64,000 nt of DNA from Dysgonomonas hofstadii (GTDB lineage: Bacteria; Bacteroidota; Bacteroidia; Bacteroidales; Dysgonomonadaceae). Under the pieces are notes generated by a model. That model worked only from the letters and a program-made list of their open reading frames with translations, searched no databases and was not told the DNA's origin. Each line of letters begins with the position of its first letter. The first letter of the stretch is position 1. This document shows, one piece after another, positions 1-64,000 of the stretch. The stretch spans positions 1 through 64,000 of the forward strand of contig NZ_JACIEP010000017.1 in the NCBI RefSeq assembly GCF_014196915.1. The letters run 5' to 3'. Both the position numbers and the translations under genes were made by a program.

Positions 1-78
1 GGAAGAGGCTAGCACGGCCATTCCAAACAATAGATAACCTAAACACCTATGTATATTCTGAATATAATCTGATCTCAT
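1..78 (-). CDS. N-terminal fragment of an exported protein (runs off left edge)
   Basis: Twenty-six open codons run from an ATG at 78 on the minus strand to the window edge. The peptide has a basic and polar start followed by a hydrophobic stretch (LGYLLFGMAVLASS), which looks like a signal peptide. It lies about 100 bp past the terminator that ends the polysaccharide utilisation locus and has the same orientation. A downstream glycoside hydrolase or lipoprotein of that locus would fit, but the family cannot be told from 26 residues. Confidence 0.45.
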   Translation of the reverse strand, partial: MRSDYIQNIHRCLGYLLFGMAVLASS

Positions 79-181
79 TGTAGTATTATGGTTTTACATA
101 AGCTGTTCTTCAATATAATTCTTTTTAAATAAGGGACATAGAAGAGACTGTATTTCCGGTAGAAAATGTCTTCCCCAGTTT

Positions 182-217
182 AAAAAACACCCCTGCTGGT
201 ATGCAGGGGTGTTTTTT
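182..217. terminator. Strong intrinsic terminator at end of the PUL operon
   Basis: A perfect 15-bp inverted repeat (AAAAAACACCCCTGC / GCAGGGGTGTTTTTT) encloses a 6-nt loop. There are A-runs on one side and T-runs on the other, so it can end transcription in either direction. It lies 15 bp past the stop of the BACON-LRR gene and should close the minus-strand operon. Confidence 0.9.
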
Positions 218-231
218 AAAGATCACCTGTT

Positions 232-1761
232 TTATTTTACAACAATATCCATTGTGTTGTAACTATTAGTAATTTTAAGAGTACCCGCATCATAAGCGTC
301 TTTTTGAGCCTGAGTCACATATACAGTCTTCAATTTGCCTCCGTACCTGTTAGCCGTTACAGTAGTCATCGCAGGACAACCTGTAATGTCGATCCATTCT
401 ACCTTTTCGTAACTCGCATAGTATGACGATGTCATATTTAAAGTTAAGGAAGTCAATTTACTACTCGAAATAGTGAACGATTCGGCACAATTAGAGTTAT
501 TATAATAATTGTATAGATATGTCAATGAAAGACTTGTTCTATTCATATCTCCCAATATCAGTTCTTCTATTGGAATATAACTCAATGTTAAAGTTGTAAT
601 CTTTGTATTATTACTAAGATCGAGTTTTTTCACATCCGAATAATACAAGGAGAACGAGGTTAGATTTTCAAACCTTTCTATTCCTGCGACTGATTCCATT
701 GCCGAATAAGCACTGGAACTAAAAGACAAAGAAGTTGCCGTATACCCTGAATAAGTCATATAATACTTATTATCTTTAGCAACAATATATCCAAGAGCAA
801 CAAGACGGGCTGCAAAAACGGCATCAGGCACATCAAATAATTCCGGATTTGGATCTACCTGAGATATATTTACAGTAGCAGATGTACCCGAAGCTGGAGA
901 AATGGTAACAACTCCGCTACGAGTCCAATTTCCTGCAGCACAAGTTATTTCAAATGTTTTTGTTATAATATCCGTTCCTGTTGATGATGTTTCCACTGCA
1001 CTTATCCATACTGCATTGGCGGTAGTAATAGACGGATTGAAATTGACATTTCCTGTAGCGGTTACAGTGGCAGTTCCCCCGGCAACTCCAAATTCAAAGT
1101 CGGAAGTTCCACTGATGATAACTCCTGTAAATTTGGTCTGAGTTACAGTAAATGAAGTTTCCCAATCAGTACCTTTAAACATGGTAATCTCTACAGTCCT
1201 GTCATAAAAGGTAGTATTAGCCTCAAAGACGAATTGTACCCATTTTGTTTCGGAGTCGTCTTTTTCCGCACGAATAGTTACCCAGTCTTCCGATATATCA
1301 GTATTGAAAACATCGAGATTGGTGTTTACCATAACTGTTATACGACCACCGGCAGTGGCCATTGTATATGAATCACTTATTTTCGTAAATTCTACTATCT
1401 CTTCAGGAAGCTGTTTTACTGTCAGCTTTTGCGTAGCATTGCCACAAATAAAATGCAGATTTACTTCCCGTTCTTCTCCGGTATCATTCGTCGCTGCCGA
1501 GAATGTAACAGTAGTGCCATTGCTACCTTTTGTTGCAGAAGCTGTTACCCATGAAAGATCTCCGGTAAGTCGCCAATCAGCAGTAGATGTCACAGTTACC
1601 GCACTGGAAGAACCTGTTGAAATCCCTTCCATATCCAGCAATATGTTTGCGGCACTGATTGATATCTCCTGATTCTCAAAGCTTTCTGCATTGTCATTGC
1701 TGTCGCCACACGCAGTAAATATTGCAGCCAGCGACATTAATATAATTAATAACTTTTTCAT
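232..1761 (-). CDS. BACON-domain lipoprotein with leucine-rich repeats
   Basis: This 509-residue protein begins with a lipoprotein signal (LLIILMSLAAIFTAC, lipid cysteine near residue 18). Three BACON-type Ig-like modules follow (about 33-118, 122-210 and 213-302), each ending in a pattern such as LTVKQLP or FTVTQTK. The C-terminal part (about 340-509) has short leucine-rich repeats (LTSFSLYYSDVKKLDLSNN and similar). BACON domains are common in Bacteroidota surface glycan enzymes and are thought to act as spacers or weak mucin or glycan binders. It is the last gene of the locus, 27 bp after the GH18 gene, so a surface glycan or glycoprotein binding role is inferred. No catalytic motif is visible. 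Confidence 0.85.
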   Translation of the reverse strand: MKKLLIILMSLAAIFTACGDSNDNAESFENQEISISAANILLDMEGISTGSSSAVTVTSTADWRLTGDLSWVTASATKGSNGTTVTFSAATNDTGEEREVNLHFICGNATQKLTVKQLPEEIVEFTKISDSYTMATAGGRITVMVNTNLDVFNTDISEDWVTIRAEKDDSETKWVQFVFEANTTFYDRTVEITMFKGTDWETSFTVTQTKFTGVIISGTSDFEFGVAGGTATVTATGNVNFNPSITTANAVWISAVETSSTGTDIITKTFEITCAAGNWTRSGVVTISPASGTSATVNISQVDPNPELFDVPDAVFAARLVALGYIVAKDNKYYMTYSGYTATSLSFSSSAYSAMESVAGIERFENLTSFSLYYSDVKKLDLSNNTKITTLTLSYIPIEELILGDMNRTSLSLTYLYNYYNNSNCAESFTISSSKLTSLTLNMTSSYYASYEKVEWIDITGCPAMTTVTANRYGGKLKTVYVTQAQKDAYDAGTLKITNSYNTMDIVVK

Positions 1762-1788
1762 ACGATAATCATTTTTTAATATAAAACA

Positions 1789-3186
1789 TTACCATTCCAC
1801 AGGATAGCTTTTCCCGGTATAATAAAGTTCATCATTAAACATAGTACTTGCAATAGTACGTAGTGCCGGGAGTCCGAACGAATTCCAGTTGGTGCGATGC
1901 TCACTCAGTGCGAATACCATAATCCCCCCCCAGTTACCACTTACAATTGTTGAAGGCGAGCCCGTAGTACCAAGGGCAAATTCATAAGGACGAGGCATAC
2001 CCTGCTTGGTTGTAGAACCTGCAAAGCTGCTAATAGCAACAGTAGAACCGTAATTAGATGTAAAATAGTCTACATATTCTCCGGCTTTTACCCCATCAAC
2101 TTCATTCAGTCCATTAATCGTAGAATAGGCAAAAACTACATTCAATTTGTCAGGCATAGCCCTTTTAGCTTCAAATATCAGCCTTGACGCATTGGCTTTA
2201 CTTGCCGTAGAAAACCCGGGAATAGAAGCGTTGGGAGAAGTATATTCGTCATCCCAAAAAATACCATCCAAACCATATGCTTCTACCGCAGGTTTAACCT
2301 GGGTTTCGATAAATTCGATAGCAGTAGACTCCTGCAAATGAGACACTCCCGCAGGATCATGATTACCCATTAATCCCATAAGAACCTTTATACCCATATC
2401 CTGAAGCGGTTTGATATACCGGTCTCTATTATTCAGAATAGGACCAATACTGTTATTCATGTGAATATATACTTTACCTGTAGAGGCATTGTAATTCATA
2501 TTAGCAGAAAACAAAGCTACAATATCGAACAATGGTTTGCCCTCGTTTGAGAGGAAAAATTCACAATGTATACGTGGATCGGCATCTCCGGTTTCCATAC
2601 AGCTCAGCACTTTGTAGCCGGCACTCTTATTGGGATCGAGACGTTCGCCCTGTGCCACCACAAAGAAAAGATACTGCTCTTGTGTCTCGGTCAATTTTAC
2701 TTCAGCATCATCAGTCGAAATACGAAGAGGTATAACATAGGTTGTACCCTCAACAAGGTTAGCCGAAGGCGAAATGGTTATTTTCACCGGTTCAGATTTG
2801 TTATATCCCGGAGGTATTACAACTACACCATCTTGTCCGATAGTGACTAAAGAAACCGGAAGCATAGCAAAATCCTGCTTGTTGGCGCTATTGTATGCTG
2901 TAAGAATACTTTCGTCGATAGTTATTTTCATATCCACAGCCCTATCCATGCTTTTGGTTATTCCTACCTCTATCTGTTTTTCAACATCGGTCTGGTAAAG
3001 ATCGACGAGCCTCTCCGCCGGAGCAATAGCGTTTTTAATATATCCATATGGATGATTTGCAGCCTCATATTTACTATAATCGCCATTTGTGACCACAATA
3101 TCATCTGTACAAGAAACCGACAGAGACATTATTGCCAGTAAAGCAGGTACAAGTACATATATTCTTAATTTCAAATACTGTTTCAT
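1789..3186 (-). CDS. DUF1735 + GH18 endo-beta-N-acetylglucosaminidase-like lipoprotein
   Basis: The first possible ATG at 3237 would overlap the upstream gene. The ATG at 3186 gives a clean lipoprotein signal (LVPALLAIMSLSVSC), so I chose it (465 residues). A DUF1735 module spans about residues 35-185 and a GH18 TIM barrel about 190-465. The barrel carries LDGIFWDDEY, with the proton-donor Glu at about 314 and the assisting Asp two residues before it. This is the pattern of EndoH/EndoF-type enzymes that cut the chitobiose core of N-glycans. The third Asp of the usual DxxDxDxE motif is Phe here. It should sit on the outer-membrane surface and release glycans for the SusC/SusD pair. The N-glycan substrate is inferred from family and context. 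Confidence 0.85.
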   Translation of the reverse strand: MKQYLKLRIYVLVPALLAIMSLSVSCTDDIVVTNGDYSKYEAANHPYGYIKNAIAPAERLVDLYQTDVEKQIEVGITKSMDRAVDMKITIDESILTAYNSANKQDFAMLPVSLVTIGQDGVVVIPPGYNKSEPVKITISPSANLVEGTTYVIPLRISTDDAEVKLTETQEQYLFFVVAQGERLDPNKSAGYKVLSCMETGDADPRIHCEFFLSNEGKPLFDIVALFSANMNYNASTGKVYIHMNNSIGPILNNRDRYIKPLQDMGIKVLMGLMGNHDPAGVSHLQESTAIEFIETQVKPAVEAYGLDGIFWDDEYTSPNASIPGFSTASKANASRLIFEAKRAMPDKLNVVFAYSTINGLNEVDGVKAGEYVDYFTSNYGSTVAISSFAGSTTKQGMPRPYEFALGTTGSPSTIVSGNWGGIMVFALSEHRTNWNSFGLPALRTIASTMFNDELYYTGKSYPVEW

Positions 3187-3217
3187 TTTACAATCATTTT
3201 TAGTTAACAGACAACTA

Positions 3218-4363
3218 TTATTCAGGCAACGATACACTGGTCCACTTCAATGCTGAATTTGCCGTAACAGAAGTGTTATTGCCGGAGTGATCCGTTATTG
3301 TATTACCATTGCCCTCGTCAAATTTCCAATAAGCTACAAGACCTTCCGAGTCTGTACTTACAGCATATATATGCGCTGCGATCTCTTCCTGTGTACGGAC
3401 TTTATTCCATACGCGTGTTTCGGCGATCATTCCCGGCCAGTAACGGTTGTCGTTATACGATTTTCCTATATAGCAACCGGACGCAAGGCTGAATGTGCCA
3501 CTCGCGGCTGAGGTAGTTGACATCAATTCTCCGTCGATATAGATACGGATTGTATTGGATGCATCATGTGTCACCGCCAGATGGAACCATCTGCCTACAG
3601 GAGCTTTGGTACGGTCATTCGCATTGTCAGGATATTTACCTGAGGAGTTTTTAACAACCATTATCTGTCCCGGATCAAATGTATCTCCTAAACGGATAAG
3701 GAATGAACTTTCTGTTCCGAAGAAGGTCATAATGTGGCTATCTGAGCCATCTCGTTCCGCCTGGCGGAGGTATAACAAACCTTCTATGGTTACTTCTGTC
3801 ATGCCAGTTACAAGAGAACTGTTACCCCAGTTGACAGGGAAAGAATTTTCTTCGATATCGGCTGCCCAGTTGATAAGAGCACCACCTTTGAATATATAAT
3901 AATGGGTGCGGGCACTTTCCAACAGTTCTATACCGGCACTGGCAATAGTTACGGGAAGGACGTAAACAATATCCCTGTCGAGCAGATTGACATCTTTAAA
4001 TTCGATTTCGATATCAGTTGAACGTACACTTTCCTTTGCTATTCTTGCTTTAGTTTCGGGGATTGTATAATAGTCCGACGGCAGGATCACTGCATTGTCC
4101 GAAAATGAATTATTATAAGTCGCTACAAGAGACTCATCAACTTTGAAGATAAATTCGATATCCTCAACGGCCGGCCTCGGAACACTTACATTCAACAATG
4201 TGGAATATTCTGAGACATCCGGTTTAATCAGGTATGTAGTAAGTTTAGAGTCTGAATCAATAAATGCCTTACTGTCAAAATCTTCATAATCTTCGTTACA
4301 CGAGAACAGTATAACAGCCAACAGGCAAAATATACATATTTTAATCTTGTTCATATCTTTCAT
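3218..4363 (-). CDS. DUF1735 + LamG-domain lipoprotein, probable surface glycan-binding protein
   Basis: This 381-residue lipoprotein (ICIFCLLAVILFSC signal) has a DUF1735 module at about 30-150 and a concanavalin-like LamG/Laminin_G_3 fold at about 165-380, seen in WFHLAVTHD, IRIYIDGEL and the closing LVAYWKFDEGNG. No catalytic motif is visible, so it probably binds glycan or props up the endoglycosidase. Its start overlaps the stop of the upstream gene by 4 bp (ATGA), so the two are translationally coupled. An internal ATG at 4354 is an alternative start. Some characterised endoglycosidases of this type carry DUF1735, LamG and GH18 in one chain. Here LamG and GH18 are on neighbouring genes that each keep a DUF1735. 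Confidence 0.82.
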   Translation of the reverse strand: MKDMNKIKICIFCLLAVILFSCNEDYEDFDSKAFIDSDSKLTTYLIKPDVSEYSTLLNVSVPRPAVEDIEFIFKVDESLVATYNNSFSDNAVILPSDYYTIPETKARIAKESVRSTDIEIEFKDVNLLDRDIVYVLPVTIASAGIELLESARTHYYIFKGGALINWAADIEENSFPVNWGNSSLVTGMTEVTIEGLLYLRQAERDGSDSHIMTFFGTESSFLIRLGDTFDPGQIMVVKNSSGKYPDNANDRTKAPVGRWFHLAVTHDASNTIRIYIDGELMSTTSAASGTFSLASGCYIGKSYNDNRYWPGMIAETRVWNKVRTQEEIAAHIYAVSTDSEGLVAYWKFDEGNGNTITDHSGNNTSVTANSALKWTSVSLPE

Positions 4364-5406
4364 TCTTTTGGTGAAGGATTCATTGTGCTGATAGAATTGC
4401 GGATATTCATATAACTATTACCCGAATTGTAGTAGTCGTTCTGTACATTTAGAATACCCAATCCTGCCTTTTTAAATTTAGATTCATACGTATCAATCCA
4501 TTCGGCAGCCAAAGGTATACAGGAAACTAACTCATTTTCACTGTTATAGTAATATCCGGTCTTAAGGTCTGTCGCATCGAGAGATTTAGTATTTACAGTA
4601 ATCAGAAAACGATCGGTCGGCACTCCGTCCTCAATAGTCAAAAGAACTTCATAGCTAAGCCCCGAAGCGTATTTCAAAGACTCGGTACGGACAACGATGA
4701 ATTCGGCTTCCTGCAAGATGGATTTATCTGTCAGGTTCTGCGGATTCCCTTCGAAAATGAATATCTTATCAGACTTCTGGGCAACCCATGTGCTTATCTT
4801 CGACATGAAGGCATTTTCCCTGGCCAGATATGCTTCTTTAGCCTCATCTCCCAGATGGATTGTCTTCATTCCATAAAAAAGGACTGAAATGCCATCGTAG
4901 CCATATTTATCAATAAGGGCGAGTTTCTTATCTACAAAATCTGCTGCATATGCAAGGAAACCATCTGCCGATTCATCTCCCTCTTCGTTTTGTGACAGGT
5001 ATTGTTCATACTCTTTTTCTATATCAGGATAACTGATAGTGAAGACAAATTTCATTCCTTTATTTTCACGGACGCTTTTCATATCGGACATAACCCATGA
5101 CGAGAGATCGTCAGGATTAGTCAGGTTTACGACATCTATACTATCGGGAATAGCGCTGATCTGTTCTCCCCGGCTAACCGGTGCATTTTTCGTATTGTCG
5201 AACCATACGTAGGTAACTTTATGGTCAGTATTGCGATATGCCCGCAGATTAGCAAGATACTGGGCATAAAGCTCCGGATTATCTTTTTCTATATCAGCCT
5301 CGATGAGGTTGATACTTTCAGTACCGGTCCAGTCGTCACAGGATGCAAAGGCAACTAAAAGACTGGAAACAATAGCTATGATCTTATATTTAAGCATTTT
5401 ATTCAT
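4360..5406 (-). CDS. GH18-fold lipoprotein lacking catalytic residues (probable glycan-binding protein)
   Basis: The protein has 348 residues with a lipoprotein signal (SSLLVAFASC, cysteine 23) and one GH18-like barrel. Barrel strands are visible at HKVTYVWFDN, DVVNLTNP, KFVFTISYP and YGYDGISVLFYG. At the catalytic strand the usual DxxDxDxE reads DGISVLFY (residues 171-178), so the second Asp and the catalytic Glu are Leu and Tyr. Hydrolysis by the substrate-assisted GH18 mechanism is therefore unlikely. Non-catalytic GH18-like proteins encoded next to SusD in N-glycan loci are known to act as surface glycan-binding proteins, and I infer that role here. It follows SusD by 13 bp. Confidence 0.85.
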   Translation of the reverse strand: MNKMLKYKIIAIVSSLLVAFASCDDWTGTESINLIEADIEKDNPELYAQYLANLRAYRNTDHKVTYVWFDNTKNAPVSRGEQISAIPDSIDVVNLTNPDDLSSWVMSDMKSVRENKGMKFVFTISYPDIEKEYEQYLSQNEEGDESADGFLAYAADFVDKKLALIDKYGYDGISVLFYGMKTIHLGDEAKEAYLARENAFMSKISTWVAQKSDKIFIFEGNPQNLTDKSILQEAEFIVVRTESLKYASGLSYEVLLTIEDGVPTDRFLITVNTKSLDATDLKTGYYYNSENELVSCIPLAAEWIDTYESKFKKAGLGILNVQNDYYNSGNSYMNIRNSISTMNPSPKE

Positions 5407-5419
5407 GGCTTGTCATTTA

Positions 5420-6991
5420 TTATGGTTTGCAATCCCACCACACACGGGTAGCAATATTGTCTGCTCCGCCCAGAATAGCTACTGCAGCATTATAATTACT
5501 TGTATTATTAATTGCCTCCTGTGCAGGATACGGGCATCTTCTTGGTACGTCCGAATTGGCGAGTATGTTATTAGGACTATTATTCACAACAACAGGAATC
5601 ATTACAGGATATCCCGTACGACGGCGATCAGCCCAGGCTTCTTGTCCCAGCGGGAAATTGGCCAGCCATTTCTGTATAATGATCCGTTCCAGGCTTCTTT
5701 CAAAGTTGGTTTCATCGGTTGTATCCCATTTAACTGTTACAGTCGACAACTGTGTATTGTAAGAATATTTTCCTCCCGGATCGGTGTACCCGTTAGGGTA
5801 AGAAGCCGCATCGGCCAGATATGTTTCAGCACCGGTTACACCCCATTGGCTGAACGATAATGTAACCCCCTGGTTGTAGAACGTTTCGGCTGTTCCGCCC
5901 ATATTCCAACCACGTAAAGCTCCCTCAGCCCTCAGGAACATAACTTCCGCCACATTCATCCATTGCAGAGGGGTAGTCCTGTCTATGTTGAATATGGAAT
6001 AATTCTCAAATTCGCTTACACTCCCAATGGATATTCCCGAACGATAACCGGCATAATCTACCGATGTAAATCCTGATTTTATGAAATAGGCAGCTCTACG
6101 CGGATCATTATAGGCATTCATATATGCCGTCATATCTGCAACCGAACGGTTGTCGCCATCGTTATATTTAACAGCTACATTTATCGGATTACCATCAACG
6201 TCGAAAGTTGTGAGGGCAGCATTATCATCATTGGATGTCATCACTCCGATCGAGTGATTCACTGCTTCTTCTGCTTTTGTTTGGGCTGTACCCGGTTCTG
6301 CATATACGATACGCATAGCAAGGCGCAGTTTCAGTGAATTGGCCAGTTTAACCCATTTTACGAGGTCTCCCTTGTAAATAAGATCTGCATTTGTACTGAT
6401 CGATCCTGTCTGGCGTTCTGTCAGAGCATCGATCGCAGTATCAAGCTCGTCAAACATCTTCATATAGACATCCTTTTGAGAGTCATAAGCAACTTGTATC
6501 GCACCATCTGCACCGATCTTGGAATAAGGTATCGGCCCGTATGCATCAGTTACCCTATGTATGGCCAGGACTTTCAGTATTTCTGCTATCGAAAGAGTGA
6601 TCGGGTCGTCGGTAAGGCTGTTTAATTTAATATAAGCAGGATATACCTGAGGAATAACTTCGTTGAACATAACACTCGACCATCCGTCAGGCGCATCGAA
6701 TGTAGAGAATTTATTCGGCCACGAACCAGCTTTCGATTCAGATGCATATCTGCCATAAGCACCTCCCAGCAATATATCAGTCTGATGACAACGGTTAACA
6801 TCTGTCGAAATCACATTGGATTGCATTGTGCGCAACGGTGCCGATATATTGTATCCGTCACGCCCCTGTTCCTCCGAATCAGTCGTATACGGATCTTTAT
6901 TTATACTTTCGTAATTAGCTGTACATGCGGCAGCTGCCAGCGAAACAGCAAGCACGAGAAGCGTTTTGAATGTTTTCATTTTCATAGTCAT
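5420..6991 (-). CDS. SusD/RagB-family glycan-binding lipoprotein
   Basis: At 523 residues this is a normal length for SusD-like outer-membrane lipoproteins (SusD_like_2 type). A lipobox (LLVLAVSLAAAAC) is followed by a short linker and the helical TPR-like core (DVYMKMFDELDTAIDALTE, LIYKGDLVKWVKLANSLKLR). The C-terminal half contains PLQWMNVAEVMFLRAEGAL, typical of the family. It caps the SusC barrel 7 bp upstream in the operon and presents oligosaccharides for import. Several in-frame ATGs crowd the start (MTMKMK), and the first is used here. Confidence 0.95.
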   Translation of the reverse strand: MTMKMKTFKTLLVLAVSLAAAACTANYESINKDPYTTDSEEQGRDGYNISAPLRTMQSNVISTDVNRCHQTDILLGGAYGRYASESKAGSWPNKFSTFDAPDGWSSVMFNEVIPQVYPAYIKLNSLTDDPITLSIAEILKVLAIHRVTDAYGPIPYSKIGADGAIQVAYDSQKDVYMKMFDELDTAIDALTERQTGSISTNADLIYKGDLVKWVKLANSLKLRLAMRIVYAEPGTAQTKAEEAVNHSIGVMTSNDDNAALTTFDVDGNPINVAVKYNDGDNRSVADMTAYMNAYNDPRRAAYFIKSGFTSVDYAGYRSGISIGSVSEFENYSIFNIDRTTPLQWMNVAEVMFLRAEGALRGWNMGGTAETFYNQGVTLSFSQWGVTGAETYLADAASYPNGYTDPGGKYSYNTQLSTVTVKWDTTDETNFERSLERIIIQKWLANFPLGQEAWADRRRTGYPVMIPVVVNNSPNNILANSDVPRRCPYPAQEAINNTSNYNAAVAILGGADNIATRVWWDCKP

Positions 6992-6997
6992 TGCGAA

Positions 6998-9900
6998 TTA
7001 AAATTTCACTCGTACACTAAAACCAATATTCCTTGTACTTGGAGTTATAAAATAGTCTAGCCCCTGGTAATAGTTGTCGGTAATTGTGGCAACAGATTCA
7101 GGATCGAATGGAGCTCTTTTATAGATCATCAACAGATTACGTCCGACAACAGATACAGTCGCATCACATATTTTTGTCCATTTTCTTGGTATTGTATATC
7201 CGATAGATGCTTCCTGCAGACGAACATTGGTAGCGCTGTAAGTATAATATTGAGGTATTCCGTCTGAATTGGCCACTACATTATACCAGTTATATGCATC
7301 CAGAAGATTTCCGTTTATTGATACTCCTCCATTATCACGGGCCGCCGCCGAAGCTTCCGACACTCCATAGTAGTCGAGAGTGGCTTGTGTGCGTGAGAAT
7401 ACAACTCCACCCAGACGCGCAGTTATAAGGAAACCCAGATTGATTCCTTTATAACTAAAATCATTTCGCCAGGCCAGATTTGCTTTAGGGAATACACTTC
7501 CCAGTTTCTTCCACTGGCTCATGTCTTTTATTCCCCGGATAGCCTGTACTTCTCCATTTTCGTCTACATATATTTTTCCGTCACTATCACGTACCAGGTC
7601 TGCCGAAGAGTAAAGGTCTCCCAATGTTCCTCCTTCAGCTATCAGGTAATGTACATCACCTAAGCCCCCCATATCGAGATGAGAAAAAGAGAACGTTTCT
7701 CCGGTTTCATAGTTTGTTACATTTCCGGCAAGTTTCATAACCTTGTTCCTGTTAGCACTGAAAGTGAAGTTACTGTTCCATGCGAAGTTTCCCCATTTTT
7801 TATCATATCCCAGACTAACTTCAATACCACGGTTGCGCACATCGCCCGTCTGTATATACATGGTATTGTATCCCGATCCCGGAGATATTCCTGTGTTGAT
7901 AAGCTGATCCAGCGTATTGGTGTTATAGAGTGTGACGTCGAGATTAAAATCATTAAAGAGCTTTGCTGTAAGCCCTACTTCATATGAATGTGTACGCTCG
8001 GGTTTCAGATTTTTAATAGGGTATGAATCGTAAGTGGTAGACCATTGATTACCAGACCACGAATATGTCGGATTTGATAAATATCGTTTGAATGCAAGTC
8101 CCACATTGGCGTAAGAACCCCTGACTTTAAGGTAATTAATTTGTTTGGGTAGTTTGATAATCTCCGATAATATTACGGATCCTCCTACCGAAGGATATGT
8201 GAAGGAGCTATTGACAGATTCAGGGCCTGCCAGTTGTGAAGGCCAGTCGGTACGAAGAGTCGCCGATAAGTAATATGTACTCTTAAAGCCAACTTCGGCA
8301 CTGGCAAAAACCGATTGCTGCTGCTCTTTTATTCCCGACACATCTCTTTTTGAAAGAGAGTTACTTATTTGCAAGATGTTGAACACATTAGGAATAAGGG
8401 CTGTTTCTCCTTCAACAGAACCGTCACGTATGGGACCATATATGCCATTTATATTTGTACGCGTATCCTGTATCGATCCACCTACAAATGCATCAAGGCT
8501 CCAATCCTCTCCGAAACGCCGGTTTACCCTTGCCATGGCATCGGCATATATCTGCCTGTTGTCTAATGTGCTTTCACCATAAAGTCCGTTTGTTGAATTT
8601 TCAGTAAGCAAAGTATTTGTAGAGGCGTAATATTTTTTTGTCGATTTTTCCCGTGAATCATCTAAACGGACACGCCCTGACAATGTCAGCCAATCGAGAA
8701 CTTTATAATTTAATGCCGCATTCAGCATGTAACGGTCTTTCTTGTTCTCCCGCAGGTTACGGTAATTCACCCAGTAAGGGTTTTGCAAAACATACTCACC
8801 GGGAGCCATATCCCAGTTTTGGGTGTATATTTTGCGTTGATCGTCATAATGCTCAAACATTTTTACATTGTTCCAGTCATTTCCGCGGGGATAAAGATAA
8901 GCTGACGCAATAGGGTTACTATATACCCCCTGGTTGGTCATATTCAGGTCTTTTTGCTTAATATAACTCGCTCCTACATCCAGAGTCATCTTATCATTGA
9001 GAAACGAAGTTGTATTGCGGAATGTAAAATTGTAACGGTCGTATTCGTTATTTGGAATAATACCTTCGGAATTCACCACTCCGGCCGAGAAATAAGTCTG
9101 GTTCTTATCGTTTCCTGTTGTAAGAGAAACGGTTTCGGTTGTAACAACTCCTGTATTAAAATAGTCACTGTAAGGATCATAGCCCATATAGTTAGAGCTA
9201 TTGAGCTTACTACCCCAACTCATGTTGGTATCACTTGTGCCATACCTGTTCTGAAAATCATATTTAACAAATGGTTTCAGGAATTCAGTATTTTGTGTTA
9301 TAGTCACACTTGTTTTGCCTGCCTTTCCCTTTTTTGTAGTGATAACAACAGCTCCATTGGCTGCACTACTTCCATAAAGCGCAGCAGCGGAAGCACCCGT
9401 AAGGATAGAAATAGATTCTATATCTTCGGGATTAATGTCTGCTGCAAAGTCAGACGAACCTGTCGAGTCGAACCCCGTACTGGTGTCGTTTGTTCTGGTT
9501 ACATTATTCATTGGTACTCCATCGATGACATAAAGTGCATTCGACGATTGTTCTATCGATCTGGAACCGCGCATTACAACTTTACTGGCTCCTCCAATAC
9601 CGGACGAACTGGCATTGATGTTTACTCCGGCGACTTTACCATTGAGCGCATTTATAAAGTTAGCATCTTTTACTCCGACTATATCTTCGGAAGTCACTTC
9701 CTGTACATTGTAACTAAGTGCTTTCTTTGAGCGTTCGATACCAAAGGCAGTAACCACAACTTCGCTCAGTGTAATATCTTTTTCCCGTAGGGTAATTTTG
9801 AACTGAGTCTGATTTCCGATTGTGGTATTTACCGGCTCATAGCCTACACAGGATACTGCTAAAACCGCATTTGTTAAAGGAGGCTGGGCTTGTAATATAA

Positions 9901-10351
9901 AATTCCCGTCCACATCACTTATTGTACCGCTGGTTGTTCCACTGACGGCAACGACAGCTCCGATAACAGCATTTCCCTGGTCATCGGTAACCGTTCCCGA
10001 TATTGTAACCGGTTTATTGTCTGAAGGGTTTTGTTTTGAAAGGAGGATATTGGAGTTACTTATTTTATAAGCTATATCCGTACCCTTTACCATTTGTGCC
10101 AGAGCTTCACTGACTGGCTTATCCTGAACGTCAATACTTATTTTGCGTTTGATATCGATCTCTTTGTTGGAGATAAACAGATATTTGGTCTGTTTTTCGA
10201 TCTCATTCATGACACTTTCCATCGGGACATCCTGCATCTTTATCGTCACACGAATATTTTGCGCATGAATCGGTAGGCTTATCAGGAAAAAACCAATGGC
10301 AATGACGTACGCAAAAAGCCATTTTTTTTGCTGAATACTTTTTTTATCCAT
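6998..10351 (-). CDS. SusC/RagA-family TonB-dependent transporter with STN signalling domain
   Basis: This 1117-residue outer-membrane transporter has a signal peptide (1-30), an STN domain at about 32-105 (IRVTIKMQDVPMESVMNEIE), a CarboxypepD_reg-like beta-sandwich at about 115-195, a plug beginning near EVVVTAFGIERSKKALSYNV with the SusC motif VMRGSRSI, and a beta-barrel ending in NIGFSVRVKF. The STN domain is the part that contacts a FecR-type anti-sigma factor, which is encoded just upstream. Import can thus be reported across the envelope to the ECF sigma factor. Cargo is predicted to be oligosaccharides freed by the neighbouring GH18 enzyme. Confidence 0.96.
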   Translation of the reverse strand: MDKKSIQQKKWLFAYVIAIGFFLISLPIHAQNIRVTIKMQDVPMESVMNEIEKQTKYLFISNKEIDIKRKISIDVQDKPVSEALAQMVKGTDIAYKISNSNILLSKQNPSDNKPVTISGTVTDDQGNAVIGAVVAVSGTTSGTISDVDGNFILQAQPPLTNAVLAVSCVGYEPVNTTIGNQTQFKITLREKDITLSEVVVTAFGIERSKKALSYNVQEVTSEDIVGVKDANFINALNGKVAGVNINASSSGIGGASKVVMRGSRSIEQSSNALYVIDGVPMNNVTRTNDTSTGFDSTGSSDFAADINPEDIESISILTGASAAALYGSSAANGAVVITTKKGKAGKTSVTITQNTEFLKPFVKYDFQNRYGTSDTNMSWGSKLNSSNYMGYDPYSDYFNTGVVTTETVSLTTGNDKNQTYFSAGVVNSEGIIPNNEYDRYNFTFRNTTSFLNDKMTLDVGASYIKQKDLNMTNQGVYSNPIASAYLYPRGNDWNNVKMFEHYDDQRKIYTQNWDMAPGEYVLQNPYWVNYRNLRENKKDRYMLNAALNYKVLDWLTLSGRVRLDDSREKSTKKYYASTNTLLTENSTNGLYGESTLDNRQIYADAMARVNRRFGEDWSLDAFVGGSIQDTRTNINGIYGPIRDGSVEGETALIPNVFNILQISNSLSKRDVSGIKEQQQSVFASAEVGFKSTYYLSATLRTDWPSQLAGPESVNSSFTYPSVGGSVILSEIIKLPKQINYLKVRGSYANVGLAFKRYLSNPTYSWSGNQWSTTYDSYPIKNLKPERTHSYEVGLTAKLFNDFNLDVTLYNTNTLDQLINTGISPGSGYNTMYIQTGDVRNRGIEVSLGYDKKWGNFAWNSNFTFSANRNKVMKLAGNVTNYETGETFSFSHLDMGGLGDVHYLIAEGGTLGDLYSSADLVRDSDGKIYVDENGEVQAIRGIKDMSQWKKLGSVFPKANLAWRNDFSYKGINLGFLITARLGGVVFSRTQATLDYYGVSEASAAARDNGGVSINGNLLDAYNWYNVVANSDGIPQYYTYSATNVRLQEASIGYTIPRKWTKICDATVSVVGRNLLMIYKRAPFDPESVATITDNYYQGLDYFITPSTRNIGFSVRVKF

Positions 10352-10413
10352 AACTTTGTGAAATAAGAATCATTAGTGGTTAGAACTTTAAAGTTAATCT
10401 GCTGTGATTGCTG

Positions 10414-10442
10414 GCCTGCTAATGTCACGAGCGTTGGCAGGC
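10414..10442 (-). promoter_or_regulatory. Hairpin in the susC leader
   Basis: A GCCTGC / GCAGGC inverted repeat with a loop of about 17 nt lies in the 177-bp gap between the anti-sigma gene and SusC, about 65 bp before the SusC start. No run of U follows it on the transcribed strand, so it is not an obvious terminator. It could be a leader structure that tunes SusC expression or an RNA processing site. No TAnnTTTG box is seen in this gap. Confidence 0.35.
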
Positions 10443-10528
10443 TTTAATTTTTCATCACAGGCTTAAATTGTTTTTCCGGTATTTTAACTCATAGGCTATA
10501 AGGGTTTAGTTCATATATAAAAATTTAA

Positions 10529-11482
10529 TTACAGGATTGTTATCACTCCTGTTTCGGGGTCTTTCTTATAGGAGAAATTCGATGCATCCTGCAGCACTCT
10601 CAATGCGTGGTCTATTCCGTCAGAAACCCGTATCTTACCCCGGCTGTAATTGATATTCGGCATATTCTTACTACGGATATCTATCTGTACATTATATGTA
10701 CGTTCAAATTTGGCCATCAGTTCTTCGAAACCTATATTGTGTATACTGATAATTCCTTCAGGCCAAAGGTATTCATCATGGTTCTCGATTTTCTTCAATT
10801 GTAAATATCCGTCAACAAGTAATACTTTATCGTTGACCTTCATTATAATCGGGTTATCTTTTTTCAGACGGTTTGTTAGTTTTATAGAACCTTTCATCAA
10901 TGCCGCTGAAAAGAAATTATCCGATTCGTATGCCTCGATATTAAATTTTGTTCCAAGGACTTCTATATCACAGGCAAAAGTTTCTACAATAAATGGATGT
11001 TTTGTATCGTGCTCCACATCAAACATCACTTCTCCCGAAATTCTTACACGACGCTCTTCTCCCGAAAAGACAGAGGGATATTCCAGTTTTGCACCGGCAT
11101 TGAGCCAGACTTCGGTTCCATCTCCAAGCGTCATATTTATACGTTGCCCATCAGGAACCTCCACTGTTGTTTTTTGACTGGACAGACCGTTTAATGTATT
11201 CTGAAAATATTTATAACCTATTCCTGCAACTATAATTATTGCAATGGAAGCAGCGATTGATACCCTCGAAAGTTTTACCAAAAGGCTAGTCCGGCGAGAA
11301 GGGACCGATGCATTCATCTCCTTTATTTCCGGGGCACAAAGGGCCAAACCTTCCATCATGAGTTGCATTGCATCCAATTCCTTTTGGTTCTCAGGATCGG
11401 CATCCAGCCAATCGATCAGAAGTTTTTCTTCCTCGGGAGTGGTTTCACATTTCAAAAATCTTAGTAGCAATTCTTTTTCCAT
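10529..11482 (-). CDS. FecR-family anti-sigma factor
   Basis: The start at 11482 (MEKELLLRFLKCETTPEEEK) is preferred over an ATG at 11575, because the extra 31 residues do not look like the family. The protein then has 317 residues. A cytosolic N-terminal sigma-binding region (about 1-75) is followed by one membrane segment (VSIAASIAIIIVAGIGY, about 85-103), a periplasmic FecR beta domain (TVEVPDGQRINMTLGDGTEVWLN pattern, GEVMFDVEHD, FNIEAYESD) and a DUF4974-like end (IGFEELMAKFERTYNVQIDI). It should hold the sigma factor at the membrane until the STN domain of SusC signals. Confidence 0.93.
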   Translation of the reverse strand: MEKELLLRFLKCETTPEEEKLLIDWLDADPENQKELDAMQLMMEGLALCAPEIKEMNASVPSRRTSLLVKLSRVSIAASIAIIIVAGIGYKYFQNTLNGLSSQKTTVEVPDGQRINMTLGDGTEVWLNAGAKLEYPSVFSGEERRVRISGEVMFDVEHDTKHPFIVETFACDIEVLGTKFNIEAYESDNFFSAALMKGSIKLTNRLKKDNPIIMKVNDKVLLVDGYLQLKKIENHDEYLWPEGIISIHNIGFEELMAKFERTYNVQIDIRSKNMPNINYSRGKIRVSDGIDHALRVLQDASNFSYKKDPETGVITIL

Positions 11483-11683
11483 ATATTTAGTAGACACATC
11501 AGAAACTGATGTTTGTAATCCGAATGATATTTTTTTTAATTTCAAATTAAAGTGTTGTTCATACATTAAAGACACACAGCTTGTTTCGATTTGTAATTAA
11601 AAAATATAAATTTTCGGATTGTTTTTTAGATTATACATAAAACACAATAAACAAGACACTTGTGAGAAGAGAAAAATAATACA

Positions 11684-12271
11684 TTAGAGAAAAACACGAG
11701 ATAGATATACTAGAATAAGAGCCGGAAGATAATCTTTTAAGGCTAATCGAAGGATTTGTGTTGCTTTTCTTATTTCAAAAGATACCTGATTAAAAGACAA
11801 TCCGAACTTCTCTCCGATCTCATTATATGTCTTTTCTCCAAAACGGCTGGCAAGGAATATCCGTCGTGTCTGTTCCGGCATGTTTGCAAGTTCACGCTTG
11901 ATTATAGCAGATATTTCTTCCAGAAACAGATTATTCGGGTCAGTTGCTTCTAAAGTTACAATACGGGAAGATATCAGCCGTAATGCCGAAGAATGAATAT
12001 CTTCGTGTACTCTCAGATGTACGCTTTGATCTCTCAACCAGTTTAAACAGCGTCGCTTAACCGAGATCAGGATATATGACGGAATACTTTGTACTGCTTC
12101 AATTTTCTCCCTGTTTTCCCAGAAAGATATGAAACAGTCCGTTACTAAATCTTCTGCGATCATAATATCGCGGACGTAGGAACGGGCAACAATTACAAAT
12201 TGAGGTTTGTACCGCTCGAACAATTGGCCAAATTCCAAAGAGGTTATATGAGTAGACGATCCTTGAGACAT
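11684..12271 (-). CDS. ECF RNA polymerase sigma-70 factor (Bacteroides expansion type)
   Basis: The 195-residue protein has sigma region 2 (about 15-85: IAEDLVTDCFISFWENREKI and SYILISVKRRCLNWLRDQ) and region 4 (about 130-185: PEQTRRIFLASRFGEKTYNE and the helix-turn-helix IGEKFGLSFNQVSFEIRKAT). It is the first gene of the locus and pairs with the downstream FecR-like anti-sigma factor and the STN-bearing SusC. It should direct polymerase to the susC promoter when the substrate is imported. Confidence 0.95.
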   Translation of the reverse strand: MSQGSSTHITSLEFGQLFERYKPQFVIVARSYVRDIMIAEDLVTDCFISFWENREKIEAVQSIPSYILISVKRRCLNWLRDQSVHLRVHEDIHSSALRLISSRIVTLEATDPNNLFLEEISAIIKRELANMPEQTRRIFLASRFGEKTYNEIGEKFGLSFNQVSFEIRKATQILRLALKDYLPALILVYLSRVFL

Positions 12272-13001
12272 CTTAACCAGGATTTGTTTGTTATGTTTCT
12301 CTAGTTATCAGGTATTATATTTATTCATCGAAACTTTGGTGTCAATATAAAGACACATACCTGATTACTGTTTGTAATTAAAAATGAAAGTTTCATTTTT
12401 TACATATAAGATTACATATTTTTTTCTATTTCTTCTCCTCAAATATTTGAATTTATTAATTACAATATGTAAAATCAAAACGGGTAATTTTATATTTAAC
12501 ATGTAACAAATATACAATAAAAACACAGCTATACAAAGCCAACCACAATATCATTTTGACATATTTAAACGCACAAAACCGCTTATTTCTATTCAGAGAT
12601 GCAGCATACCTTAACAAACAACACAAACAATGCAGCTATTTGCCACTACCCCTTTCTCTTACTAAATGATTCGAAGTGAAATAAATCTAATTTCAGATTT
12701 TGTAGGCTTTAGATTATTTAGAAACTAAAAGTAGTTATAAAGACACCTACATCAAGATACATTACAAGTGCTAAATTTACGTTTTCAGGTATTGTTCACT
12801 ATTCTATAATTGCAGCATAATCAAATATGTGAAAGTGAGTATTTCAGTCACCCGTAATGAATCCCCCCCTGTTATTTTATATATCCGACGGTTCATTAAT
12901 CGAGTCATTCGTCATTTATATCTATTAAATGAACTTATCTGCCGATATTTATATTTCAGCAAATTTGGTTTTTTTATTTTTAACTGCTAAATTTTCACTT
13001 A
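12272..13001. other. 730-bp intergenic region between divergent operons
   Basis: Very AT-rich DNA separates the sigma-factor gene (minus) from the sensor kinase gene (plus) and must hold promoters for both. I found no open frame with coding character and no exact TAnnTTTG box in either direction. The nearest is a CAAATTTG about 35-45 bp before the kinase start. I see no strong hairpin or repeat. Confidence 0.5.
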
Positions 13002-14084
13002 ATGTACAAAATATCGATAAAACTATTTCTACACTTCATTATCTGGACTGGTATTTTTATCATAATAACATTAATGCCTTTACGCCCGGATGAACCATTT
13101 TCTTTAAGTAGAAACTATCCGTTTATTATCACATTTTTGTTTTTAGTCTGCTTTTTCTATATAAATGCGAACTATTTGTCAGTTAAGTATCTGTTCAATA
13201 AGAAATACAGTATCTACATCATCTCAATCATACTGGTTCTTTTATTATATATCTATCTTCATCATCACATTATTGTTCTATTTGCCCACTCAAGATACAG
13301 CGTTCCCCCTCAGTTTCCAATAAAAGCGCCTCCCGGTTTACCTAATATGGAAATGGAAAGAGTGATTTCGATGAGACGGGTAATGCTGCCGCTTATTCAG
13401 TTCTTCCTGTTCTGGATACTTAGTTTATGTTATAGGCTAGCTCTTGAATGGATATCTGCAAATAAAAGGAATAAAGAGATTGAAACTGAAAAATCAATTA
13501 TCGAACTGTCTTACTTAAAAGCGCAGATAAATCCTCATTTCTTATTCAATACATTAAACACAATTTACTCTTTAACGCTGAATGGTAATAAAAAAGCAAC
13601 AGATGCAATATTATTATACTCTCAGATAACACGTTATGTATTGGACAAAATAGATACAAACCTGGTTCCTCTGGAAGAAGAAATTGAATATATATCCAAT
13701 TACATTGATCTGCAAGTCTTGAGGTTTACCGATTCTTTAAATATAGAATTCGATGTCAGGGGTGATATTAAAGACCATGAGATTGCTCCTCTTATCTTTA
13801 TCTCTTTTATTGAAAATGCTTTTCAGTATGGGATAAGCAATCATTATTCGTCCACTATATTTATCAGCATAGAAGCAACGGATGATCACATACGTTTTAT
13901 TTCAAAGAATAATAAATATAAAAAGGATGAATTTCAGCATATCGGAAAAAATACCGGTATAAAAAATACGCAGAGAAAACTAAATCTGATATATCCTAAC
14001 GAGCATAAACTACACATAGAAGATACAGAAAACTCCTTTTTTGTCGATTTATTAATTTATAATAAACGGATAATAAATAATTAA
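13002..14084 (+). CDS. LytS/YpdA-type sensor histidine kinase
   Basis: The 360-residue membrane kinase has four predicted membrane helices (about 8-26, 40-60, 69-93 and 127-148) and no large periplasmic domain. A short linker leads to the His_kinase domain with the phospho-acceptor His179 in YLKAQINPHFLFNTLNTIYS, then a HATPase region with the N-box FISFIENAFQYGISN. This layout is normal for kinases that pair with LytTR regulators. The stop is 44 bp before its partner's start. The signal is unknown. The neighbouring DUF4270/Kelch/DUF4907 genes are candidate targets. Confidence 0.95.
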   Translation: MYKISIKLFLHFIIWTGIFIIITLMPLRPDEPFSLSRNYPFIITFLFLVCFFYINANYLSVKYLFNKKYSIYIISIILVLLLYIYLHHHIIVLFAHSRYSVPPQFPIKAPPGLPNMEMERVISMRRVMLPLIQFFLFWILSLCYRLALEWISANKRNKEIETEKSIIELSYLKAQINPHFLFNTLNTIYSLTLNGNKKATDAILLYSQITRYVLDKIDTNLVPLEEEIEYISNYIDLQVLRFTDSLNIEFDVRGDIKDHEIAPLIFISFIENAFQYGISNHYSSTIFISIEATDDHIRFISKNNKYKKDEFQHIGKNTGIKNTQRKLNLIYPNEHKLHIEDTENSFFVDLLIYNKRIINN

Positions 14085-14128
14085 TCCGGTTGTTATATAT
14101 ATACTCCTTGTTTTCAAATCTGTTCATT

Positions 14129-14890
14129 ATGAATAAAAAAATAAATTGTGTTATTATCGACGATGAACCTCTCGCTTCGGACGTTTTAAAAAACTATATG
14201 GGTAAGACCCCTGAATTTGAGATCACCGGAATATACAATAATCCGATAGAAGCGTTGAAGGGATTAAACAACAAGAAAGTAGATGTTATTTTCTGCGATG
14301 TGGAGATGCCCGATATAAGTGGATTGCAGTTACTGGAATCTTTATTTATAAATAAAGAAACTTTGGTTGTCATGGTTTCGGCCCATAGCAAATATGCCAT
14401 TGACGGTTTTAATATCGATGCTATTGATTATTTATTAAAGCCTGTATCTTTTGCAAGATACCTTAAAACAACGCAAAAGATACTTCACTATGTGAAAGAT
14501 AAAAAGAATAAAGGCAGGAATACAGAAACACAAACAGCCGAAACAGAGTCTTCTAAAGATTATTTCTTCATAAAATCGAACAGTAAATTATTAAAGATTA
14601 ATTATAATGAGATTCTCTATATTGAAGGGTTGGGCGATTACATAAAAATCCACCTGGATAATTCCAATAAAGCTATTTTAATTTTGGATAGTTTAAAACA
14701 TCTGGAAGAAATATTATCTGACGGTTCCTTCCAGAGAATACACCGTTCATATATAGTGCCTATTTCTAAAATAAAGGCGATAGAATATAAAAAAGCAATA
14801 ATCGGAGATAATAACTTATCTCTACCCATAAGCAATTCTTATTATAACTCTTTATACGAGAATCTGGTCTCCAATAATATAAGAAAATAG
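14129..14890 (+). CDS. LytTR-family response regulator
   Basis: The start at 14129 (MNKKINCVIIDDEP) begins at the first beta strand of the receiver, so I prefer it to an ATG at 14090. The protein has 253 residues. The receiver domain (about 3-120) has the acidic pair at 11-12, phospho-acceptor Asp57 in VDVIFCDVEMPDISG and the conserved Lys in DYLLKPVSF. The LytTR DNA-binding domain fills about 150-250 (FFIKSNSKLLKINYNEILYI, FQRIHRSYIVPISKI). It forms a two-component system with the kinase upstream. Confidence 0.95.
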   Translation: MNKKINCVIIDDEPLASDVLKNYMGKTPEFEITGIYNNPIEALKGLNNKKVDVIFCDVEMPDISGLQLLESLFINKETLVVMVSAHSKYAIDGFNIDAIDYLLKPVSFARYLKTTQKILHYVKDKKNKGRNTETQTAETESSKDYFFIKSNSKLLKINYNEILYIEGLGDYIKIHLDNSNKAILILDSLKHLEEILSDGSFQRIHRSYIVPISKIKAIEYKKAIIGDNNLSLPISNSYYNSLYENLVSNNIRK

Positions 14891-14912
14891 CTGCTCATTT
14901 ATTTTTAAGATA

Positions 14913-16127
14913 TTAATCTAATTTTCTCCGCTTAAACCACTGTTCAAAGATTGTACAATTCACAGTCAGCATAAAATATGATTCTTTTATGTAACTGGCA
15001 GGGGCGGATAAAGTATTTCCGTATTCGAATCCAAAATTCAGATGTTGGGCACCCTTGCTTACAGGCAGACTATAACCGGCTGTAACAGAATAGTTATAAG
15101 CATTTTCTCCTCCTACTTTTATATACGATTTTGATAATGATGCACCAACCTGTATTTGTCCCTGATTTCTAATCCTGTAATAACTGTCACTATTAGGTAT
15201 ATAACCGAATCCGGCGCTAACCCGGTAAGAATCTACAATCTTAGCACTACCTATACCCGACTCTAACCCACTCCATCTTTGATATTGAAAGTCCATACCC
15301 CAAATAATTTTTTTGATATCATGGGAGAATCCTATTCCCATTGTTTCGGGAATAAACTGATTAGTCGACCGGTCTTTTTCATCCTTCACTAAATTATATT
15401 CACTATCGTATATTGTTGTTTTATTTGTCATCGATATATTCTGTTTATACCCATAGGTTGCACCGATAGTCCATCCTTTCCTATGATACTGAACACCCAG
15501 AGTATTATAGAATTGGGAAACCTGGGATTCTTTTTCGAAAAGATATTCCGCTTGATTTTCCGTTTGCTTTAATGTTCCGCTGATATACTTTGTATTTATC
15601 CCGACAGAAAGATTATCCGTTATCTTTATTCCGTTTGATAAATACAATTCGTATAGTCCTCCACTTCCTTCAAGGTATACCGATTTTGTGGAGGTTGAAC
15701 CATCAATGGGTTCTTCACTGTGTATACGATAGCCGACATCACTGAAAGGCTTTATCCCTAAGGATATCCCCCATTTTGGAGCAAGCCTGAATCCTAACGC
15801 CAGTTTTTTCAGGTTCCCATTAAAGGCGCCATCTGTCTTACCTTTACCAGAAAAATATGATTGTTTACCAGAAACCGATATATCCATTATAAATTTTAGA
15901 CTATCCAAACCACTGATTCCCGCTGGATTCGAAGGATTCAGATAATCAAAATCCCTTATACCGATCCCTATATTAGCCATTCCCGAAGTCCTCCCATAGT
16001 CCCGGTTTTCGATCTCGCCCAAGCCAAGCATTGAATAGGGCGAATAAGTTGTCTGAGCCTGTATATTCAAAACAAAACATATTGAAAACAGCATTAATAC
16101 AAAAGACTGTCTCTTAATCATTATCAT
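14913..16127 (-). CDS. Outer-membrane beta-barrel protein encoded with DUF4270 lipoprotein
   Basis: The 404-residue protein has a Sec signal peptide ending near IQAQ and then mostly amphipathic beta strands (KWGISLGIKPFSDVGY, LSVGINTKYISGTLKQ, GWTIGATYGYKQNISM). It ends in an aromatic-rich stretch. Its N-terminal YSPYSMLGLGEI and NPSNPAGISGLDSL motifs resemble FadL/PorV-like barrels of Bacteroidota. It overlaps the end of the DUF4270 gene by 14 bp, so the two are coupled and probably work together at the outer membrane. The first ATG is used; a second lies at 16121. The specific function is unknown. Confidence 0.75.
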   Translation of the reverse strand: MIMIKRQSFVLMLFSICFVLNIQAQTTYSPYSMLGLGEIENRDYGRTSGMANIGIGIRDFDYLNPSNPAGISGLDSLKFIMDISVSGKQSYFSGKGKTDGAFNGNLKKLALGFRLAPKWGISLGIKPFSDVGYRIHSEEPIDGSTSTKSVYLEGSGGLYELYLSNGIKITDNLSVGINTKYISGTLKQTENQAEYLFEKESQVSQFYNTLGVQYHRKGWTIGATYGYKQNISMTNKTTIYDSEYNLVKDEKDRSTNQFIPETMGIGFSHDIKKIIWGMDFQYQRWSGLESGIGSAKIVDSYRVSAGFGYIPNSDSYYRIRNQGQIQVGASLSKSYIKVGGENAYNYSVTAGYSLPVSKGAQHLNFGFEYGNTLSAPASYIKESYFMLTVNCTIFEQWFKRRKLD

Positions 16128-17460
16128 AAGCTATAATATATATAATCAGTTTAACCCTGTTTTCTTCTTCAGAGAACATTGAATCCCCCAACACCAGGCT
16201 TTTCAAAGTATTATTCTTTTCCGTGTCGTCCAGATAAAGCTGCAGCGTCGACTTATACATCCCTATCACACCCAACTCGCTTTGCATGTAGCTTGTAACA
16301 TCAAAGGCATAATAGTTTTTATTATAAATATAATCTTCGACTAACGTCCCCGACTGCACCTGCGTCGTACTGGCATCCACATATATATCCATAGGTTTAC
16401 CGGTTTCATCCAGATAGTTTAACGACAAATTTGACGGCAAGGGAGTAAATGCATTATAGGTTCCTGATGCAGGATAGAAATAAAGATATGCTGCAGAAAT
16501 GACTACATAATCGCCCAGTTTCAGTATTTCATTCAGATCGGGAAAGCTCAATTTTGTATATAACCCGGTCAGTCCCTGTAAATAAATTTTATTTTCAGTT
16601 TCGGCCGAAGGCAGCGGGTTGTTATAATTCAACGAACTGAGCAATGTATTGCTCCTGTCTACTTCTATCTGAGAGAAAGCAGTACTCGTATTCACCGTCA
16701 TATCTATTTCATTTTCTTCGGTAGTAACGGCCCCTATGGTCGTATAATGAAGCCTGATAACCGGATATTCACTATTCAGCGTAAAACTATTGACTGCTGC
16801 ATTATCATTTGTCCCCGGAGAAAGCTTTATACCTTTAAAATATGTTTGAAAGTTTTCATAGGTTTCCAACAAATCAGATTGAGCCTGCATGAGGTCGATC
16901 AGCTCCAGTCCGAATTCATCAGGCAATCTTAGCTCCAGTATACTATCATTTTCATAATGCTCATTAGGCCTGTTGAAACGGTATGTCGCCCACGGAGTTG
17001 TTTCAGCCGGAACTGATGATGTCGAATACAACCTGCTGTTATCATCAAGTTCTATAATCTGCCCTAGCTTATATATATTTAATGTTTGCACCTGAGTAGT
17101 ATCGCCATAACTAAAATTATCATACTTCAGAATCAGGGTAATGGAGTCGAACTTAACTGTAACAGTTGCATTAGAGCCAAACTCAGATGTACTATAACCA
17201 GGCGGGTTAAAATCGAAATAAGAATGAGCTGTAATAGTCCCGAAGTCAGAAGATGTATATTTGCCTTCAAATATTCTGGATAGGCCAGAGGTCACGGATG
17301 AGTCTCCCAGTTGGGTTTCCAGTTCGACAGTACAACTCTCGACAAGCATATTCCGTCCATTCACAGAAATCAGATTATCCCCTACAGAAAAGTCATCGCC
17401 GATACACGATACTAAAGAAAAGATGCACAATAAAAAAGAAGAGAAATATTTCATAATCAT
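16114..17460 (-). CDS. DUF4270-family lipoprotein
   Basis: The start at 17460 (MIMKYF) puts the signal peptide in its normal place. An ATG at 17490 would add ten non-signal residues. A lipobox (FSSFLLCIFSLVSC) is followed by an all-beta protein of about 430 residues, with features typical of DUF4270: an early TSGLSRIFEGKYTSSDFG region, an LNIYKLG strand and a C-terminal YAFDVTSYMQSEL. The function of the family is unknown. Here it is coupled to an outer-membrane barrel and divergent from Kelch and DUF4907 genes, which suggests an envelope complex. Confidence 0.85.
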   Translation of the reverse strand: MIMKYFSSFLLCIFSLVSCIGDDFSVGDNLISVNGRNMLVESCTVELETQLGDSSVTSGLSRIFEGKYTSSDFGTITAHSYFDFNPPGYSTSEFGSNATVTVKFDSITLILKYDNFSYGDTTQVQTLNIYKLGQIIELDDNSRLYSTSSVPAETTPWATYRFNRPNEHYENDSILELRLPDEFGLELIDLMQAQSDLLETYENFQTYFKGIKLSPGTNDNAAVNSFTLNSEYPVIRLHYTTIGAVTTEENEIDMTVNTSTAFSQIEVDRSNTLLSSLNYNNPLPSAETENKIYLQGLTGLYTKLSFPDLNEILKLGDYVVISAAYLYFYPASGTYNAFTPLPSNLSLNYLDETGKPMDIYVDASTTQVQSGTLVEDYIYNKNYYAFDVTSYMQSELGVIGMYKSTLQLYLDDTEKNNTLKSLVLGDSMFSEEENRVKLIIYIIAYDND

Positions 17461-17734
17461 ACTTTGGTTGACCGTACAAAGAAAGATCAAGGAAATATCA
17501 CACGAAAATATAATCGATGAACTGTATTATTCAGTCTTTAAGTTATCCTTCACATGCCATAACTTGAGTGTTTTTGAGAAGAAATCGATTAATAACCAGT
17601 TAACGATGATTTTGAATCATTCACCGTAAATTAAATGGCACTGGTCGATATTTTTTTTTCAAAAAAGAAAGCCTGTATACTTTTACAAGCAATTATTAAA
17701 CGACGATGTATTAATAAAACTATATTAAATTGTT

Positions 17735-18751
17735 ATGAACAAATTTCACATTAGGTTACTGATAGTACTTTCTCTAAGCTTATTTAGTCTTTTTTCCTGT
17801 TCCGATGATGATGACGATCTCATTGGCAACTGGATCAGACGCTCAGACTTTGCAGGACCGGCCCGTGGTGATGCATCCTGCTTCGTTATAGACAGAAAGG
17901 CATATGTAGTTGGGGGCTATGATGGAAGAAAAAGATTGAATGATATCTGGGAGTATAATTTTGACCAGAGCTACTGGACACAAAAAGCCGATTTTCCCGG
18001 AACGGCCAGAGGTTCGGCTTTTGCATTCGCTTCTGAAGATAAGGGATATACCGGAACAGGATATGATGGAATAAATTATTACAAAGACTTTTGGGAATTC
18101 GACCCTATAAATAATCAATGGACACAAAAAGCAGACTTCCCGGGAACAGCCCGCTATGGTGCCACCGCATTCTATCTGGATGGAATCGGTTATGCCGGTA
18201 CAGGCTTTAGTACGAATTATTTTATGGACTTCTACAAATACGACCCACAGACCGACACATGGGAAACCGGGGTCAGCATTCAGGGGACAAAGCGGTCTTA
18301 TGCCAGTAACTTCATTATAGATAATAAAGCATATGTTGTAGGAGGCGTTAATAATGGAAGTTATGTAACAGATTTCTGGATGTTCGACCCTGATACTCAG
18401 TCGTGGACAGAAAAAGCCCAAATCGCGGATAAAACAGATTACGATTTTGATGATGATTATACCACAATAGCCCGGTTAAATGCCGTATCATTTGTTGTTG
18501 ACGGGTTAGCTTATTTCACGGTAGGAGAAACCAGTGGCCTCAACAAATACACATGGGAATATAATCCATATTCCGACAGATGGACCGAAAGGACTTCATT
18601 TGAAGGTACAGCCCGGACTGCAGCTGTAGGTTTTGCTATCGGTAACAGAGGGTTTGTACTGACAGGCCGCAGTTCGTCATCATCATCTTCTCTCTATTTC
18701 GATGATATGTGGGAATTCAAGCCCAAAGATGAATACAATGAATATGATTAA
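17735..18751 (+). CDS. Kelch-repeat beta-propeller lipoprotein
   Basis: The protein has 338 residues with a lipoprotein signal (VLSLSLFSLFSC, then an Asp-rich linker DDDDD). About six Kelch repeats of roughly 48 residues follow, with paired motifs such as KAYVVGGYDGRKRLNDIWEY, DKGYTGTGYDG and FWEFDPINNQWTQKADFPGT. They should form one six-bladed propeller facing the periplasm or cell surface. The fold resembles sialic acid mutarotases (NanM) and galactose oxidase propellers, but I see no catalytic signature. It is co-transcribed with the overlapping DUF4907 gene. Confidence 0.9.
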   Translation: MNKFHIRLLIVLSLSLFSLFSCSDDDDDLIGNWIRRSDFAGPARGDASCFVIDRKAYVVGGYDGRKRLNDIWEYNFDQSYWTQKADFPGTARGSAFAFASEDKGYTGTGYDGINYYKDFWEFDPINNQWTQKADFPGTARYGATAFYLDGIGYAGTGFSTNYFMDFYKYDPQTDTWETGVSIQGTKRSYASNFIIDNKAYVVGGVNNGSYVTDFWMFDPDTQSWTEKAQIADKTDYDFDDDYTTIARLNAVSFVVDGLAYFTVGETSGLNKYTWEYNPYSDRWTERTSFEGTARTAAVGFAIGNRGFVLTGRSSSSSSSLYFDDMWEFKPKDEYNEYD

Positions 18752-19085
18752 GAAAACATTAATATCGACACTGATATTATCAGCAATTTGTGCCGCTTTA
18801 TTACTATATTTCATATTTAGAACCGAATCCGGATTTCATAAGGAAACAGAGGTATATAGTATCGAAACATTTGAGTACAATAAAGGCTGGGGTTACCAGA
18901 TCAGTAAGAATGGAAAAATTATAATATACCAGTCTTGTATTCCTTGTATAGATGGACAAAAGTCCTTTCCCGATAAAAAATCAGCAATAAGTACAGGGAA
19001 TCTGGTGCTATCTAAAATAAAAAATCATGAAAATCCTACCGTTACGATGGAAGAACTTAATGCAATACTTAAATTAAATAATTAA
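18738..19085 (+). CDS. DUF4907-family small membrane-anchored protein
   Basis: Possible starts at 18729, 18738 and 18744 all overlap the end of the Kelch gene. 18738 (MNMIKKTLI) is used here, giving 115 residues. One N-terminal hydrophobic segment (TLISTLILSAICAALLLYFI) is followed by a compact domain with GWGYQISKNGKIIIYQSCIP and a GQKSF-DKKSAISTGNLVLSKI stretch, which is the DUF4907 pattern. The function is unknown. The domain should lie in the periplasm. The overlap with the Kelch gene argues for a joint role. Confidence 0.8.
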   Translation: MNMIKKTLISTLILSAICAALLLYFIFRTESGFHKETEVYSIETFEYNKGWGYQISKNGKIIIYQSCIPCIDGQKSFPDKKSAISTGNLVLSKIKNHENPTVTMEELNAILKLNN

Positions 19086-19107
19086 AATAATTCCTTCAGT
19101 CAGAAAT

Positions 19108-19139
19108 GGTTGCCCTTATCAAGGGGCAACCATTTTTAT
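19108..19139 (+). terminator. Intrinsic terminator after DUF4907 gene
   Basis: The inverted repeat GGTTGCCC / GGGCAACC with an 8-nt loop is followed by ATTTTTAT. It lies 23 bp after the DUF4907 stop and ends the Kelch-DUF4907 transcript. Confidence 0.85.
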
Positions 19140-19275
19140 ATTTGGAATATAAACAGATGTTAGAATTCTATCATTCTTCTTATTTATTCATAAAAGCAAA
19201 AAGAATGAAGTAATAACTATAAATACGGAATCGTTAATTCTGTGGTTAGTTAAACATCTTAATAATAATCAAAGA

Positions 19276-20175
19276 ATGATATACGAAGGATTAATTCTCA
19301 TAGAACAGAATCTGAAAACGATTATTGAATCAAATTTAGCCAGAACGGGATTACTATACCGAATATATTCACGGATAAAAGAAAAAAATTCCATTGAAGA
19401 AAAAATTATCCGGAAAGGATATAAAAAAAACGGTAAGCTGGTTCAGGATCTCATCGGGCTTCGTGTTATGACGTATTTTAATGAAGATATTGAAGTTTTG
19501 GTTGACTACTTTTCCTCTATTTTCAGAGTAATAGATCTGCATCATGACAGTCCGAAAGTAAATCAGTTCGAGCCTTTTATGATAAATATCGTATGTCAGC
19601 TGGAAGGTGAATTACTCAAAGAATTCAATACATGGAAAAATACATACAGCGATAGTTTCAGATATATAGATTCTACCTTTGAAATTCAGGTGCGTACAAC
19701 ATTATCAGAAGGCTGGCACGAGATAGAACATAACATGCGGTACAAATGTAAGGATGAATGGACATCGCTGGAGGATAAGTCCAGATTGCTGAACGGGATA
19801 TACGCCTCTCTCGAAATCAGTGACCGTACATTATTCACCCTGTTCGAGGATATAGCGTACCAACATTATAAAAGTAAAAATTGGGCTGGGATGCTTCGCA
19901 ATAAATTCAGATTAAGATTTGAACTGGAATCACTATCTCCTGAAATCGCTTTTGTTTTTGACAAGAATACAGAGCTCGCAAAGCAATTCCTGAAATTAGA
20001 AAGGAATTCAGTGTTATCGAACCTTGTCAGTTATCAACTGGCGATAAATATTACTTTTGATAATATTGTCTTTCTTTGCAATTATTTATTTTTCAAAGAT
20101 GAAAAATTAGAAGCACAGACTCCATCCGATTTGATCAAGCATTTTAATGAAGCGTTTGGTATAAACCAGAACTAG
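19276..20175 (+). CDS. RelA/SpoT-domain protein with divergent nucleotide-binding motif
   Basis: The 299-residue protein has a single RelA/SpoT synthetase-like domain at about 25-160 and no HD hydrolase, TGS or ACT domain. Visible family motifs are RIKEKNSIEEKI (residues 33-44, pyrophosphate donor-binding Arg/Lys), DLIGLRV (Mg-binding Asp58) and FEIQVRTTLSEGWHEIEH (135-152). The GYxSLH segment, whose Tyr stacks on the acceptor guanine in known synthetases, is not recognisable. The matching place reads FEPFMINIV. A helical C-terminal extension of about 140 residues follows. It may be a small alarmone synthetase, or a toxic variant with another acceptor. No partner antitoxin gene is evident beside it. 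Confidence 0.8.
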   Translation: MIYEGLILIEQNLKTIIESNLARTGLLYRIYSRIKEKNSIEEKIIRKGYKKNGKLVQDLIGLRVMTYFNEDIEVLVDYFSSIFRVIDLHHDSPKVNQFEPFMINIVCQLEGELLKEFNTWKNTYSDSFRYIDSTFEIQVRTTLSEGWHEIEHNMRYKCKDEWTSLEDKSRLLNGIYASLEISDRTLFTLFEDIAYQHYKSKNWAGMLRNKFRLRFELESLSPEIAFVFDKNTELAKQFLKLERNSVLSNLVSYQLAINITFDNIVFLCNYLFFKDEKLEAQTPSDLIKHFNEAFGINQN

Positions 20176-20438
20176 TTTAAAACAGAATTATCTATACCTC
20201 ACATATCCGGTGGACTATTTTAGGTAAACCTTAATTTCTTCCTGGCATACCATATTTTGGCATACGGATACTGTTGCGTACTGATATAGCTATAAAATTT
20301 AAACATGCTCTAAAACATGATAATCAGGAATACCTAATTTACCTTAAAAATGTCTTTCTCCACATCTTTTTCGTTTACCCTGGCAGCAATTGTAAAAACT
20401 TATATTATAATTTTACCAATCTTCTAACCGAGATTGTT

Positions 20439-21308
20439 ATGACAAAAAGAATTCAAAAATTCACATTCGATAATCCACCTTCATCTAAATATGTAATAGA
20501 AAATTTTATAGTATCGGATGGCACACGTCCCAAAAACATCTCTTTTGAACACCCGTTTATGTTCGAAGGAATAGTTTTTGCAATGTGTCTGAAAGGAACC
20601 GGGCGAATCCAGATTAACTATAGAGAGTTCCGTATAGAAAAGAATTCAATTATAACCATTCCTCCTAATCAAATAGTTCAGGCGATGGATCGATCGGAAG
20701 ATTTCCTGATAGAGTTGCTTGCTTTCTCCTCTGACTATCTGATAGACATGGCCTTACCTAAAGACTTTGATATTCCTCGGAAAGTCATAGCCATGCCGGT
20801 ACTTAATCTTACCGAAAAAGACATTCAAAAAATACTGGGATATCATACATTTATAGTAACAGCTTTCAATAGCGAGAAACATATTTTCTTCAAACATGTA
20901 ATTAAAGGTCTCCTGTATTCTCTGTTTATGGAACTTGCTGCCAAATATGTTAACAGCAACATCCAGGAAAGGAATCAGCCATCGAACAGAGGTGAGGAGA
21001 TCTCTATACAATTTCTTCACTTATTAAAAGAGCATCACAGGCAGGAAAGAGCAGCCTCTTTCTATGCAGATAAATTATGTATCACTACAAAATATTTATC
21101 AGGGACATTAAAGAAAGTTACCGGAAGATCAATAAATTCATGGCTCGAAGATGCTATTATCATGAGTGCAAAAGTTCTTCTTAAATCTACAGACCTTACA
21201 GTTCTGCAAATATCAGAAGAACTGAGTTTTCCTAATCCGTCTTATTTCGGACGTTTTTTTAAAAAGCTTACAAACATGACGCCAAAAGAATTCCGGGATA
21301 AAAAATAA
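20439..21308 (+). CDS. AraC-family transcriptional regulator
   Basis: The ATG at 20439 (MTKRIQKFTF) gives 289 residues and starts at the family's usual N-terminus. The upstream in-frame ATG at 20274 adds 55 residues without domain character. A cupin-like sensing domain fills about 1-150 (GTGRIQINYREFRIEKNSII, ITIPPNQIVQ). A double helix-turn-helix AraC domain fills about 190-289 (AASFYADKLCITTKYLSGTL, LTVLQISEELSFPNPSYFGR, FFKKLTNMTPKEFR). The ligand and targets are unknown and no operon partner is close. Confidence 0.93.
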   Translation: MTKRIQKFTFDNPPSSKYVIENFIVSDGTRPKNISFEHPFMFEGIVFAMCLKGTGRIQINYREFRIEKNSIITIPPNQIVQAMDRSEDFLIELLAFSSDYLIDMALPKDFDIPRKVIAMPVLNLTEKDIQKILGYHTFIVTAFNSEKHIFFKHVIKGLLYSLFMELAAKYVNSNIQERNQPSNRGEEISIQFLHLLKEHHRQERAASFYADKLCITTKYLSGTLKKVTGRSINSWLEDAIIMSAKVLLKSTDLTVLQISEELSFPNPSYFGRFFKKLTNMTPKEFRDKK

Positions 21309-21411
21309 TTCCCGGTAAACAATAATGCTCACAGTTAATTATAACTTATGCGAATCAGCAGTTAGATTTAATAGTTCTATTTTTTACTGCGCGTAATAGA
21401 AGATTACTTGC

Positions 21412-21850
21412 CATCCTTTTTTCCTAAGCAAAAAAAGGATGCAAAAATGCTTTGGTGGCTCGTCCTTCGTGCGACCCGTTACAGGCTCAGGGACTAAACC
21501 AAATAAACTCGCCTACGGCTCAGACAGTATTTGGTTTCACGTCCCTTTCTCCTGACGGGTGCCCCGCACTTCGGACTAATGCCACCGGGCGGACGCCTGA
21601 CAAGGCAGAATATTTCTTGGCCGCATCGCGACTCGGGCATACGTTCCGCAGGCGGGGCACCCAATCCGGCAGTGGAGGCGTAGAACAAAAAGCTGTTCGA
21701 GCTTACACATAAGATCCATATTAAGCAATGCTGATGAGCGAGTTCTTTTGTTCAGCCGCAACGCTGGTTTTGGGTCGCCGGGGAATGCAGCCTTGATTTT
21801 TTGTAACTTTTGTATCAAGACAAAAGTTGAGAAAACAAGCCGACAGGCGC
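21412..21850. repeat. GC-rich non-coding foldback repeat element
   Basis: This block is far richer in G and C than its surroundings and fills most of the 666-bp gap between the AraC and Nudix regulator genes. It contains nested inverted repeats: CATCCTTTTTT / AAAAAAGGATG (21412-21441), AAACCAAATA / TATTTGGTTT (21496-21505, 21528-21537), GGGTGCCCCGC / GCGGGGCACCC (21557-21567, 21652-21662) and AACTTTTGT / ACAAAAGTT near 21800-21830. Short frames inside have no recognisable product. It resembles interspersed repeats that I associate with Bacteroidota genomes, though that link is from memory. The gap on either side shows nothing else. Confidence 0.6.
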
Positions 21851-21974
21851 GTTAGTGAAATTGAACGATTATTTATTACAATCATAATTTCAACTACTGA
21901 TTGGCATAACTTATAAATCAATTAATTCTTCTGAAATACAACCTGCTCCGAATAGCTTTATAGAGGAAAAAACG

Positions 21975-22739
21975 TCAATAAAAAGAATAGTCGATTATAT
22001 CTTTCCTGTCCTTATCAAACGAGTATAGTATAGGAGGATTATATGAACTGGTACTCTTTATCTCATCCAGTTGCACAATAGCTCCGGTAGACATTACTTT
22101 ACGCTGAAAATTACGCCTGTCCATTGTTTTGCCCAGAATAATCTCGTATATCTTCCTGAGTTCACTCATGGTAAACTTTTCGGGAAGCAGTTCGTAACCA
22201 ATAGGAATAACAGGGAGCAACGAAATAATGGTCTCTTTTGCTGTTTTAATTATATTATCATGATCGGAATATAAAGCAGGCAGGTTCTCAACATCGAACC
22301 ATTTTGCCGTATCTTCTTTTACCGATACCAGTTCTACATCGTCAAATTTCACAAAAGCATAATAACCTAAACTTATAAATCTTTGCAAAAACCATTTATT
22401 AGTATTAGTAACATCACGGCCTTTATCTGCATTTTTCTCAATATACTCTATATTCTGATCCATTTTTGTTCTTTTAGGATCGCTAAATAAATGAAATTGT
22501 CTGAGATAAACATTCGTGAGGCCTGTACGGCTGGCTAATATTCTGGCTGCTGCCTCATCTGCACTCTCGTCTTTAAACATAAAACCTCCCGGTAATTGCC
22601 AATATTTACTGATATCGAATTTATTTAAAAGAATACGGAGTTTCTTTTTATGGAAGCTCAGGATGACGCAATCAATAGAAAATCCGGGATGAATGTTATC
22701 TACCGTATATGGATAAAACAAGTTCTTTTTCTCAATCAT
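21975..22739 (-). CDS. NrtR-type transcriptional regulator (inactive Nudix domain + winged helix)
   Basis: The 254-residue protein has a Nudix fold at about 20-165 and a winged-helix DNA-binding end at about 175-245 (KFTMSELRKIYEIILG, MDRRNFQRKVMSTGAIV), the NrtR/AraR layout. The Nudix box runs from Gly52 to Leu74, but REUXEE is RILASR (66-71), so the metal-binding glutamates are gone and hydrolysis is unlikely. The domain probably senses a sugar or nucleotide ligand. The gene diverges from the GH3 gene. The space between them holds palindromic sites that suit a dimeric regulator, and its own promoter is at 22789. Confidence 0.9.
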   Translation of the reverse strand: MIEKKNLFYPYTVDNIHPGFSIDCVILSFHKKKLRILLNKFDISKYWQLPGGFMFKDESADEAAARILASRTGLTNVYLRQFHLFSDPKRTKMDQNIEYIEKNADKGRDVTNTNKWFLQRFISLGYYAFVKFDDVELVSVKEDTAKWFDVENLPALYSDHDNIIKTAKETIISLLPVIPIGYELLPEKFTMSELRKIYEIILGKTMDRRNFQRKVMSTGAIVQLDEIKSTSSYNPPILYSFDKDRKDIIDYSFY

Positions 22740-22788
22740 AAACCAATGGTACTTACTATATATTCACTTAGAATCTCATCAATCATTA

Positions 22789-22796
22789 CAAAGATA
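22789..22796 (-). promoter_or_regulatory. -7 box of the Nudix regulator gene
   Basis: On the minus strand this reads TATCTTTG, a perfect match to the Bacteroidota TAnnTTTG element. It lies about 50 bp before the start of the regulator gene. No clear -33 TTG is present. Confidence 0.55.
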
Positions 22797-22823
22797 ATGA
22801 AACAAATAAAAGATTAAAAATCT

Positions 22824-22840
22824 GCGTCACTAAAACACAT
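22824..22840. promoter_or_regulatory. Degenerate operator site 0 (TGCGTCACTAAAACACA)
   Basis: This 17-bp site has the same length and outer half-sites as the two better palindromes downstream (TGCGT at the left, ACACA in place of ACGCA at the right). It lies just upstream of the regulator's own promoter, where binding could adjust its expression. Confidence 0.4.
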
Positions 22841-22862
22841 AAATTATGTTTAAAAACATATC

Positions 22863-22879
22863 TGCGTATTTTATACGCA
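22863..22879. promoter_or_regulatory. Palindromic operator site 1 (TGCGTATTTTATACGCA)
   Basis: The arms TGCGTA and TACGCA flank TTTTA, and the symmetry extends three bases further out on each side (22860-22882). It lies upstream of the GH3 promoter. Its centre is about 53 bp, or five helical turns, from that of site 2. The probable ligand is the divergent NrtR-type regulator. Confidence 0.7.
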
Positions 22880-22909
22880 GATATTTAGTGGAATTTAAAA
22901 ACATTAAGT

Positions 22910-22917
22910 TAAGTTTG
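22910..22917 (+). promoter_or_regulatory. -7 box of the GH3/TonB receptor operon
   Basis: TAAGTTTG matches TAnnTTTG and lies 35 bp before the GH3 start codon. Its last two bases are shared with operator site 2, so a bound regulator would block the promoter. No clear -33 TTG is seen. Confidence 0.55.
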
Positions 22918-22932
22918 CGTTATATTAACGCA
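22916..22932. promoter_or_regulatory. Palindromic operator site 2 (TGCGTTATATTAACGCA)
   Basis: The arms TGCGTTA and TAACGCA flank TAT. The site shares the TGCGTWW-WWACGCA pattern and 17-bp length of site 1 and covers the predicted transcription start of the GH3 operon, the place for a repressor. Confidence 0.7.
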
Positions 22933-22951
22933 GTTTTTAAATAAACCAACC

Positions 22952-25279
22952 ATGAAAAAATTATTTTTATCCCTTGGAATTATATTCCTGTCAGTGAATG
23001 GTTATTCTCAAGAGTCTAAAAACTTTGAGATCGTTGAGAATAATAATGGACCAACGCTGGGTTATTCATCAGAATCCGGAGTTAAAATACTAAGTGTGAA
23101 CGGATTCAAATTCAAAGATCTGAACAGAAACGGCAAACTCGACAAATACGAAGACTGGCGTCTGCCTGTAGATGAACGGGCTAAAGATCTGGCAAAGAGA
23201 ATGAGCGTAGAACAAATCGCCGGATTGATGCTTTATAGTGGTCATCAGGCCGTGCCTGCCAATGAATTTGGTTTTGCTGCAGACACATATAATGGTAAAC
23301 CATTTTCTCAAAGCAGTGCAAATCCCTGGGATTTATCAGATGCACAGAAGAAATTTCTGAAAGACGATAATCTTCGCCATGTACTATTGGTCGGAGTACA
23401 AAGTCCTGAAGTTGCAGCAAAATGGAGTAACAAAATGCAGGCCTATGTAGAAGGAATAGGTTTAGGTATCCCTGCAAATAATAGCTCTGACCCCCGCCAT
23501 TCAGGACAGGTTACAGGTTCTACCGTAGCCGAATTTAATGCAGGAGCAGGTGGCGAAATATCTGTATGGCCTGATGGATTGGGTATGGCAGCTACATTCG
23601 AACCCGAACTGGTGAAAAGATTCGGACAGATAGCCGCACAGGAATATCGTGCATTAGGTATCGGTACAGCATTGTCCCCACAAATTGACCTTGCAACCGA
23701 ACCTCGCTGGTACCGTGCAAGCATGACTTTCGGTGAAAGTCCTAAACTGGCTACAGATATGACCCGTGCCTATATTGATGGTTTCCAGACCTCATTTGGG
23801 AAAGATGAAATAACCGATGGATGGGGATATAAGAGCGTGAACGCCATGGTGAAACACTGGCCAAGCGGAGGCCCTGAAGAAGGCGGGCGTGATGGTCACT
23901 GGGCTTTTGGCAAATTTGCCGTTTATCCGGGCAATAATTTCGAAACTCACCTGAAACCTTTTACCGAAGGCGCGTTCAAGCTGGATGGAAAAACAAGTAT
24001 GGCTTCAGCTGTAATGCCATACTATACGATCTCCTATAATCAGGCTAAAGATGGAACCAATCTGGCAAACGGATTCAGCAAATATATAGTAACAGACCTC
24101 CTACGCGAAAAATATGGCTATGATGGTGTAGTTTGTACCGATTGGTTAATAACCGGTGATGAAGGAAAAAGTCCGGGAGATTTCATGGGAAAACCATGGG
24201 GTGTAGAGGATAAAACCGTTGCAGAAAGACATTATATCGCCCTGATGGCAGGTATGGATCAGTTTGGAGGAAACAATGAAATGGGGCCTGTAATCGAAGC
24301 TTATAATATGGGAGTAGAAGAACATGGTAAGAAATTTATGAGAAACCGCTTCGAACAATCGGCGGTTCGCCTGTTGAGAAATATATTCCGTCTGGGACTT
24401 TTCGAAAACCCGTACCTCGATCCGCAGGAAAGCGCAAAAATTGTTGGAAACCCTGAATTTATGCAGGAAGGTTACGATGCACAGCTCAAATCGATAGTAA
24501 TGCTGAAAAACAAAGGAAATGTATTGCCTATAAAAGAAAGAAAGTCTGTATACATCCCTGAAGTTTATTCTCCAGCAGTAAAAGACTGGTGGGGCAACTG
24601 GTCGAAACAAAGTCTTCAGATGCCTATAAGTCTCGATCTTCTGAAAAAATATTACGACATAACAGATGATCCTGCAAAAGCCGATTTTGCTATTGTATTC
24701 ATTTCCGGCCCGTACAGCAATAATGATGGTGGAGGTTATGACAAAAAAGACCGCAAAGCCGGAGGGAACGGATATGTACCTATCACTCTCCAATACGGGA
24801 CATACACAGCCAACGACGCGCGCGAACATAGTATTGCTGCCGGAGATCCAGTAGTAGACCCTACTATAACAGACCGCTCATATAAAGGAAAAACAGTCAC
24901 GGCATCCAATACTATGGATTTAAGAACTGTATTGAATACCAGAGAGATGATGGGGGATAAACCTGTTATAGTAGTAACAAATCTGTCCCGTGCTATGGTG
25001 TTCAATGAATTCGAAGATAAGGTAGATGCTATTCTGGCCCGTTTTTCAGTAAAAGAACAAGCCATACTGGATATCATTTCGGGTAAATATGAACCATCAG
25101 GACTTCTTCCTATGCAGATGCCCGCCAACATGTCGACTGTAGAAAAACAATACGAAGACGTACCGTTCGATATGGAGTGCCACAAAGATACCGAAGGCAA
25201 TGTGTATGACTTTGCATATGGACTGAACTGGAAAGGTGTCATCAAAGATGCACGTACTATTAAATACGGAGTAAGATAA
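22952..25279 (+). CDS. Glycoside hydrolase family 3 beta-glucosidase-like enzyme, exported
   Basis: The 775-residue protein has a Sec signal peptide (LFLSLGIIFLSVNGYSQ). An EF-hand-like loop (DLNRNGKLDKYEDW, near 55-68) precedes the GH3 N-terminal barrel. The barrel carries HWPSGGPEEGGRDGH and the nucleophile Asp397 in YDGVVCTDWL. The alpha/beta sandwich domain (about 500-765) follows. It should remove terminal beta-linked glucose or similar residues in the periplasm. It is the first gene of an operon with a TonB-dependent receptor 27 bp downstream, under the TGCGT-type operators. The exact sugar cannot be read from the sequence. Confidence 0.93.
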   Translation: MKKLFLSLGIIFLSVNGYSQESKNFEIVENNNGPTLGYSSESGVKILSVNGFKFKDLNRNGKLDKYEDWRLPVDERAKDLAKRMSVEQIAGLMLYSGHQAVPANEFGFAADTYNGKPFSQSSANPWDLSDAQKKFLKDDNLRHVLLVGVQSPEVAAKWSNKMQAYVEGIGLGIPANNSSDPRHSGQVTGSTVAEFNAGAGGEISVWPDGLGMAATFEPELVKRFGQIAAQEYRALGIGTALSPQIDLATEPRWYRASMTFGESPKLATDMTRAYIDGFQTSFGKDEITDGWGYKSVNAMVKHWPSGGPEEGGRDGHWAFGKFAVYPGNNFETHLKPFTEGAFKLDGKTSMASAVMPYYTISYNQAKDGTNLANGFSKYIVTDLLREKYGYDGVVCTDWLITGDEGKSPGDFMGKPWGVEDKTVAERHYIALMAGMDQFGGNNEMGPVIEAYNMGVEEHGKKFMRNRFEQSAVRLLRNIFRLGLFENPYLDPQESAKIVGNPEFMQEGYDAQLKSIVMLKNKGNVLPIKERKSVYIPEVYSPAVKDWWGNWSKQSLQMPISLDLLKKYYDITDDPAKADFAIVFISGPYSNNDGGGYDKKDRKAGGNGYVPITLQYGTYTANDAREHSIAAGDPVVDPTITDRSYKGKTVTASNTMDLRTVLNTREMMGDKPVIVVTNLSRAMVFNEFEDKVDAILARFSVKEQAILDIISGKYEPSGLLPMQMPANMSTVEKQYEDVPFDMECHKDTEGNVYDFAYGLNWKGVIKDARTIKYGVR

Positions 25280-25306
25280 TATAATAACCTAAAAACAATA
25301 CTACTA

Positions 25307-27529
25307 ATGAAAAAGATATTCAGAAATATAAGTTTATTCATGGCATTTACTGCATTAAGTGCAACAGCAAATGCCCAGGATAAAGCGGCCAGCGATTCCA
25401 TAAAAGCTGCGAAAACCGAAGGTAGTGACCGTAATGTAATGCTTAACGCAGCATCTGCCAACGCCGGGCCCCGCAACGTAAATATCGGGCTTCCTGCCAG
25501 TGTAGGGGGAACTACAGTATTGGAAAACGATCTGCCAGTAGTATATTTCTTCTGGCCCGAAATGCCATATAAATCGTGGAGAATGGATGCCATGACAAAT
25601 GGAGTGAAATTACTCGATTTGGGAGAAACCGCTATCAATATAGGAGATGTAGGGTTTTCGGTCGGCACATATAATAATATGGGTACAGATATATTCAGTG
25701 GAAATATAGGGTTAAACTCCAACCACTTCGGATTACTTAATGGAACTGCAAATTTCAGTGGCCCTATTACAAAAAAAGGATTGAAATTTTCGGCCGGGGC
25801 GTTTGTGAACTATGACCCGGGTACGTATAAAGTGAAAAATAACGATATCGACAGATATTTCAATGACCAGACTCAGTTATATAAAGTAGCTTTGACGCAA
25901 GATTACAAATTTGAAGGAGGAACGGGATCTATTTCAGCCTTCTACAAATATGCAAACTCAAAATCGATGAGTATGCAGCAATATGCACCATATAAATACC
26001 ATCTGGACGGTTCGGTAACAGAACTGGATGATTTCAAGATTGGTAACGACAATTATATTGCCAGCCAGAAATTCAAGGTGAAGGACGCACGTACAGGCGA
26101 GATAGTCGAACGGGATGCCCTGAACGATTACGGTTCGGAAAGCAACACATTGGATTTGATCTGGAAAAACAAGCTAAACAACGGACTCAATATCAATTTC
26201 ATAGGACGTTATCACTCCGCAAAGTCTGGAATGTACCTACCTATTATGACAGGTATCAGTGAAGATGGCACTACACAGGGAGTAATGGCTCTGGCTTCCA
26301 GAAAAACACCGATCAAGTCACTGACAACATTATTCGAAGTCGGGAAGAAATCAGGAAATCATGATTGGAAAATAGGACTAAACCAATGGAATTATGGAAT
26401 AGATAAGTTTGTTACAGAAGGAGCTATATACAGTCAGACCGTTGAAGCAAATCCGAAAGTGATAAGTGGAAGTGAAGCATACGGCCAGGTGAACGAGTAT
26501 CATAACGGTACAGAAAATAAAACGGCTCTATTACTGACTGACAAATGGAATATTGCAAATATATTAACACTGAACCTCGGCGCACGTTTTGAATATCAGA
26601 GTCTGAGAGGTGACTATATCAACAATAGCGATTGGGAAACTAACCGCAAGGCTGGCAACACTTACCTGTCAACAAAAAAAACAGGCATAGATAAAGATTG
26701 GTTTAATAAAGCATTCATGTTAAGCGCTGTTTATAAAATGACTAAAAGCTTCGGTCTGTTGGGCGAAGCGACCTATAACGAACAGGCGGGACATTTGGAA
26801 AACTATTCGGCAGGCAATGAGCCTAATCTCAAAAAATCAAAAATTCCGGGAGCAGGATTCGGAGTATTTTTCAATCACTCTTTATTCAGTCTGGTATCGA
26901 AAGCCACATATATCAAGCGTGACGAATATCGTTCTACAGTGAACTTCACAAACCCGAACGATGTGAATCATGTCGAACGGCCGACAGTATCATACGATAT
27001 CGAGACTTTAGGATGGACTACAGATATTATGGCAACTCCGTTCAAGAACTTCAGCTTGCACCTCTTATTTACGATACAGGCACCTAAATATAAAAATTAT
27101 GAAGGAACTGTTATTTTCAAGAATGATTCCGATCCAAGTAAGGAGGCATCTATCGCTTACAATTTCAACGATAATACAGTAACCGGAGTTTCCAAGGTAT
27201 TAATAGAAATAGACCCCAGTTATCAGTGGAAAAACCTGCGTATATGGGGAAGTGCCCGTTACTTCAGCAAAGAGTATGCGAATCTTACTAATTCACTGTC
27301 TTTCAAAGGACGCTGGGAAACCTTTGCCGGAGCTAATTATAATATAAATAAAAATCTGGAACTAAGTGTCAGTGCTGTAAACCTGTTGAACCAACGAGGT
27401 GCTCAGGGCACAATTTCGGGAGCAGATCTGTACACAGAAGAAGAAGCCCAGAAAATGGAAGGAAGAATACTTTCGGGAACATATATCCGTCCGTTCACTA
27501 TGGAATTTGGTGTTAAATACCGGTTTTAA
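25307..27529 (+). CDS. TonB-dependent outer-membrane receptor
   Basis: The 740-residue protein has a signal peptide (ISLFMAFTALSATANAQ) and a shortened plug (about 50-125, NVNIGLPASVGGTTVLEND). Many beta strands follow, and the last ends MEFGVKYRF with the terminal Phe needed for barrel insertion. It has no STN or CarboxypepD_reg domain and no SusD partner, unlike the SusC in this window. Co-transcription with the GH3 enzyme suggests it imports the glycoside that the enzyme then cuts. Substrate is unknown. A terminator follows at 27564. Confidence 0.85.
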   Translation: MKKIFRNISLFMAFTALSATANAQDKAASDSIKAAKTEGSDRNVMLNAASANAGPRNVNIGLPASVGGTTVLENDLPVVYFFWPEMPYKSWRMDAMTNGVKLLDLGETAINIGDVGFSVGTYNNMGTDIFSGNIGLNSNHFGLLNGTANFSGPITKKGLKFSAGAFVNYDPGTYKVKNNDIDRYFNDQTQLYKVALTQDYKFEGGTGSISAFYKYANSKSMSMQQYAPYKYHLDGSVTELDDFKIGNDNYIASQKFKVKDARTGEIVERDALNDYGSESNTLDLIWKNKLNNGLNINFIGRYHSAKSGMYLPIMTGISEDGTTQGVMALASRKTPIKSLTTLFEVGKKSGNHDWKIGLNQWNYGIDKFVTEGAIYSQTVEANPKVISGSEAYGQVNEYHNGTENKTALLLTDKWNIANILTLNLGARFEYQSLRGDYINNSDWETNRKAGNTYLSTKKTGIDKDWFNKAFMLSAVYKMTKSFGLLGEATYNEQAGHLENYSAGNEPNLKKSKIPGAGFGVFFNHSLFSLVSKATYIKRDEYRSTVNFTNPNDVNHVERPTVSYDIETLGWTTDIMATPFKNFSLHLLFTIQAPKYKNYEGTVIFKNDSDPSKEASIAYNFNDNTVTGVSKVLIEIDPSYQWKNLRIWGSARYFSKEYANLTNSLSFKGRWETFAGANYNINKNLELSVSAVNLLNQRGAQGTISGADLYTEEEAQKMEGRILSGTYIRPFTMEFGVKYRF

Positions 27530-27563
27530 GTAGTATTGGTTTTTAAGTAATTAAACACAGATC

Positions 27564-27602
27564 GAGCCATTAAGAAAAATCTTAATGGCTCAATTATTTT
27601 TA
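27564..27602 (+). terminator. Intrinsic terminator after the TonB receptor
   Basis: A perfect 11-bp inverted repeat (GAGCCATTAAG / CTTAATGGCTC) around a 6-nt loop is followed by AATTATTTTT. It ends the GH3-TonB receptor operon. Confidence 0.88.
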
Positions 27603-27792
27603 TATAAAAGAATACATTGTAATCCCCGTCTCAAAAAAAACAGGAATAAAATTACCTGACGAAAAAGTTTTGAAGTCATTTATTATAACTATTTCAAAGA
27701 AAACAAGTATATTCAGCCGGCAAAATTTGGAGCTTAAATAATAAGCTTCAATAGGATAATCCATCCCCTTCAAAATGATATAAAAAGCAGTT

Positions 27793-28713
27793 ATGATGAA
27801 AAAATCAGTATTTACTCTCGTGTTTGTTTTCTTTAGTATTTACATTGCCAATGCCCAGGACCTTGTTGTAGGAACATACAATGTACGCAATGATAATCAG
27901 GGCGATGCAGAGAAAGGCAATGGATGGGAACAGCGTTGTCCCGTTATCTCGCAATTAATTCTATTCAATGATTTCGACCTTGTAGGAACACAGGAAGTAA
28001 AACATAACCAACTGGAAGACCTTCTCCGGGAATTGCCACAATACTCTCATGTAGGTGTAGGGCGCGACGATGGCGAGACTAAAGGTGAATATGCCCCGAT
28101 ATTTTATAAAAAAGACCGGTTTGAACTACTGAAGTCAGGTAATTTCTGGCTCGCAGAAGAAACCGGTTATCCGAATAAAGGATGGGATGCCGCTTTACCC
28201 CGTATATGCAGTTGGGGTTATTTTAAAGATAGAAAAAAGAAAAAGAAGATATGGTTCTTTAACCTGCATATGGATCATGTGGGAGTAGAGGCCCGCAGGC
28301 AAAGCGCCCGTCTTGTGCTCGACAAAACAAAGGAAATGTGTGGTAAAGATGCAGTAATTCTTACCGGAGACTTTAATGTAGATCAAACGCACAAAAGTTA
28401 TGAACTTCTCGCCACTTCGGGCATCCTTGCTGACAGTTATGAAAAAGCCAGGACACGTTATGCCCTTAACGGGACATTCAATGCCTTTAAAAGCAATCTG
28501 ATGACAAACAGTCGCATCGACCATGTTTTTGTATCTGACAAATTCAGTGTAGACCGATATGGAGTACTTACAGATAGCTATCGTACGCCTAAAAAAGACA
28601 GCAAAGAAATACATGTAGGGGATTTTCCGAAAGAGGTCTTCTCTGTAGATTCTGAAAACCGCTTACCGTCTGACCATTTCCCTGTAAAAGTGATATTATC
28701 CTATAATAAATAA
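27793..28713 (+). CDS. Secreted endonuclease/exonuclease/phosphatase-family hydrolase
   Basis: The 306-residue protein has a signal peptide ending near YIANAQ and a complete EEP fold. The metal and phosphate ligands are in place: Asn in GTYNVRND, Glu in GTQEVKHNQ, Asp and Asn in LTGDFNVDQ, and the terminal Asp-His in PSDHFPV. Exported members of this family in Bacteroidota are phosphodiesterases or phosphatases acting on lipids, nucleic acids or sugar phosphates. Which one applies here cannot be told. It lies 190 bp past the terminator of the GH3 operon, so it is probably transcribed separately. Confidence 0.9.
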   Translation: MMKKSVFTLVFVFFSIYIANAQDLVVGTYNVRNDNQGDAEKGNGWEQRCPVISQLILFNDFDLVGTQEVKHNQLEDLLRELPQYSHVGVGRDDGETKGEYAPIFYKKDRFELLKSGNFWLAEETGYPNKGWDAALPRICSWGYFKDRKKKKKIWFFNLHMDHVGVEARRQSARLVLDKTKEMCGKDAVILTGDFNVDQTHKSYELLATSGILADSYEKARTRYALNGTFNAFKSNLMTNSRIDHVFVSDKFSVDRYGVLTDSYRTPKKDSKEIHVGDFPKEVFSVDSENRLPSDHFPVKVILSYNK

Positions 28714-28734
28714 TGTGAATATTGAAAAGGGGGT

Positions 28735-29739
28735 TCAGTGAGTGATCTTATACAGGAGTTCTTTTAGGAGTTCACCGTCCGGAGTTGAGATATTCCCTAC
28801 CCCTTTACCTCTGGCATCATAAGCGCGAAGAAGAGAAATAATCTCCATGCACTTAAAGGCATTGTAGTTTTTCAGGGCTGTTACATAATCTTTAGCCTGA
28901 TAGGGATTCCTGAATCCGAGTTCGGCGGCAATACCCTGCTCGGTCTTATTCTTTGCCCAGTAGCAGATCATCAGGTTACTGAAAAAGTTGAAAAGGACAA
29001 CCAAAGTAACAATCATCGGGTTATTCTTTGGATTCTTTTCGAAATAGTCCGCTATCTGGTTAATCTTAAATACATTCTTTTCGACAACAGCTTTAAGCAA
29101 CTCGAAATTATTAAAATCTTTACTAATCCCGATATTCTCCTCTATCAGCTCTGCTGTTATTTGCTTCTGCCCTTGCGGAACGGCTAACAGAAGTTTGGCT
29201 ATTTCGTTTGTAAGCTTACTCAGGTCATTGCCCAGATAATCGGCAAGCATCTGCGCTGATTTCTGGTCAATACCGAGTCCTTTTGTCTGGACATAAGAAG
29301 AAATAAACGCCGGGATTTTATAGTCTGGAATCTTTTTCGATTCAAAGATTACTCCGTTCTTTTCTATTGCAGCCGATAATTTCTTTCTTTTATCTAAAGT
29401 CCCGTTTTTATAATTGAGGACGAGTATTGTTGTATGAAGCGGATTTTTAGCATAAACCTCCAATTCGTCTATTTTACTGAGGTTTTGGGCTTCCTTTACG
29501 ATAATCAGCTGATATTCGGACATCATTGGAAAACTACGCGACAAGGTAACAACCGAGGCTACATCAGTCTCCATTCCATATAATATAGTCTGGTTGAAGT
29601 CCCGTTCTTCTTCGGGCAGTACTGTATTTGCCAACAGGTTGGTCAGTTCATCGATGTAGTAAGGTTCATCTCCCATAAACAAATATATGGGACTGAATTT
29701 ACGTGCTCTTATATCAGCTATTATCTGTTCGAAAGTCAT
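28735..29739 (-). CDS. holA: DNA polymerase III subunit delta
   Basis: At 334 residues it has the normal length for HolA. The N-terminal AAA+-like fold starts with the typical YLFMGDEPYYIDELTN and FNQTILYGME. LLKAVVEKNVFKINQIADYF and the C-terminal helical domain follow. Delta opens the sliding clamp ring as part of the clamp loader. The gene follows AMP nucleosidase by 3 bp on the same strand, so the two are co-transcribed. Confidence 0.93.
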   Translation of the reverse strand: MTFEQIIADIRARKFSPIYLFMGDEPYYIDELTNLLANTVLPEEERDFNQTILYGMETDVASVVTLSRSFPMMSEYQLIIVKEAQNLSKIDELEVYAKNPLHTTILVLNYKNGTLDKRKKLSAAIEKNGVIFESKKIPDYKIPAFISSYVQTKGLGIDQKSAQMLADYLGNDLSKLTNEIAKLLLAVPQGQKQITAELIEENIGISKDFNNFELLKAVVEKNVFKINQIADYFEKNPKNNPMIVTLVVLFNFFSNLMICYWAKNKTEQGIAAELGFRNPYQAKDYVTALKNYNAFKCMEIISLLRAYDARGKGVGNISTPDGELLKELLYKITH

Positions 29740-29742
29740 ATT

Positions 29743-30516
29743 TTACTCAAAACGTAGATGTTTTACCGTCGAACCATTATTGATAAGCGTTGTCAGGGCT
29801 TTTATACCGATCATAACATGCTCTTCAACAAAATTCTTTGTCACCAGATTATCGCTTTTTTCTGTTTTCACTCCTTCGGATATCATTGGCTGATCAGATA
29901 CCAGCAACAAGGCTCCGGTAGGAATGTGGTTAGCAAAACCGCAAGTGAACAGAGTAGCTGTCTCCATGTCTACTGCCATTGCCCGTATCTTACGCAGGTA
30001 GCTCTTAAACTCGTCGTCATGTTCCCACACTCGACGGTTAGTAGTATAAACCGTTCCTGTCCAGTAGTCCCTGTTAAAGTCCCTGATATTAGAAGAAACA
30101 GATCTCAACAGGCTGAAGGCTGGAAGCGATGGAACCTCAGGCGGATAATAATCATTCGATGTACCTTCGCCTCTGATTGCAGCAATAGGCAATATATAGT
30201 CACCGACATTGTTTTGTTTCTTTATTCCACCACATTTACCGAGAAAGAGCACCGCTTCGGGTTCAATAGCACTCAGCAAATCCATAATGGTGGCAGCATT
30301 GGCGCTACCCATCCCGAAATTAATAATTGTAATGCCATTTGCCGAAGCATTTGCCATATTACCGTCAAGCCCGATAATAGGAACCTTGAAATGATTGGCA
30401 AATACTTCCACGTATTTACTAAAGTTTGTCAACAATATATGTTTGGTAAATTGCTCCAAAGGCCTTTTGGTATAGCGCGGCAGCCAATTTTCTACGATTT
30501 CTTGTTTTGTTTTCAT
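29743..30516 (-). CDS. amn: AMP nucleosidase
   Basis: The 257-residue protein has a phosphorylase-type nucleosidase fold: IIGLDGNMANASANGITIIN, FGMGSANAATIMDLL, AVLFLGKCGGIKK and the ribose-site Glu in AVDMETATLFTCGF. It hydrolyses AMP to adenine and ribose 5-phosphate. The Bacteroidota form is shorter than E. coli Amn because it lacks the extra N-terminal domain. A TACCTTTG promoter lies about 65 bp upstream. Confidence 0.92.
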   Translation of the reverse strand: MKTKQEIVENWLPRYTKRPLEQFTKHILLTNFSKYVEVFANHFKVPIIGLDGNMANASANGITIINFGMGSANAATIMDLLSAIEPEAVLFLGKCGGIKKQNNVGDYILPIAAIRGEGTSNDYYPPEVPSLPAFSLLRSVSSNIRDFNRDYWTGTVYTTNRRVWEHDDEFKSYLRKIRAMAVDMETATLFTCGFANHIPTGALLLVSDQPMISEGVKTEKSDNLVTKNFVEEHVMIGIKALTTLINNGSTVKHLRFE

Positions 30517-30532
30517 ATTAACTTTACTTTTG
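30502..30532 (+). promoter_or_regulatory. Promoter for the HsdR-N-like gene
   Basis: TTG (30502-30504), a 20-bp spacer and TACTTTTG (30525-30532) exactly match the Bacteroidota primary sigma promoter. It lies 58 bp before the ATG at 30591. Its -33 part overlaps the first codons of the divergent amn gene. Confidence 0.65.
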
Positions 30533-30578
30533 TTTCTGTATTAAACAAATTTTCCCTCTTATAGTTGTTCGTGATTAA

Positions 30579-30586
30579 CAAAGGTA
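30579..30586 (-). promoter_or_regulatory. -7 box of the amn-holA operon
   Basis: On the minus strand this reads TACCTTTG (TAnnTTTG), about 63 bp before the amn start. The spacing to any -33 TTG is unclear. Confidence 0.5.
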
Positions 30587-30590
30587 ACAA

Positions 30591-31040
30591 ATGTTGGACT
30601 TAAATTTACCCCCATTCGGCATAAATGTAAAAAAAATGAACGGCAAGCTTACGGTTTTCGATCCTCTGCGCCGGAAATTCGTAGCACTTACACCGGAAGA
30701 ATGGGTGCGCCAGCATTTTGTGAATTACCTACTTACAGAAAAACATTATCCGCAATCGTTAATAGCGAACGAGATTCAGATAAACCTGAATAATCTGAAA
30801 AGACGCTGCGATTCGGTTGTGTATGACCGTAGCTTGACGCCAATGGTTATCGTTGAGTATAAAGCCCCTGACGTCACTATCACTCAGGATGTTTTCGACC
30901 AGATAGTCAGGTATAATATTGTATTAAAGGTGAAATACCTGATTGTATCGAACGGGTTGAACCATTATTGTTGCAGGATGAACTACGAGAATCAATCGTT
31001 CGAATACCTGCCGGATATCCCCGATTATACAGATCTATAA
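30591..31040 (+). CDS. Stand-alone HsdR N-terminal-like nuclease-fold protein
   Basis: The 149-residue protein corresponds to the HSDR_N_2 domain of type I restriction R subunits but has no helicase part. The PD-(D/E)xK residues are visible as Asp74 (RRCDSVVYD) and Glu89/Lys91 (MVIVEYKAP), so the nuclease fold looks intact. No hsdM or hsdS gene is near. Such single-domain proteins are widespread next to amn and holA in Bacteroidota, as far as I recall. The role is unknown, possibly DNA repair or nucleic acid binding. Confidence 0.85.
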   Translation: MLDLNLPPFGINVKKMNGKLTVFDPLRRKFVALTPEEWVRQHFVNYLLTEKHYPQSLIANEIQINLNNLKRRCDSVVYDRSLTPMVIVEYKAPDVTITQDVFDQIVRYNIVLKVKYLIVSNGLNHYCCRMNYENQSFEYLPDIPDYTDL

Positions 31041-31070
31041 AAAAAGCTTCCGTTGCCGGAAGCTTTTATA
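31041..31070. terminator. Bidirectional terminator between convergent genes
   Basis: An AAAAGCTTCCG / CGGAAGCTTTT stem with a TTGC loop has A and T runs on both sides. It separates the plus-strand HsdR-N gene from the minus-strand secG operon. Confidence 0.88.
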
Positions 31071-31092
31071 TTATATCAAAATATTTTTTCTA

Positions 31093-31473
31093 TTAATTAG
31101 CCGGAGGTGTAACCGGTTGTTCGCCTGCCGGAGCCGGAGTACCAGGAGTACTACTTGGCATCGGTAAAGCCGGAGTAGACATATCGGGAGCACCCGGAGT
31201 TATAGGAGCTGGAGCACCTACGGTAGGAGCTGGAGCACCGGTTGTTGATGATTTAGGTGCGATCATTACACACACTATACTCATTACCATTATAAAGCCT
31301 GCAAGTCCCCAAGTTGTTTTTTCAAGAAAATCTGTAGTTTTACGAACACCCATAACAGTGTTTGCCGAAGAGAATCCAGAAGAAAGTCCTCCTCCTTTCG
31401 ATTTCTGAACAAGGACTATCAGTATTAAAGCTATAGCTGCAATTACAATTAATACGGTAATAAGTGCGATCAT
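31093..31473 (-). CDS. secG: Preprotein translocase subunit SecG
   Basis: The 126-residue protein has the two SecG membrane helices (about 3-22 and 53-72). The conserved VLVQKSKGGGLSSGFSS loop with a VMGVRKTTDFLEK stretch lies between them. It is part of the SecYEG channel. The C-terminal tail is unusually rich in Pro, Ala and Thr (PAPTVGAPAPITPG) and is longer than in E. coli, a low-complexity extension of unknown use. It overlaps the stop of the gene before it by 4 bp. Confidence 0.95.
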   Translation of the reverse strand: MIALITVLIVIAAIALILIVLVQKSKGGGLSSGFSSANTVMGVRKTTDFLEKTTWGLAGFIMVMSIVCVMIAPKSSTTGAPAPTVGAPAPITPGAPDMSTPALPMPSSTPGTPAPAGEQPVTPPAN

Positions 31474-32255
31474 TTTATATTTTTATATTTCGAATTTATA
31501 ATCAATTTTTCGAGAAAACTCAATTGGTCTGCAAAGTAAATATTTTTTTTCGGATAATTCAAACTTAAATGTTTAATTATTTTATATGCCTTCTCATACT
31601 TCTTCTGCCTTATATATATTTTAGCCAGGGTTTCGGTAAAAAATACATCTTCATTCAGTTCATCTCCATTTTCATTCGTTTCCTGCTCAACCGGAGGAAT
31701 ATTCACAGTATTTGTGTCAAATTGTATACGTATCTCACCTTCGGTTTCGGTCTTGTTTATAAAGCTGTCTATAATATCCTGATGTTTTAATGATGATTGA
31801 ACCGGATCTTTTCCGGAAACCTCATTACCTGTCTCTTCTTGCGGTGAAGACTGTAAATAAGAGAAATAATCGGTAGTTGCCAGACTGGAATGGATAATAC
31901 TATATTCAAGACCTGTTTCGGCATATGCTTCGCCTTTCGACTGGAAGAAAGCATCCAGTAAAACACTGGTCTTGTCTTCGGGCAATTCTTTTTTACCTGT
32001 ATTCTCAAAGAACAGGTCATATTCTTCACTGAATATATAATAGAACAAAGCCCTGCGATCGTTTATAAAAATACTCTGTGCCCTTAATTCTTCTTCAAAG
32101 CTGTCATTTTCTGAAATATAGATAGCTTTAAGATAGGCAAAGATAGCAGTCTGAAAATAAGGATACTTGTCGATAAGCCCTTTCAGCTCCTCGATTTCAG
32201 AAGATTCCGGGATAGATTGTTTGCCGGCAAACTGATATATTCTCTGGATATCCAT
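31470..32255 (-). CDS. TPR-like protein of the lptE-secG cluster
   Basis: The 261-residue soluble protein has no signal peptide. The N-terminal half looks helical (LIDKYPYFQTAIFAYLKAIY), followed by an acidic linker. A C-terminal TPR-like pair (VFFTETLAKIYIRQKKYEKA, AYKIIKHLSLNYPKKNIYFA) comes next. The family regularly sits between lptE and secG in Bacteroidota but has no assigned function. An adaptor for envelope biogenesis is a guess from context. Confidence 0.8.
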   Translation of the reverse strand: MDIQRIYQFAGKQSIPESSEIEELKGLIDKYPYFQTAIFAYLKAIYISENDSFEEELRAQSIFINDRRALFYYIFSEEYDLFFENTGKKELPEDKTSVLLDAFFQSKGEAYAETGLEYSIIHSSLATTDYFSYLQSSPQEETGNEVSGKDPVQSSLKHQDIIDSFINKTETEGEIRIQFDTNTVNIPPVEQETNENGDELNEDVFFTETLAKIYIRQKKYEKAYKIIKHLSLNYPKKNIYFADQLSFLEKLIINSKYKNIK

Positions 32256-32271
32256 AAAACAGAACTACTCT

Positions 32272-32775
32272 CTACCAGTTAGACATGGTTGCCAGGAATA
32301 TCTGATCCACAATATCTTTTGTCAGTTCATCTATCAATCCGTCCTGCACATCGGTAAGCATCAGGCTACTATCGAAGTCACGAAAAGCGGTTATTGTTTC
32401 TTCCTTGTCCTCCGCCGCATTTTTATTATTTCTATAACGGTATTTGATACCTAAAGTAAGGCGGGTCTGAGCAGAAAACATATCCTCCTGTACCGAAAGC
32501 GGGGTAAGGTCGTAACGGACAATCTCACCTTCGAGTTCCAATGCCGGATTAATTGTTGTAAACTTCAGCTTTGTACTTCTGGTAAATACATCTTTGAGGC
32601 GTTCGTTAAAGGTCTGAGCTAATGGCAGGTAAACCATAGGCGCCTGATTCTGAAAGTCGCGGATATCGATGGTCGGCGTTTCCTCGTAATTGATAGAAGC
32701 ACCGTTGAATTTATATGATACTGTACATGCTGTAAGTATAAAAGAGAAAAGGAGAAACAATATTATTTTCCTCAT
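32272..32775 (-). CDS. lptE: LptE-family LPS-assembly lipoprotein
   Basis: The 167-residue lipoprotein has the signal LFLLFSFILTAC and the LptE/LptE-like alpha/beta fold: VSYKFNGASINYEE near the start, and TFNERLKDVFTRSTKLKF. LELEGEIVRYDLTPL follows. It plugs the LptD barrel that inserts lipopolysaccharide into the outer membrane. It overlaps the stop of the sigma-54 regulator gene by 4 bp, so the cluster is one operon. Confidence 0.88.
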   Translation of the reverse strand: MRKIILFLLFSFILTACTVSYKFNGASINYEETPTIDIRDFQNQAPMVYLPLAQTFNERLKDVFTRSTKLKFTTINPALELEGEIVRYDLTPLSVQEDMFSAQTRLTLGIKYRYRNNKNAAEDKEETITAFRDFDSSLMLTDVQDGLIDELTKDIVDQIFLATMSNW

Positions 32776-34028
32776 AGGTTTTCCAGATTATATTCTTTTA
32801 TTTTTCGGTAAAGGGTTCGTTCTGATATTTTTAGATCCTGCGCCGCATTCTTGCGTTTCCCGTTATGGCGATCAAGAGCCTTTATTATCATATCTTTTTC
32901 AACATCCTGTAAGGATAAAGATTCTTCTTCATATTCGGGAGTCTCTATAATATCGGCATCCGATATCGCATGTACATCTTCTTTTATTGGTATCGGCGCT
33001 GTTTTCTCAACAGGATTAACGACCATCGGCGTCAACGTCTTGTCAACACTTGCCATCACAGGAGAAGATACGATATCGGCCGGCTTCAGGTTTCCCGAAA
33101 CCAGATCGTGAACAACTTTTTTCAGTTCGTTCATATCTTTTTTCATATCGAAAAGAACCTGATAGAGAATTTCACGTTCATTATTGAACATTTTCTGGTC
33201 GTTTGCTGCTCCTGTGCTTACAGGAACGAGGCCGACTTCATTGGCAGGAAGATAAAGCTTCAGAATATCAGATGTTATTTCCCGTGTTTGTTCAATAATA
33301 GAGATCTGCTCAGTAATATTTTTCAGCTGACGTATATTTCCCGGCCAGTAATAGTCCTTTAGCATCTGACGGGCATTATCCGTCAAAGAGATAGACGGCA
33401 TGCTGTACTTTTCGGCACAATCGCTTGCGAATTTCCTGAAAAGTAATGGGATGTCTTCCTTTCTGTCCCGAAGGGCAGGTATACGGATAGGCACAGTATT
33501 GAGGCGATAGTACAAATCTTCACGAAATCGTCCGTTACGTGTAGCCGTTATCATGTCCAGATTGGTTGCAGCAACTACCCGTACATCTGTTTTCTCTACT
33601 TTAGATGACCCTACTTTTATAAATTCACCCGTTTCGAGTACACGTAGAAGCCGTGCCTGAGTAGACAAAGGTAGCTCTCCTACTTCATCGAGAAACAGTG
33701 TGCCTCCGTTAGCCACTTCAAAGTACCCTTTACGTTCGCCTGTCGCTCCCGTAAAAGAGCCTTTTTCGTGTCCGAAAAGCTCGGAATCGATTGTTCCTTC
33801 GGGTATCGACCCGCAGTTTACGGCTATATAAGTGCCATGTTTACGGTGGCTGAACTGATGTATGATTTGCGGAAAGTTCTCTTTACCCACACCGCTTTCT
33901 CCTGTCACCAGCACCGACATATCGGTGGGTGCAACCTGAAGCGCTACATCGATCGCTCTATTTAGGTCGGGACTGTTACCTATAATCCCAAAACGTTGTT
34001 TTACTTGTTGGATATCCGGTTTTGCCAT
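32772..34028 (-). CDS. Sigma-54-dependent transcriptional activator without receiver domain
   Basis: The 418-residue protein has an AAA+ sigma-54 interaction domain at about 12-240, with Walker A GESGVGKE, GSFTGA in place of the usual GAFTGA loop, Walker B GGTLFLDEVGEL and the arginine-finger region GRFREDLYYRL. A linker of about 100 residues leads to a Fis-type helix-turn-helix (AAQDLKISERTLYRKIKEY). There is no phospho-receiver or other sensor domain, so control may be by level or by a partner. It heads the operon with lptE and secG, a conserved Bacteroidota order. Confidence 0.93.
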   Translation of the reverse strand: MAKPDIQQVKQRFGIIGNSPDLNRAIDVALQVAPTDMSVLVTGESGVGKENFPQIIHQFSHRKHGTYIAVNCGSIPEGTIDSELFGHEKGSFTGATGERKGYFEVANGGTLFLDEVGELPLSTQARLLRVLETGEFIKVGSSKVEKTDVRVVAATNLDMITATRNGRFREDLYYRLNTVPIRIPALRDRKEDIPLLFRKFASDCAEKYSMPSISLTDNARQMLKDYYWPGNIRQLKNITEQISIIEQTREITSDILKLYLPANEVGLVPVSTGAANDQKMFNNEREILYQVLFDMKKDMNELKKVVHDLVSGNLKPADIVSSPVMASVDKTLTPMVVNPVEKTAPIPIKEDVHAISDADIIETPEYEEESLSLQDVEKDMIIKALDRHNGKRKNAAQDLKISERTLYRKIKEYNLENL

Positions 34029-34097
34029 ATTGTTAGTTACATGTTATTTATATAGAAATAAACATGATGAATTAGCGTAATGTTTAACGAAACCTGA

Positions 34098-34105
34098 CAA
34101 AATTA
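34098..34105 (-). promoter_or_regulatory. -7 box of the sigma-54 regulator/lptE/secG operon
   Basis: On the minus strand this reads TAATTTTG. A CTG lies about 21 bp upstream where a -33 TTG would be expected. It gives a leader of about 60 nt before the ATG at 34028. Confidence 0.5.
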
Positions 34106-34253
34106 CATATTTATTCCTAATCCTGTCAGCCTTTTTAGTGAAGATTATTTAAGATGCAGATAATACGAACCGAAAATAATTTGAAATCACCCGTCACAAT
34201 ATAATATAAATAGGTTATATTCGTATTGTAATATCATTGAAGCACAAATAACT

Positions 34254-35369
34254 ATGAAAAAAGTATTTCTGTTTATTCTGACAGTTCCATTCTTTTTAAC
34301 TTCATTGGCTCAACAATCCAATATATATGAAATAGAAAAACTGGAGAAACCCGATAAGCTATTAAACACTGTTTCTCCTGACATTCTGTTTAAAAAAGTA
34401 GAATGTAAAATACTAAAGCTATCTGTTGAAAATGACTTAGTACCTAATATCTCGCATGCTGTGATAGGGGGATTCCTGGAGGCCTACAAAGAGCACCGGC
34501 CCGTGACTATCAGCCCCGACATAATGTGGCTGCTTATATGTCAGGGGTTCGGCCAACATGTAAATAATAATGCAGAGGAATTAAGAAGTAAATTTGTCGA
34601 TTTTCAGGGGCAAAAATTATTGGAAGTTATTCGCGAAGTTTCATCGGAGTCATCACTGGAAGAATTCCCGTGGGAAAGTATATTTCCCGAATTTACAGAA
34701 AAAATAGGGGCATATACGGGAAAGGAACTGACAGAAACCCTTTCTGCTGATTTTACTACTACCACGAATGCTTCTCTGATCGCTTCGCAGATTACAATAA
34801 TGGAGTCTGTAAAGAAATATTTCAAATACAAAGTCACCATGATCGGATGTGGCATCCCGTCAGTCACCATCGAAGGAACGACAGAGGACTGGGAGAAGAT
34901 ATTAACAAAACTCGATTTCCTGGCCCAATATGATCTCGAATGGTGGACATCGGCATTGAAACCAATAATAGAGGAAATAATAGATACCAAGTCAGGTAAG
35001 TTTAATAAAGAGTTTTGGATGGACATGATTCGTTATCATCGTGAAGGGTTATATGGTTCGAAGCAGGATATCGATGGATGGCTGGTAAAATTCTATCCTT
35101 ACGGGAGCGATAAAAAACGCAGAAATCTGAAAAAAGTAAAAAGCCTGAACGATCTGCCATCCGAAATAGTAAAAGTTCCATTCGTTTTCTCTGTTAATTC
35201 AGACGCAAACACAACAGTAGCCTCATATAATATGGAATTCTGGGCAGGTTTCTTCGGACTAACGCAAGATTCGGAAACATATAACCTGAAACCTGTGATA
35301 GGCTGGGCAATAAACAGGCTGGATGAGGAGGACAAAGTAATAAGTATAGAAGTAGATATCAATCGTTGA
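34254..35369 (+). CDS. DUF4419-family exported protein
   Basis: The 371-residue protein has a Sec signal peptide (LFILTVPFFLTSLAQ). The rest is the DUF4419 domain, seen in GGFLEAYKEHRPVTISPDIM, WLLICQGFGQHVNNNAEELR and the closing GWAINRLDEED. No catalytic motif is known for the family. Its last 11 bp overlap the convergent phosphoesterase gene. An isolated gene with no operon partner; function unknown. Confidence 0.85.
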   Translation: MKKVFLFILTVPFFLTSLAQQSNIYEIEKLEKPDKLLNTVSPDILFKKVECKILKLSVENDLVPNISHAVIGGFLEAYKEHRPVTISPDIMWLLICQGFGQHVNNNAEELRSKFVDFQGQKLLEVIREVSSESSLEEFPWESIFPEFTEKIGAYTGKELTETLSADFTTTTNASLIASQITIMESVKKYFKYKVTMIGCGIPSVTIEGTTEDWEKILTKLDFLAQYDLEWWTSALKPIIEEIIDTKSGKFNKEFWMDMIRYHREGLYGSKQDIDGWLVKFYPYGSDKKRRNLKKVKSLNDLPSEIVKVPFVFSVNSDANTTVASYNMEFWAGFFGLTQDSETYNLKPVIGWAINRLDEEDKVISIEVDINR

Positions 35370-35850
35370 GTTCTATCACATCCAGATTAGATATATTCCC
35401 TTTATCCAGATCGAAACGGATTAGTGTACGAACCTTATGAAACCCGTACTTACCTGCTGCTCCGGGATTAATGTGCAGGCAATTAAGTTTCTTATCGAAC
35501 ATTACTTTTAATATATGAGAATGGCCGGTAATGAAAAGCCTGGGAGGGTTTGCATATAACATATTCCTCACACGGGGATCATATTTTCCGGGATAACCTC
35601 CGATATGTGTCATTAAAACATCGACATCTTCCACCGTGAAACGCAAAAATTCGGGATAGGCCATCCTGATTTTCTGATCGTCGATATTTCCATATACTGC
35701 CCTGAAGGGTTTCAATGCTTCGAACCGGAGAGCCAGTTCCAGCGAACCGATATCCCCCGCATGCCAGATCTCATCACAGTCAGCAAAATATTTTTCGTAT
35801 TTGTCATCCCACCAGTTATGGGTATCCGATAATAAACCTATCTTTTTCAT
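35359..35850 (-). CDS. YfcE/MJ0936-type metallophosphoesterase
   Basis: The 163-residue protein is a full calcineurin-like phosphoesterase of the small YfcE class. Metal ligands appear in order: LLSDTHN, WHAGDIGS, VYGNIDD, THIGGYPG and FITGHSH. It is likely a cytosolic phosphodiesterase of unknown natural substrate. Its start overlaps the menA stop (TGATG), so it is translated from the menA message. Confidence 0.9.
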   Translation of the reverse strand: MKKIGLLSDTHNWWDDKYEKYFADCDEIWHAGDIGSLELALRFEALKPFRAVYGNIDDQKIRMAYPEFLRFTVEDVDVLMTHIGGYPGKYDPRVRNMLYANPPRLFITGHSHILKVMFDKKLNCLHINPGAAGKYGFHKVRTLIRFDLDKGNISNLDVIELND

Positions 35851-36755
35851 CAGAGATTAATGCATATACAAAAACAAACAGAAAGAACAAATGTACCCAT
35901 CGAAGTATATTTCAGATACGGGTCTAAAAGCCTGTTTTCTTCGATTCTAAATATATTGGCCAATAATTTTATAAATATTAGAAAGCATACTAAATACAGG
36001 TATTGATACCATTGGCTTGTATACAATGCAGAATAAACAATAAAACATGTCAAAGCTCCAAATGTGAGGAAGGCATGGTATCGCTTTGCATTCTTTATAC
36101 CAATACGCACAGGGATTGTAATTTTTCCCGATTTGCGATCATTATCTATATCCCGCATATTATTCAGATTGAGAACGGCTACAGTTAAAAATCCCAATCC
36201 AATGGCAGGAAGCCAGGGCTGAAAATCTACAACATGAGTATGCAGGAAATACGTTCCTACAACTGAAACAAGCCCAAAGAAAGTAAACGAGAAGATATCT
36301 CCCAAACCTTTATAACCATATGGATTTTTTCCGGCAGTATATTTTATGGCAGCAATAATACAAGCCGCTCCAAGCGTCAGAAAAGTGAGTATATATCCGA
36401 TTTGCATAAACTGTAAAGCAATATACACAAGCAAAAGCCCGACAATAGCAGCGAACACCATCGCAATGACTATTCCTTTTTTCATCTGCCGGGGAGTAAT
36501 GGCTCCACTCTGAACTGTCCGTTTAGGCCCTACCCGCTCACCGGTTATATCCGTACCGTGCTGAAAATCACCCAGATCATTAGCCATATTGGAGAGTAAT
36601 TGTAATATAGTCGCTATAAGTATTGTCAGAATGAAAATCGTTGTACTGAATTTATCTGTGCTGTATGCAATGCCGCTACCACAAAGAGCTGTAGCTACAG
36701 CCAAAAAAAGTGTACGTGGGCGCAATGCCGATATCCATGATTTTACAGATGCCAT
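35850..36755 (-). CDS. menA: 1,4-dihydroxy-2-naphthoate polyprenyltransferase
   Basis: The 301-residue UbiA-family integral membrane enzyme has about eight to nine helices. The first prenyl-diphosphate motif is NMANDLGDFQHGTDITGE and the second NNMRDIDNDRKSGKITIPV, both with the Asp residues that bind Mg. It attaches the isoprenoid tail to DHNA in menaquinone synthesis, the respiratory quinone of Bacteroidota. A TATCTTTG box lies 22 bp upstream of the start. Confidence 0.93.
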   Translation of the reverse strand: MASVKSWISALRPRTLFLAVATALCGSGIAYSTDKFSTTIFILTILIATILQLLSNMANDLGDFQHGTDITGERVGPKRTVQSGAITPRQMKKGIVIAMVFAAIVGLLLVYIALQFMQIGYILTFLTLGAACIIAAIKYTAGKNPYGYKGLGDIFSFTFFGLVSVVGTYFLHTHVVDFQPWLPAIGLGFLTVAVLNLNNMRDIDNDRKSGKITIPVRIGIKNAKRYHAFLTFGALTCFIVYSALYTSQWYQYLYLVCFLIFIKLLANIFRIEENRLLDPYLKYTSMGTFVLSVCFCICINL

Positions 36756-36776
36756 TTTCTAAATGATTTGAGAATG

Positions 36777-36784
36777 CAAAGATA
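36777..36784 (-). promoter_or_regulatory. -7 box of the menA operon
   Basis: On the minus strand this reads TATCTTTG (TAnnTTTG), leaving a leader of about 15 nt before the menA ATG. No -33 TTG is evident. Confidence 0.5.
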
Positions 36785-36813
36785 CAAGATTTGAAGTGAA
36801 AGAAAATAAAAAA

Positions 36814-37183
36814 GTTTATCTATAAGATAAACAATGAGAAAATGTGAGGATATGCCAATGTGCCAATGAAAAAGAGAAATAATATTTATATAGCTTCTGG
36901 TTTCGTAAGGGTAAACCTATGTATCTGCCCGTCTGAACAGAATGCGGGCGGGCATAGGGCTCCGTCCATACAACGGGAATAACCGTAAAAAAAATACTGC
37001 AAAAGTGTAACTTTTGTAACTTTTTGCCTCGCCTAGGTTTCGGCGATCGTTAATTGTAAGTTTTTTGAAACCCAGAGTAAAAAGAGCAACCAAAGTTCCT
37101 TATTGATTACCATCATTGGCACATTGGCATATTTACTAATTAGCACATTGAACGGAGCAGAGCGAAGTGTCAGGTTTGTCAGA
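36814..37183. repeat. Composite intergenic repeat, copy A
   Basis: The block starts with a hairpin (GTTTATC / GATAAAC, with ACAATGAG next), includes an AAAAGT-GTA-ACTTTT hairpin and a 'gcctcgcc...ttcggcgat' segment. It ends in an 80-bp core (37102-37182) that differs from copy B (41202-41281) at three positions. The core holds the 'attggcac attggcat' motif. A REP-like palindrome at 36905-36965 is inserted only in this copy. No coding capacity. Confidence 0.7.
36905..36965. repeat. REP-like palindromic element, copy 1
   Basis: Read on the minus strand it contains 'gggcagatacataggt' and 'cccttac', matching the 'gggcgaacgcataggt...ccttac' of the element at 49575. It is GC-rich with imperfect palindromes. 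It resembles the widespread 'GGGCAGACACATAGGTCTGCCC' repeat type. Confidence 0.5.
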
Positions 37184-37245
37184 TTTTTATTAATGAATGA
37201 CTACATTATGCTGATGGACGATGTTTGTAAAAAACAGGATAGTAT

Positions 37246-37315
37246 AAAAAAGAAAAGGTTGTCATCCCGACAACCAATCTTCATTGTTAACCTTAAATCT
37301 AATACCATGAAAAAC
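37246..37315 (-). ncRNA. Small RNA gene, copy 1 of 3
   Basis: A TATCTTTG promoter box (37322-37329, minus strand) is followed by about 70 nt of conserved sequence ending in an intrinsic terminator (GGTTGTC, 5-nt loop, GACAACC, then CTTTTCTTTTTT). The same unit, promoter included, recurs at 39042 and 59663, which argues for a functional small RNA. This copy differs from the others by one base in the loop. A short frame (ATGGTATTAGATTTAAGG...) lies inside. The layout fits the description of the Rfam Bacteroidales-1 RNA, but I cannot confirm the match. Confidence 0.75.
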
Positions 37316-37418
37316 ACAGTACAAAGATAGTATATTTTTATGTTATAAAACATGTTTCGTCGTTTTTACGCATTTAATTAACATGATTTAACTTCACGTT
37401 CTTTAAATTTACACTAAA

Positions 37419-37426
37419 TATTTTTG
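37419..37426 (+). promoter_or_regulatory. Possible -7 box of the GT39 gene
   Basis: TATTTTTG lies 7 bp before the ATG at 37434. If used, the message would be almost leaderless. No TTG at the right distance, so this is tentative. Confidence 0.3.
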
Positions 37427-37433
37427 GTTACTT

Positions 37434-38978
37434 ATGGCAATAAACGAGATAGAACAAGAGAACCGGTATTTAAGTCTGCTTATACTTTTTGGGTTTATTA
37501 TACTCAAGATGATTATACAGTACCAGGTGATTGCTCCCGGATATGAATTACACAGGGACGAGTTTCTGCATCTCGACCAGGCACACCATCTTGCCTGGGG
37601 ATTTCTGTCTATCCCTCCTGTTACTTCCTGGACATCGTTACTGATTTATTGGCTGGGAAACAGTGTATTCTGGGTTAAGTTTTTCCCGGCCTTGTATGGT
37701 GCCCTGACAATAGTGCTGGTATGGAAAATATCAGAAGTGCTGAAAGGAAAGCTTTTTGCCTGCATATTGGGCGCTACGGCATGCCTCTTATCCTCTTATC
37801 TGCGTATAAATACTTTGTATCAGCCTAATTCATTGGATATCCTTTGCTGGACATTCTTATTTTACTGCCTCATACAATATATATCTTCGGAGAGGAATAA
37901 ATGGATATATTGGTTTGCAGTAGGATTTGCAATTGGCTTTCTCAACAAGTATAATATTGCATTCCTTGTTATTGCTTTAATACCTGCACTGCTATTGACA
38001 AAATACCGTAATATATTCACGAAAAAAGCAACATTTTCAGCCGCTCTTCTTGCTCTCATAATCATTCTACCAAATCTGATATGGCAAATCAATAATGGTT
38101 TACCGGTAATTAAACACATGCAGGAACTAACTGATTTACAATTGGTAAATATAGAGCGTTCGGCATTTTTAAAGGAACAACTCCTGTTTTTTGCTCCATC
38201 CTTTTTTATACTTATCATTGCATTTGTGGGACTTATCTCTTACAAGCCTTTCAAAGATTACAGATTTGTTCTTTACACTTATATATTTACTATCTTCTTT
38301 TTTCTCATCTTCCACGGAAAACCATATTATGCATTAGGGCTTTATCCGGTACTTATTTCATTCGGAGCTGTTTATACCGCCTATCTTACAGAGCTGAAAC
38401 GTACCCGGTTATTGCGGCCTGTTATATTCCTGGTAATTCTCGGAATAAGTATCTTTTATATACCTGCAATCTGCCCTGTATATTCGCCTGAGAGGATACA
38501 GAACGACCCGGAAATATTGGAAATGTACCGAAAAACCGGACAATTACACTGGGAAGACGGAAAGGAACATCATATTCCACAAGATTATGCCGATATGGTA
38601 GGATGGAAAGAATTAACGGATATTACACTTTCAGCCTGGAATAGTTTCAATGAAAAGCAACGGGAAAAAACGCTGATATTATGCAACGAATACGGACATG
38701 CCGGTGCTATAAATTATTACAGCAACCGACTACTAGATGCCGCATCTATAAGTGCAGATTACAGAGACTGGTTCCCGGGAAAAGAAAAGATAATAGACAA
38801 TATTATAATGGTAATAGGAAATATTCCTGACAATGCACATCTATACTTTGATGATATTTACAAATTCGGCGATATCAAAAACCCGTTATCACGGGAGTAT
38901 GGTACTTCTGTGTTTATATTAAAAAATGCTCATGAACCGATGAACGGACAATCGCTCAAAGAGCTTTTATTAAATTAA
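37434..38978 (+). CDS. GT39/ArnT-like membrane glycosyltransferase
   Basis: The 514-residue protein has about ten membrane helices over residues 12-360, followed by a C-terminal periplasmic domain of about 150 residues. The first extracytoplasmic loop has the acidic Asp-Glu pair of the PMT/ArnT family (YELHRDEFLHLDQAHHLAWG). These enzymes move a sugar from a polyprenyl-phosphate donor to protein, lipid A or glycan acceptors. The acceptor is unknown. The gene is alone between two copies of the small RNA repeat and may be an accessory insertion. Confidence 0.88.
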   Translation: MAINEIEQENRYLSLLILFGFIILKMIIQYQVIAPGYELHRDEFLHLDQAHHLAWGFLSIPPVTSWTSLLIYWLGNSVFWVKFFPALYGALTIVLVWKISEVLKGKLFACILGATACLLSSYLRINTLYQPNSLDILCWTFLFYCLIQYISSERNKWIYWFAVGFAIGFLNKYNIAFLVIALIPALLLTKYRNIFTKKATFSAALLALIIILPNLIWQINNGLPVIKHMQELTDLQLVNIERSAFLKEQLLFFAPSFFILIIAFVGLISYKPFKDYRFVLYTYIFTIFFFLIFHGKPYYALGLYPVLISFGAVYTAYLTELKRTRLLRPVIFLVILGISIFYIPAICPVYSPERIQNDPEILEMYRKTGQLHWEDGKEHHIPQDYADMVGWKELTDITLSAWNSFNEKQREKTLILCNEYGHAGAINYYSNRLLDAASISADYRDWFPGKEKIIDNIIMVIGNIPDNAHLYFDDIYKFGDIKNPLSREYGTSVFILKNAHEPMNGQSLKELLLN

Positions 38979-39041
38979 TGGTGGTGAGTCTTAGTCTCTG
39001 ATTGTTTTGTTTTTGGTTTAATTAGAGAAGGTAATCTATAT

Positions 39042-39111
39042 AAAAAAGAAAAGGTTGTCATCACGACAACCAATCTTCATTGTTAACCTTAAATCTAATA
39101 CCATGAAAAAC
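39042..39111 (-). ncRNA. Small RNA gene, copy 2 of 3
   Basis: Same unit as at 37246: TATCTTTG box at 39118-39125 (minus strand), conserved body, then terminator hairpin at 39053-39071 with a U-rich tail. It lies between the 3' ends of the GT39 and rmuC genes. The inner frame beginning ATGAAGATTGGTTG closes with a stop after 14 codons. Confidence 0.75.
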
Positions 39112-39188
39112 ACAGTACAAAGATAGTATATTTTTATGTTATAAAACATATTTCGTCGTTTTTGCTCCATTTTACAACATTATTTAAC

Positions 39189-40448
39189 TTAAATATCACT
39201 TTCAGGAAGCTCCTTTTGGGCTTTAATGCCCAGTTCTTTCAGCATTTCGGCCTGACGGATAAGATTTCCATTTCCTTCCTTTAGTTGAGAGAAAGCTTTA
39301 TCATAAGCTTTTTGAGAACGTTCTATATTCTTACCTACATCTTGCAGGGTTTCTACAAAACCTGCGAACTTATCGTATAATGCAGCCCCCCGCTTAGCGA
39401 TTTCTATAGCGTTACGGCTCTGATATTCCCTTTTCCACAAATCAGCCACGACCTTCAGCGATGCAATGAGGTTGGTCGGACTGATCAACAGAATCCGTTT
39501 TCGGTACGCATAGTCCCATAAGGAAGAATCGAGTTGCATAGCAAGTATATAGGCCGGTTCGGTAGGGATGAACATCATCACAAAATCAAGAGAATCCACA
39601 TAATCCTGGTAAGATTTCCTGCTAAGTTCGTCAATATGCTGCTTTACAGATGCAATATGTTCTTTTTCCGCTATAAGCTTTATTTCATCTGTTTCAGCTT
39701 CTACATATTTTACATAAGCGTTTAATGATACTTTCGAATCGATAATAATCTTGCGCCCACCGGGATATGCGACAACAATATCAGGCTGCATATAATTTTG
39801 CTGGTCATTTCTAACCCTGTTACCATTTTCATCGGTTATATATTCCTGAGAAAAATATTCTTCACCTTTTTTCAATCCCGATTTTTCTAATATAGACTCA
39901 AGGATCATCTCACCCCAGTTTCCCTGCACCTTATTGTTCCCTTTTAACGCCTTAGTAAGATTATTGGCATCCTCACTGATCTGGTTATTCAGGGCAACAA
40001 GGTCTTTGATTCTTTCCTCGAGTGAGAACCGCTGCTTAGACTCCTTGTCGTAGGTTTCCTCCACTTTGGTCTTAAATTCTACCAGTTTCTCATTCAAAGG
40101 CTTCAATATAGCTTCTATATTAGCCTTATTCATATCGGTGAAGCGATGCGATTTCTCTTCCAGAATCTGGTTTGCAAGTATTTGAAAATCCTTATTCAAC
40201 TGACTGCGGGTATTGATAAGTTCCTCTTGCTGATTACGCAATTGCTCTTCCTTCGATTGCAATAACACTTTCAACTCCGACAGTTGGCTAATGTTATCTA
40301 TCTTATCCTGTTGTAAAACAGATTTTTCTTCCGAAAGCCGGCTAATTCCATCTTTCAATTCCTGTTCGCGCTGCTTATTCCCTCTTTGCATGAAAAGGAT
40401 GAAAACAACCGCCAGAATAAGAATTACGGCAGCATAAACTAATTCCAT
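39189..40448 (-). CDS. rmuC: DNA recombination protein RmuC
   Basis: With the start at 40448 (MELVYAAVILILAVVFILFM) the protein has 419 residues and opens with its membrane anchor, as RmuC proteins do. An ATG at 40553 would add 35 residues and bury the divergent gene's promoter in coding sequence, so it is less likely. A long coiled coil (about 20-145) precedes the RmuC nuclease-like domain (about 155-400: NNKVQGNWGEMILESILEKS, GGRKIIIDSKVSLNAYVKYV, DFVMMFIPTEPAYI). It is linked to suppressing rearrangements at inverted repeats. Confidence 0.93.
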   Translation of the reverse strand: MELVYAAVILILAVVFILFMQRGNKQREQELKDGISRLSEEKSVLQQDKIDNISQLSELKVLLQSKEEQLRNQQEELINTRSQLNKDFQILANQILEEKSHRFTDMNKANIEAILKPLNEKLVEFKTKVEETYDKESKQRFSLEERIKDLVALNNQISEDANNLTKALKGNNKVQGNWGEMILESILEKSGLKKGEEYFSQEYITDENGNRVRNDQQNYMQPDIVVAYPGGRKIIIDSKVSLNAYVKYVEAETDEIKLIAEKEHIASVKQHIDELSRKSYQDYVDSLDFVMMFIPTEPAYILAMQLDSSLWDYAYRKRILLISPTNLIASLKVVADLWKREYQSRNAIEIAKRGAALYDKFAGFVETLQDVGKNIERSQKAYDKAFSQLKEGNGNLIRQAEMLKELGIKAQKELPESDI

Positions 40449-40518
40449 ATCTGATTTGTTTTTAAGAAGTGGAAAGTTATTTAAAATATCAGGTTTAACA
40501 AAATTTGCCTGTAAAAAC

Positions 40519-40549
40519 TTGTGAACATTCTCCTGTGAAGATATATTTG
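40519..40549 (+). promoter_or_regulatory. Promoter of the small HExxH protein gene
   Basis: TTG (40519-40521), a 20-bp spacer and TATATTTG (40542-40549) match the Bacteroidota consensus exactly. The ATG at 40563 follows closely, giving a leader of about 7 nt. Confidence 0.65.
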
Positions 40550-40562
40550 CCATATATTCACA

Positions 40563-40907
40563 ATGAAAATATTATATAGTAAATATATTCCACCTAAAGG
40601 TTTCGGAGCGATAAACCTGTTCGGTCTGGTTATTGTACGTAAAGATTATGGCAGGCTTACGGACGCAGAAGAGAACCATGAGCGTATACATACAAGGCAA
40701 ATGCTGGAAATGCTTATCATTCCTTTCTATATTGCGTATAGCATGGAATGGTTCATCAGACTGATACAATACAGGAACGGGCTGAAAGCCTATTATAACA
40801 TTTCCTTCGAAAGGGAGGCTTATGACCGGATGTACGACTCCGGCTATCTGAAAAGGCGGAAATTATTCTCCTTTATATATTATTATAAATCAAAGGAGAA
40901 TCAGTAG
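40563..40907 (+). CDS. Small membrane-associated protein with HExxH motif
   Basis: This 114-residue protein belongs to no family I can name. It carries HERIH (residues 39-43), which fits the HExxH zinc site, then a hydrophobic helix (LEMLIIPFYIAYSMEWFIRL, about 48-67). An acidic SFEREAYDRM (81-90) could supply a third ligand, as in gluzincin peptidases of the M48/M56 kind. It is far smaller than known peptidases of those groups. A basic C-terminus follows (KRRK). It has its own strong promoter and is divergent from rmuC. Peptidase activity is only a possibility. Confidence 0.7.
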   Translation: MKILYSKYIPPKGFGAINLFGLVIVRKDYGRLTDAEENHERIHTRQMLEMLIIPFYIAYSMEWFIRLIQYRNGLKAYYNISFEREAYDRMYDSGYLKRRKLFSFIYYYKSKENQ

Positions 40908-40932
40908 TGGAACTGCATTTTATTTCAGAGAC

Positions 40933-41285
40933 TTTATCTATAGGATAAACAATGAGCAAATGTGATAATGAAGAGGTGATCTTTGAGAAATAGTGAAAAA
41001 TCTATCAGGTTTGCCTCGCCTTCGCTTCGGCGATTGCTAATTGGCTCCGCTTTGCTCTGCCGAACGCTGTTTGTCAGTTTTTTAATAAAAAAGCTAATAG
41101 CTAACAGCAAAAGCGTGTCAGGTTTTGGTTGAAAAAGATACAAAAGTGTAACTTTTGTAACTTTTTTGATACACAAAGTAAAAAAGAACTGGAATTTTTT
41201 GTTGATTACCATCATTGGCACATTGGCATATTTACTAATCAGCACATTGAACGGAGCGTAGCGAAGTGTCAGGTTTGTCAGGTTT
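40933..41285. repeat. Composite intergenic repeat, copy B
   Basis: This block fills most of the 427-bp gap before the Msr gene and matches copy A (36814-37183) in order: the 'tttatcta...gataaacaatgag' hairpin, the 'gcctcgcc...cggcgat' segment, the 'caaaagtgtaacttttgtaa' hairpin and the 80-bp 'attggcacattggcat' core (41202-41281). The order of the second and third parts is swapped relative to copy A. No coding capacity is seen. Confidence 0.7.
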
Positions 41286-41334
41286 TAACAATCTCAACTA
41301 TTGATTCGCATGGATTATAAAAAAGGATTAGATT

Positions 41335-42273
41335 ATGAAAAAGTTAATATACTTACTTTGCATCATGTTGATAAGTGTATCATGTGCTCAAAGTCAAACC
41401 TCAAATAAAACAAATAAGGAGAATATGGAATATAATAAACTAACACCCGAAGAAGAAAGGGTAATTATACACAAAGCGACAGAAGCTCCATACACTGGAG
41501 AATATTTGAATAATAAACACAGTGGGACGTATGTTTGCAGAAGATGTAACGCACCATTATATAAATCGTCGGACAAGTTCGATTCTCATTGCGGATGGCC
41601 TTCTTTCGACGACGAAATAAAAGGGGCTGTAAAACGCGTCCCTGATGCTGATGGAATGAGAACAGAAATAATCTGTGCAAACTGCGGAGCACATTTAGGA
41701 CATGTATTTCTGAACGAAGGATTCACTGCAAAAAATACACGCCATTGCGTTAATTCGATTTCATTAAAATTTATACCCGAAGAAAATAAAATGATAAAGA
41801 AAGCTTATTTTGCCTCAGGTTGCTTCTGGGGAACAGAATACTATTTTATGAAAGCCGCCGGAGTAAAACATACGGCAGTAGGTTTTATGGGAGGTCATGT
41901 GGATAACCCTAGTTATGAACAGGTCTGCCAGAAGAACACAGGGCATCTGGAAACTACCGAAGTAGAATATGACACTTCAAAAACTACTTATGAAGATCTT
42001 GTTAAACTGTTTTTCGAAACACATGATTTCACACAGACAAACGGACAAGGTCCTGACATCGGCCCTCAATATCTGTCATGCATCTTCTATTCGGACGAAT
42101 CTGAAAAAGAAACGGCAGAAAAATATATCGGAATATTAGAGGCAAAAGGATATAAGGTAGCTACTATGCTGAAACCCTTATCCACATTCTGGAAAGCAGA
42201 GGATTATCACCAGCAGTATTACGAACATAAAGGCACAAAGCCCTATTGCCATGTGTATAAAAAGATATTCTAA
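41335..42273 (+). CDS. msrAB: Exported bifunctional methionine sulfoxide reductase MsrB-MsrA
   Basis: The 312-residue lipoprotein (YLLCIMLISVSC, cysteine 17) has MsrB first (about 35-150) and MsrA second (about 153-312). MsrB has its zinc cysteines 68, 71, 114 and 117 (CRRC, CANC) and catalytic Cys138 in NTRHCVNSI. MsrA has its catalytic Cys163 in SGCFWGTEYYF. Together they repair both R- and S-methionine sulfoxide. The lipoprotein signal puts the enzyme outside the cytoplasm, guarding envelope proteins. How electrons reach it is not shown by the neighbours. Confidence 0.95.
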   Translation: MKKLIYLLCIMLISVSCAQSQTSNKTNKENMEYNKLTPEEERVIIHKATEAPYTGEYLNNKHSGTYVCRRCNAPLYKSSDKFDSHCGWPSFDDEIKGAVKRVPDADGMRTEIICANCGAHLGHVFLNEGFTAKNTRHCVNSISLKFIPEENKMIKKAYFASGCFWGTEYYFMKAAGVKHTAVGFMGGHVDNPSYEQVCQKNTGHLETTEVEYDTSKTTYEDLVKLFFETHDFTQTNGQGPDIGPQYLSCIFYSDESEKETAEKYIGILEAKGYKVATMLKPLSTFWKAEDYHQQYYEHKGTKPYCHVYKKIF

Positions 42274-42361
42274 ACACAAAGCATCTGTTTGTATTTTAAA
42301 ACATTAAGAAAAATGCAAATAAATTATTAATTTTATATTACCATATTTAAGGTATTCGCAC

Positions 42362-42369
42362 TATTTTTG
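42362..42369 (+). promoter_or_regulatory. -7 box of the DUF5606 gene
   Basis: TATTTTTG with a TTA about 21 bp upstream, 43 bp before the ATG at 42412. Confidence 0.5.
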
Positions 42370-42411
42370 TTGCTTGAAAAATTGAAACCAGTAATATAAA
42401 ACCTAATAATT

Positions 42412-42843
42412 ATGCTTAAGACAATCTTATCTGTTTCAGGGAAACCGGGACTTTACAAGTTAATTTCCAGCGGAAAGAATATGGTAATTGTGGAGTCGCT
42501 CATTGATAAAAGAAAGATGCCTATACATGCACGTGATAAAGTTGTGTCTCTTGGCGACATTTCTATTTATACCGAAACAGACGATGTTCCTTTAAAGAAT
42601 ATTTTTTCATCTATTAAAGAAAAGGAAGCCGGGAATAAAGCTTCGGTAAATACAAGTGCAAAGCCAGAAGAATTGAAAAAATATTTTCTTGAGATACTGC
42701 CGGACTTCGATAAAGACCGTGTATACCCTACAGATATCAAAAAAATGATCGGCTGGTATAATATCCTTATCGACGCCGAAATAGATTTTGAAAAGGAAGA
42801 GGTTGAGGAAAGTGAAGAAGAAAAAACAGAAGAGGATAAGTAA
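42412..42843 (+). CDS. DUF5606-family protein
   Basis: The 143-residue cytosolic protein begins MLKTILSVSGKPGLYKLIS and IVESLIDKRKMPIHARDKVV, the DUF5606 pattern. An N-terminal SH3-like beta region (about 1-65) and a C-terminal helical part with YPTDIKKMIGWYNIL are followed by a highly acidic tail (EEVEESEEEKTEEDK). The family is confined to Bacteroidota and has no assigned role. It is monocistronic, with its own promoter and terminator. Confidence 0.88.
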   Translation: MLKTILSVSGKPGLYKLISSGKNMVIVESLIDKRKMPIHARDKVVSLGDISIYTETDDVPLKNIFSSIKEKEAGNKASVNTSAKPEELKKYFLEILPDFDKDRVYPTDIKKMIGWYNILIDAEIDFEKEEVEESEEEKTEEDK

Positions 42844-42861
42844 TAAACAAAAATACACAAA

Positions 42862-42895
42862 AGCCCTCTAAATATAATACTTAGAGGGCTTTTTT
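42862..42895 (+). terminator. Intrinsic terminator after DUF5606 gene
   Basis: A perfect AGCCCTCTAA / TTAGAGGGCT stem with a 9-nt loop is followed by TTTTTCT. It separates this gene from the convergent esterase gene. Confidence 0.9.
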
Positions 42896-42912
42896 CTATC
42901 TAACGTTAATAT

Positions 42913-43983
42913 CTATTCTAATCCTATATCTTTTATCTTAGGAAACAACAACTCTGCATACCTCATAAATCCCAGGTCTGTAAAGTGAATACCATCGACC
43001 GTGGCCTCTCCGTCATCTCCCAGCATATTCTGGGATGAAAGCAGGTGGATATTCTTCTCTCCACGGGCTTTTAAAGAATCGAAGAATACATGCAATGCTT
43101 TATTCTTATCATTCACTTCTTTTTCGATGCGGGTATCGAATAAAGTATGTGTGAATACCGGATCTTCCACAAAGAGTATTGGTGTGCCGGGGTGCCTGTT
43201 CCGAATGATTGAATAGAACTTATCAGCTTTCTCTTCTATCTCCTTCACTGATGCATTAGGCACAAAGTCAAGGATAAAAAGCGAAGCATCTACACCTGCA
43301 ACGACCTCTGCAATCTCATAATCTAGTCTCGCGTTTCCGCTAAAGCCCAGGTTTATAAACTCTCGATTGAGCCAGCGAGACAGAATATTGGTATGCGCCA
43401 TCCCAGGACGGGTTGCACAACCTCCCTGCAAAATACTGGTTCCATAACAGACCACAGGTTTCTCTCTTATGGGAAGATTGACCTGAGGTTGAGATATAGT
43501 AGCCGCAGAATCTATACCTATCTCCAAAGATGTAACACCATCGTATAAAGAAAGGTATAACATATATTCCCGGGCAACAGGCTCCATATTGCTAATAATC
43601 GTAGCCTCGTTGTTCTTCCCACTAGGGCGTGCGCTATTCACAAAGCGCCATTTCCCATCAACTAAGGTATAAAGGTCAAGTCCTTTGATTCCTGTCGGGG
43701 TCATATGGTTCATTACCCTGTCATAGAGGACATTCCATTTAGTGGCAATAGTACCGGAATTAGAACGGAATCTAACAGCCAGTCCGGCAGAGCATTTTCC
43801 TAATTCCCATACCGGCTTACGGGTTATGTTCTCTAATGAATCGGGTAAGCGTTCATAAAGAGTTGCGGTATGATTGGTAGCTTTCCCTAACAAGGGAAAA
43901 CCAGATGCTTCATAATATACAACTTGCCCCCATATTATAATTGATAGTAAGCTAAAAGATAGTAATAATGCTAATCTTTTCAT
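42913..43983 (-). CDS. SGNH/GDSL-family esterase with GxDLY N-terminal domain
   Basis: The 356-residue protein has a signal peptide (LALLLSFSLLSIIIWGQ). A beta-sandwich with the GxDLY motif (IKGLDLYTLVDGKW) fills about 20-160. The SGNH hydrolase domain (about 175-350) has the nucleophile Ser in CYGTSILQGG, Gly in NLGFSGNAR, Asn in DFVPNAS and the Asp-x-x-His pair in TVDGIHFTDLG. It probably removes acyl groups from carbohydrates in the periplasm. It is the last gene of the Gfo/Idh-DUF1080 operon, so deacylation of a plant or microbial glycoside is plausible. Confidence 0.9.
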   Translation of the reverse strand: MKRLALLLSFSLLSIIIWGQVVYYEASGFPLLGKATNHTATLYERLPDSLENITRKPVWELGKCSAGLAVRFRSNSGTIATKWNVLYDRVMNHMTPTGIKGLDLYTLVDGKWRFVNSARPSGKNNEATIISNMEPVAREYMLYLSLYDGVTSLEIGIDSAATISQPQVNLPIREKPVVCYGTSILQGGCATRPGMAHTNILSRWLNREFINLGFSGNARLDYEIAEVVAGVDASLFILDFVPNASVKEIEEKADKFYSIIRNRHPGTPILFVEDPVFTHTLFDTRIEKEVNDKNKALHVFFDSLKARGEKNIHLLSSQNMLGDDGEATVDGIHFTDLGFMRYAELLFPKIKDIGLE

Positions 43984-44072
43984 AATCTTATATTTTAAGA
44001 AGATAGAAAGAGATCGTTTATACAGCCGTCTCTTTCTATCTCACACATTTACGAGTTCACTAAAAGGGTTTC

Positions 44073-47000
44073 TTACTCTTTAAGTTCTTTAATTCTGATA
44101 TTTCTGAACTTAACAGGGGAACCATGTCCGAGGAAGCCGATATGTCCTTTCTTGTTGAAGAGTCCCGGGTGTTGTTTTCCATCAGCTGTTCCATTTTTGG
44201 TCGCCTCGCGGATATTCCCGTCCAAGATCACCGTTCCGTTCAGGGTGACTTTAATATGATCCCCGTCGGCAATGATCTCCTCATAGTTCCATTCCCCTAC
44301 CGGCTTCAGATAATCGCCCCTTTTTGCTCCGATGATGCCGTATACCGACCCGTGTACCTGCAGTGGGGTAATGTTTTTATATACCGGATTATCATGATCC
44401 AGTATCTGTATTTCCATACCGTGGTAAGCCGCATCCACTCCCATAGGTGTGCGGATGCCCACTCCGTTGTTAGCCGCAGGTGTCATCTGGAACTCGAAGC
44501 GGTACACGAAGTTAGAGAATTCGTCTTTTGTATACAGGTTGCCTCCGTGCCCGCCTTTCGGGTCTAAGGATATACACCCCCCGTCAATGGCATAATCTAC
44601 AGTGTTACCTGTCCAGCTGTGCATATTGGTTCCGTCGAACAATATCCTGAATCCTTCTTTTTTTTCATCTGCCGAAAGTTCAAACGGCCTGGGGCTTTGC
44701 AGCTCCTTCACATAGATATTTCGGTAATAGACCTTGCTGCCATGTGCTTGCAATTCGATCTGTTCCTTGGCAAAGACAGGCAGTGTCCTGTCCCAATAGT
44801 TTTCCAGTATGACATTATCGACAACCAGTACTCCGTTCAGTTTGACGGTTACCCGGTCACCAACCATCTTAATGTAGAAGGTATTCCATTCCCCCAGCTT
44901 ATTATCCGCCACAGTAAGGGGTTTGCTCGGATTGTTCTTATTGTTGTATAATCCGCCTGATCCTACCTGTGCTCCGACCTTTACACGGGCTGTATCCCAT
45001 ATCTGTACCTGCGGTGTGCCACGCAGATAGATACCGGCATCTGCTTCGGGGCCTGCCGGATCCAGGTTCCAGTCCACATACATTTCAAAGTCACCGTACT
45101 GCTTGTCTGTACACAGATTCTCTCCACCTATGCCGTCAAAGAATAAGATACCGTCTTGTGCCGACCAGTGTTCGCCAGCTACTTTATCTGCTGCCTGTTG
45201 CTTTTTAGCCAGTTCAGCAGGCTTCATCTTGCCCCTTGCTATCGGGTTCTCCACCAGTCCTTTCCAGCCGGTCAGGTCTTTTCCGTTGAAGATGGATATA
45301 AACCCTTCCTCATCCGGCATTTCTGCCAGATGTTTGCGGATAGCTTCTTTCTGGTAGCCTGCATCCGGATTATTAAGTACTTCAATGACTTTGTTCAACA
45401 GGTCTTTTACATTCTTTCCGGTAAAGCTTTTGTTATTGAGTGCAATATTCATCACAGCCTGAGCTGCCGACTCCTGTACTGCTTTATTATCGAGATATTC
45501 TCCGGCAAGGAGCATACCCAGATAAGAGTTGGTCTGTCCCAGTAACTTCAGTATATTATTTTTCTGTGCGTCTGTCTTTGCTATTTCCAAAGCATTAGTT
45601 AAGAAGAGCCGACGATTCTCACCTGTCAGGCCTGCATCTGATGCCAGCTGGATATACCTGTTTAATGCACGGTCGAAGTAGATGGTTGCAGACGGGTCTT
45701 TGCATATATCCAGCAATTGGCCGGCTACCTCCCTACCCTTCCAGTCCAGCAAGGCCTGGAAAGCGGCGTCTTTGGCTGCTCCGGTTTGTTGGGCGAACAG
45801 GGCGGAGATCATTTCCAGAGCTTTTGGTTGCCCGGTTGATGCTAATACCGGATAATAAAGGTATTGTTTACCGGCCTGAGCTTTGTCTATCTGCCCGGAG
45901 ACCATGGTTAACTGCGTATTCTTGTCCGTACCTTCCAAAGCTGTTATAACGGCCTGCTGTACAAAAGGGACGGCTTCTGCTCCGGCATTTTCAAGTAAAG
46001 TATACAGCACAGGAAGATCCTGTGAAGAGACCACATCTTTCAACGCGGCGTAAGCTGCATTTCTTACTTCCGGAGACCCGGTGTTCACCTGACTGATAAC
46101 AGCCTGTGCATTGGCTGTGTATTTACGGTTAGCCATAAGCCTTAAACAGGCGGTTTTTCCCGCATCAGGGGTAGCTGGTGCGGACAGGTAAAATTCCAGC
46201 GGCTCAGATATATTGCCTTCCACTGTATTCAACAGCTTTTCCCCCAGGGATACGGTGGCCGCATCAACATTATTGAGCAGGCCTGCCAAGGCGAGAACTG
46301 CCTCTTTTCCGCCCATCCTGGCCAGCAGATTAGCGACTGATGTCTTCAGTTCTATATCTTCACTATACAGGTCTCCAATGAAAAATTTGTTATCGAGGGC
46401 TTTTATTTCAGCTTGCTTACTTATATCATCAGCCTGCTGGCACAGCCAGTTCGATATATCAGTTTTTATTTCCGGAGTTGCTTTTGCGTATATTTTGAGC
46501 AGTCCGTTATAGAATGCCTGGTCTGCATATGCGGCAGCAGAGTTTAACGCGGCATACCGGTATTCCCGGCTCTTGTCCTTGAGTGCTTTTTCAGTCAGCT
46601 TCAATACATCTGACGGTTTTGCAGCTATCAGTATTCCCTGAGCAGCACCTTTTATGAACGTTTGCCCATTCTTTTCAGCAACTTTCATCATGTCATTGGC
46701 TGCTTTCTCTGCATCTTTCACATCTCCTTGTGCCAACACCCGTTTAACCAGAGCAATATAAGCTTCTGTTGCACCTGACTTTTCCGGTGCATAATTAACC
46801 CTCTCTGCAGCAGTAGCCAATACTTTCAAAGAAGCTTTACTACCACATTGGCTTATTGCATATAATGCCACATTCCGCAGGTCGGAGTCAGTGGCATTGT
46901 CCAGAACACGGATCAGCTCCGGTTCGGCTTCTGCCAGTTGCAATTCTCCGATAGCATTGATAATGTCTTTTTTAGGTTTATCTCCGGTTACTGTTTTCAG

Positions 47001-47519
47001 GGAACTTAACAGGACAGAGCCTGCATTAGCCGACTGCCTGCCGATGGAAAACAGGGCACGTGCGGCCGGGCCGCTAAGGTTCTCATCATTCAGGTATGAG
47101 GATAGTTTCTGAACGGCTTCGTCTTTACCGCATATTTCCAGTTGGCGGATTATAAAAGCTTTGATCTCCCTGTCACTCACCATGTCCAGGGCTTTAATAT
47201 AAGCATTGGATACAACAGTGCGGTTGGCTTCCTGTCCGTCGGCGGCTACATAATGGGAAAGTCCACTCAGTGCATATTCTACCGGGGCATTACTTCCTTT
47301 ACCGGGAAGGTTCATCATCTTTACCAGTTGGAGAACACCCTCTTCTCCGGCAGATGCCAGATCCCTGATCTGGGTGTTATATTGTTCTGTCTGCTGGGCC
47401 GGCATCTGGGCCAGCACATCGGCGACGATTGTTTTTGGTGTCCTGTTAGCCGGATACTGCGCCAGTAAGGTAACCGCGCAAATAAACAAAAGGCCGGATA
47501 ATAGATATAGTCTTTTCAT
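44073..47519 (-). CDS. HEAT-repeat protein with two DUF1080 (3-keto-disaccharide hydrolase) domains
   Basis: The 1148-residue exported protein has a signal peptide (LYLLSGLLFICAVTLLAQ). HEAT/ARM-like helical repeats fill about 25-740 (AEPELIRVLDNATDSDLRN, EKGSLKV-type turns). Two DUF1080 beta-sandwich domains follow, at about 755-960 (FISIFNGKDLTGWKGLVEN) and 965-1147 (FRILFDGTNMHSWTGN). Each ends with a KxRNIxxKEL pattern (YYRNIYVKEL, FRNIRIKEL). DUF1080 members act on 3-keto-glycosides, and the neighbouring Gfo/Idh/MocA oxidoreductase would make such substrates. The HEAT part may hold a partner or the glycan. It uses Gly/Ala-rich, GC-richer codons than its neighbours. Confidence 0.9.
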   Translation of the reverse strand: MKRLYLLSGLLFICAVTLLAQYPANRTPKTIVADVLAQMPAQQTEQYNTQIRDLASAGEEGVLQLVKMMNLPGKGSNAPVEYALSGLSHYVAADGQEANRTVVSNAYIKALDMVSDREIKAFIIRQLEICGKDEAVQKLSSYLNDENLSGPAARALFSIGRQSANAGSVLLSSLKTVTGDKPKKDIINAIGELQLAEAEPELIRVLDNATDSDLRNVALYAISQCGSKASLKVLATAAERVNYAPEKSGATEAYIALVKRVLAQGDVKDAEKAANDMMKVAEKNGQTFIKGAAQGILIAAKPSDVLKLTEKALKDKSREYRYAALNSAAAYADQAFYNGLLKIYAKATPEIKTDISNWLCQQADDISKQAEIKALDNKFFIGDLYSEDIELKTSVANLLARMGGKEAVLALAGLLNNVDAATVSLGEKLLNTVEGNISEPLEFYLSAPATPDAGKTACLRLMANRKYTANAQAVISQVNTGSPEVRNAAYAALKDVVSSQDLPVLYTLLENAGAEAVPFVQQAVITALEGTDKNTQLTMVSGQIDKAQAGKQYLYYPVLASTGQPKALEMISALFAQQTGAAKDAAFQALLDWKGREVAGQLLDICKDPSATIYFDRALNRYIQLASDAGLTGENRRLFLTNALEIAKTDAQKNNILKLLGQTNSYLGMLLAGEYLDNKAVQESAAQAVMNIALNNKSFTGKNVKDLLNKVIEVLNNPDAGYQKEAIRKHLAEMPDEEGFISIFNGKDLTGWKGLVENPIARGKMKPAELAKKQQAADKVAGEHWSAQDGILFFDGIGGENLCTDKQYGDFEMYVDWNLDPAGPEADAGIYLRGTPQVQIWDTARVKVGAQVGSGGLYNNKNNPSKPLTVADNKLGEWNTFYIKMVGDRVTVKLNGVLVVDNVILENYWDRTLPVFAKEQIELQAHGSKVYYRNIYVKELQSPRPFELSADEKKEGFRILFDGTNMHSWTGNTVDYAIDGGCISLDPKGGHGGNLYTKDEFSNFVYRFEFQMTPAANNGVGIRTPMGVDAAYHGMEIQILDHDNPVYKNITPLQVHGSVYGIIGAKRGDYLKPVGEWNYEEIIADGDHIKVTLNGTVILDGNIREATKNGTADGKQHPGLFNKKGHIGFLGHGSPVKFRNIRIKELKE

Positions 47520-47586
47520 AATATAAATTCGTTTCTTGCTTTATCCTTTGTTTTTATTCTTGTCTTAATACGCTGTATTCGTTTCC

Positions 47587-48861
47587 CTAGATATGCCATG
47601 GTGAACGCATGGGCTGGTCAAGCAGGCGATTGGCTGCCTCGTCGTTAATAAACTCAAGCTTAACGGGATCGAAGTGCAACGTGCGGTTCAGCCTCAGGGC
47701 CGCAATACCCATATTGACAATGGTGGCAGAACGGAATCCGTTATCTTCATTCAGGGCAAATTTCTTGCGGGTACGCACACTTTCTATAAAGTCCGTTACC
47801 TGTGGGGCTGGTTCGGGGTAGTCGGCCAGTTTCTTTTCCCAGTTGGGTATATCACAGACGAAGTTTTTGTATACATTGCCCTTCGGCCCTGCTATATATG
47901 GTGTATCCGGGTTACCATAGTCACCACCCCACAAGACAATCTGGCAACCATCCTCATAAGTATAAGTAATCGATCGCCATGTGCCGATAGCATCCGGATG
48001 TTGCTGCGGAGCATCCACTTCCACTTTCACGGGGCTTGTATGGTCTTTACCCAGAATATATTGTACAGGGTCTATATAGTGTTGCCCCATGTCGCCAAGG
48101 CCTCCCCCGTCGTAGTCCCAATAGCCACGGAAGGTGCCGTGTACCCGGTGTGCGTTGTAAGGTTTGTACGGGGCAGGGCCGAGCCACATATCGTAATCGA
48201 GTTCTTCAGGAACAGGTTGTGGTTCGAGGTATTCTTTACCGACCCAGTAGAATTTCCAGTCAAAACCGGTATGTTTGCTGATAGTCACTTTCAGTGGCCA
48301 GCCCAGCAGGCCGCTCTGAACCAGCTTCTTCAATGGCTTAACAGGTGTACCCAGTCCGTAAAAGTTATCAGTGAAACGGAACCATGTGTTCAAACGGAAC
48401 ATACGGCCATACTGCTTGACGGCTTCCTGTACACGTTTGCCTTCGCCGATGGTGCGGGTCATGGGTTTTTCACACCAGATGTCCTTGCCGGCCTTGGCAG
48501 CGTCAACCGACATGATCCCGTGCCAGTGCGGAGGGGTAGCAATATGTACAATGTCGATATCCTTGTTTAGTAATAACTCACGGTAGTCATGGTAGGCTGC
48601 AATCTTTTCTGCAACCAGATTTTTACCGAGTTCCAGATGCTTCTTATCTACATCGCAGACGGCAATCAAACGTGTGCCCGCATAATTAAGATGGCCTCGT
48701 CCCATACTTCCGGTTCCAACGATAGCCTTAGTTAACTGATCGCTCGGAGCAAGATAACCATTACCGCCCAATACATGGCGGGGAACTATGGTCAAAGCTG
48801 CTGCTCCGAGAATAGATCTCTTGAGGAATTTCCTCCTGTCAATCATTCTGTTTTTGTCCAT
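47587..48861 (-). CDS. Gfo/Idh/MocA-family oxidoreductase with Tat signal
   Basis: The 424-residue protein has a twin-arginine signal (RRKFLKRSILGAAALTIVP), so it is exported folded with its nicotinamide cofactor. The Rossmann domain has GTGSMGRGHLNYAG, then IVHIATPPHWHG and the active-site motif WCEKPMTRTIGEGKR. The C-terminal domain carries GGGLGDMGQHYIDPVQY with the likely catalytic His. Exported members oxidise or reduce the C3 of glycosides. It heads an operon with the double-DUF1080 protein 67 bp downstream and the SGNH esterase, a set that fits oxidation and then cleavage of a glycoside. Confidence 0.92.
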   Translation of the reverse strand: MDKNRMIDRRKFLKRSILGAAALTIVPRHVLGGNGYLAPSDQLTKAIVGTGSMGRGHLNYAGTRLIAVCDVDKKHLELGKNLVAEKIAAYHDYRELLLNKDIDIVHIATPPHWHGIMSVDAAKAGKDIWCEKPMTRTIGEGKRVQEAVKQYGRMFRLNTWFRFTDNFYGLGTPVKPLKKLVQSGLLGWPLKVTISKHTGFDWKFYWVGKEYLEPQPVPEELDYDMWLGPAPYKPYNAHRVHGTFRGYWDYDGGGLGDMGQHYIDPVQYILGKDHTSPVKVEVDAPQQHPDAIGTWRSITYTYEDGCQIVLWGGDYGNPDTPYIAGPKGNVYKNFVCDIPNWEKKLADYPEPAPQVTDFIESVRTRKKFALNEDNGFRSATIVNMGIAALRLNRTLHFDPVKLEFINDEAANRLLDQPMRSPWHI

Positions 48862-49715
48862 GAGATTTAAGTATTATATATGTTAATTAACATTTTTCTT
48901 TTGATGTTGAAAACTTCAGGCCTACTTTTGTAAGATATTTTTTCATACTAAATGTCCGGATTAAAATCGGTTATATAAAGCTAATTATATGCATTTTCGG
49001 AGAAGAGTATCACATATATCAGGCTAAATTATTATTTAATAGCCTATCCAGCGGCACACTCTCCTCTTATTACAATTGCCATATACACAGATATTTATAC
49101 ATATCAATTATATTGATTGCAACATGTTTTTCATTCATAGTTCTTACTAAGATTCATTTATATCTTCCATTTAACTCCAAAAATTTACATGGAGAAAAAT
49201 CATTGTGTTTTTCCTTAAATGAATCAATTCAGACTTATCTGCCTTAAAGATACAATAATTTTTGTTTTTCCAGCATTTGTTCAAACTTTATAGCTATTCT
49301 TTTTTATAGCTATCTGATCCGCCTCCACTTTGTCGGTTTTCAATTTTAGAAGGCCCTTTCCAAAGGAGAACTATTAATATCAAATTGCAACCAATGAATG
49401 TTAAAACTTTACAAACTTTACGTGTTTTTCAATTTTTACAATCTCCATTTCTTTCATATTGACATCATATCCCTCGTTATCCTATCAGTATATCATTCTT
49501 TCAAAGATCGTTTCTACTGCCTACCAACTACGATCTACTCAAATACTATAGATAAAGTTTCTGAAATAAAATACAGGCGGACACGCGTGTCTGCCCGAAA
49601 CGGCGGGCGAACGCATAGGTTCGTCCTTACTGAGATCATCTGAAATTATAGCAAATACATTGTTAACCGCACATATATCTTTTATTGAATATAAACTCCA
49701 ATGTCTAATAATCTA
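48862..49715. other. 854-bp AT-rich intergenic region
   Basis: This region lies upstream of the Gfo/Idh/MocA gene and after the end of the ABC transporter operon. It should contain the promoter of the 3-keto-glycoside operon, but I find no exact TAnnTTTG box. An 81-codon frame at 49398-49643 has no recognisable features and runs into the repeat at 49575, so I do not call it. The only structure I see is that repeat. Confidence 0.5.
49575..49637. repeat. REP-like palindromic element, copy 2
   Basis: It contains a perfect GACACGCGTGTC palindrome, a GCCCG / CGGGC pair and 'gggcgaacgcataggttcgtccttac', which matches the minus strand of the element at 36905. It is much richer in G and C than its surroundings. 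Confidence 0.5.
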
Positions 49716-50819
49716 CTATCCATTTGTTTTCCTGTAACTAAGAATAGCTAAAGTATTCAACACAACAGCAAAACCTATAATCTTCAGTAAATCAGGCAAG
49801 ATATCCATAAACCCACTACCTTTCAGATAGATAAGCCTTATCACTTCCACAAAATAACGTATAGGATTGATATATGTGATCTTTTGCGCCCATTCCGGCA
49901 TGCTGGTGACAGGGGTAAACAATCCGCTGATCAGTATGAATATAATAAGGAAGAATAAGATCATGAACATTGCCTGCTGCTGTGTTTTCGCAAAATTTGA
50001 GATCATCAGTCCAAAGCCCGTAAAAGCCAACAGATAGAAAAACGCAAAGATGTAGATATTTATTATATGTCCCATAGGGAACAATCCATAGATAAGCCAT
50101 GCGATAAACATCCCGATGGAAAGTATGACCAGGCCTATAACCCAGAACGGAATAAGCTTCCCTAATATAAAGGTAACTTTAGAGACAGGAGTAACATTGA
50201 TCTGCTCCATTGTTCCTATTTCCTTTTCGCGGACAATATTCAACGAAGATAGCATTCCTCCGAGCATAGATACTAAAACAACCAATATGCCCGGCACCAT
50301 ATAATCCTGATAGCGCATTTTTGTATTATACCGGTAATATGGTTTTATTTCTACCTGTGAAGCATTGCCTGTACTTCCCTTCATGTCGAGCATATAGCTA
50401 TTAATTATCTGGCTGATATATGATAATCCCAATCCTGCTTTCTGTCCGTTCACGGCATCCAGAGATAACATTAGTTCTCCTGCCGAGCCGTTCAACAGAT
50501 CTTTTTCAAAATCATGTGGAATTTCCAGAATGAGGTCAGACCTTCCCTGCTCGATAGAAGATAAAGCCTGTTCATATGTTGACGAATAATCTGTCAATAT
50601 GAAAAATCCTGAAGAAAGTATTTTGTCTGTCATTTTTGTGGATATGGAACTTTTGTCATTATCTACTATACTCAGATATATATCGCGCTGGTCGAAAGTC
50701 GCTGCCCAAGGCAATATAGCCAGTTGCATGACAGGCATAAACAGAATCAACTTCAATAAGAATTTGTTACGGAATATCTGTAAAAACTCTTTCTTCAATA
50801 AATATCTTAAATTTTTCAT
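49716..50819 (-). CDS. ABC-2 type transporter permease (YbhR/YbhS-like), second
   Basis: The 367-residue permease has one N-terminal helix (LILFMPVMQLAILPWAAT), an extracytoplasmic domain of about 130 residues and five C-terminal helices (about 175-365), the ABC2_membrane_3 layout. The conserved VREKEIGTMEQINVTPV loop is present. It is the last gene of the efflux operon and overlaps the previous permease by 4 bp. It pairs with that permease as a heterodimer. Confidence 0.92.
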   Translation of the reverse strand: MKNLRYLLKKEFLQIFRNKFLLKLILFMPVMQLAILPWAATFDQRDIYLSIVDNDKSSISTKMTDKILSSGFFILTDYSSTYEQALSSIEQGRSDLILEIPHDFEKDLLNGSAGELMLSLDAVNGQKAGLGLSYISQIINSYMLDMKGSTGNASQVEIKPYYRYNTKMRYQDYMVPGILVVLVSMLGGMLSSLNIVREKEIGTMEQINVTPVSKVTFILGKLIPFWVIGLVILSIGMFIAWLIYGLFPMGHIINIYIFAFFYLLAFTGFGLMISNFAKTQQQAMFMILFFLIIFILISGLFTPVTSMPEWAQKITYINPIRYFVEVIRLIYLKGSGFMDILPDLLKIIGFAVVLNTLAILSYRKTNG

Positions 50820-51916
50820 AGCCTGTTTTTAAATTTCCTGATACTAAAACTCATTAAAAAGATTGTCATACATAGTAAAACCAGAAATTGCACCCATATT
50901 GCTTCAAATCCGAGTCCTTTTATCATCACACTCCTTAAGGCATCGATAAACCAGCGTGCAGGGACAATGTATGATATCCATTGCAATATATCGGGCATAC
51001 TACTAACCGGGAATATCAGCCCTGATAATAACATGGAAGGAAGCATAAGCCCTACACCACATGCTATCATTGCGGTTTGTTGTGTATTGGTTATGGTAGA
51101 GATTAACAAACCTAAAGCCAGAGCCGAAAAAGTATATATAACCGACAGAAATAAGATCAGCGGAATACTTCCGACAATGGGAACATCCAATACAAATGTC
51201 GCAAGCAACAGCACCATAATAACATCGAGAAAGGCAACGACCAGATATGGAACGGCTTTGGCAAACATAATAGTAACCGGTTTTAATGGTGAGACCAATA
51301 AGATCTCCATTGTCCCCAGCTCTTTTTCCCTTACCACAGAAATGGAGGTCATCAGTGCACAAATAAGCAGCATGAGCATACCTATCATTCCGGGAACGAT
51401 ATTATAAGCGCTTTTCATTTGCGGGTTGTAAAGCATCTTTACTTCCGAATTTATCACAAGCCTATTTGTTCCGGCCTTGGCCTCTTCCTGTTGAAATTGC
51501 ATTACGATTGTCTGAAAATAGTTGACTATGGTGGAAGCATCGTTCGGATTGGTTGCGTCTACCATCAATTGTATATCGGAGCCTGTACGTCCTATTTCGT
51601 TTCCGAATGTGGTTGGAATGATCACGGCCATTCTGACTTTTCCGCTTTGGAAAGACTTTTCTACTTCATCTGCTGAATTCAGGTAACCGGCAAAGCTGAA
51701 ATATTCATTCGCTCCCATTTTTTTGATAAGCTTTTCCGCTGTAGTCGATTTGGATTCATCGAGAACAACGAAGCTTGTATTTGTGATCTCCGTGGATACG
51801 GCGAAACCCAGTATAAGTAACATTATCACCGGCAATACAAGCATGATCAGCAATGTCAGCGGATCGCGGGTGATATGATATATTTCTTTTCGTATAAAAC
51901 TTGTAAACTGTTTCAT
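50816..51916 (-). CDS. ABC-2 type transporter permease (YbhR/YbhS-like), first
   Basis: The 366-residue permease has the same layout as the next gene: LLIMLVLPVIMLLILGFAVS, a large external domain, then five helices with VREKELGTMEILLVSPLKPV between. It overlaps the upstream ATPase gene by 4 bp (ATGA). The two permeases are paralogues that likely form one channel. Confidence 0.92.
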   Translation of the reverse strand: MKQFTSFIRKEIYHITRDPLTLLIMLVLPVIMLLILGFAVSTEITNTSFVVLDESKSTTAEKLIKKMGANEYFSFAGYLNSADEVEKSFQSGKVRMAVIIPTTFGNEIGRTGSDIQLMVDATNPNDASTIVNYFQTIVMQFQQEEAKAGTNRLVINSEVKMLYNPQMKSAYNIVPGMIGMLMLLICALMTSISVVREKELGTMEILLVSPLKPVTIMFAKAVPYLVVAFLDVIMVLLLATFVLDVPIVGSIPLILFLSVIYTFSALALGLLISTITNTQQTAMIACGVGLMLPSMLLSGLIFPVSSMPDILQWISYIVPARWFIDALRSVMIKGLGFEAIWVQFLVLLCMTIFLMSFSIRKFKNRL

Positions 51917-52650
51917 TCTCCTGATCTTTTCGCTTCTCTGGCCAAAGCATGAAATACTTCGTCCATTGATTCGGCATTAAACTGTTTCTTCATTTCTGAC
52001 GGGCTGTTCAGTGCTCTTATCTGTCCGTCGACCATAATTGAAATCCTGTTACAATACTCGGCTTCATCCATATAGTGTGTAGTCACAAAAGAAGTGATTC
52101 CCTGATCGGCCGCCTTGTAAATCATTTCCCAGAATGTGCGCCGTGCCATAGGGTCAACTCCACCTGTAGGCTCGTCCAGAAAGACTATTTTAGGAGAATG
52201 AAATGTTGATACGGCAAAAGAAACCTTTTGCTTGATACCCAAAGGAAGGGATTCGACAAGGGATTTTCTTTCTTCGTGCAATCCCAGTTCGGAGACTACT
52301 TCTTCTGTCTTGTTTTTAATCTCTTTCCGGCTCATGCCATATATTCCACCGAATAATTCGAGATTCTCCAAGGTTGTCAGATCGGAATAAAGTGAAAATT
52401 TCTGACTCATATAACCTATATTCTCCTTTATTTTATCTGCCTGTTTATAGATATCAAAACCAGCCACTTTCCCTTCTCCCGAGGTCGGGTTTAGTAACCC
52501 GCACAGCATACGCATAGCCGTAGTCTTTCCGGCTCCGTTTGCTCCGAGGAATCCGAATATTTCACCTTGTTCGACAGCGAATGTGATATGATCGACAGCG
52601 GTGAAATTACCGAACCTTTTAGTGAGGTCTTTTACTTCAATTACATTCAT
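51913..52650 (-). CDS. ABC transporter ATP-binding protein, second of the pair
   Basis: The 245-residue ATPase has Walker A GANGAGKTT, Q-loop near MSQKFSLYSDLT, Walker B KIVFLDEPTGGVDP and switch His in VTTHYMDEAEYC. The signature loop reads LPLGIKQK in place of LSGGMKQ, a clear departure that may make this half the degenerate ATP site of an asymmetric dimer. The gene overlaps the first permease and follows the other ATPase after an 81-bp gap that contains a hairpin. Confidence 0.93.
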   Translation of the reverse strand: MNVIEVKDLTKRFGNFTAVDHITFAVEQGEIFGFLGANGAGKTTAMRMLCGLLNPTSGEGKVAGFDIYKQADKIKENIGYMSQKFSLYSDLTTLENLELFGGIYGMSRKEIKNKTEEVVSELGLHEERKSLVESLPLGIKQKVSFAVSTFHSPKIVFLDEPTGGVDPMARRTFWEMIYKAADQGITSFVTTHYMDEAEYCNRISIMVDGQIRALNSPSEMKKQFNAESMDEVFHALAREAKRSGE

Positions 52651-52678
52651 TTTTTTGAGTTCTAAAGTTTTAAGTGTA

Positions 52679-52720
52679 CTAGTTTACTAGTTAAAACTGA
52701 TTGATTTTCTAGTAAACTAG
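52679..52720. repeat. 12-bp inverted repeat between the two ATPase genes
   Basis: CTAGTTTACTAG and CTAGTAAACTAG face each other across an 18-nt loop, followed by more copies of the CTAG/actagta unit up to 52737. There is no U-run, so it is not a standard terminator. It is the longest intercistronic gap of this operon. Confidence 0.65.
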
Positions 52721-52731
52721 CAAGCTAGGAA

Positions 52732-53625
52732 CTAGTATACTATATTCATCAATTGTATAAAACAGTCTTCAATGTCTGGAGTTGTCCTTTTGACTTCCAC
52801 ATCCGGATAATCTATCCTCATATCTTTATCCTTAAATACCATATGCAGATATTCTCCCGAGATATAAACTGATCTGATATTATCCTGATCTTTCAGCTTT
52901 TTCAATAGATGATAGTTATTACCGGCTTTTGCACTATATAATTCATAGGGGTAGCTATCTATGATTTGCTGTGGTGTATTCACTGATAATATTTTCCCTG
53001 ACTGGATAAGCGCTATACGGTCACACATAGCGGCTTCATCCATATAGGGAGTAGATACCATAATGGTTATCCCCTGTTGCTTCAACTGTTTCAGCATACC
53101 CCAGAATTCTTTACGGGATACAGGATCAACACCGGTAGTCGGTTCATCCAGAAACAGCACTTCGGGTTTATGTATCAGTGAGCAGCAAAGTGCGAGTTTT
53201 TGCTTCATTCCGCCTGACAATTGCCCGGCTCTCCTTTTTTTGAACGGCTCTATTTGTACATATATATCTTTAATCAGGTCATAATTCGTCTCGATTGTTG
53301 TACCGAAAACATCCGCGAAAAACTTCAGGTTTTCTTCGACAGTTAAATCCTGATAAAGGGAAAATCGTCCCGGCATGTAACCAATCGAATTTCTTATTTT
53401 CCTGAATTCGCCCACAACATCCAAACCTGACACGGTAGCAGAACCCTTATCTGCCAGTAGCAGGGTAGTCAGTATTCTGAACAAGGAGGTTTTTCCCGCT
53501 CCATCGGGACCAATCAGTCCGAAGAGTTCCCCATCCTCTATTTGCAGGTTTATATCTGTCAGGGCGATAACCGGATCTTTGGCGCCGTAGCTTTTGGATA
53601 TATTATTTATGGAAATAGTTTTCAT
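52732..53625 (-). CDS. ABC transporter ATP-binding protein, first of the pair
   Basis: The start at 53625 (MKTISINNISKSYGAKD) begins at the first beta strand. An ATG at 53676 would add repeat-derived residues and is rejected. The 297-residue ATPase has Walker A GPDGAGKTS, signature QLSGGMKQKLALC, Walker B VLFLDEPTTGVDP and VSTPYMDEAAMC, where Pro replaces the usual switch His. A C-terminal accessory region of about 75 residues follows. In E. coli YbhF the two ATPases are fused; here they are separate. Confidence 0.93.
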   Translation of the reverse strand: MKTISINNISKSYGAKDPVIALTDINLQIEDGELFGLIGPDGAGKTSLFRILTTLLLADKGSATVSGLDVVGEFRKIRNSIGYMPGRFSLYQDLTVEENLKFFADVFGTTIETNYDLIKDIYVQIEPFKKRRAGQLSGGMKQKLALCCSLIHKPEVLFLDEPTTGVDPVSRKEFWGMLKQLKQQGITIMVSTPYMDEAAMCDRIALIQSGKILSVNTPQQIIDSYPYELYSAKAGNNYHLLKKLKDQDNIRSVYISGEYLHMVFKDKDMRIDYPDVEVKRTTPDIEDCFIQLMNIVY

Positions 53626-53656
53626 ATTTAAAGTAGTTACAAGTTTTGTCGCTTTG

Positions 53657-53697
53657 CACCATTGGCACATCGGCATATTGGCTCATTAGCATATTAT
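53657..53697. repeat. Partial 'attggcacat' repeat
   Basis: The stretch 'ccattggcacatcggcatattggctcattagcatatt' matches the core of the intergenic repeats at 37102 and 41202. It fills the short gap between the HlyD and ATPase genes. Confidence 0.55.
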
Positions 53698-54596
53698 TTA
53701 AAATCCACGTCGCCATACATCCCTATCTTTATCATCCCGTCAGTATTTTCGACAGCAATCTTCACTGCATAAACCAGATTACGACGCTCGTCTTTGGTCT
53801 GAATGGTTTTAGGGGTAAATTCCGCTTTGTCGGAAACCCAAGAAACAGTTCCTTTGTAAGATTTCTGCTCTCCATCTGTTGTATTGATATATACAGTAGC
53901 TCCCTGGCCTATTTTTACATCCGGCAACTGGTCGGAAATAATATATGCCCTAAGGAACAAATGCTTCGTATCGGCAATCCTGTACAATGGTTTACCCGGA
54001 GAGGTCATTTCCTTCACTTCCACATATTTGTTCAATACCGTGCCCTCTATCGGGTTTATAATACGGCTTTTTTCCAACTGATCTTCTATTTGTGCTACCT
54101 GTATTTCGTAAACACCGCTTTCCTCATCCAGACTGTTTACAGAAGTAGACAGTGTATTGAGTTGCGCTCCCAGGCTACTTTTCAGTACTGCCAGTTGGGA
54201 ATTCACATCGTCCAGTTGCTTCTGAGTGGCAGCGCCATCGCGGAACATGCTTTCTATCCGTTTTTTATCCAATTCTGCTTTTGCGATCTGGTCTTTTGTT
54301 GCCGCTATTTGTAAGGAAATATCCGGACGCTTTACATTTACAGCTTTCGTTGTGGCCTGTAATTGCAATTTTTTCAGGTATAATTGGGTGGTATCAATAT
54401 ATCCCAGATATTGGTCTTTGTTCAGATAATCTCCCTCGGTTACATTGAATTCTTCTATTTTTCCCGTGGCTTCGGCCGAAACAAGAATCTCTGTCGCTTC
54501 GAACGTACCCGATGCATCATGATCGAATCCGTTGCGGTTACACGAAAACAAGATAAAAGCTGTTGCTGCTAGTATTATTAATCGTTTCATAATCAA
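53694..54596 (-). CDS. HlyD/YbhG-type periplasmic adaptor lipoprotein
   Basis: The 300-residue membrane fusion protein has a lipoprotein signal (LIILAATAFILFSC), a first half-lipoyl motif (ILVSAEATGKIEEFNVTEGD) and a long coiled-coil hairpin (about 70-165, QIAKAELDKKRIESMFRDGA). The second lipoyl half (IINPIEGTVLNKYVEVKEMT) and a beta-barrel domain follow. It links the inner-membrane ABC permeases to TolC. It overlaps the TolC gene stop by 4 bp. Confidence 0.93.
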   Translation of the reverse strand: MIMKRLIILAATAFILFSCNRNGFDHDASGTFEATEILVSAEATGKIEEFNVTEGDYLNKDQYLGYIDTTQLYLKKLQLQATTKAVNVKRPDISLQIAATKDQIAKAELDKKRIESMFRDGAATQKQLDDVNSQLAVLKSSLGAQLNTLSTSVNSLDEESGVYEIQVAQIEDQLEKSRIINPIEGTVLNKYVEVKEMTSPGKPLYRIADTKHLFLRAYIISDQLPDVKIGQGATVYINTTDGEQKSYKGTVSWVSDKAEFTPKTIQTKDERRNLVYAVKIAVENTDGMIKIGMYGDVDFK

Positions 54597-55864
54597 TTTC
54601 CTTGTATATGTTTGTAATTATAGATATTCATTAGATATTGTATTTCGTGCAAAGCTTTGGATTGCCGTGCCATTGATTCGGCATTGATGTCGCGTATCAG
54701 CTCGTTCATCTGATATACACCATTCTTATACTTGCTTTCACTAGCTATTTTCACCCGGTTCCGCAGACGGATTATATCATCGTCTTTCTCTAACAGCTTT
54801 TTTGCTTTCTTTACTTCCTCCTGTTCTTTTGTCAACTGTACATTTGTATTGAAAAGGAATGTTTCGCGCTGAACTTCTATGTTGCTTATATTATTCTGAA
54901 TCAGCTTCTTTTCATTTTTCTTTGTATAAAGGCTTCCGAAATTCCAGCTTAGTTTAACTCCCCCGATTGCAAATAATTTGAATTTATCTTCCAGCATATT
55001 CAATCCCGGTCGGCCATATCCACCTTGCGCAAACAGATTTATGCGGGGCATGTTTTTAGCATTAATGGAACTTTCCTGTTTATTCTGCATATTTATCTGC
55101 GAATTATACAAACTCAGTTCGGGACGGTTGATATCTCCGCTTAAAATGAAATCATCCTGAGGATTCTGCAATATTGTATTTTCATCCAGCGGTCTATGTA
55201 TAAATAATGACAGCATTTGTAATGTTGCTTTTCTGAGACTTTTCTGTTCAATACGCTGTTGTTCCAGTCCTAAAAGTTCTACATCTATCAGATCGACGTC
55301 GGACTGCATAGCCACCCCGTTATTGAACATAGAAGTGACAGTTTTCTTGTTCGATTTCAGATTCTGCTCTGTCAGGTCTATGATTCCAAGCTGTTTGTCG
55401 ATAGATAGAATACCGAAATACAGTTGGTTAATCTGGTCTTTTACCGTATACAGGTTAACTTCTATGCGTTGATTTTCCACCTCGCTGTTTGCTCTGGTTA
55501 TTTTCTGTTGCGAAGAAGTCGCCCCTCCATCCCAGATCAGTTGGGAAACCTCAACCACGGCTTTGTACTGATCTTTATCCAGTGATGGAATTTCGATCGG
55601 TATGGAAAGCGCAGACAAATCGATTGGTAGTTTAGTCACATCAGACTGATAGGTAGCTTGCGCATTGAGGCCAAACTGAGGCAGATAATTCTTCGAGAGG
55701 TTCTGTAACGTGTATTTTTCAGCCTGTTCTATCAATCCATATTGCTTTATAAGCGGGTAATTATCAACAGCCAGTTGCTTGCACTCATCCAATGTAAGAA
55801 CTGTTTGAGCACTTACTGATGCAGTGAAAAATATTATCCAGAAAATAAAAACTACTTTTTTCAT
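54593..55864 (-). CDS. TolC-family outer-membrane efflux protein
   Basis: The start at 55864 (MKKVVFIFWIIFFTASVSAQ) gives a proper signal peptide and 423 residues. A start at 55885 would add seven residues and overlap the TetR stop. Two OEP repeats of long helices and strands are visible (LTLDECKQLAVDNYPLIKQY, PELSLYNSQINMQNKQESS), of the usual length for Bacteroidota TolC proteins. It forms the outer-membrane exit duct for the efflux system. Confidence 0.93.
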   Translation of the reverse strand: MKKVVFIFWIIFFTASVSAQTVLTLDECKQLAVDNYPLIKQYGLIEQAEKYTLQNLSKNYLPQFGLNAQATYQSDVTKLPIDLSALSIPIEIPSLDKDQYKAVVEVSQLIWDGGATSSQQKITRANSEVENQRIEVNLYTVKDQINQLYFGILSIDKQLGIIDLTEQNLKSNKKTVTSMFNNGVAMQSDVDLIDVELLGLEQQRIEQKSLRKATLQMLSLFIHRPLDENTILQNPQDDFILSGDINRPELSLYNSQINMQNKQESSINAKNMPRINLFAQGGYGRPGLNMLEDKFKLFAIGGVKLSWNFGSLYTKKNEKKLIQNNISNIEVQRETFLFNTNVQLTKEQEEVKKAKKLLEKDDDIIRLRNRVKIASESKYKNGVYQMNELIRDINAESMARQSKALHEIQYLMNIYNYKHIQGN

Positions 55865-55877
55865 AATTGTGCTTGAT

Positions 55878-56492
55878 TTATTCATCTAACTGTAGCATTC
55901 CCTTTATCCACATCGGAATAAGCTTACGCCTTTCTTCAAGGAAGCCTGATATATTGTCAATATTCGTATCATAGAGGTATACTATCAGCGGACGTGCAAT
56001 AACCGGCATCACCGATAATGATATTGTGTTCAGCATAATATGTAATGGAGACATTTTAATTCCTTTTTTGTTGAGCTGCTCGTTTATCTGGTGGAAAAGG
56101 CAACTTTCAACCAGCATGTCTTTAGCAATGCCTCCTTCTTTTATCATTCTTCCTGAATCTACCTGTAATTCATTAAGGACAAACAAAGCCAGATTAGGAT
56201 TTCCTTTTATAACATCAATATAACCATCGACTATCAGGTCTATTTTATAGGACAGCGAAGTTGTGGGATCACTTATTATTTGACGCAGGAAAGAAAACAT
56301 TTCGGAAATGCTCTCTATCATTATAATATGGAAAAGATTTTCCTTACTACGAAAATAATAATGGAGTAGAGCCGAATTTATTCCTGCAGCTTCTGCTATT
56401 TCCCGGGTGCGGACCGCATCAAACCCCTTTTCCTGAAAAAGCCTTTTGGCTGTTTCTTTTATACGGTTTTCGGTATTGTCATCCTTATGCAT
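55878..56492 (-). CDS. TetR-family transcriptional regulator
   Basis: The 204-residue protein has the TetR helix-turn-helix at about 8-55 (RIKETAKRLFQEKGFDAVRT, REIAEAAGINSALLHYYFRS). A helical ligand-binding domain fills the rest. It is the first gene of the efflux operon, as the TetR regulator YbiH is for E. coli ybhGFSR, and probably represses its own operon until an exported compound binds. An AT-rich imperfect palindrome overlaps the promoter upstream. Confidence 0.93.
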   Translation of the reverse strand: MHKDDNTENRIKETAKRLFQEKGFDAVRTREIAEAAGINSALLHYYFRSKENLFHIIMIESISEMFSFLRQIISDPTTSLSYKIDLIVDGYIDVIKGNPNLALFVLNELQVDSGRMIKEGGIAKDMLVESCLFHQINEQLNKKGIKMSPLHIMLNTISLSVMPVIARPLIVYLYDTNIDNISGFLEERRKLIPMWIKGMLQLDE

Positions 56493-56517
56493 AATTTTAT
56501 CATTTATTGATTATGCA

Positions 56518-56525
56518 CAAAGTTA
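56518..56525 (-). promoter_or_regulatory. -7 box of the TetR/efflux operon
   Basis: On the minus strand this reads TAACTTTG. Just upstream, 56527-56553 has ATCAA and TTGAT facing each other over 17 bp of AT-rich sequence, a possible self-regulation operator for the TetR protein. Confidence 0.5.
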
Positions 56526-56611
56526 AATCAATCAATTAATTTAATTATTTGATTAAAACATATTTTAACTACAATATATTAAAACCATAAAAACGGAATA
56601 CTCTTCTCTTA

Positions 56612-56703
56612 TTGTCATGTTGAGGAACGAAACATCTATTTTAAGAGATTCTTCACTTCGTTCAGAAACAACGTTCTACGGAACGAAGTGCAGTCAATGA
56701 CAA
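56612..56703. repeat. Imperfect foldback repeat ('gaacgaa...cttcgttc' type)
   Basis: TTGTCAT and ATGACAA close a 92-bp element that holds several 'gaacgaa' / 'ttcgttc' blocks and 'agagattcttcacttcgtt'. It lies in the gap between the efflux operon's promoter region and the helicase gene end. Elements of this shape occur in many bacterial genomes. No coding capacity. Confidence 0.55.
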
Positions 56704-56781
56704 AGGGTGTATTTGCTTCAGAGACAGCTATAATAACAAAAGAGGCTTTAATCCTTTATATAGAATACTTCAAAAAATATT

Positions 56782-58191
56782 TTATTCAAATTCATCCGGT
56801 AGATTTACCAGATAAAGTTTATTGCTGGCACGTGTAATTGCAGTATAAAGCCAGCGATAGAAGTTTATGCCCAAATGCTCTTCTGAAATATATCCCAGAT
56901 CAAGAAATACATTCCTCCATTCTCCACCCTGTGCTTTGTGGCATGTAACAGCATATGCAAATTTAACTTGTAAAGCGTTGTAGAAAGGATCGACTTTCAG
57001 TTTTTTCATTTTTCCGGCTCTGGTCGATATATCGGCATAATCCTCCAATACGTTCAGAAACAATTCTTCTGATCGTTCTTTAGTCAGTCCTGCCGCATCG
57101 GAATGGAGGGTATCCATCAATATTTTCACCTCCAGTTCGATATCGTAGTCAAGACTCCGAATCAATACTTCACAAAACCGGAATCCGTAAAGATCTTGTT
57201 CTCGCCGTACCCGCAATACTTCTACAATCTCCCCATTAGCCAGAAAATCAACATTCTCTACATTCTCCGTCCAATAATAGTTATTCTTTGTAATCATCAG
57301 CATATCACCGGGAGATAATTCTTCCTCCCGGTATAGAATACGATTCCGAACTCCCTGATTATAGATATTGCATCTTTTATTGGAACGTGAGATAATCATC
57401 GTATTCTCAAGGCCTTCCTTATCATAAGAAGATGAGATTTCGTCAATCAGATCTTCGCCTGAAATTTTTACAATATCCGCAAAGTTTTTTAGTTTCAGCT
57501 TGGGATAAGCTTCAGTCTTTCCTTTTGTAAGGGCATTACGAATAGCCGTCGCATTTCGCAATATTCCCGAACCTTCGGCTTGCCGTACAATTTGCGACAA
57601 CATGGCGCTATGCACTTCAAGTCCGTATCCGGCTAACTCCGAAACTTGCAGGGCGGGGCTGTCTTCCTCTCCTACCGGTGGTAGCTGAGCTGTATCTCCG
57701 ATCAAGAGTATGCGGCAGTTTTCGCCAGAGTATACAAAATGAATCAGATCGTCCAATAAACGTCCTGTGCCGAAATAGGAATCGAGTCCGTTATTGCTGA
57801 TCATCGACGCTTCATCTACAATGAACAATGTGTCTTTATGCAGATTATCCATTAATCCGAAATTGCCCAACTCTCCCGAATACTTTTGTTGACGGTATAT
57901 TTTCTTATGAATAGTAAAAGCCGGATGGTTTGAATAAGAAGAGAAAACCTTTGCCGCACGGCCTGTAGGTGCCAACAGTACTGTTTTCTGTTTAAAATCG
58001 GTCATCGTTTTCACCAAAGCCCCCAATAGAGAAGACTTACCCGTTCCGGCAAATCCCCTAAGGAGAAAGATTGATTCTTCCTTTTGCAAGAAAAGAAAAT
58101 CCACTATTTTATCCAGAGCGATTTCCTGCTCCTGAGTAGGTTCGAAAGGGAAATTTTCTTTTATTTTTTCTTTAAAGAACTTGCTGATCAT
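56782..58191 (-). CDS. RecD-like ATP-dependent DNA helicase (AAA_30/UvrD_C_2)
   Basis: The 469-residue SF1B helicase has Walker A LRGFAGTGKSSLL, motif Ia VLLAPTGRAAKVF, Walker B LFIVDEASMIS, motif III LLIGDTAQLPPVGE and a C-terminal UvrD_C_2 end with AYAVTCHKAQGGEW and YTAITRASNKLYLV. It is shorter than RecD2 and lacks the N-terminal helix-hairpin-helix region, so it is closer to the Dda/Pif1-like group. Likely role: unwinding DNA at stalled forks or during repair. It is divergent from DUF3822-rsmD. Confidence 0.92.
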   Translation of the reverse strand: MISKFFKEKIKENFPFEPTQEQEIALDKIVDFLFLQKEESIFLLRGFAGTGKSSLLGALVKTMTDFKQKTVLLAPTGRAAKVFSSYSNHPAFTIHKKIYRQQKYSGELGNFGLMDNLHKDTLFIVDEASMISNNGLDSYFGTGRLLDDLIHFVYSGENCRILLIGDTAQLPPVGEEDSPALQVSELAGYGLEVHSAMLSQIVRQAEGSGILRNATAIRNALTKGKTEAYPKLKLKNFADIVKISGEDLIDEISSSYDKEGLENTMIISRSNKRCNIYNQGVRNRILYREEELSPGDMLMITKNNYYWTENVENVDFLANGEIVEVLRVRREQDLYGFRFCEVLIRSLDYDIELEVKILMDTLHSDAAGLTKERSEELFLNVLEDYADISTRAGKMKKLKVDPFYNALQVKFAYAVTCHKAQGGEWRNVFLDLGYISEEHLGINFYRWLYTAITRASNKLYLVNLPDEFE

Positions 58192-58214
58192 TATTACCGG
58201 ATTGAATTGAAGAT

Positions 58215-58222
58215 CAAAAGTA
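58215..58222 (-). promoter_or_regulatory. -7 box of the RecD-like helicase gene
   Basis: On the minus strand this reads TACTTTTG, 24 bp before the start at 58191. No TTG at the expected -33. Confidence 0.45.
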
Positions 58223-58243
58223 GCAGATAAAAATATCTTTTTC

Positions 58244-58251
58244 TAACTTTG
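58244..58251 (+). promoter_or_regulatory. -7 box of the DUF3822-rsmD operon
   Basis: TAACTTTG lies 20 bp before the ATG at 58271. No TTG at the expected -33. Confidence 0.5.
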
Positions 58252-58270
58252 CATCTACAAAATACAGATT

Positions 58271-59080
58271 ATGTTCTTACCAGACAATATAGATCTCGGG
58301 CAACCGGAAAAGTATATACTCTCTATACGGATAGCCGCTGATTGCTTCATGTTTTCCATTGTTGAACCGGGAAACGAGAAAGTATATTGCCTGAGGGAAA
58401 CAACTTTTTCGCCGAACAATGATCTGCTGAACAACATAAAACGGATTATATTCGACCTGAATTTCCTCACCCAGGAGTTTAAACAAACGAATGTTATTTT
58501 CGTCTCGAAAGAATATGACCTTATCCCTGCGCCATATTTTGAAATAAAGAATCAAAAGACGCTTCATGATTTTACCAATACCAATAAGGCAGGGCATCTA
58601 CTTTCAGGCCTACTGGATGGGCAGGATGTTATCGTTTCATATAATGTGGAACAGGACATTTACGAGTTCCTTTCGCGCAACCTGTGGAGTCCTCACTTTT
58701 TCCACCATACACATCTGATGATAAACTGGCTGGAAGATAAAGACAGGCTGAAAGGACTGTATCCGAAAATGTATACCTATTTTCATGATGGATTGATGGA
58801 TATTTTCTGCTTTTCGGGCAGAAAACTGATCCATAGCCTGACATACAAGAACGAACCTGCACAAAACCAGCTTTATTTCATCCTGAAACTATGGGAATGT
58901 TCGGGCTTCGATCAGATGAGCGACAACCTGTTCATTATCGGGAACGCAGAAAAACTGCTGACAAAACATCTTGAAGAATATATCAAAAATATAGAATATA
59001 TAAATATTCCCAGTGAAGCTTATCTGTGGAGCGATGACGCGCAGAAAGCCCCGATAGACCTGTTGACTTTGGCATTATGA
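58271..59080 (+). CDS. DUF3822-family protein
   Basis: The 269-residue protein is of the DUF3822 family, which has an actin/ASKHA-like look: an N-terminal KYILSIRIAADCFMFSIVEP strand pair and the segment PKMYTYFHDGLMDIFCFSGR. It is nearly always encoded directly before rsmD in Bacteroidota, and here overlaps it by 4 bp (ATGA). The role is unknown. Coupling suggests a link with ribosome maturation. Confidence 0.85.
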   Translation: MFLPDNIDLGQPEKYILSIRIAADCFMFSIVEPGNEKVYCLRETTFSPNNDLLNNIKRIIFDLNFLTQEFKQTNVIFVSKEYDLIPAPYFEIKNQKTLHDFTNTNKAGHLLSGLLDGQDVIVSYNVEQDIYEFLSRNLWSPHFFHHTHLMINWLEDKDRLKGLYPKMYTYFHDGLMDIFCFSGRKLIHSLTYKNEPAQNQLYFILKLWECSGFDQMSDNLFIIGNAEKLLTKHLEEYIKNIEYINIPSEAYLWSDDAQKAPIDLLTLAL

Positions 59081-59619
59081 GAATTGTAAGCGGAAAATAT
59101 AAAGGACGGCGGTTCGATCCGCCAAAAAGTTTTAAGGCACGGCCGACAACCGATATTGCGAAGGAAAGCCTGTTCAATATATTGAATAACATGATCGATT
59201 GGGAAGATACTACCGCCCTCGACCTTTTTGGCGGTACAGGAAGTATCAGCTTCGAGCTTATTTCGAGAGGCTGTCCCAGAGTAGTTTGTGTGGAAAAGAA
59301 TTTTAATCACACTTCATTCATAGAAAAAATCAAAAGCGACTTAAAAATAGGATCGGAAATGCAACTGGTAAAAACCGACGTATTCGTCTTTCTTGAACAT
59401 TATAAAGAACAATTCGACCTTATTTTCGCCGATCCGCCCTACGATCTGAAAAACTTTGAAGATGTCCCCAGACTTATATTTGAAAAGGGTTTATTGAGGC
59501 CTGATGGAATATTCATTCTCGAACACTCTAAGGAATACGATTTTTCAGAGTATCTGCTATTTAAAGAAAAACGTGTATATGGAAGTGTGAATTTCAGTCT
59601 GTTTACCCCTATTGAATAA
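59077..59619 (+). CDS. rsmD: 16S rRNA (guanine(966)-N2)-methyltransferase
   Basis: The 180-residue enzyme has the normal length for RsmD. It starts MRIVSGKYKGRRFDPPKSFK and has RPTTDIAKESLFNIL, SAM-binding DLFGGTGSISFELISRG, and catalytic FADPPYDL. It methylates G966 of 16S rRNA during 30S assembly. It is translationally coupled to DUF3822. Confidence 0.95.
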   Translation: MRIVSGKYKGRRFDPPKSFKARPTTDIAKESLFNILNNMIDWEDTTALDLFGGTGSISFELISRGCPRVVCVEKNFNHTSFIEKIKSDLKIGSEMQLVKTDVFVFLEHYKEQFDLIFADPPYDLKNFEDVPRLIFEKGLLRPDGIFILEHSKEYDFSEYLLFKEKRVYGSVNFSLFTPIE

Positions 59620-59662
59620 TCTGTTGTAGAAATTGTTTCAGGTTTCGTAATGAAACTTATAT

Positions 59663-59732
59663 AAAAAAGAAAAGGTTGTCATCACGACAACCAATCTTCA
59701 TTGTTAACCTTAAATCTAATACCATGAAAAAC
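59663..59732 (-). ncRNA. Small RNA gene, copy 3 of 3
   Basis: Same unit as at 37246 and 39042: TATCTTTG box at 59739-59746 (minus strand), conserved body and terminator hairpin at 59674-59692 with a U-rich tail. It lies between the convergent rsmD and DUF5686 genes, over 20 kb from the other copies. The inner 14-codon frame also closes with a stop here. Confidence 0.75.
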
Positions 59733-59846
59733 ACAGTACAAAGATAGTATATTTTTATGTTATAAAACATGTTTTGCTGTTTTTCTTTTATTTTATAACA
59801 TTGTTTAACTTTTAAACATATGTTTTACAGCATATTTTAGATTCTA

Positions 59847-62300
59847 TTAATCTACAAATCTCTTAATTGCATCCCAATCCAACAAAATACGAATTCCAAA
59901 ATCCTGGTACTTTCCCTTTCTGAAAGAGACAAAAGCCCCCAGATTAATAATTTTCTGCAGATTTACAGAATATCCGGCTTCTGTATACAACCTCATATCG
60001 GGAGTATACAAATTTTTGAGATGCAGGGTTTCACTGAACATTTTTCCCTGCAGGAACGGCAATCTCTTCAACAATATATACTGGCTCTCGTAATTAATAT
60101 TGGAACTTAACCAATGCTTATTAGTAGAAGCTATATAATTATCGAGCAACATGAATGAGGTGAAAGGCGATTTGAAATTGACAGTAACATCAGACGTATT
60201 GAAATGATTGAAATCGGCAAAATGTATTTTATCCTTATTTCCTAGAAAACTACCTCCTTCCAGAATATAATTCAGATTACTGAATTCACTCAATTTTATA
60301 TTCTGCTGTATTCCTCCATATAACTTATGATAACGGGCATTGCTTGTCTGCCACGACGAAAATGCATGGGAATACCGTATATAAAATGTAGGAGAGGCGT
60401 ATCTCACATAATATTTCGAACCATTGTAGACCGAATAATACGCATAAGGCGTATAATTAAACCCTATGTTAACTGCTGTTTTATCAAACCGGTCGTCGGG
60501 AAAAATATTTGGTCTTATTTTGCTTTTCTTTCCCCATGTATAGTCTGTTGTGTTGGACAATCCTGATCGCCGGGCAATTTCGAAGCCGGTAATCATTGTC
60601 AATCCGTTACTTATATCAATATTATTAACCGCAGAAACAAAATCTTTCTGGTAGAAGTAATTATAGTTTTTACCATAAAGGAGTGAGCTGGAGAAATTAT
60701 TGAGCCGGTGAATACCCTCCGGATTAAAATTCTCACTGGTAGAACCGCCACTTATATGCAGGTGTCCCAACCTCATAGGAGCATAATGAAGATGAATATC
60801 CCCGCCCCCGATAAATCTTTTCCTTGATAATGCGTAATATATATAGGGAGATACTTTCAGTTTATTACGCTTACCTATTTTACTTTCCACATCGAAGGAT
60901 TGTCCCAGCCACAAACCGTCCACAAAATTATATTCTTTCAGCGCTCCCTGTATCAGCCCGTCATACCGGATTACAACCCTGCCCGAATCGATCCCTATCT
61001 CCCCTCCGCTTATAAGATCACCCGGAGAGAATGCCGGATTGTGAAATTCTTTACGGACTGAATCCAGATGCTGTTGTATAGAATCTTTCTTTATAAGCGT
61101 TGAAATTTCTCTTCCGTCTAAAGGCACTGCTCTTATACCATCCCAATAAGCAGAATCTCTTTTGGTGGCAAGACTGTCTGACACGATAGTATAGAGAGAA
61201 TCCCTGCGGGCTATTTCGAAATTACGTTTCTTTTTTGCCCCGTCTGCTCCCAGCTGTTGAACTATTTGATCATTAATCTTCAAATCGGCATAAGTTACAG
61301 ATGTATAGTAATTCATCACAGCCTCAATGCCCAAGAAACTAATATTCGACATAATAAGATATGTAACAGGCAGATACACATTCACTCCAAGCTCCCTGAA
61401 TGTCACATTATAACTTTGCTTTACTCCATATGCACTTGTATTGAGTTCGGCTGAATAAATATGCCATGTATTATCTGCAATATAAATATACCCATCGAAC
61501 AGTATCGGATCTTTCAATTTAGGCTCGACTTTGATCTTATTTACTTCCAATCCGTTTTCTTCAAAAAAGCCCTCGTACCTGAACCGGTAATATGAAAAAG
61601 CCTTAGGGTTAAGTGGAGAAACATACATTCCTACCTTTGGCATATAAAGAGAAGAATTAATCAGTCCGACGGCATCATCCGATTTCATATTATCCGGTAT
61701 ACTACTCGAAAAGGCCTTCACTGTTTGTTTATATTTATCGGGTGCAGTGTAATGTACTTCATTGTAAGATTCCTGCACGAACAATTGGTCTTTAAATTCA
61801 GATAATTTCACGCCTTCCTCACTTTTGGCCATCCTGTCAATCAAAGAGGAAACTTTCAACAATTCACCATTTGCTTTTATATAAACATCCGCAGTGTATT
61901 CTTTAACGGCTCCGGCATATACAGGCGCTTTTTCTATTGCTTTGCGCATAATCGGATAAGCGGGATCCTCCTGATTAGATATAGTTACTTCTTTTAGGGT
62001 AAAGGGAGCTTCTTCCAATGATATATCTACAACTGCAATTTCATTTTCTTTAATATAAACCTTTCGCTCCACGCTTTTGTACCCCAGACATTTATACTCT
62101 ACACTAAAGTTACCCGGCCTCAGTGTTGCCTGATAATACCCGTCCTCGTTACAAACAAGTCCCTGATTCATTTCCCTGATATAAACAGAACTGCCATACA
62201 GAGGTTCTCCGGCTTTGTCCGTGATACGCCCTTTCAGATTTTGGGCACTTATATTAATTGATAACAACAAGATACTTACAACAAGGCCTATTTTTGTCAT
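59847..62300 (-). CDS. DUF5686/CarboxypepD_reg-like outer-membrane protein
   Basis: The 817-residue protein has a signal peptide (VSILLLSINISAQ), a CarboxypepD_reg-like beta-sandwich at about 20-100 (LKGRITDKAGEPLYGSSVYI) and the DUF5686 region (YPIMRKAIEKAPVYAGAVKE, about 115 on). The second half is rich in barrel-type strands and ends DFGIRILLDWDAIKRFVD. No plug domain is seen, so it is not a TonB receptor. The family is common in Bacteroidota, with no clear function. It is a single gene. Confidence 0.88.
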   Translation of the reverse strand: MTKIGLVVSILLLSINISAQNLKGRITDKAGEPLYGSSVYIREMNQGLVCNEDGYYQATLRPGNFSVEYKCLGYKSVERKVYIKENEIAVVDISLEEAPFTLKEVTISNQEDPAYPIMRKAIEKAPVYAGAVKEYTADVYIKANGELLKVSSLIDRMAKSEEGVKLSEFKDQLFVQESYNEVHYTAPDKYKQTVKAFSSSIPDNMKSDDAVGLINSSLYMPKVGMYVSPLNPKAFSYYRFRYEGFFEENGLEVNKIKVEPKLKDPILFDGYIYIADNTWHIYSAELNTSAYGVKQSYNVTFRELGVNVYLPVTYLIMSNISFLGIEAVMNYYTSVTYADLKINDQIVQQLGADGAKKKRNFEIARRDSLYTIVSDSLATKRDSAYWDGIRAVPLDGREISTLIKKDSIQQHLDSVRKEFHNPAFSPGDLISGGEIGIDSGRVVIRYDGLIQGALKEYNFVDGLWLGQSFDVESKIGKRNKLKVSPYIYYALSRKRFIGGGDIHLHYAPMRLGHLHISGGSTSENFNPEGIHRLNNFSSSLLYGKNYNYFYQKDFVSAVNNIDISNGLTMITGFEIARRSGLSNTTDYTWGKKSKIRPNIFPDDRFDKTAVNIGFNYTPYAYYSVYNGSKYYVRYASPTFYIRYSHAFSSWQTSNARYHKLYGGIQQNIKLSEFSNLNYILEGGSFLGNKDKIHFADFNHFNTSDVTVNFKSPFTSFMLLDNYIASTNKHWLSSNINYESQYILLKRLPFLQGKMFSETLHLKNLYTPDMRLYTEAGYSVNLQKIINLGAFVSFRKGKYQDFGIRILLDWDAIKRFVD

Positions 62301-62419
62301 AGTTCATTTAGATATAATTTGTAAAACAGATAAGTTCTTAAATATGTCGCATCTGGCAAAACAAAGTCACAAAAATGTTACATTATTTCCATATATCACA
62401 TAAAACGAGATTATTTTAT

Positions 62420-62427
62420 TATTTTTG
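62420..62427 (+). promoter_or_regulatory. -7 box of the aspartate kinase gene
   Basis: TATTTTTG lies 36 bp before the ATG at 62463. No TTG at the expected -33. Confidence 0.5.
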
Positions 62428-62462
62428 CGCAAATTAAAACCATTACAAACCGATAAGATAAA

Positions 62463-63848
62463 ATGCTTACAGTAGAGAAGATTGGTGGCACATCGATGTC
62501 CCAGTTCAAAGACGTTTTAGAAAATGTGATCATCGGCAAAAGAAAACCCGACGAAATGTATAATCGCATTTTCGTAGTATCTGCATACAACAACGTGACC
62601 AACTGGTTACTGGAACATAAAAAAACGGGAGAGCCCGGAGTATATGTCCAGTTTCTCGAAAACAGCGATTATAGCATAGGGCTGGACAGTCTGCGTCAAC
62701 GGCTTTTAGATATAAATAAAGGATTTGAAGAAATAGGCCTGAACCTGAAAGAGGCAAGTGAATTCATTACATATCGCATAGAACAGGCGAAGACAATGCT
62801 GCACAGCCTGAATAAGGTTATGGCTTCGGGTTATGTAAACGCCGACGACATATGCCTTGCTGCCCGTGAAATACTGGCGTCGATAGGAGAAGCCCATTCG
62901 GCATGGAATACAGTTAATATTCTAAATAACAACGACATACACGCCCGGTTCATAGACCTCTGCGGGTTTAATGACTCACTGCCACTGACTATCGACGAAC
63001 GCATACACAGGGCGTTTAAAGGAATAGATTTCAGCAAAGACATGTGTATCGTTACCGGCTACACTAAAGGTACTGAAGGCATTATGCGGGCATTCGACCG
63101 TGGTTATACAGAAGTTACTTTTAGCAAAGTGGCCGTTGAGGTGAAAGCAAATGAAGCAATTATCCACAAAGAATATCACCTGTCAAGCGCTGATCCTAAC
63201 ATTGTAGGAGTAGGAAAAACCGTTCCGGTAGGACGTACCAATTATATCATCGCCGATCAGCTGGCAGATATAGGCATGGAAGCAATCCACCCCAAAGCGG
63301 CTAAACCACTTGAACTGGCAAATATCAATATCCGGATAAAAAACACTTTTGAGCCCGAACACCCGGGAACCCTCATAACAAAAGATTACATTTCACAGAT
63401 ACCCAAGATTGAAATTGTTTCGGGAACAAACAAAGTGCTGGCAATCGAGATACACGATCCCATGATGGTCGGAGAAGTTGGTTTTGACCTCCGCATCATG
63501 CAAATCTTTGCAAAATACGGAGTAAGTTATATACTAAAGTCTACCAACGCCAATTCCATAACAATGGTAGTATGGGACAATTACAAATCGAGAGAACTGA
63601 TCAGTGATCTCGAAGCCAATTTTTACCAGGTGATAACAGAGCGTGTTGCTATCGTATGCGTTATGGGCACGAATATAGCCTTACCAGGATTCCTTTACAG
63701 AGCCGCTAAAGCGCTTTACGACAGAGGCATAAACGTAGAAAGCTTCGGACAATCGCTCCGTCAGGTCAATATGCAATTTGTCATAAAAAGAGAATCATAC
63801 AAAGATGCAGTTATTGCCCTAAATGACGAGCTATGCATTGAGAAATAG
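62463..63848 (+). CDS. Aspartate kinase (monofunctional)
   Basis: The 461-residue enzyme opens with the kinase motif VEKIGGTSMSQF. GYTKGTEGIMRAFDRGYTEV and a KAAKPLELANINIRI segment follow. Two ACT domains (about 320-455) hold the allosteric site (SYILKSTNANSITMVV, ALYDRGINVESFGQSLRQVN). It phosphorylates aspartate as the first step to lysine, threonine, methionine and diaminopimelate. It belongs to a long-insert class with an extra helical region near 90-150 and is not fused to homoserine dehydrogenase. No leader peptide or lysine riboswitch is visible upstream. Confidence 0.93.
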   Translation: MLTVEKIGGTSMSQFKDVLENVIIGKRKPDEMYNRIFVVSAYNNVTNWLLEHKKTGEPGVYVQFLENSDYSIGLDSLRQRLLDINKGFEEIGLNLKEASEFITYRIEQAKTMLHSLNKVMASGYVNADDICLAAREILASIGEAHSAWNTVNILNNNDIHARFIDLCGFNDSLPLTIDERIHRAFKGIDFSKDMCIVTGYTKGTEGIMRAFDRGYTEVTFSKVAVEVKANEAIIHKEYHLSSADPNIVGVGKTVPVGRTNYIIADQLADIGMEAIHPKAAKPLELANINIRIKNTFEPEHPGTLITKDYISQIPKIEIVSGTNKVLAIEIHDPMMVGEVGFDLRIMQIFAKYGVSYILKSTNANSITMVVWDNYKSRELISDLEANFYQVITERVAIVCVMGTNIALPGFLYRAAKALYDRGINVESFGQSLRQVNMQFVIKRESYKDAVIALNDELCIEK

Positions 63849-63878
63849 TCTTTAATAAGACTTTTTTTATATTTTTTA

Positions 63879-63909
63879 ATTGTGTGGAATCATTTTTAAT
63901 TCTATTTTT
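63879..63909 (+). promoter_or_regulatory. Promoter for a gene beyond the right edge
   Basis: TTG (63879-63881), a 20-bp spacer and TATTTTTG (63902-63909) match the Bacteroidota consensus exactly. No start codon with a convincing frame follows inside the window, so the gene probably starts past 64000 or this is a leader RNA. Confidence 0.55.
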
Positions 63910-64000
63910 GTTAGCTAGAACAATTAAACGTTTTGGATTTAATACCTAGTGGACACATCTAAAAGTAGAAACTCCACATTTACAATTGATTAGATTATTA

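Follow-up and report, generated by a model that had tools for sequence, protein, structure and literature searches.

Three FopS genes in the window

Three near-identical short units are dispersed over the minus strand of a 64,000-nucleotide stretch of the Dysgonomonas hofstadii genome (the window), and they raise the question of which RNA they encode and what controls it. Each unit is 73 nt long: copy 1 lies at 37245-37317, with the RNA 5' end near 37317, copy 2 at 39041-39113, adjoining rmuC, and copy 3 at 59662-59734, adjoining rsmD. The initial annotation had placed them correctly to within one or two bases. Copies 2 and 3 agree across all 73 nt, and copy 1 differs from each of them in one loop base. 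All three match the Rfam family RF04319 (FopS) over model positions 1-71, scoring 81.2 bits (copy 1) and 81.4 bits (copies 2 and 3) against a gathering score of 56, and the E-values of ~2e-10 in the Rfam scan of the whole window exclude a chance match. Judged from this covariance match, the units are almost certainly FopS sRNA genes. Their layout had suggested to the initial annotation the Bacteroidales-1 class, without known function. That likeness is one of layout alone and the identity is rejected here: nothing in the window except the three FopS units reaches an Rfam gathering score; when copy 1 was scanned permissively, up to E 10, FopS came out on top and GibS far under its cut-off; and Bacteroidales-1 appeared in neither. 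A function for FopS has, moreover, already been published (PMC11697453).

The reading of the units as a dispersed sRNA family whose members carry their own promoter and terminator has held up. A whole-genome search found seven FopS copies above the cut-off, and the family occurs in 25 of the 25 genomes of the genus. Every window unit has a sigma-ABfr -7 box, TATCTTTG (37322-37329, 39118-39125 and 59739-59746), a conserved body, and a terminator hairpin, GGTTGTC/GACAACC, followed by a T-rich tail (hairpins at 37257-37275, 39053-39071 and 59674-59692). Such a hairpin and tail are common in FopS RNAs, being present in 190/193 distinct RNAs as well as in the three window copies; the stems vary in sequence with pairing kept. 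In FopS RNAs the seed belongs to a single-stranded 5' region ahead of a Rho-independent terminator; the minimum-energy fold leaves part of the 5' region weakly paired as well.

Computed seed pairing with SusC start regions

The seed region, TTTTTCATGGTATTAGATTTAAGGTTAA, occupies 37287-37314 in copy 1, 39083-39110 in copy 2 and 59704-59731 in copy 3. It is complementary to SusC start regions and falls within the 5' part of the RNA, to which the FopS report assigns the seed (PMC11697453). According to the same source, FopS acts in Bacteroides thetaiotaomicron as a repressor of SusC translation, with RbpB as its antagonist. The D. hofstadii genome encodes 56 SusC genes and three RRM_1 proteins. 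Computationally, the FopS seed pairs with SusC mRNA start regions: the computed energy averages -14.5 kcal/mol over the 56 SusC starts versus -11.0 over 271 control starts (Mann-Whitney p 1e-11), and none of 300 dinucleotide-shuffled seeds reached this difference. The preference persists (p 1e-7) when the comparison is made with 126 controls whose N-termini are signal-like. Windows shifted within the same SusC regions gave means of -10.8 at 150 nt upstream (51/56 usable) and -9.9 at 95 nt downstream. An unbiased genome scan with the anti-seed AAATCTAATACCATGAAAAA, allowing up to 3 mismatches, found 17 sites, against 2 for the reversed pattern. Seven of the 17 are the FopS copies themselves; of the remaining 10, 3 precede a SusC match by no more than 500 bp. 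The SusC gene of the window itself (6998-10351) is a weak predicted target, at -8.8 kcal/mol.

A Cur-type operator in FopS promoters

Conservation upstream of the promoter box, pointed out in the initial annotation, is borne out, as the 46 bp adjoining the RNA 5' end contain 4 variable positions among the three copies, with bases farther out being more variable. A palindrome, AAACATGTTT, had been noted there in copies 1 and 3. It is indeed present in those two, and it forms part of a longer element, a 16-bp inverted repeat (C/T)ATGTTTTATAACATA found in all three window promoters. This element resembles the published consensus of Cur (BT4338), TATGTTnTAnAACATA or wwwTATGTTnTAnAACATAwww (PMC3878776, PMC6989115), with 0-1 of the 14 fixed core positions off. 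In copy 1 the operator CATGTTTTATAACATA at 37339-37354 has one position off, its centre lying ~30 bp ahead of the RNA 5' end; copy 2 has an exact match, TATGTTTTATAACATA, at 39135-39150; and copy 3 repeats CATGTTTTATAACATA at 59756-59771, again one position off, together with a distal second site, TATGCTGTAAAACATA, at 59819-59834 (one off, ~92 bp upstream).

We surveyed 218 distinct FopS units from several families, counting as a site any match with at most 2/14 mismatches. Such a site lies 27-31 bp upstream in 123/218 units and anywhere within 140 bp in 132/218, compared with 1.2 units in the shuffled control for the 140-bp search. Its centres fall into classes ~30 bp apart, at -27 to -31, -60/-61 and -88 to -92, and one FopS copy of B. 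finegoldii carries an exact match at -28. The -7 box TAnnTTTG is present in 207/218 units, 76 of the 218 having this box yet no Cur-type site; of the seven D. hofstadii copies, 4 lack the site. Elsewhere the combination is rare: only 1/458 control TAnnTTTG boxes has a Cur-type site at -25 to -33, and the 3/66 boxes in the window that do are exactly the three FopS promoters. The operator in the window copies stands in place of the -33 element, and a -33 TTG is found in 26/109 operator promoters versus 62/76 FopS promoters without an operator.

Counted over the whole genome at up to 2 mismatches, the Cur motif is not enriched, with 96 sites versus 92 for the reversed pattern, so that its specificity rests on its position in FopS promoters. 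Since the reversed pattern is equally frequent, we rejected a regulon reading of all such sites. With at most 1 mismatch there are 21 distinct sites, of which 4 are in the window FopS promoters.

A candidate Cur gene

Three CRP-family genes of this genome exceed the Pfam cut-off, and only one, L304 (G000:C2:67481-68179), has a 1-mismatch Cur-type site upstream. Its CRP-family domains together with this site make it a candidate Cur ortholog. A site with no more than 2 mismatches precedes 16/23 copies of L304 in the genus, including the D. hofstadii one (shuffle 0.15), in agreement with the autoregulation predicted for BT4338. In the D. hofstadii gene and 14 congeners, the site is centred at -38/-39 relative to the start that a TAnnTTTG box predicts, one helical turn farther out than the FopS sites; the D. 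hofstadii gene has another TAnnTTTG box ahead of the site. Further Cur-type sites in this genome are found at fusA2 (EF-G2; 2 mismatches, 89 bp upstream of the start that a TAATTTTG box predicts), at gapA (0 mismatches, ~20 nt past the start that a TACCTTTG box predicts), and, with 1 mismatch each, upstream of a glucuronate isomerase gene and of a GH3 gene in the window. In B. thetaiotaomicron, fusA2 is the top Cur target and is activated.

Discussion

A proposed circuit and the sign of Cur control

Each unit would give rise, we propose, to an RNA of ~70 nt in which a seed in the 5' part is followed by the terminator hairpin. This seed is antisense to a generic SusC translation start, AACCTTAAATCTAATACCATGAAAAAC, and FopS would thus cover the start codon of mRNAs for SusC-type importers and block their translation. 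FopS would probably be countered by an RRM protein, for instance RbpB. Both the translational repression of SusC and the RbpB antagonism in Dysgonomonas are presumed by analogy with B. thetaiotaomicron. When carbon is limiting, the putative Cur ortholog would bind the window operators and shut those copies off, so that SusC would be translated when the cell must forage. We advance this whole chain, including repression of the window copies by Cur, tentatively, at somewhat short of an even chance. That Cur controls the window copies with one sign or the other is a good deal safer and seems probable. One published observation counts against the chain: the inducer given for FopS is bile salts, not sugar (PMC11697453).

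Concerning the sign, we lean slightly toward repression. The alternative is that the window copies are FopS genes activated by Cur in an incoherent feed-forward arrangement, in which carbon limitation would turn on the PULs and FopS together, the latter trimming SusC; this we consider possible but doubtful. A site over the -33 region is a usual position of a repressor. The dimer site centred at -27 to -31 covers this region, with looser spacing than the far sites, the exact gapA site sits past its predicted start, and among genes linked to Cur binding 140 are repressed and 35 activated, all of which speaks against activation. For activation, the -33 TTG is missing from 83/109 operator promoters, so that basal recognition may be poor unless an activator is bound, and its loss could mean activator dependence. 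The ~30-bp classes of FopS site centres point the same way, the sites at -60/-61, in copies with an intact -33, resembling activator positions; so do the activator-like place of the L304 site, the upstream site of the Cur-activated fusA2, and the sRNA MasB, which Cur activates in B. thetaiotaomicron (PMC10994844, available in part).

Other explanations dispense with Cur. The palindrome might be the operator of another CRP/FNR-family protein or of an unrelated regulator, for example a bile-responsive one, such as the available part of the FopS report leaves open (PMC11697453); two further CRP-family genes do exceed the Pfam cut-off. The match to the published Cur consensus and the company the site keeps, upstream of L304 and its congeners and at fusA2, gapA, the glucuronate isomerase gene and the window GH3 gene, make this improbable. 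It is still less likely that FopS has a housekeeping promoter only and the palindrome is a promoter-strength element with no regulator: conserved AT-rich upstream elements are indeed found in FopS promoters, whether or not these have the site, but its symmetry, its resemblance to a regulator consensus, its discrete spacing classes and its near absence from the 458 control boxes argue otherwise. A mobile nature of the units, as a MITE-like or phage-borne repeat, is scarcely credible. Similar DNA occurs in 6/50,697 phage records and FopS copies are found at rearrangement endpoints; against this, the core that is conserved consists of promoter, body and terminator while the flanks differ, the rmuC-rsmD place is kept in congeners, and the stems vary with pairing kept. 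The initial annotation had likewise disfavored a transposon.

Relation to known systems

The units resemble the B. thetaiotaomicron FopS in their full-length covariance match, seed, terminator, multicopy occurrence, complementarity to SusC starts and accompanying RRM proteins. They differ from FopS as presented in the available part of its report (PMC11697453) in their host, which is Dysgonomonas and not a member of the Bacteroidaceae, in having 7 copies as opposed to 12-15, and in having three promoter types in one genome as opposed to canonical sigma-ABfr promoters; a Cur-type operator is absent from the FopS description in that part. The range of FopS is widened from the Bacteroidaceae, as given in that part, to Dysgonomonas and Parabacteroides. 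GibS (RF04182) has its R1 seed sequence in common with FopS (PMC11697453, in part); however, copy 1 scores 41 bits against a GibS cut-off of 115, and GibS, unlike FopS, carries an additional seed and uses a PM2 promoter according to the available parts of PMC11697453 and PMC7366714. MasB sets a precedent for an sRNA under Cur in B. thetaiotaomicron, although it is a different sRNA with another target (PMC10994844, in part).

While the FopS family and its repression of SusC are already published, the Cur-type operator in FopS promoters is new relative to the literature found. We found no paper joining Cur and FopS in a whole-word search, which misses Cur followed directly by a reference mark and covers text outside supplementary tables. 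The available part of the FopS report mentions Cur as a comparison for phenotype strength; the report does not settle which regulator tunes FopS transcription, and it describes little sub-diversification among the paralogs (PMC11697453). The Cur-type operator, which keeps a constant position in 123 of the 218 promoters sampled, together with the other promoter types on sister copies, offers a concrete and testable answer to the regulator question. If true, it would place the master transcription factor for glycan use in the gut in one circuit with the sRNA that silences glycan importers. In Escherichia coli, the sRNA Spot 42 silences secondary carbon uptake and is shut off by a CRP-family factor. 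FopS would work alike if Cur represses it, with another chaperone and other targets, and we claim no relationship between the two.

Promoter types and seed variants

In our proposal, different promoters connect a single seed RNA to several inputs: the Cur operator, plain sigma-ABfr and an ECF-like type. In its broadest form, the idea would make FopS a post-transcriptional arm of carbon-catabolite control in the Bacteroidales, arranged as Spot 42 and CRP are in E. coli. Cur would repress the operator copies under carbon limitation and thereby free SusC for translation, sister copies of almost identical seed would answer to plain sigma-ABfr or to an ECF-type sigma factor, at least three inputs would be integrated, and the Dysgonomonas seed variant (CATGG/CATAG) would largely track promoter class; as a whole this is rather doubtful. 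The D. hofstadii genome has the sigma-ABfr -7 box in 5/7 FopS copies and an ECF-like promoter in the other 2/7, which lie on C6 (220552-220624) and on C10. The exact ECF-like motif, AACTATTT-N10-14-CGTTAATA, has 3 matches genome-wide, namely the two FopS promoters and one inside a gene reading like a hybrid two-component system, which we consider chance. The reversed control gives 1 match, so the ECF-like class rests on its conservation in congeners: among 39 new genus units, one of them masked, such promoters were recognized by pattern in 6 and by visual inspection in a further 5. The seed variant goes with promoter class in this new genus sample, and other genera break the link, with operator copies carrying CATAG and plain copies carrying CATGG.

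FopS RNAs in the window

The three minus-strand units at 37245-37317, 39041-39113 and 59662-59734 (copies 1, 2 and 3) are new members of a known small RNA family, FopS (Rfam RF04319). Each is a full-length match (81.2-81.4 bits; gathering score 56) and has a TATCTTTG box, a body of about 70 nt and a GGTTGTC/GACAACC terminator, as the initial annotation had accurately described. Its proposed name, Bacteroidales-1 RNA, was wrong: the Rfam search returned FopS at gathering level and nothing else in the whole window. Bacteroidales-1 is absent even from a permissive scan of copy 1, which lists the known FopS relative GibS far below its own cut-off. A tRNA search of the window found none.

A Cur-type operator in FopS promoters

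Alignment of FopS promoters revealed the inverted repeat TTATGTT-TTAT-AACATAA. It matches wwwTATGTTnTAnAACATAwww, the consensus proposed for the Crp-like regulator BT4338 (Cur) of Bacteroides thetaiotaomicron (PMC3878776) and, according to the accessible text, tested at fusA2 (PMC6989115). The operator, scored as a 16-bp inverted repeat with at most two mismatches in 14 fixed positions, is conserved: among 218 distinct, N-free units for which 140 bp of upstream sequence is available, 123 have its centre 27-31 bp ahead of the RNA. The set is non-random, many stretches having been picked by a 41-nt pattern and some species occurring twice. Other centres are at 60-61 (8 units), 88-92 (13), 51 (1) and 81 (1). 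Shuffling gave any site in 1.2 of 218 units, and a site at that position accompanies 1 of 458 control TAnnTTTG boxes in 400 kb of the genome. Within the window, 3 of 66 such boxes have the site, exactly the FopS copies.

The picture is mixed among Bacteroidaceae copies from plasmid-type records of named species. The site is exact, at -28, in one copy from B. finegoldii. At -60 it has two mismatches in two further B. finegoldii copies and one B. ovatus copy, and three in another B. finegoldii copy and a Phocaeicola massiliensis copy. No site with three or fewer mismatches was found in a second P. massiliensis copy or in that of phage BX-TP2. The motif GTTAAA-N4/5-GTTAA, resembling a second binding element, is conserved some 62 and 52 bp ahead of the -7 box (window copies and loci L037-L155), with and without the operator.

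The seven copies of this genome fall into three promoter classes. The window copies have the operator, and the promoters of L005 and L007 are of the plain sigma-ABfr kind. The remaining two, L004 and L006, lack a -7 box and share AACTATTT-N11-12-CGTTAATATTA, which we read as an ECF-like promoter. A similar element, about AACTATTT-N11-13-CGTTAATATTAT, lies directly upstream of FopS copies without a TAnnTTTG box, namely these two and L019, L408, L416, L421-L423 and L429 of congeners. Forty further regions of the genus yielded 39 usable units: 11 operator, 16 plain, 6 ECF-like and 6 other, one of the last being masked and five resembling looser ECF-like forms by eye. The seed, the 5' pairing region, reads CATGG in all 11 operator copies and CATAG in 15/16 plain, 5/6 ECF-like and 3/5 looser copies. 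These classes differ from the canonical promoters with little sub-diversification described in the available portion of the FopS paper (PMC11697453). As far as our literature searches go, neither the Cur-type operator nor the promoter classes of FopS have been described.

Pairing with SusC starts

In B. thetaiotaomicron, FopS is reported to pair near the start codon of SusC homologs and repress their translation; RbpB counteracts FopS, and bile salts induce it (PMC11697453, text available in part). The opposite strand of the present seed resembles a model SusC start, AACCTTAAATCTAATACCATGAAAAAC. Across 56 SusC matches in the genome, computed seed duplex energies average -14.5 kcal/mol, compared with -11.0 at 271 control starts, start choice being unequal (for SusC an in-frame ATG giving a signal-like N-terminus, for controls the first ATG) and SusC starts slightly richer in AT (20% GC versus 24-26%). 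None of 300 dinucleotide-shuffled seeds, compared against the first 150 controls, equalled the SusC-control difference. The mean is -11.4 kcal/mol for 126 controls with signal-like N-termini (p 1e-7 versus SusC), -10.8 for windows 150 nt upstream in SusC regions (51 usable of 56) and -9.9 for windows 95 nt downstream. Because -14 kcal/mol is reached by 35/56 SusC starts and also by 52/271 controls, the preference is graded. By analogy, translational repression and RbpB antagonism may carry over to D. hofstadii; its genome encodes three RRM_1 proteins.

A putative Cur and its proposed effect on FopS

Three CRP-family genes of the genome exceed the Pfam cut-off, and a close site (TATGTTGCAAAACATA, one mismatch) is present in the 400 nt upstream of L304 (G000:C2:67481-68179) alone. 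Of the 25 genomes of the genus, 23 (ours among them) encode this gene or a counterpart, and the counterparts share 76-91% identity with it. Of these 23, 16 carry a site with no more than two mismatches within 300 nt upstream (shuffle expectation 0.15), starts being chosen by rule and some upstream stretches being shorter. Autoregulation was predicted in the same manner for BT4338 and its orthologs (PMC3878776, as far as accessible). We regard L304 as a putative Cur.

Sites with up to two mismatches number 96 genome-wide versus 92 for a reversed control; being no commoner, they do not allow the regulon to be read from counts. Single sites are nevertheless compatible with Cur: an exact one upstream of gapA (L258, G000:C13:132512-132527), one with one mismatch upstream of a glucuronate isomerase gene and one with two upstream of fusA2, which ranks first among Cur targets in B. 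thetaiotaomicron according to the accessible text of PMC6989115. The product of our fusA2 best matches the NCBIfam Bacteroidota elongation factor G2 model, at 796 bits over the 452 residues available, below the full-length cut-off of 1000 bits. In the window, a one-mismatch site at 22845-22860 precedes a GH3 glycosidase gene (22952-25279) by about 90 bp. Behind the GH3 gene comes one whose TonB-receptor match is below the cut-off; on the other side is a gene for an NrtR-family regulator.

We infer that Cur would bind the operator-bearing FopS promoters, and we lean slightly toward repression. A dimer at -27 to -31 would cover the -33 region, operator spacing is loose, and the gapA site, flanked by a TACCTTTG box and the gene, sits some 20 nt past the predicted start, a position like that of a roadblock. 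Activation is only a little less probable. It would fit the loss of the -33 TTG in 83 of 109 operator promoters, the activator-like place of the -60 operators and the fusA2 site, 89 bp before the predicted start. The L304 site also precedes a TAnnTTTG-predicted start by 38-39 bp, in our genome and 14 congeners (L365-L370, L373-L379, L386), one helical turn more distant than the sites of FopS promoters; however, our own L304 gene has an additional box before the site. If Cur represses the window copies, SusC would be released for translation under carbon limitation, as would fit the role of Cur. Under repression the design would resemble that of Spot 42 and CRP in Escherichia coli.

Distribution and genomic place

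The dispersed family recognized in the initial annotation extends genome-wide, with seven FopS copies above cut-off (5.04 Mb, 44 contigs, 99.7% complete). FopS is present in all 25 Dysgonomonas genomes searched, and an order-level draw gave matches above cut-off in 28 of 148 genomes (35 at E <= 0.001). The exact 41-nt pattern of this form occurs in at least 119 stretches, and among the matches listed many are titled Dysgonomonas, Proteiniphilum, Petrimonas or Parabacteroides; the range stated in the available part of the FopS paper is Bacteroidaceae (PMC11697453). A FopS-like unit (L438; PQ571285.1, 44785-44863) is also present in Bacteroides phage BX-TP2, which was induced from B. xylanisolvens. 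It comprises a -7 box, a seed and a terminator and lies in a stretch gene-free by annotation, close to a DNA methyltransferase gene. Part of the FopS query is matched by five further phage records, which are fecal and unannotated; a seed search of two of them found no FopS unit.

The initial view that the repeats are not a transposon is borne out by their placement and terminators. Convergent rmuC and rsmD flank FopS in congeners, and both surround one to four copies in a single stretch at 9 of 24 loci examined (7 distinct places, as L041 = L457 and L145 = L455), many of the remaining loci being too short, or elsewhere, for judging this context. Terminator stems differ, with 42 distinct forms of which 40 were viewed, and the hairpin and T-rich tail are kept in 190 of 193 FopS RNAs. 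Rearrangement endpoints coincide with FopS copies (window 37245-59734; loci L446, L448, L449, L451 and L455-L457). The order rsmD-FopS-rmuC is adjacent in several congeners; the rmuC-FopS and FopS-rsmD halves lie about 20 kb apart in the window, and 88 kb and 45 kb apart in genomes G019 and G005, each end carrying FopS, as though the repeats served as recombination sites.
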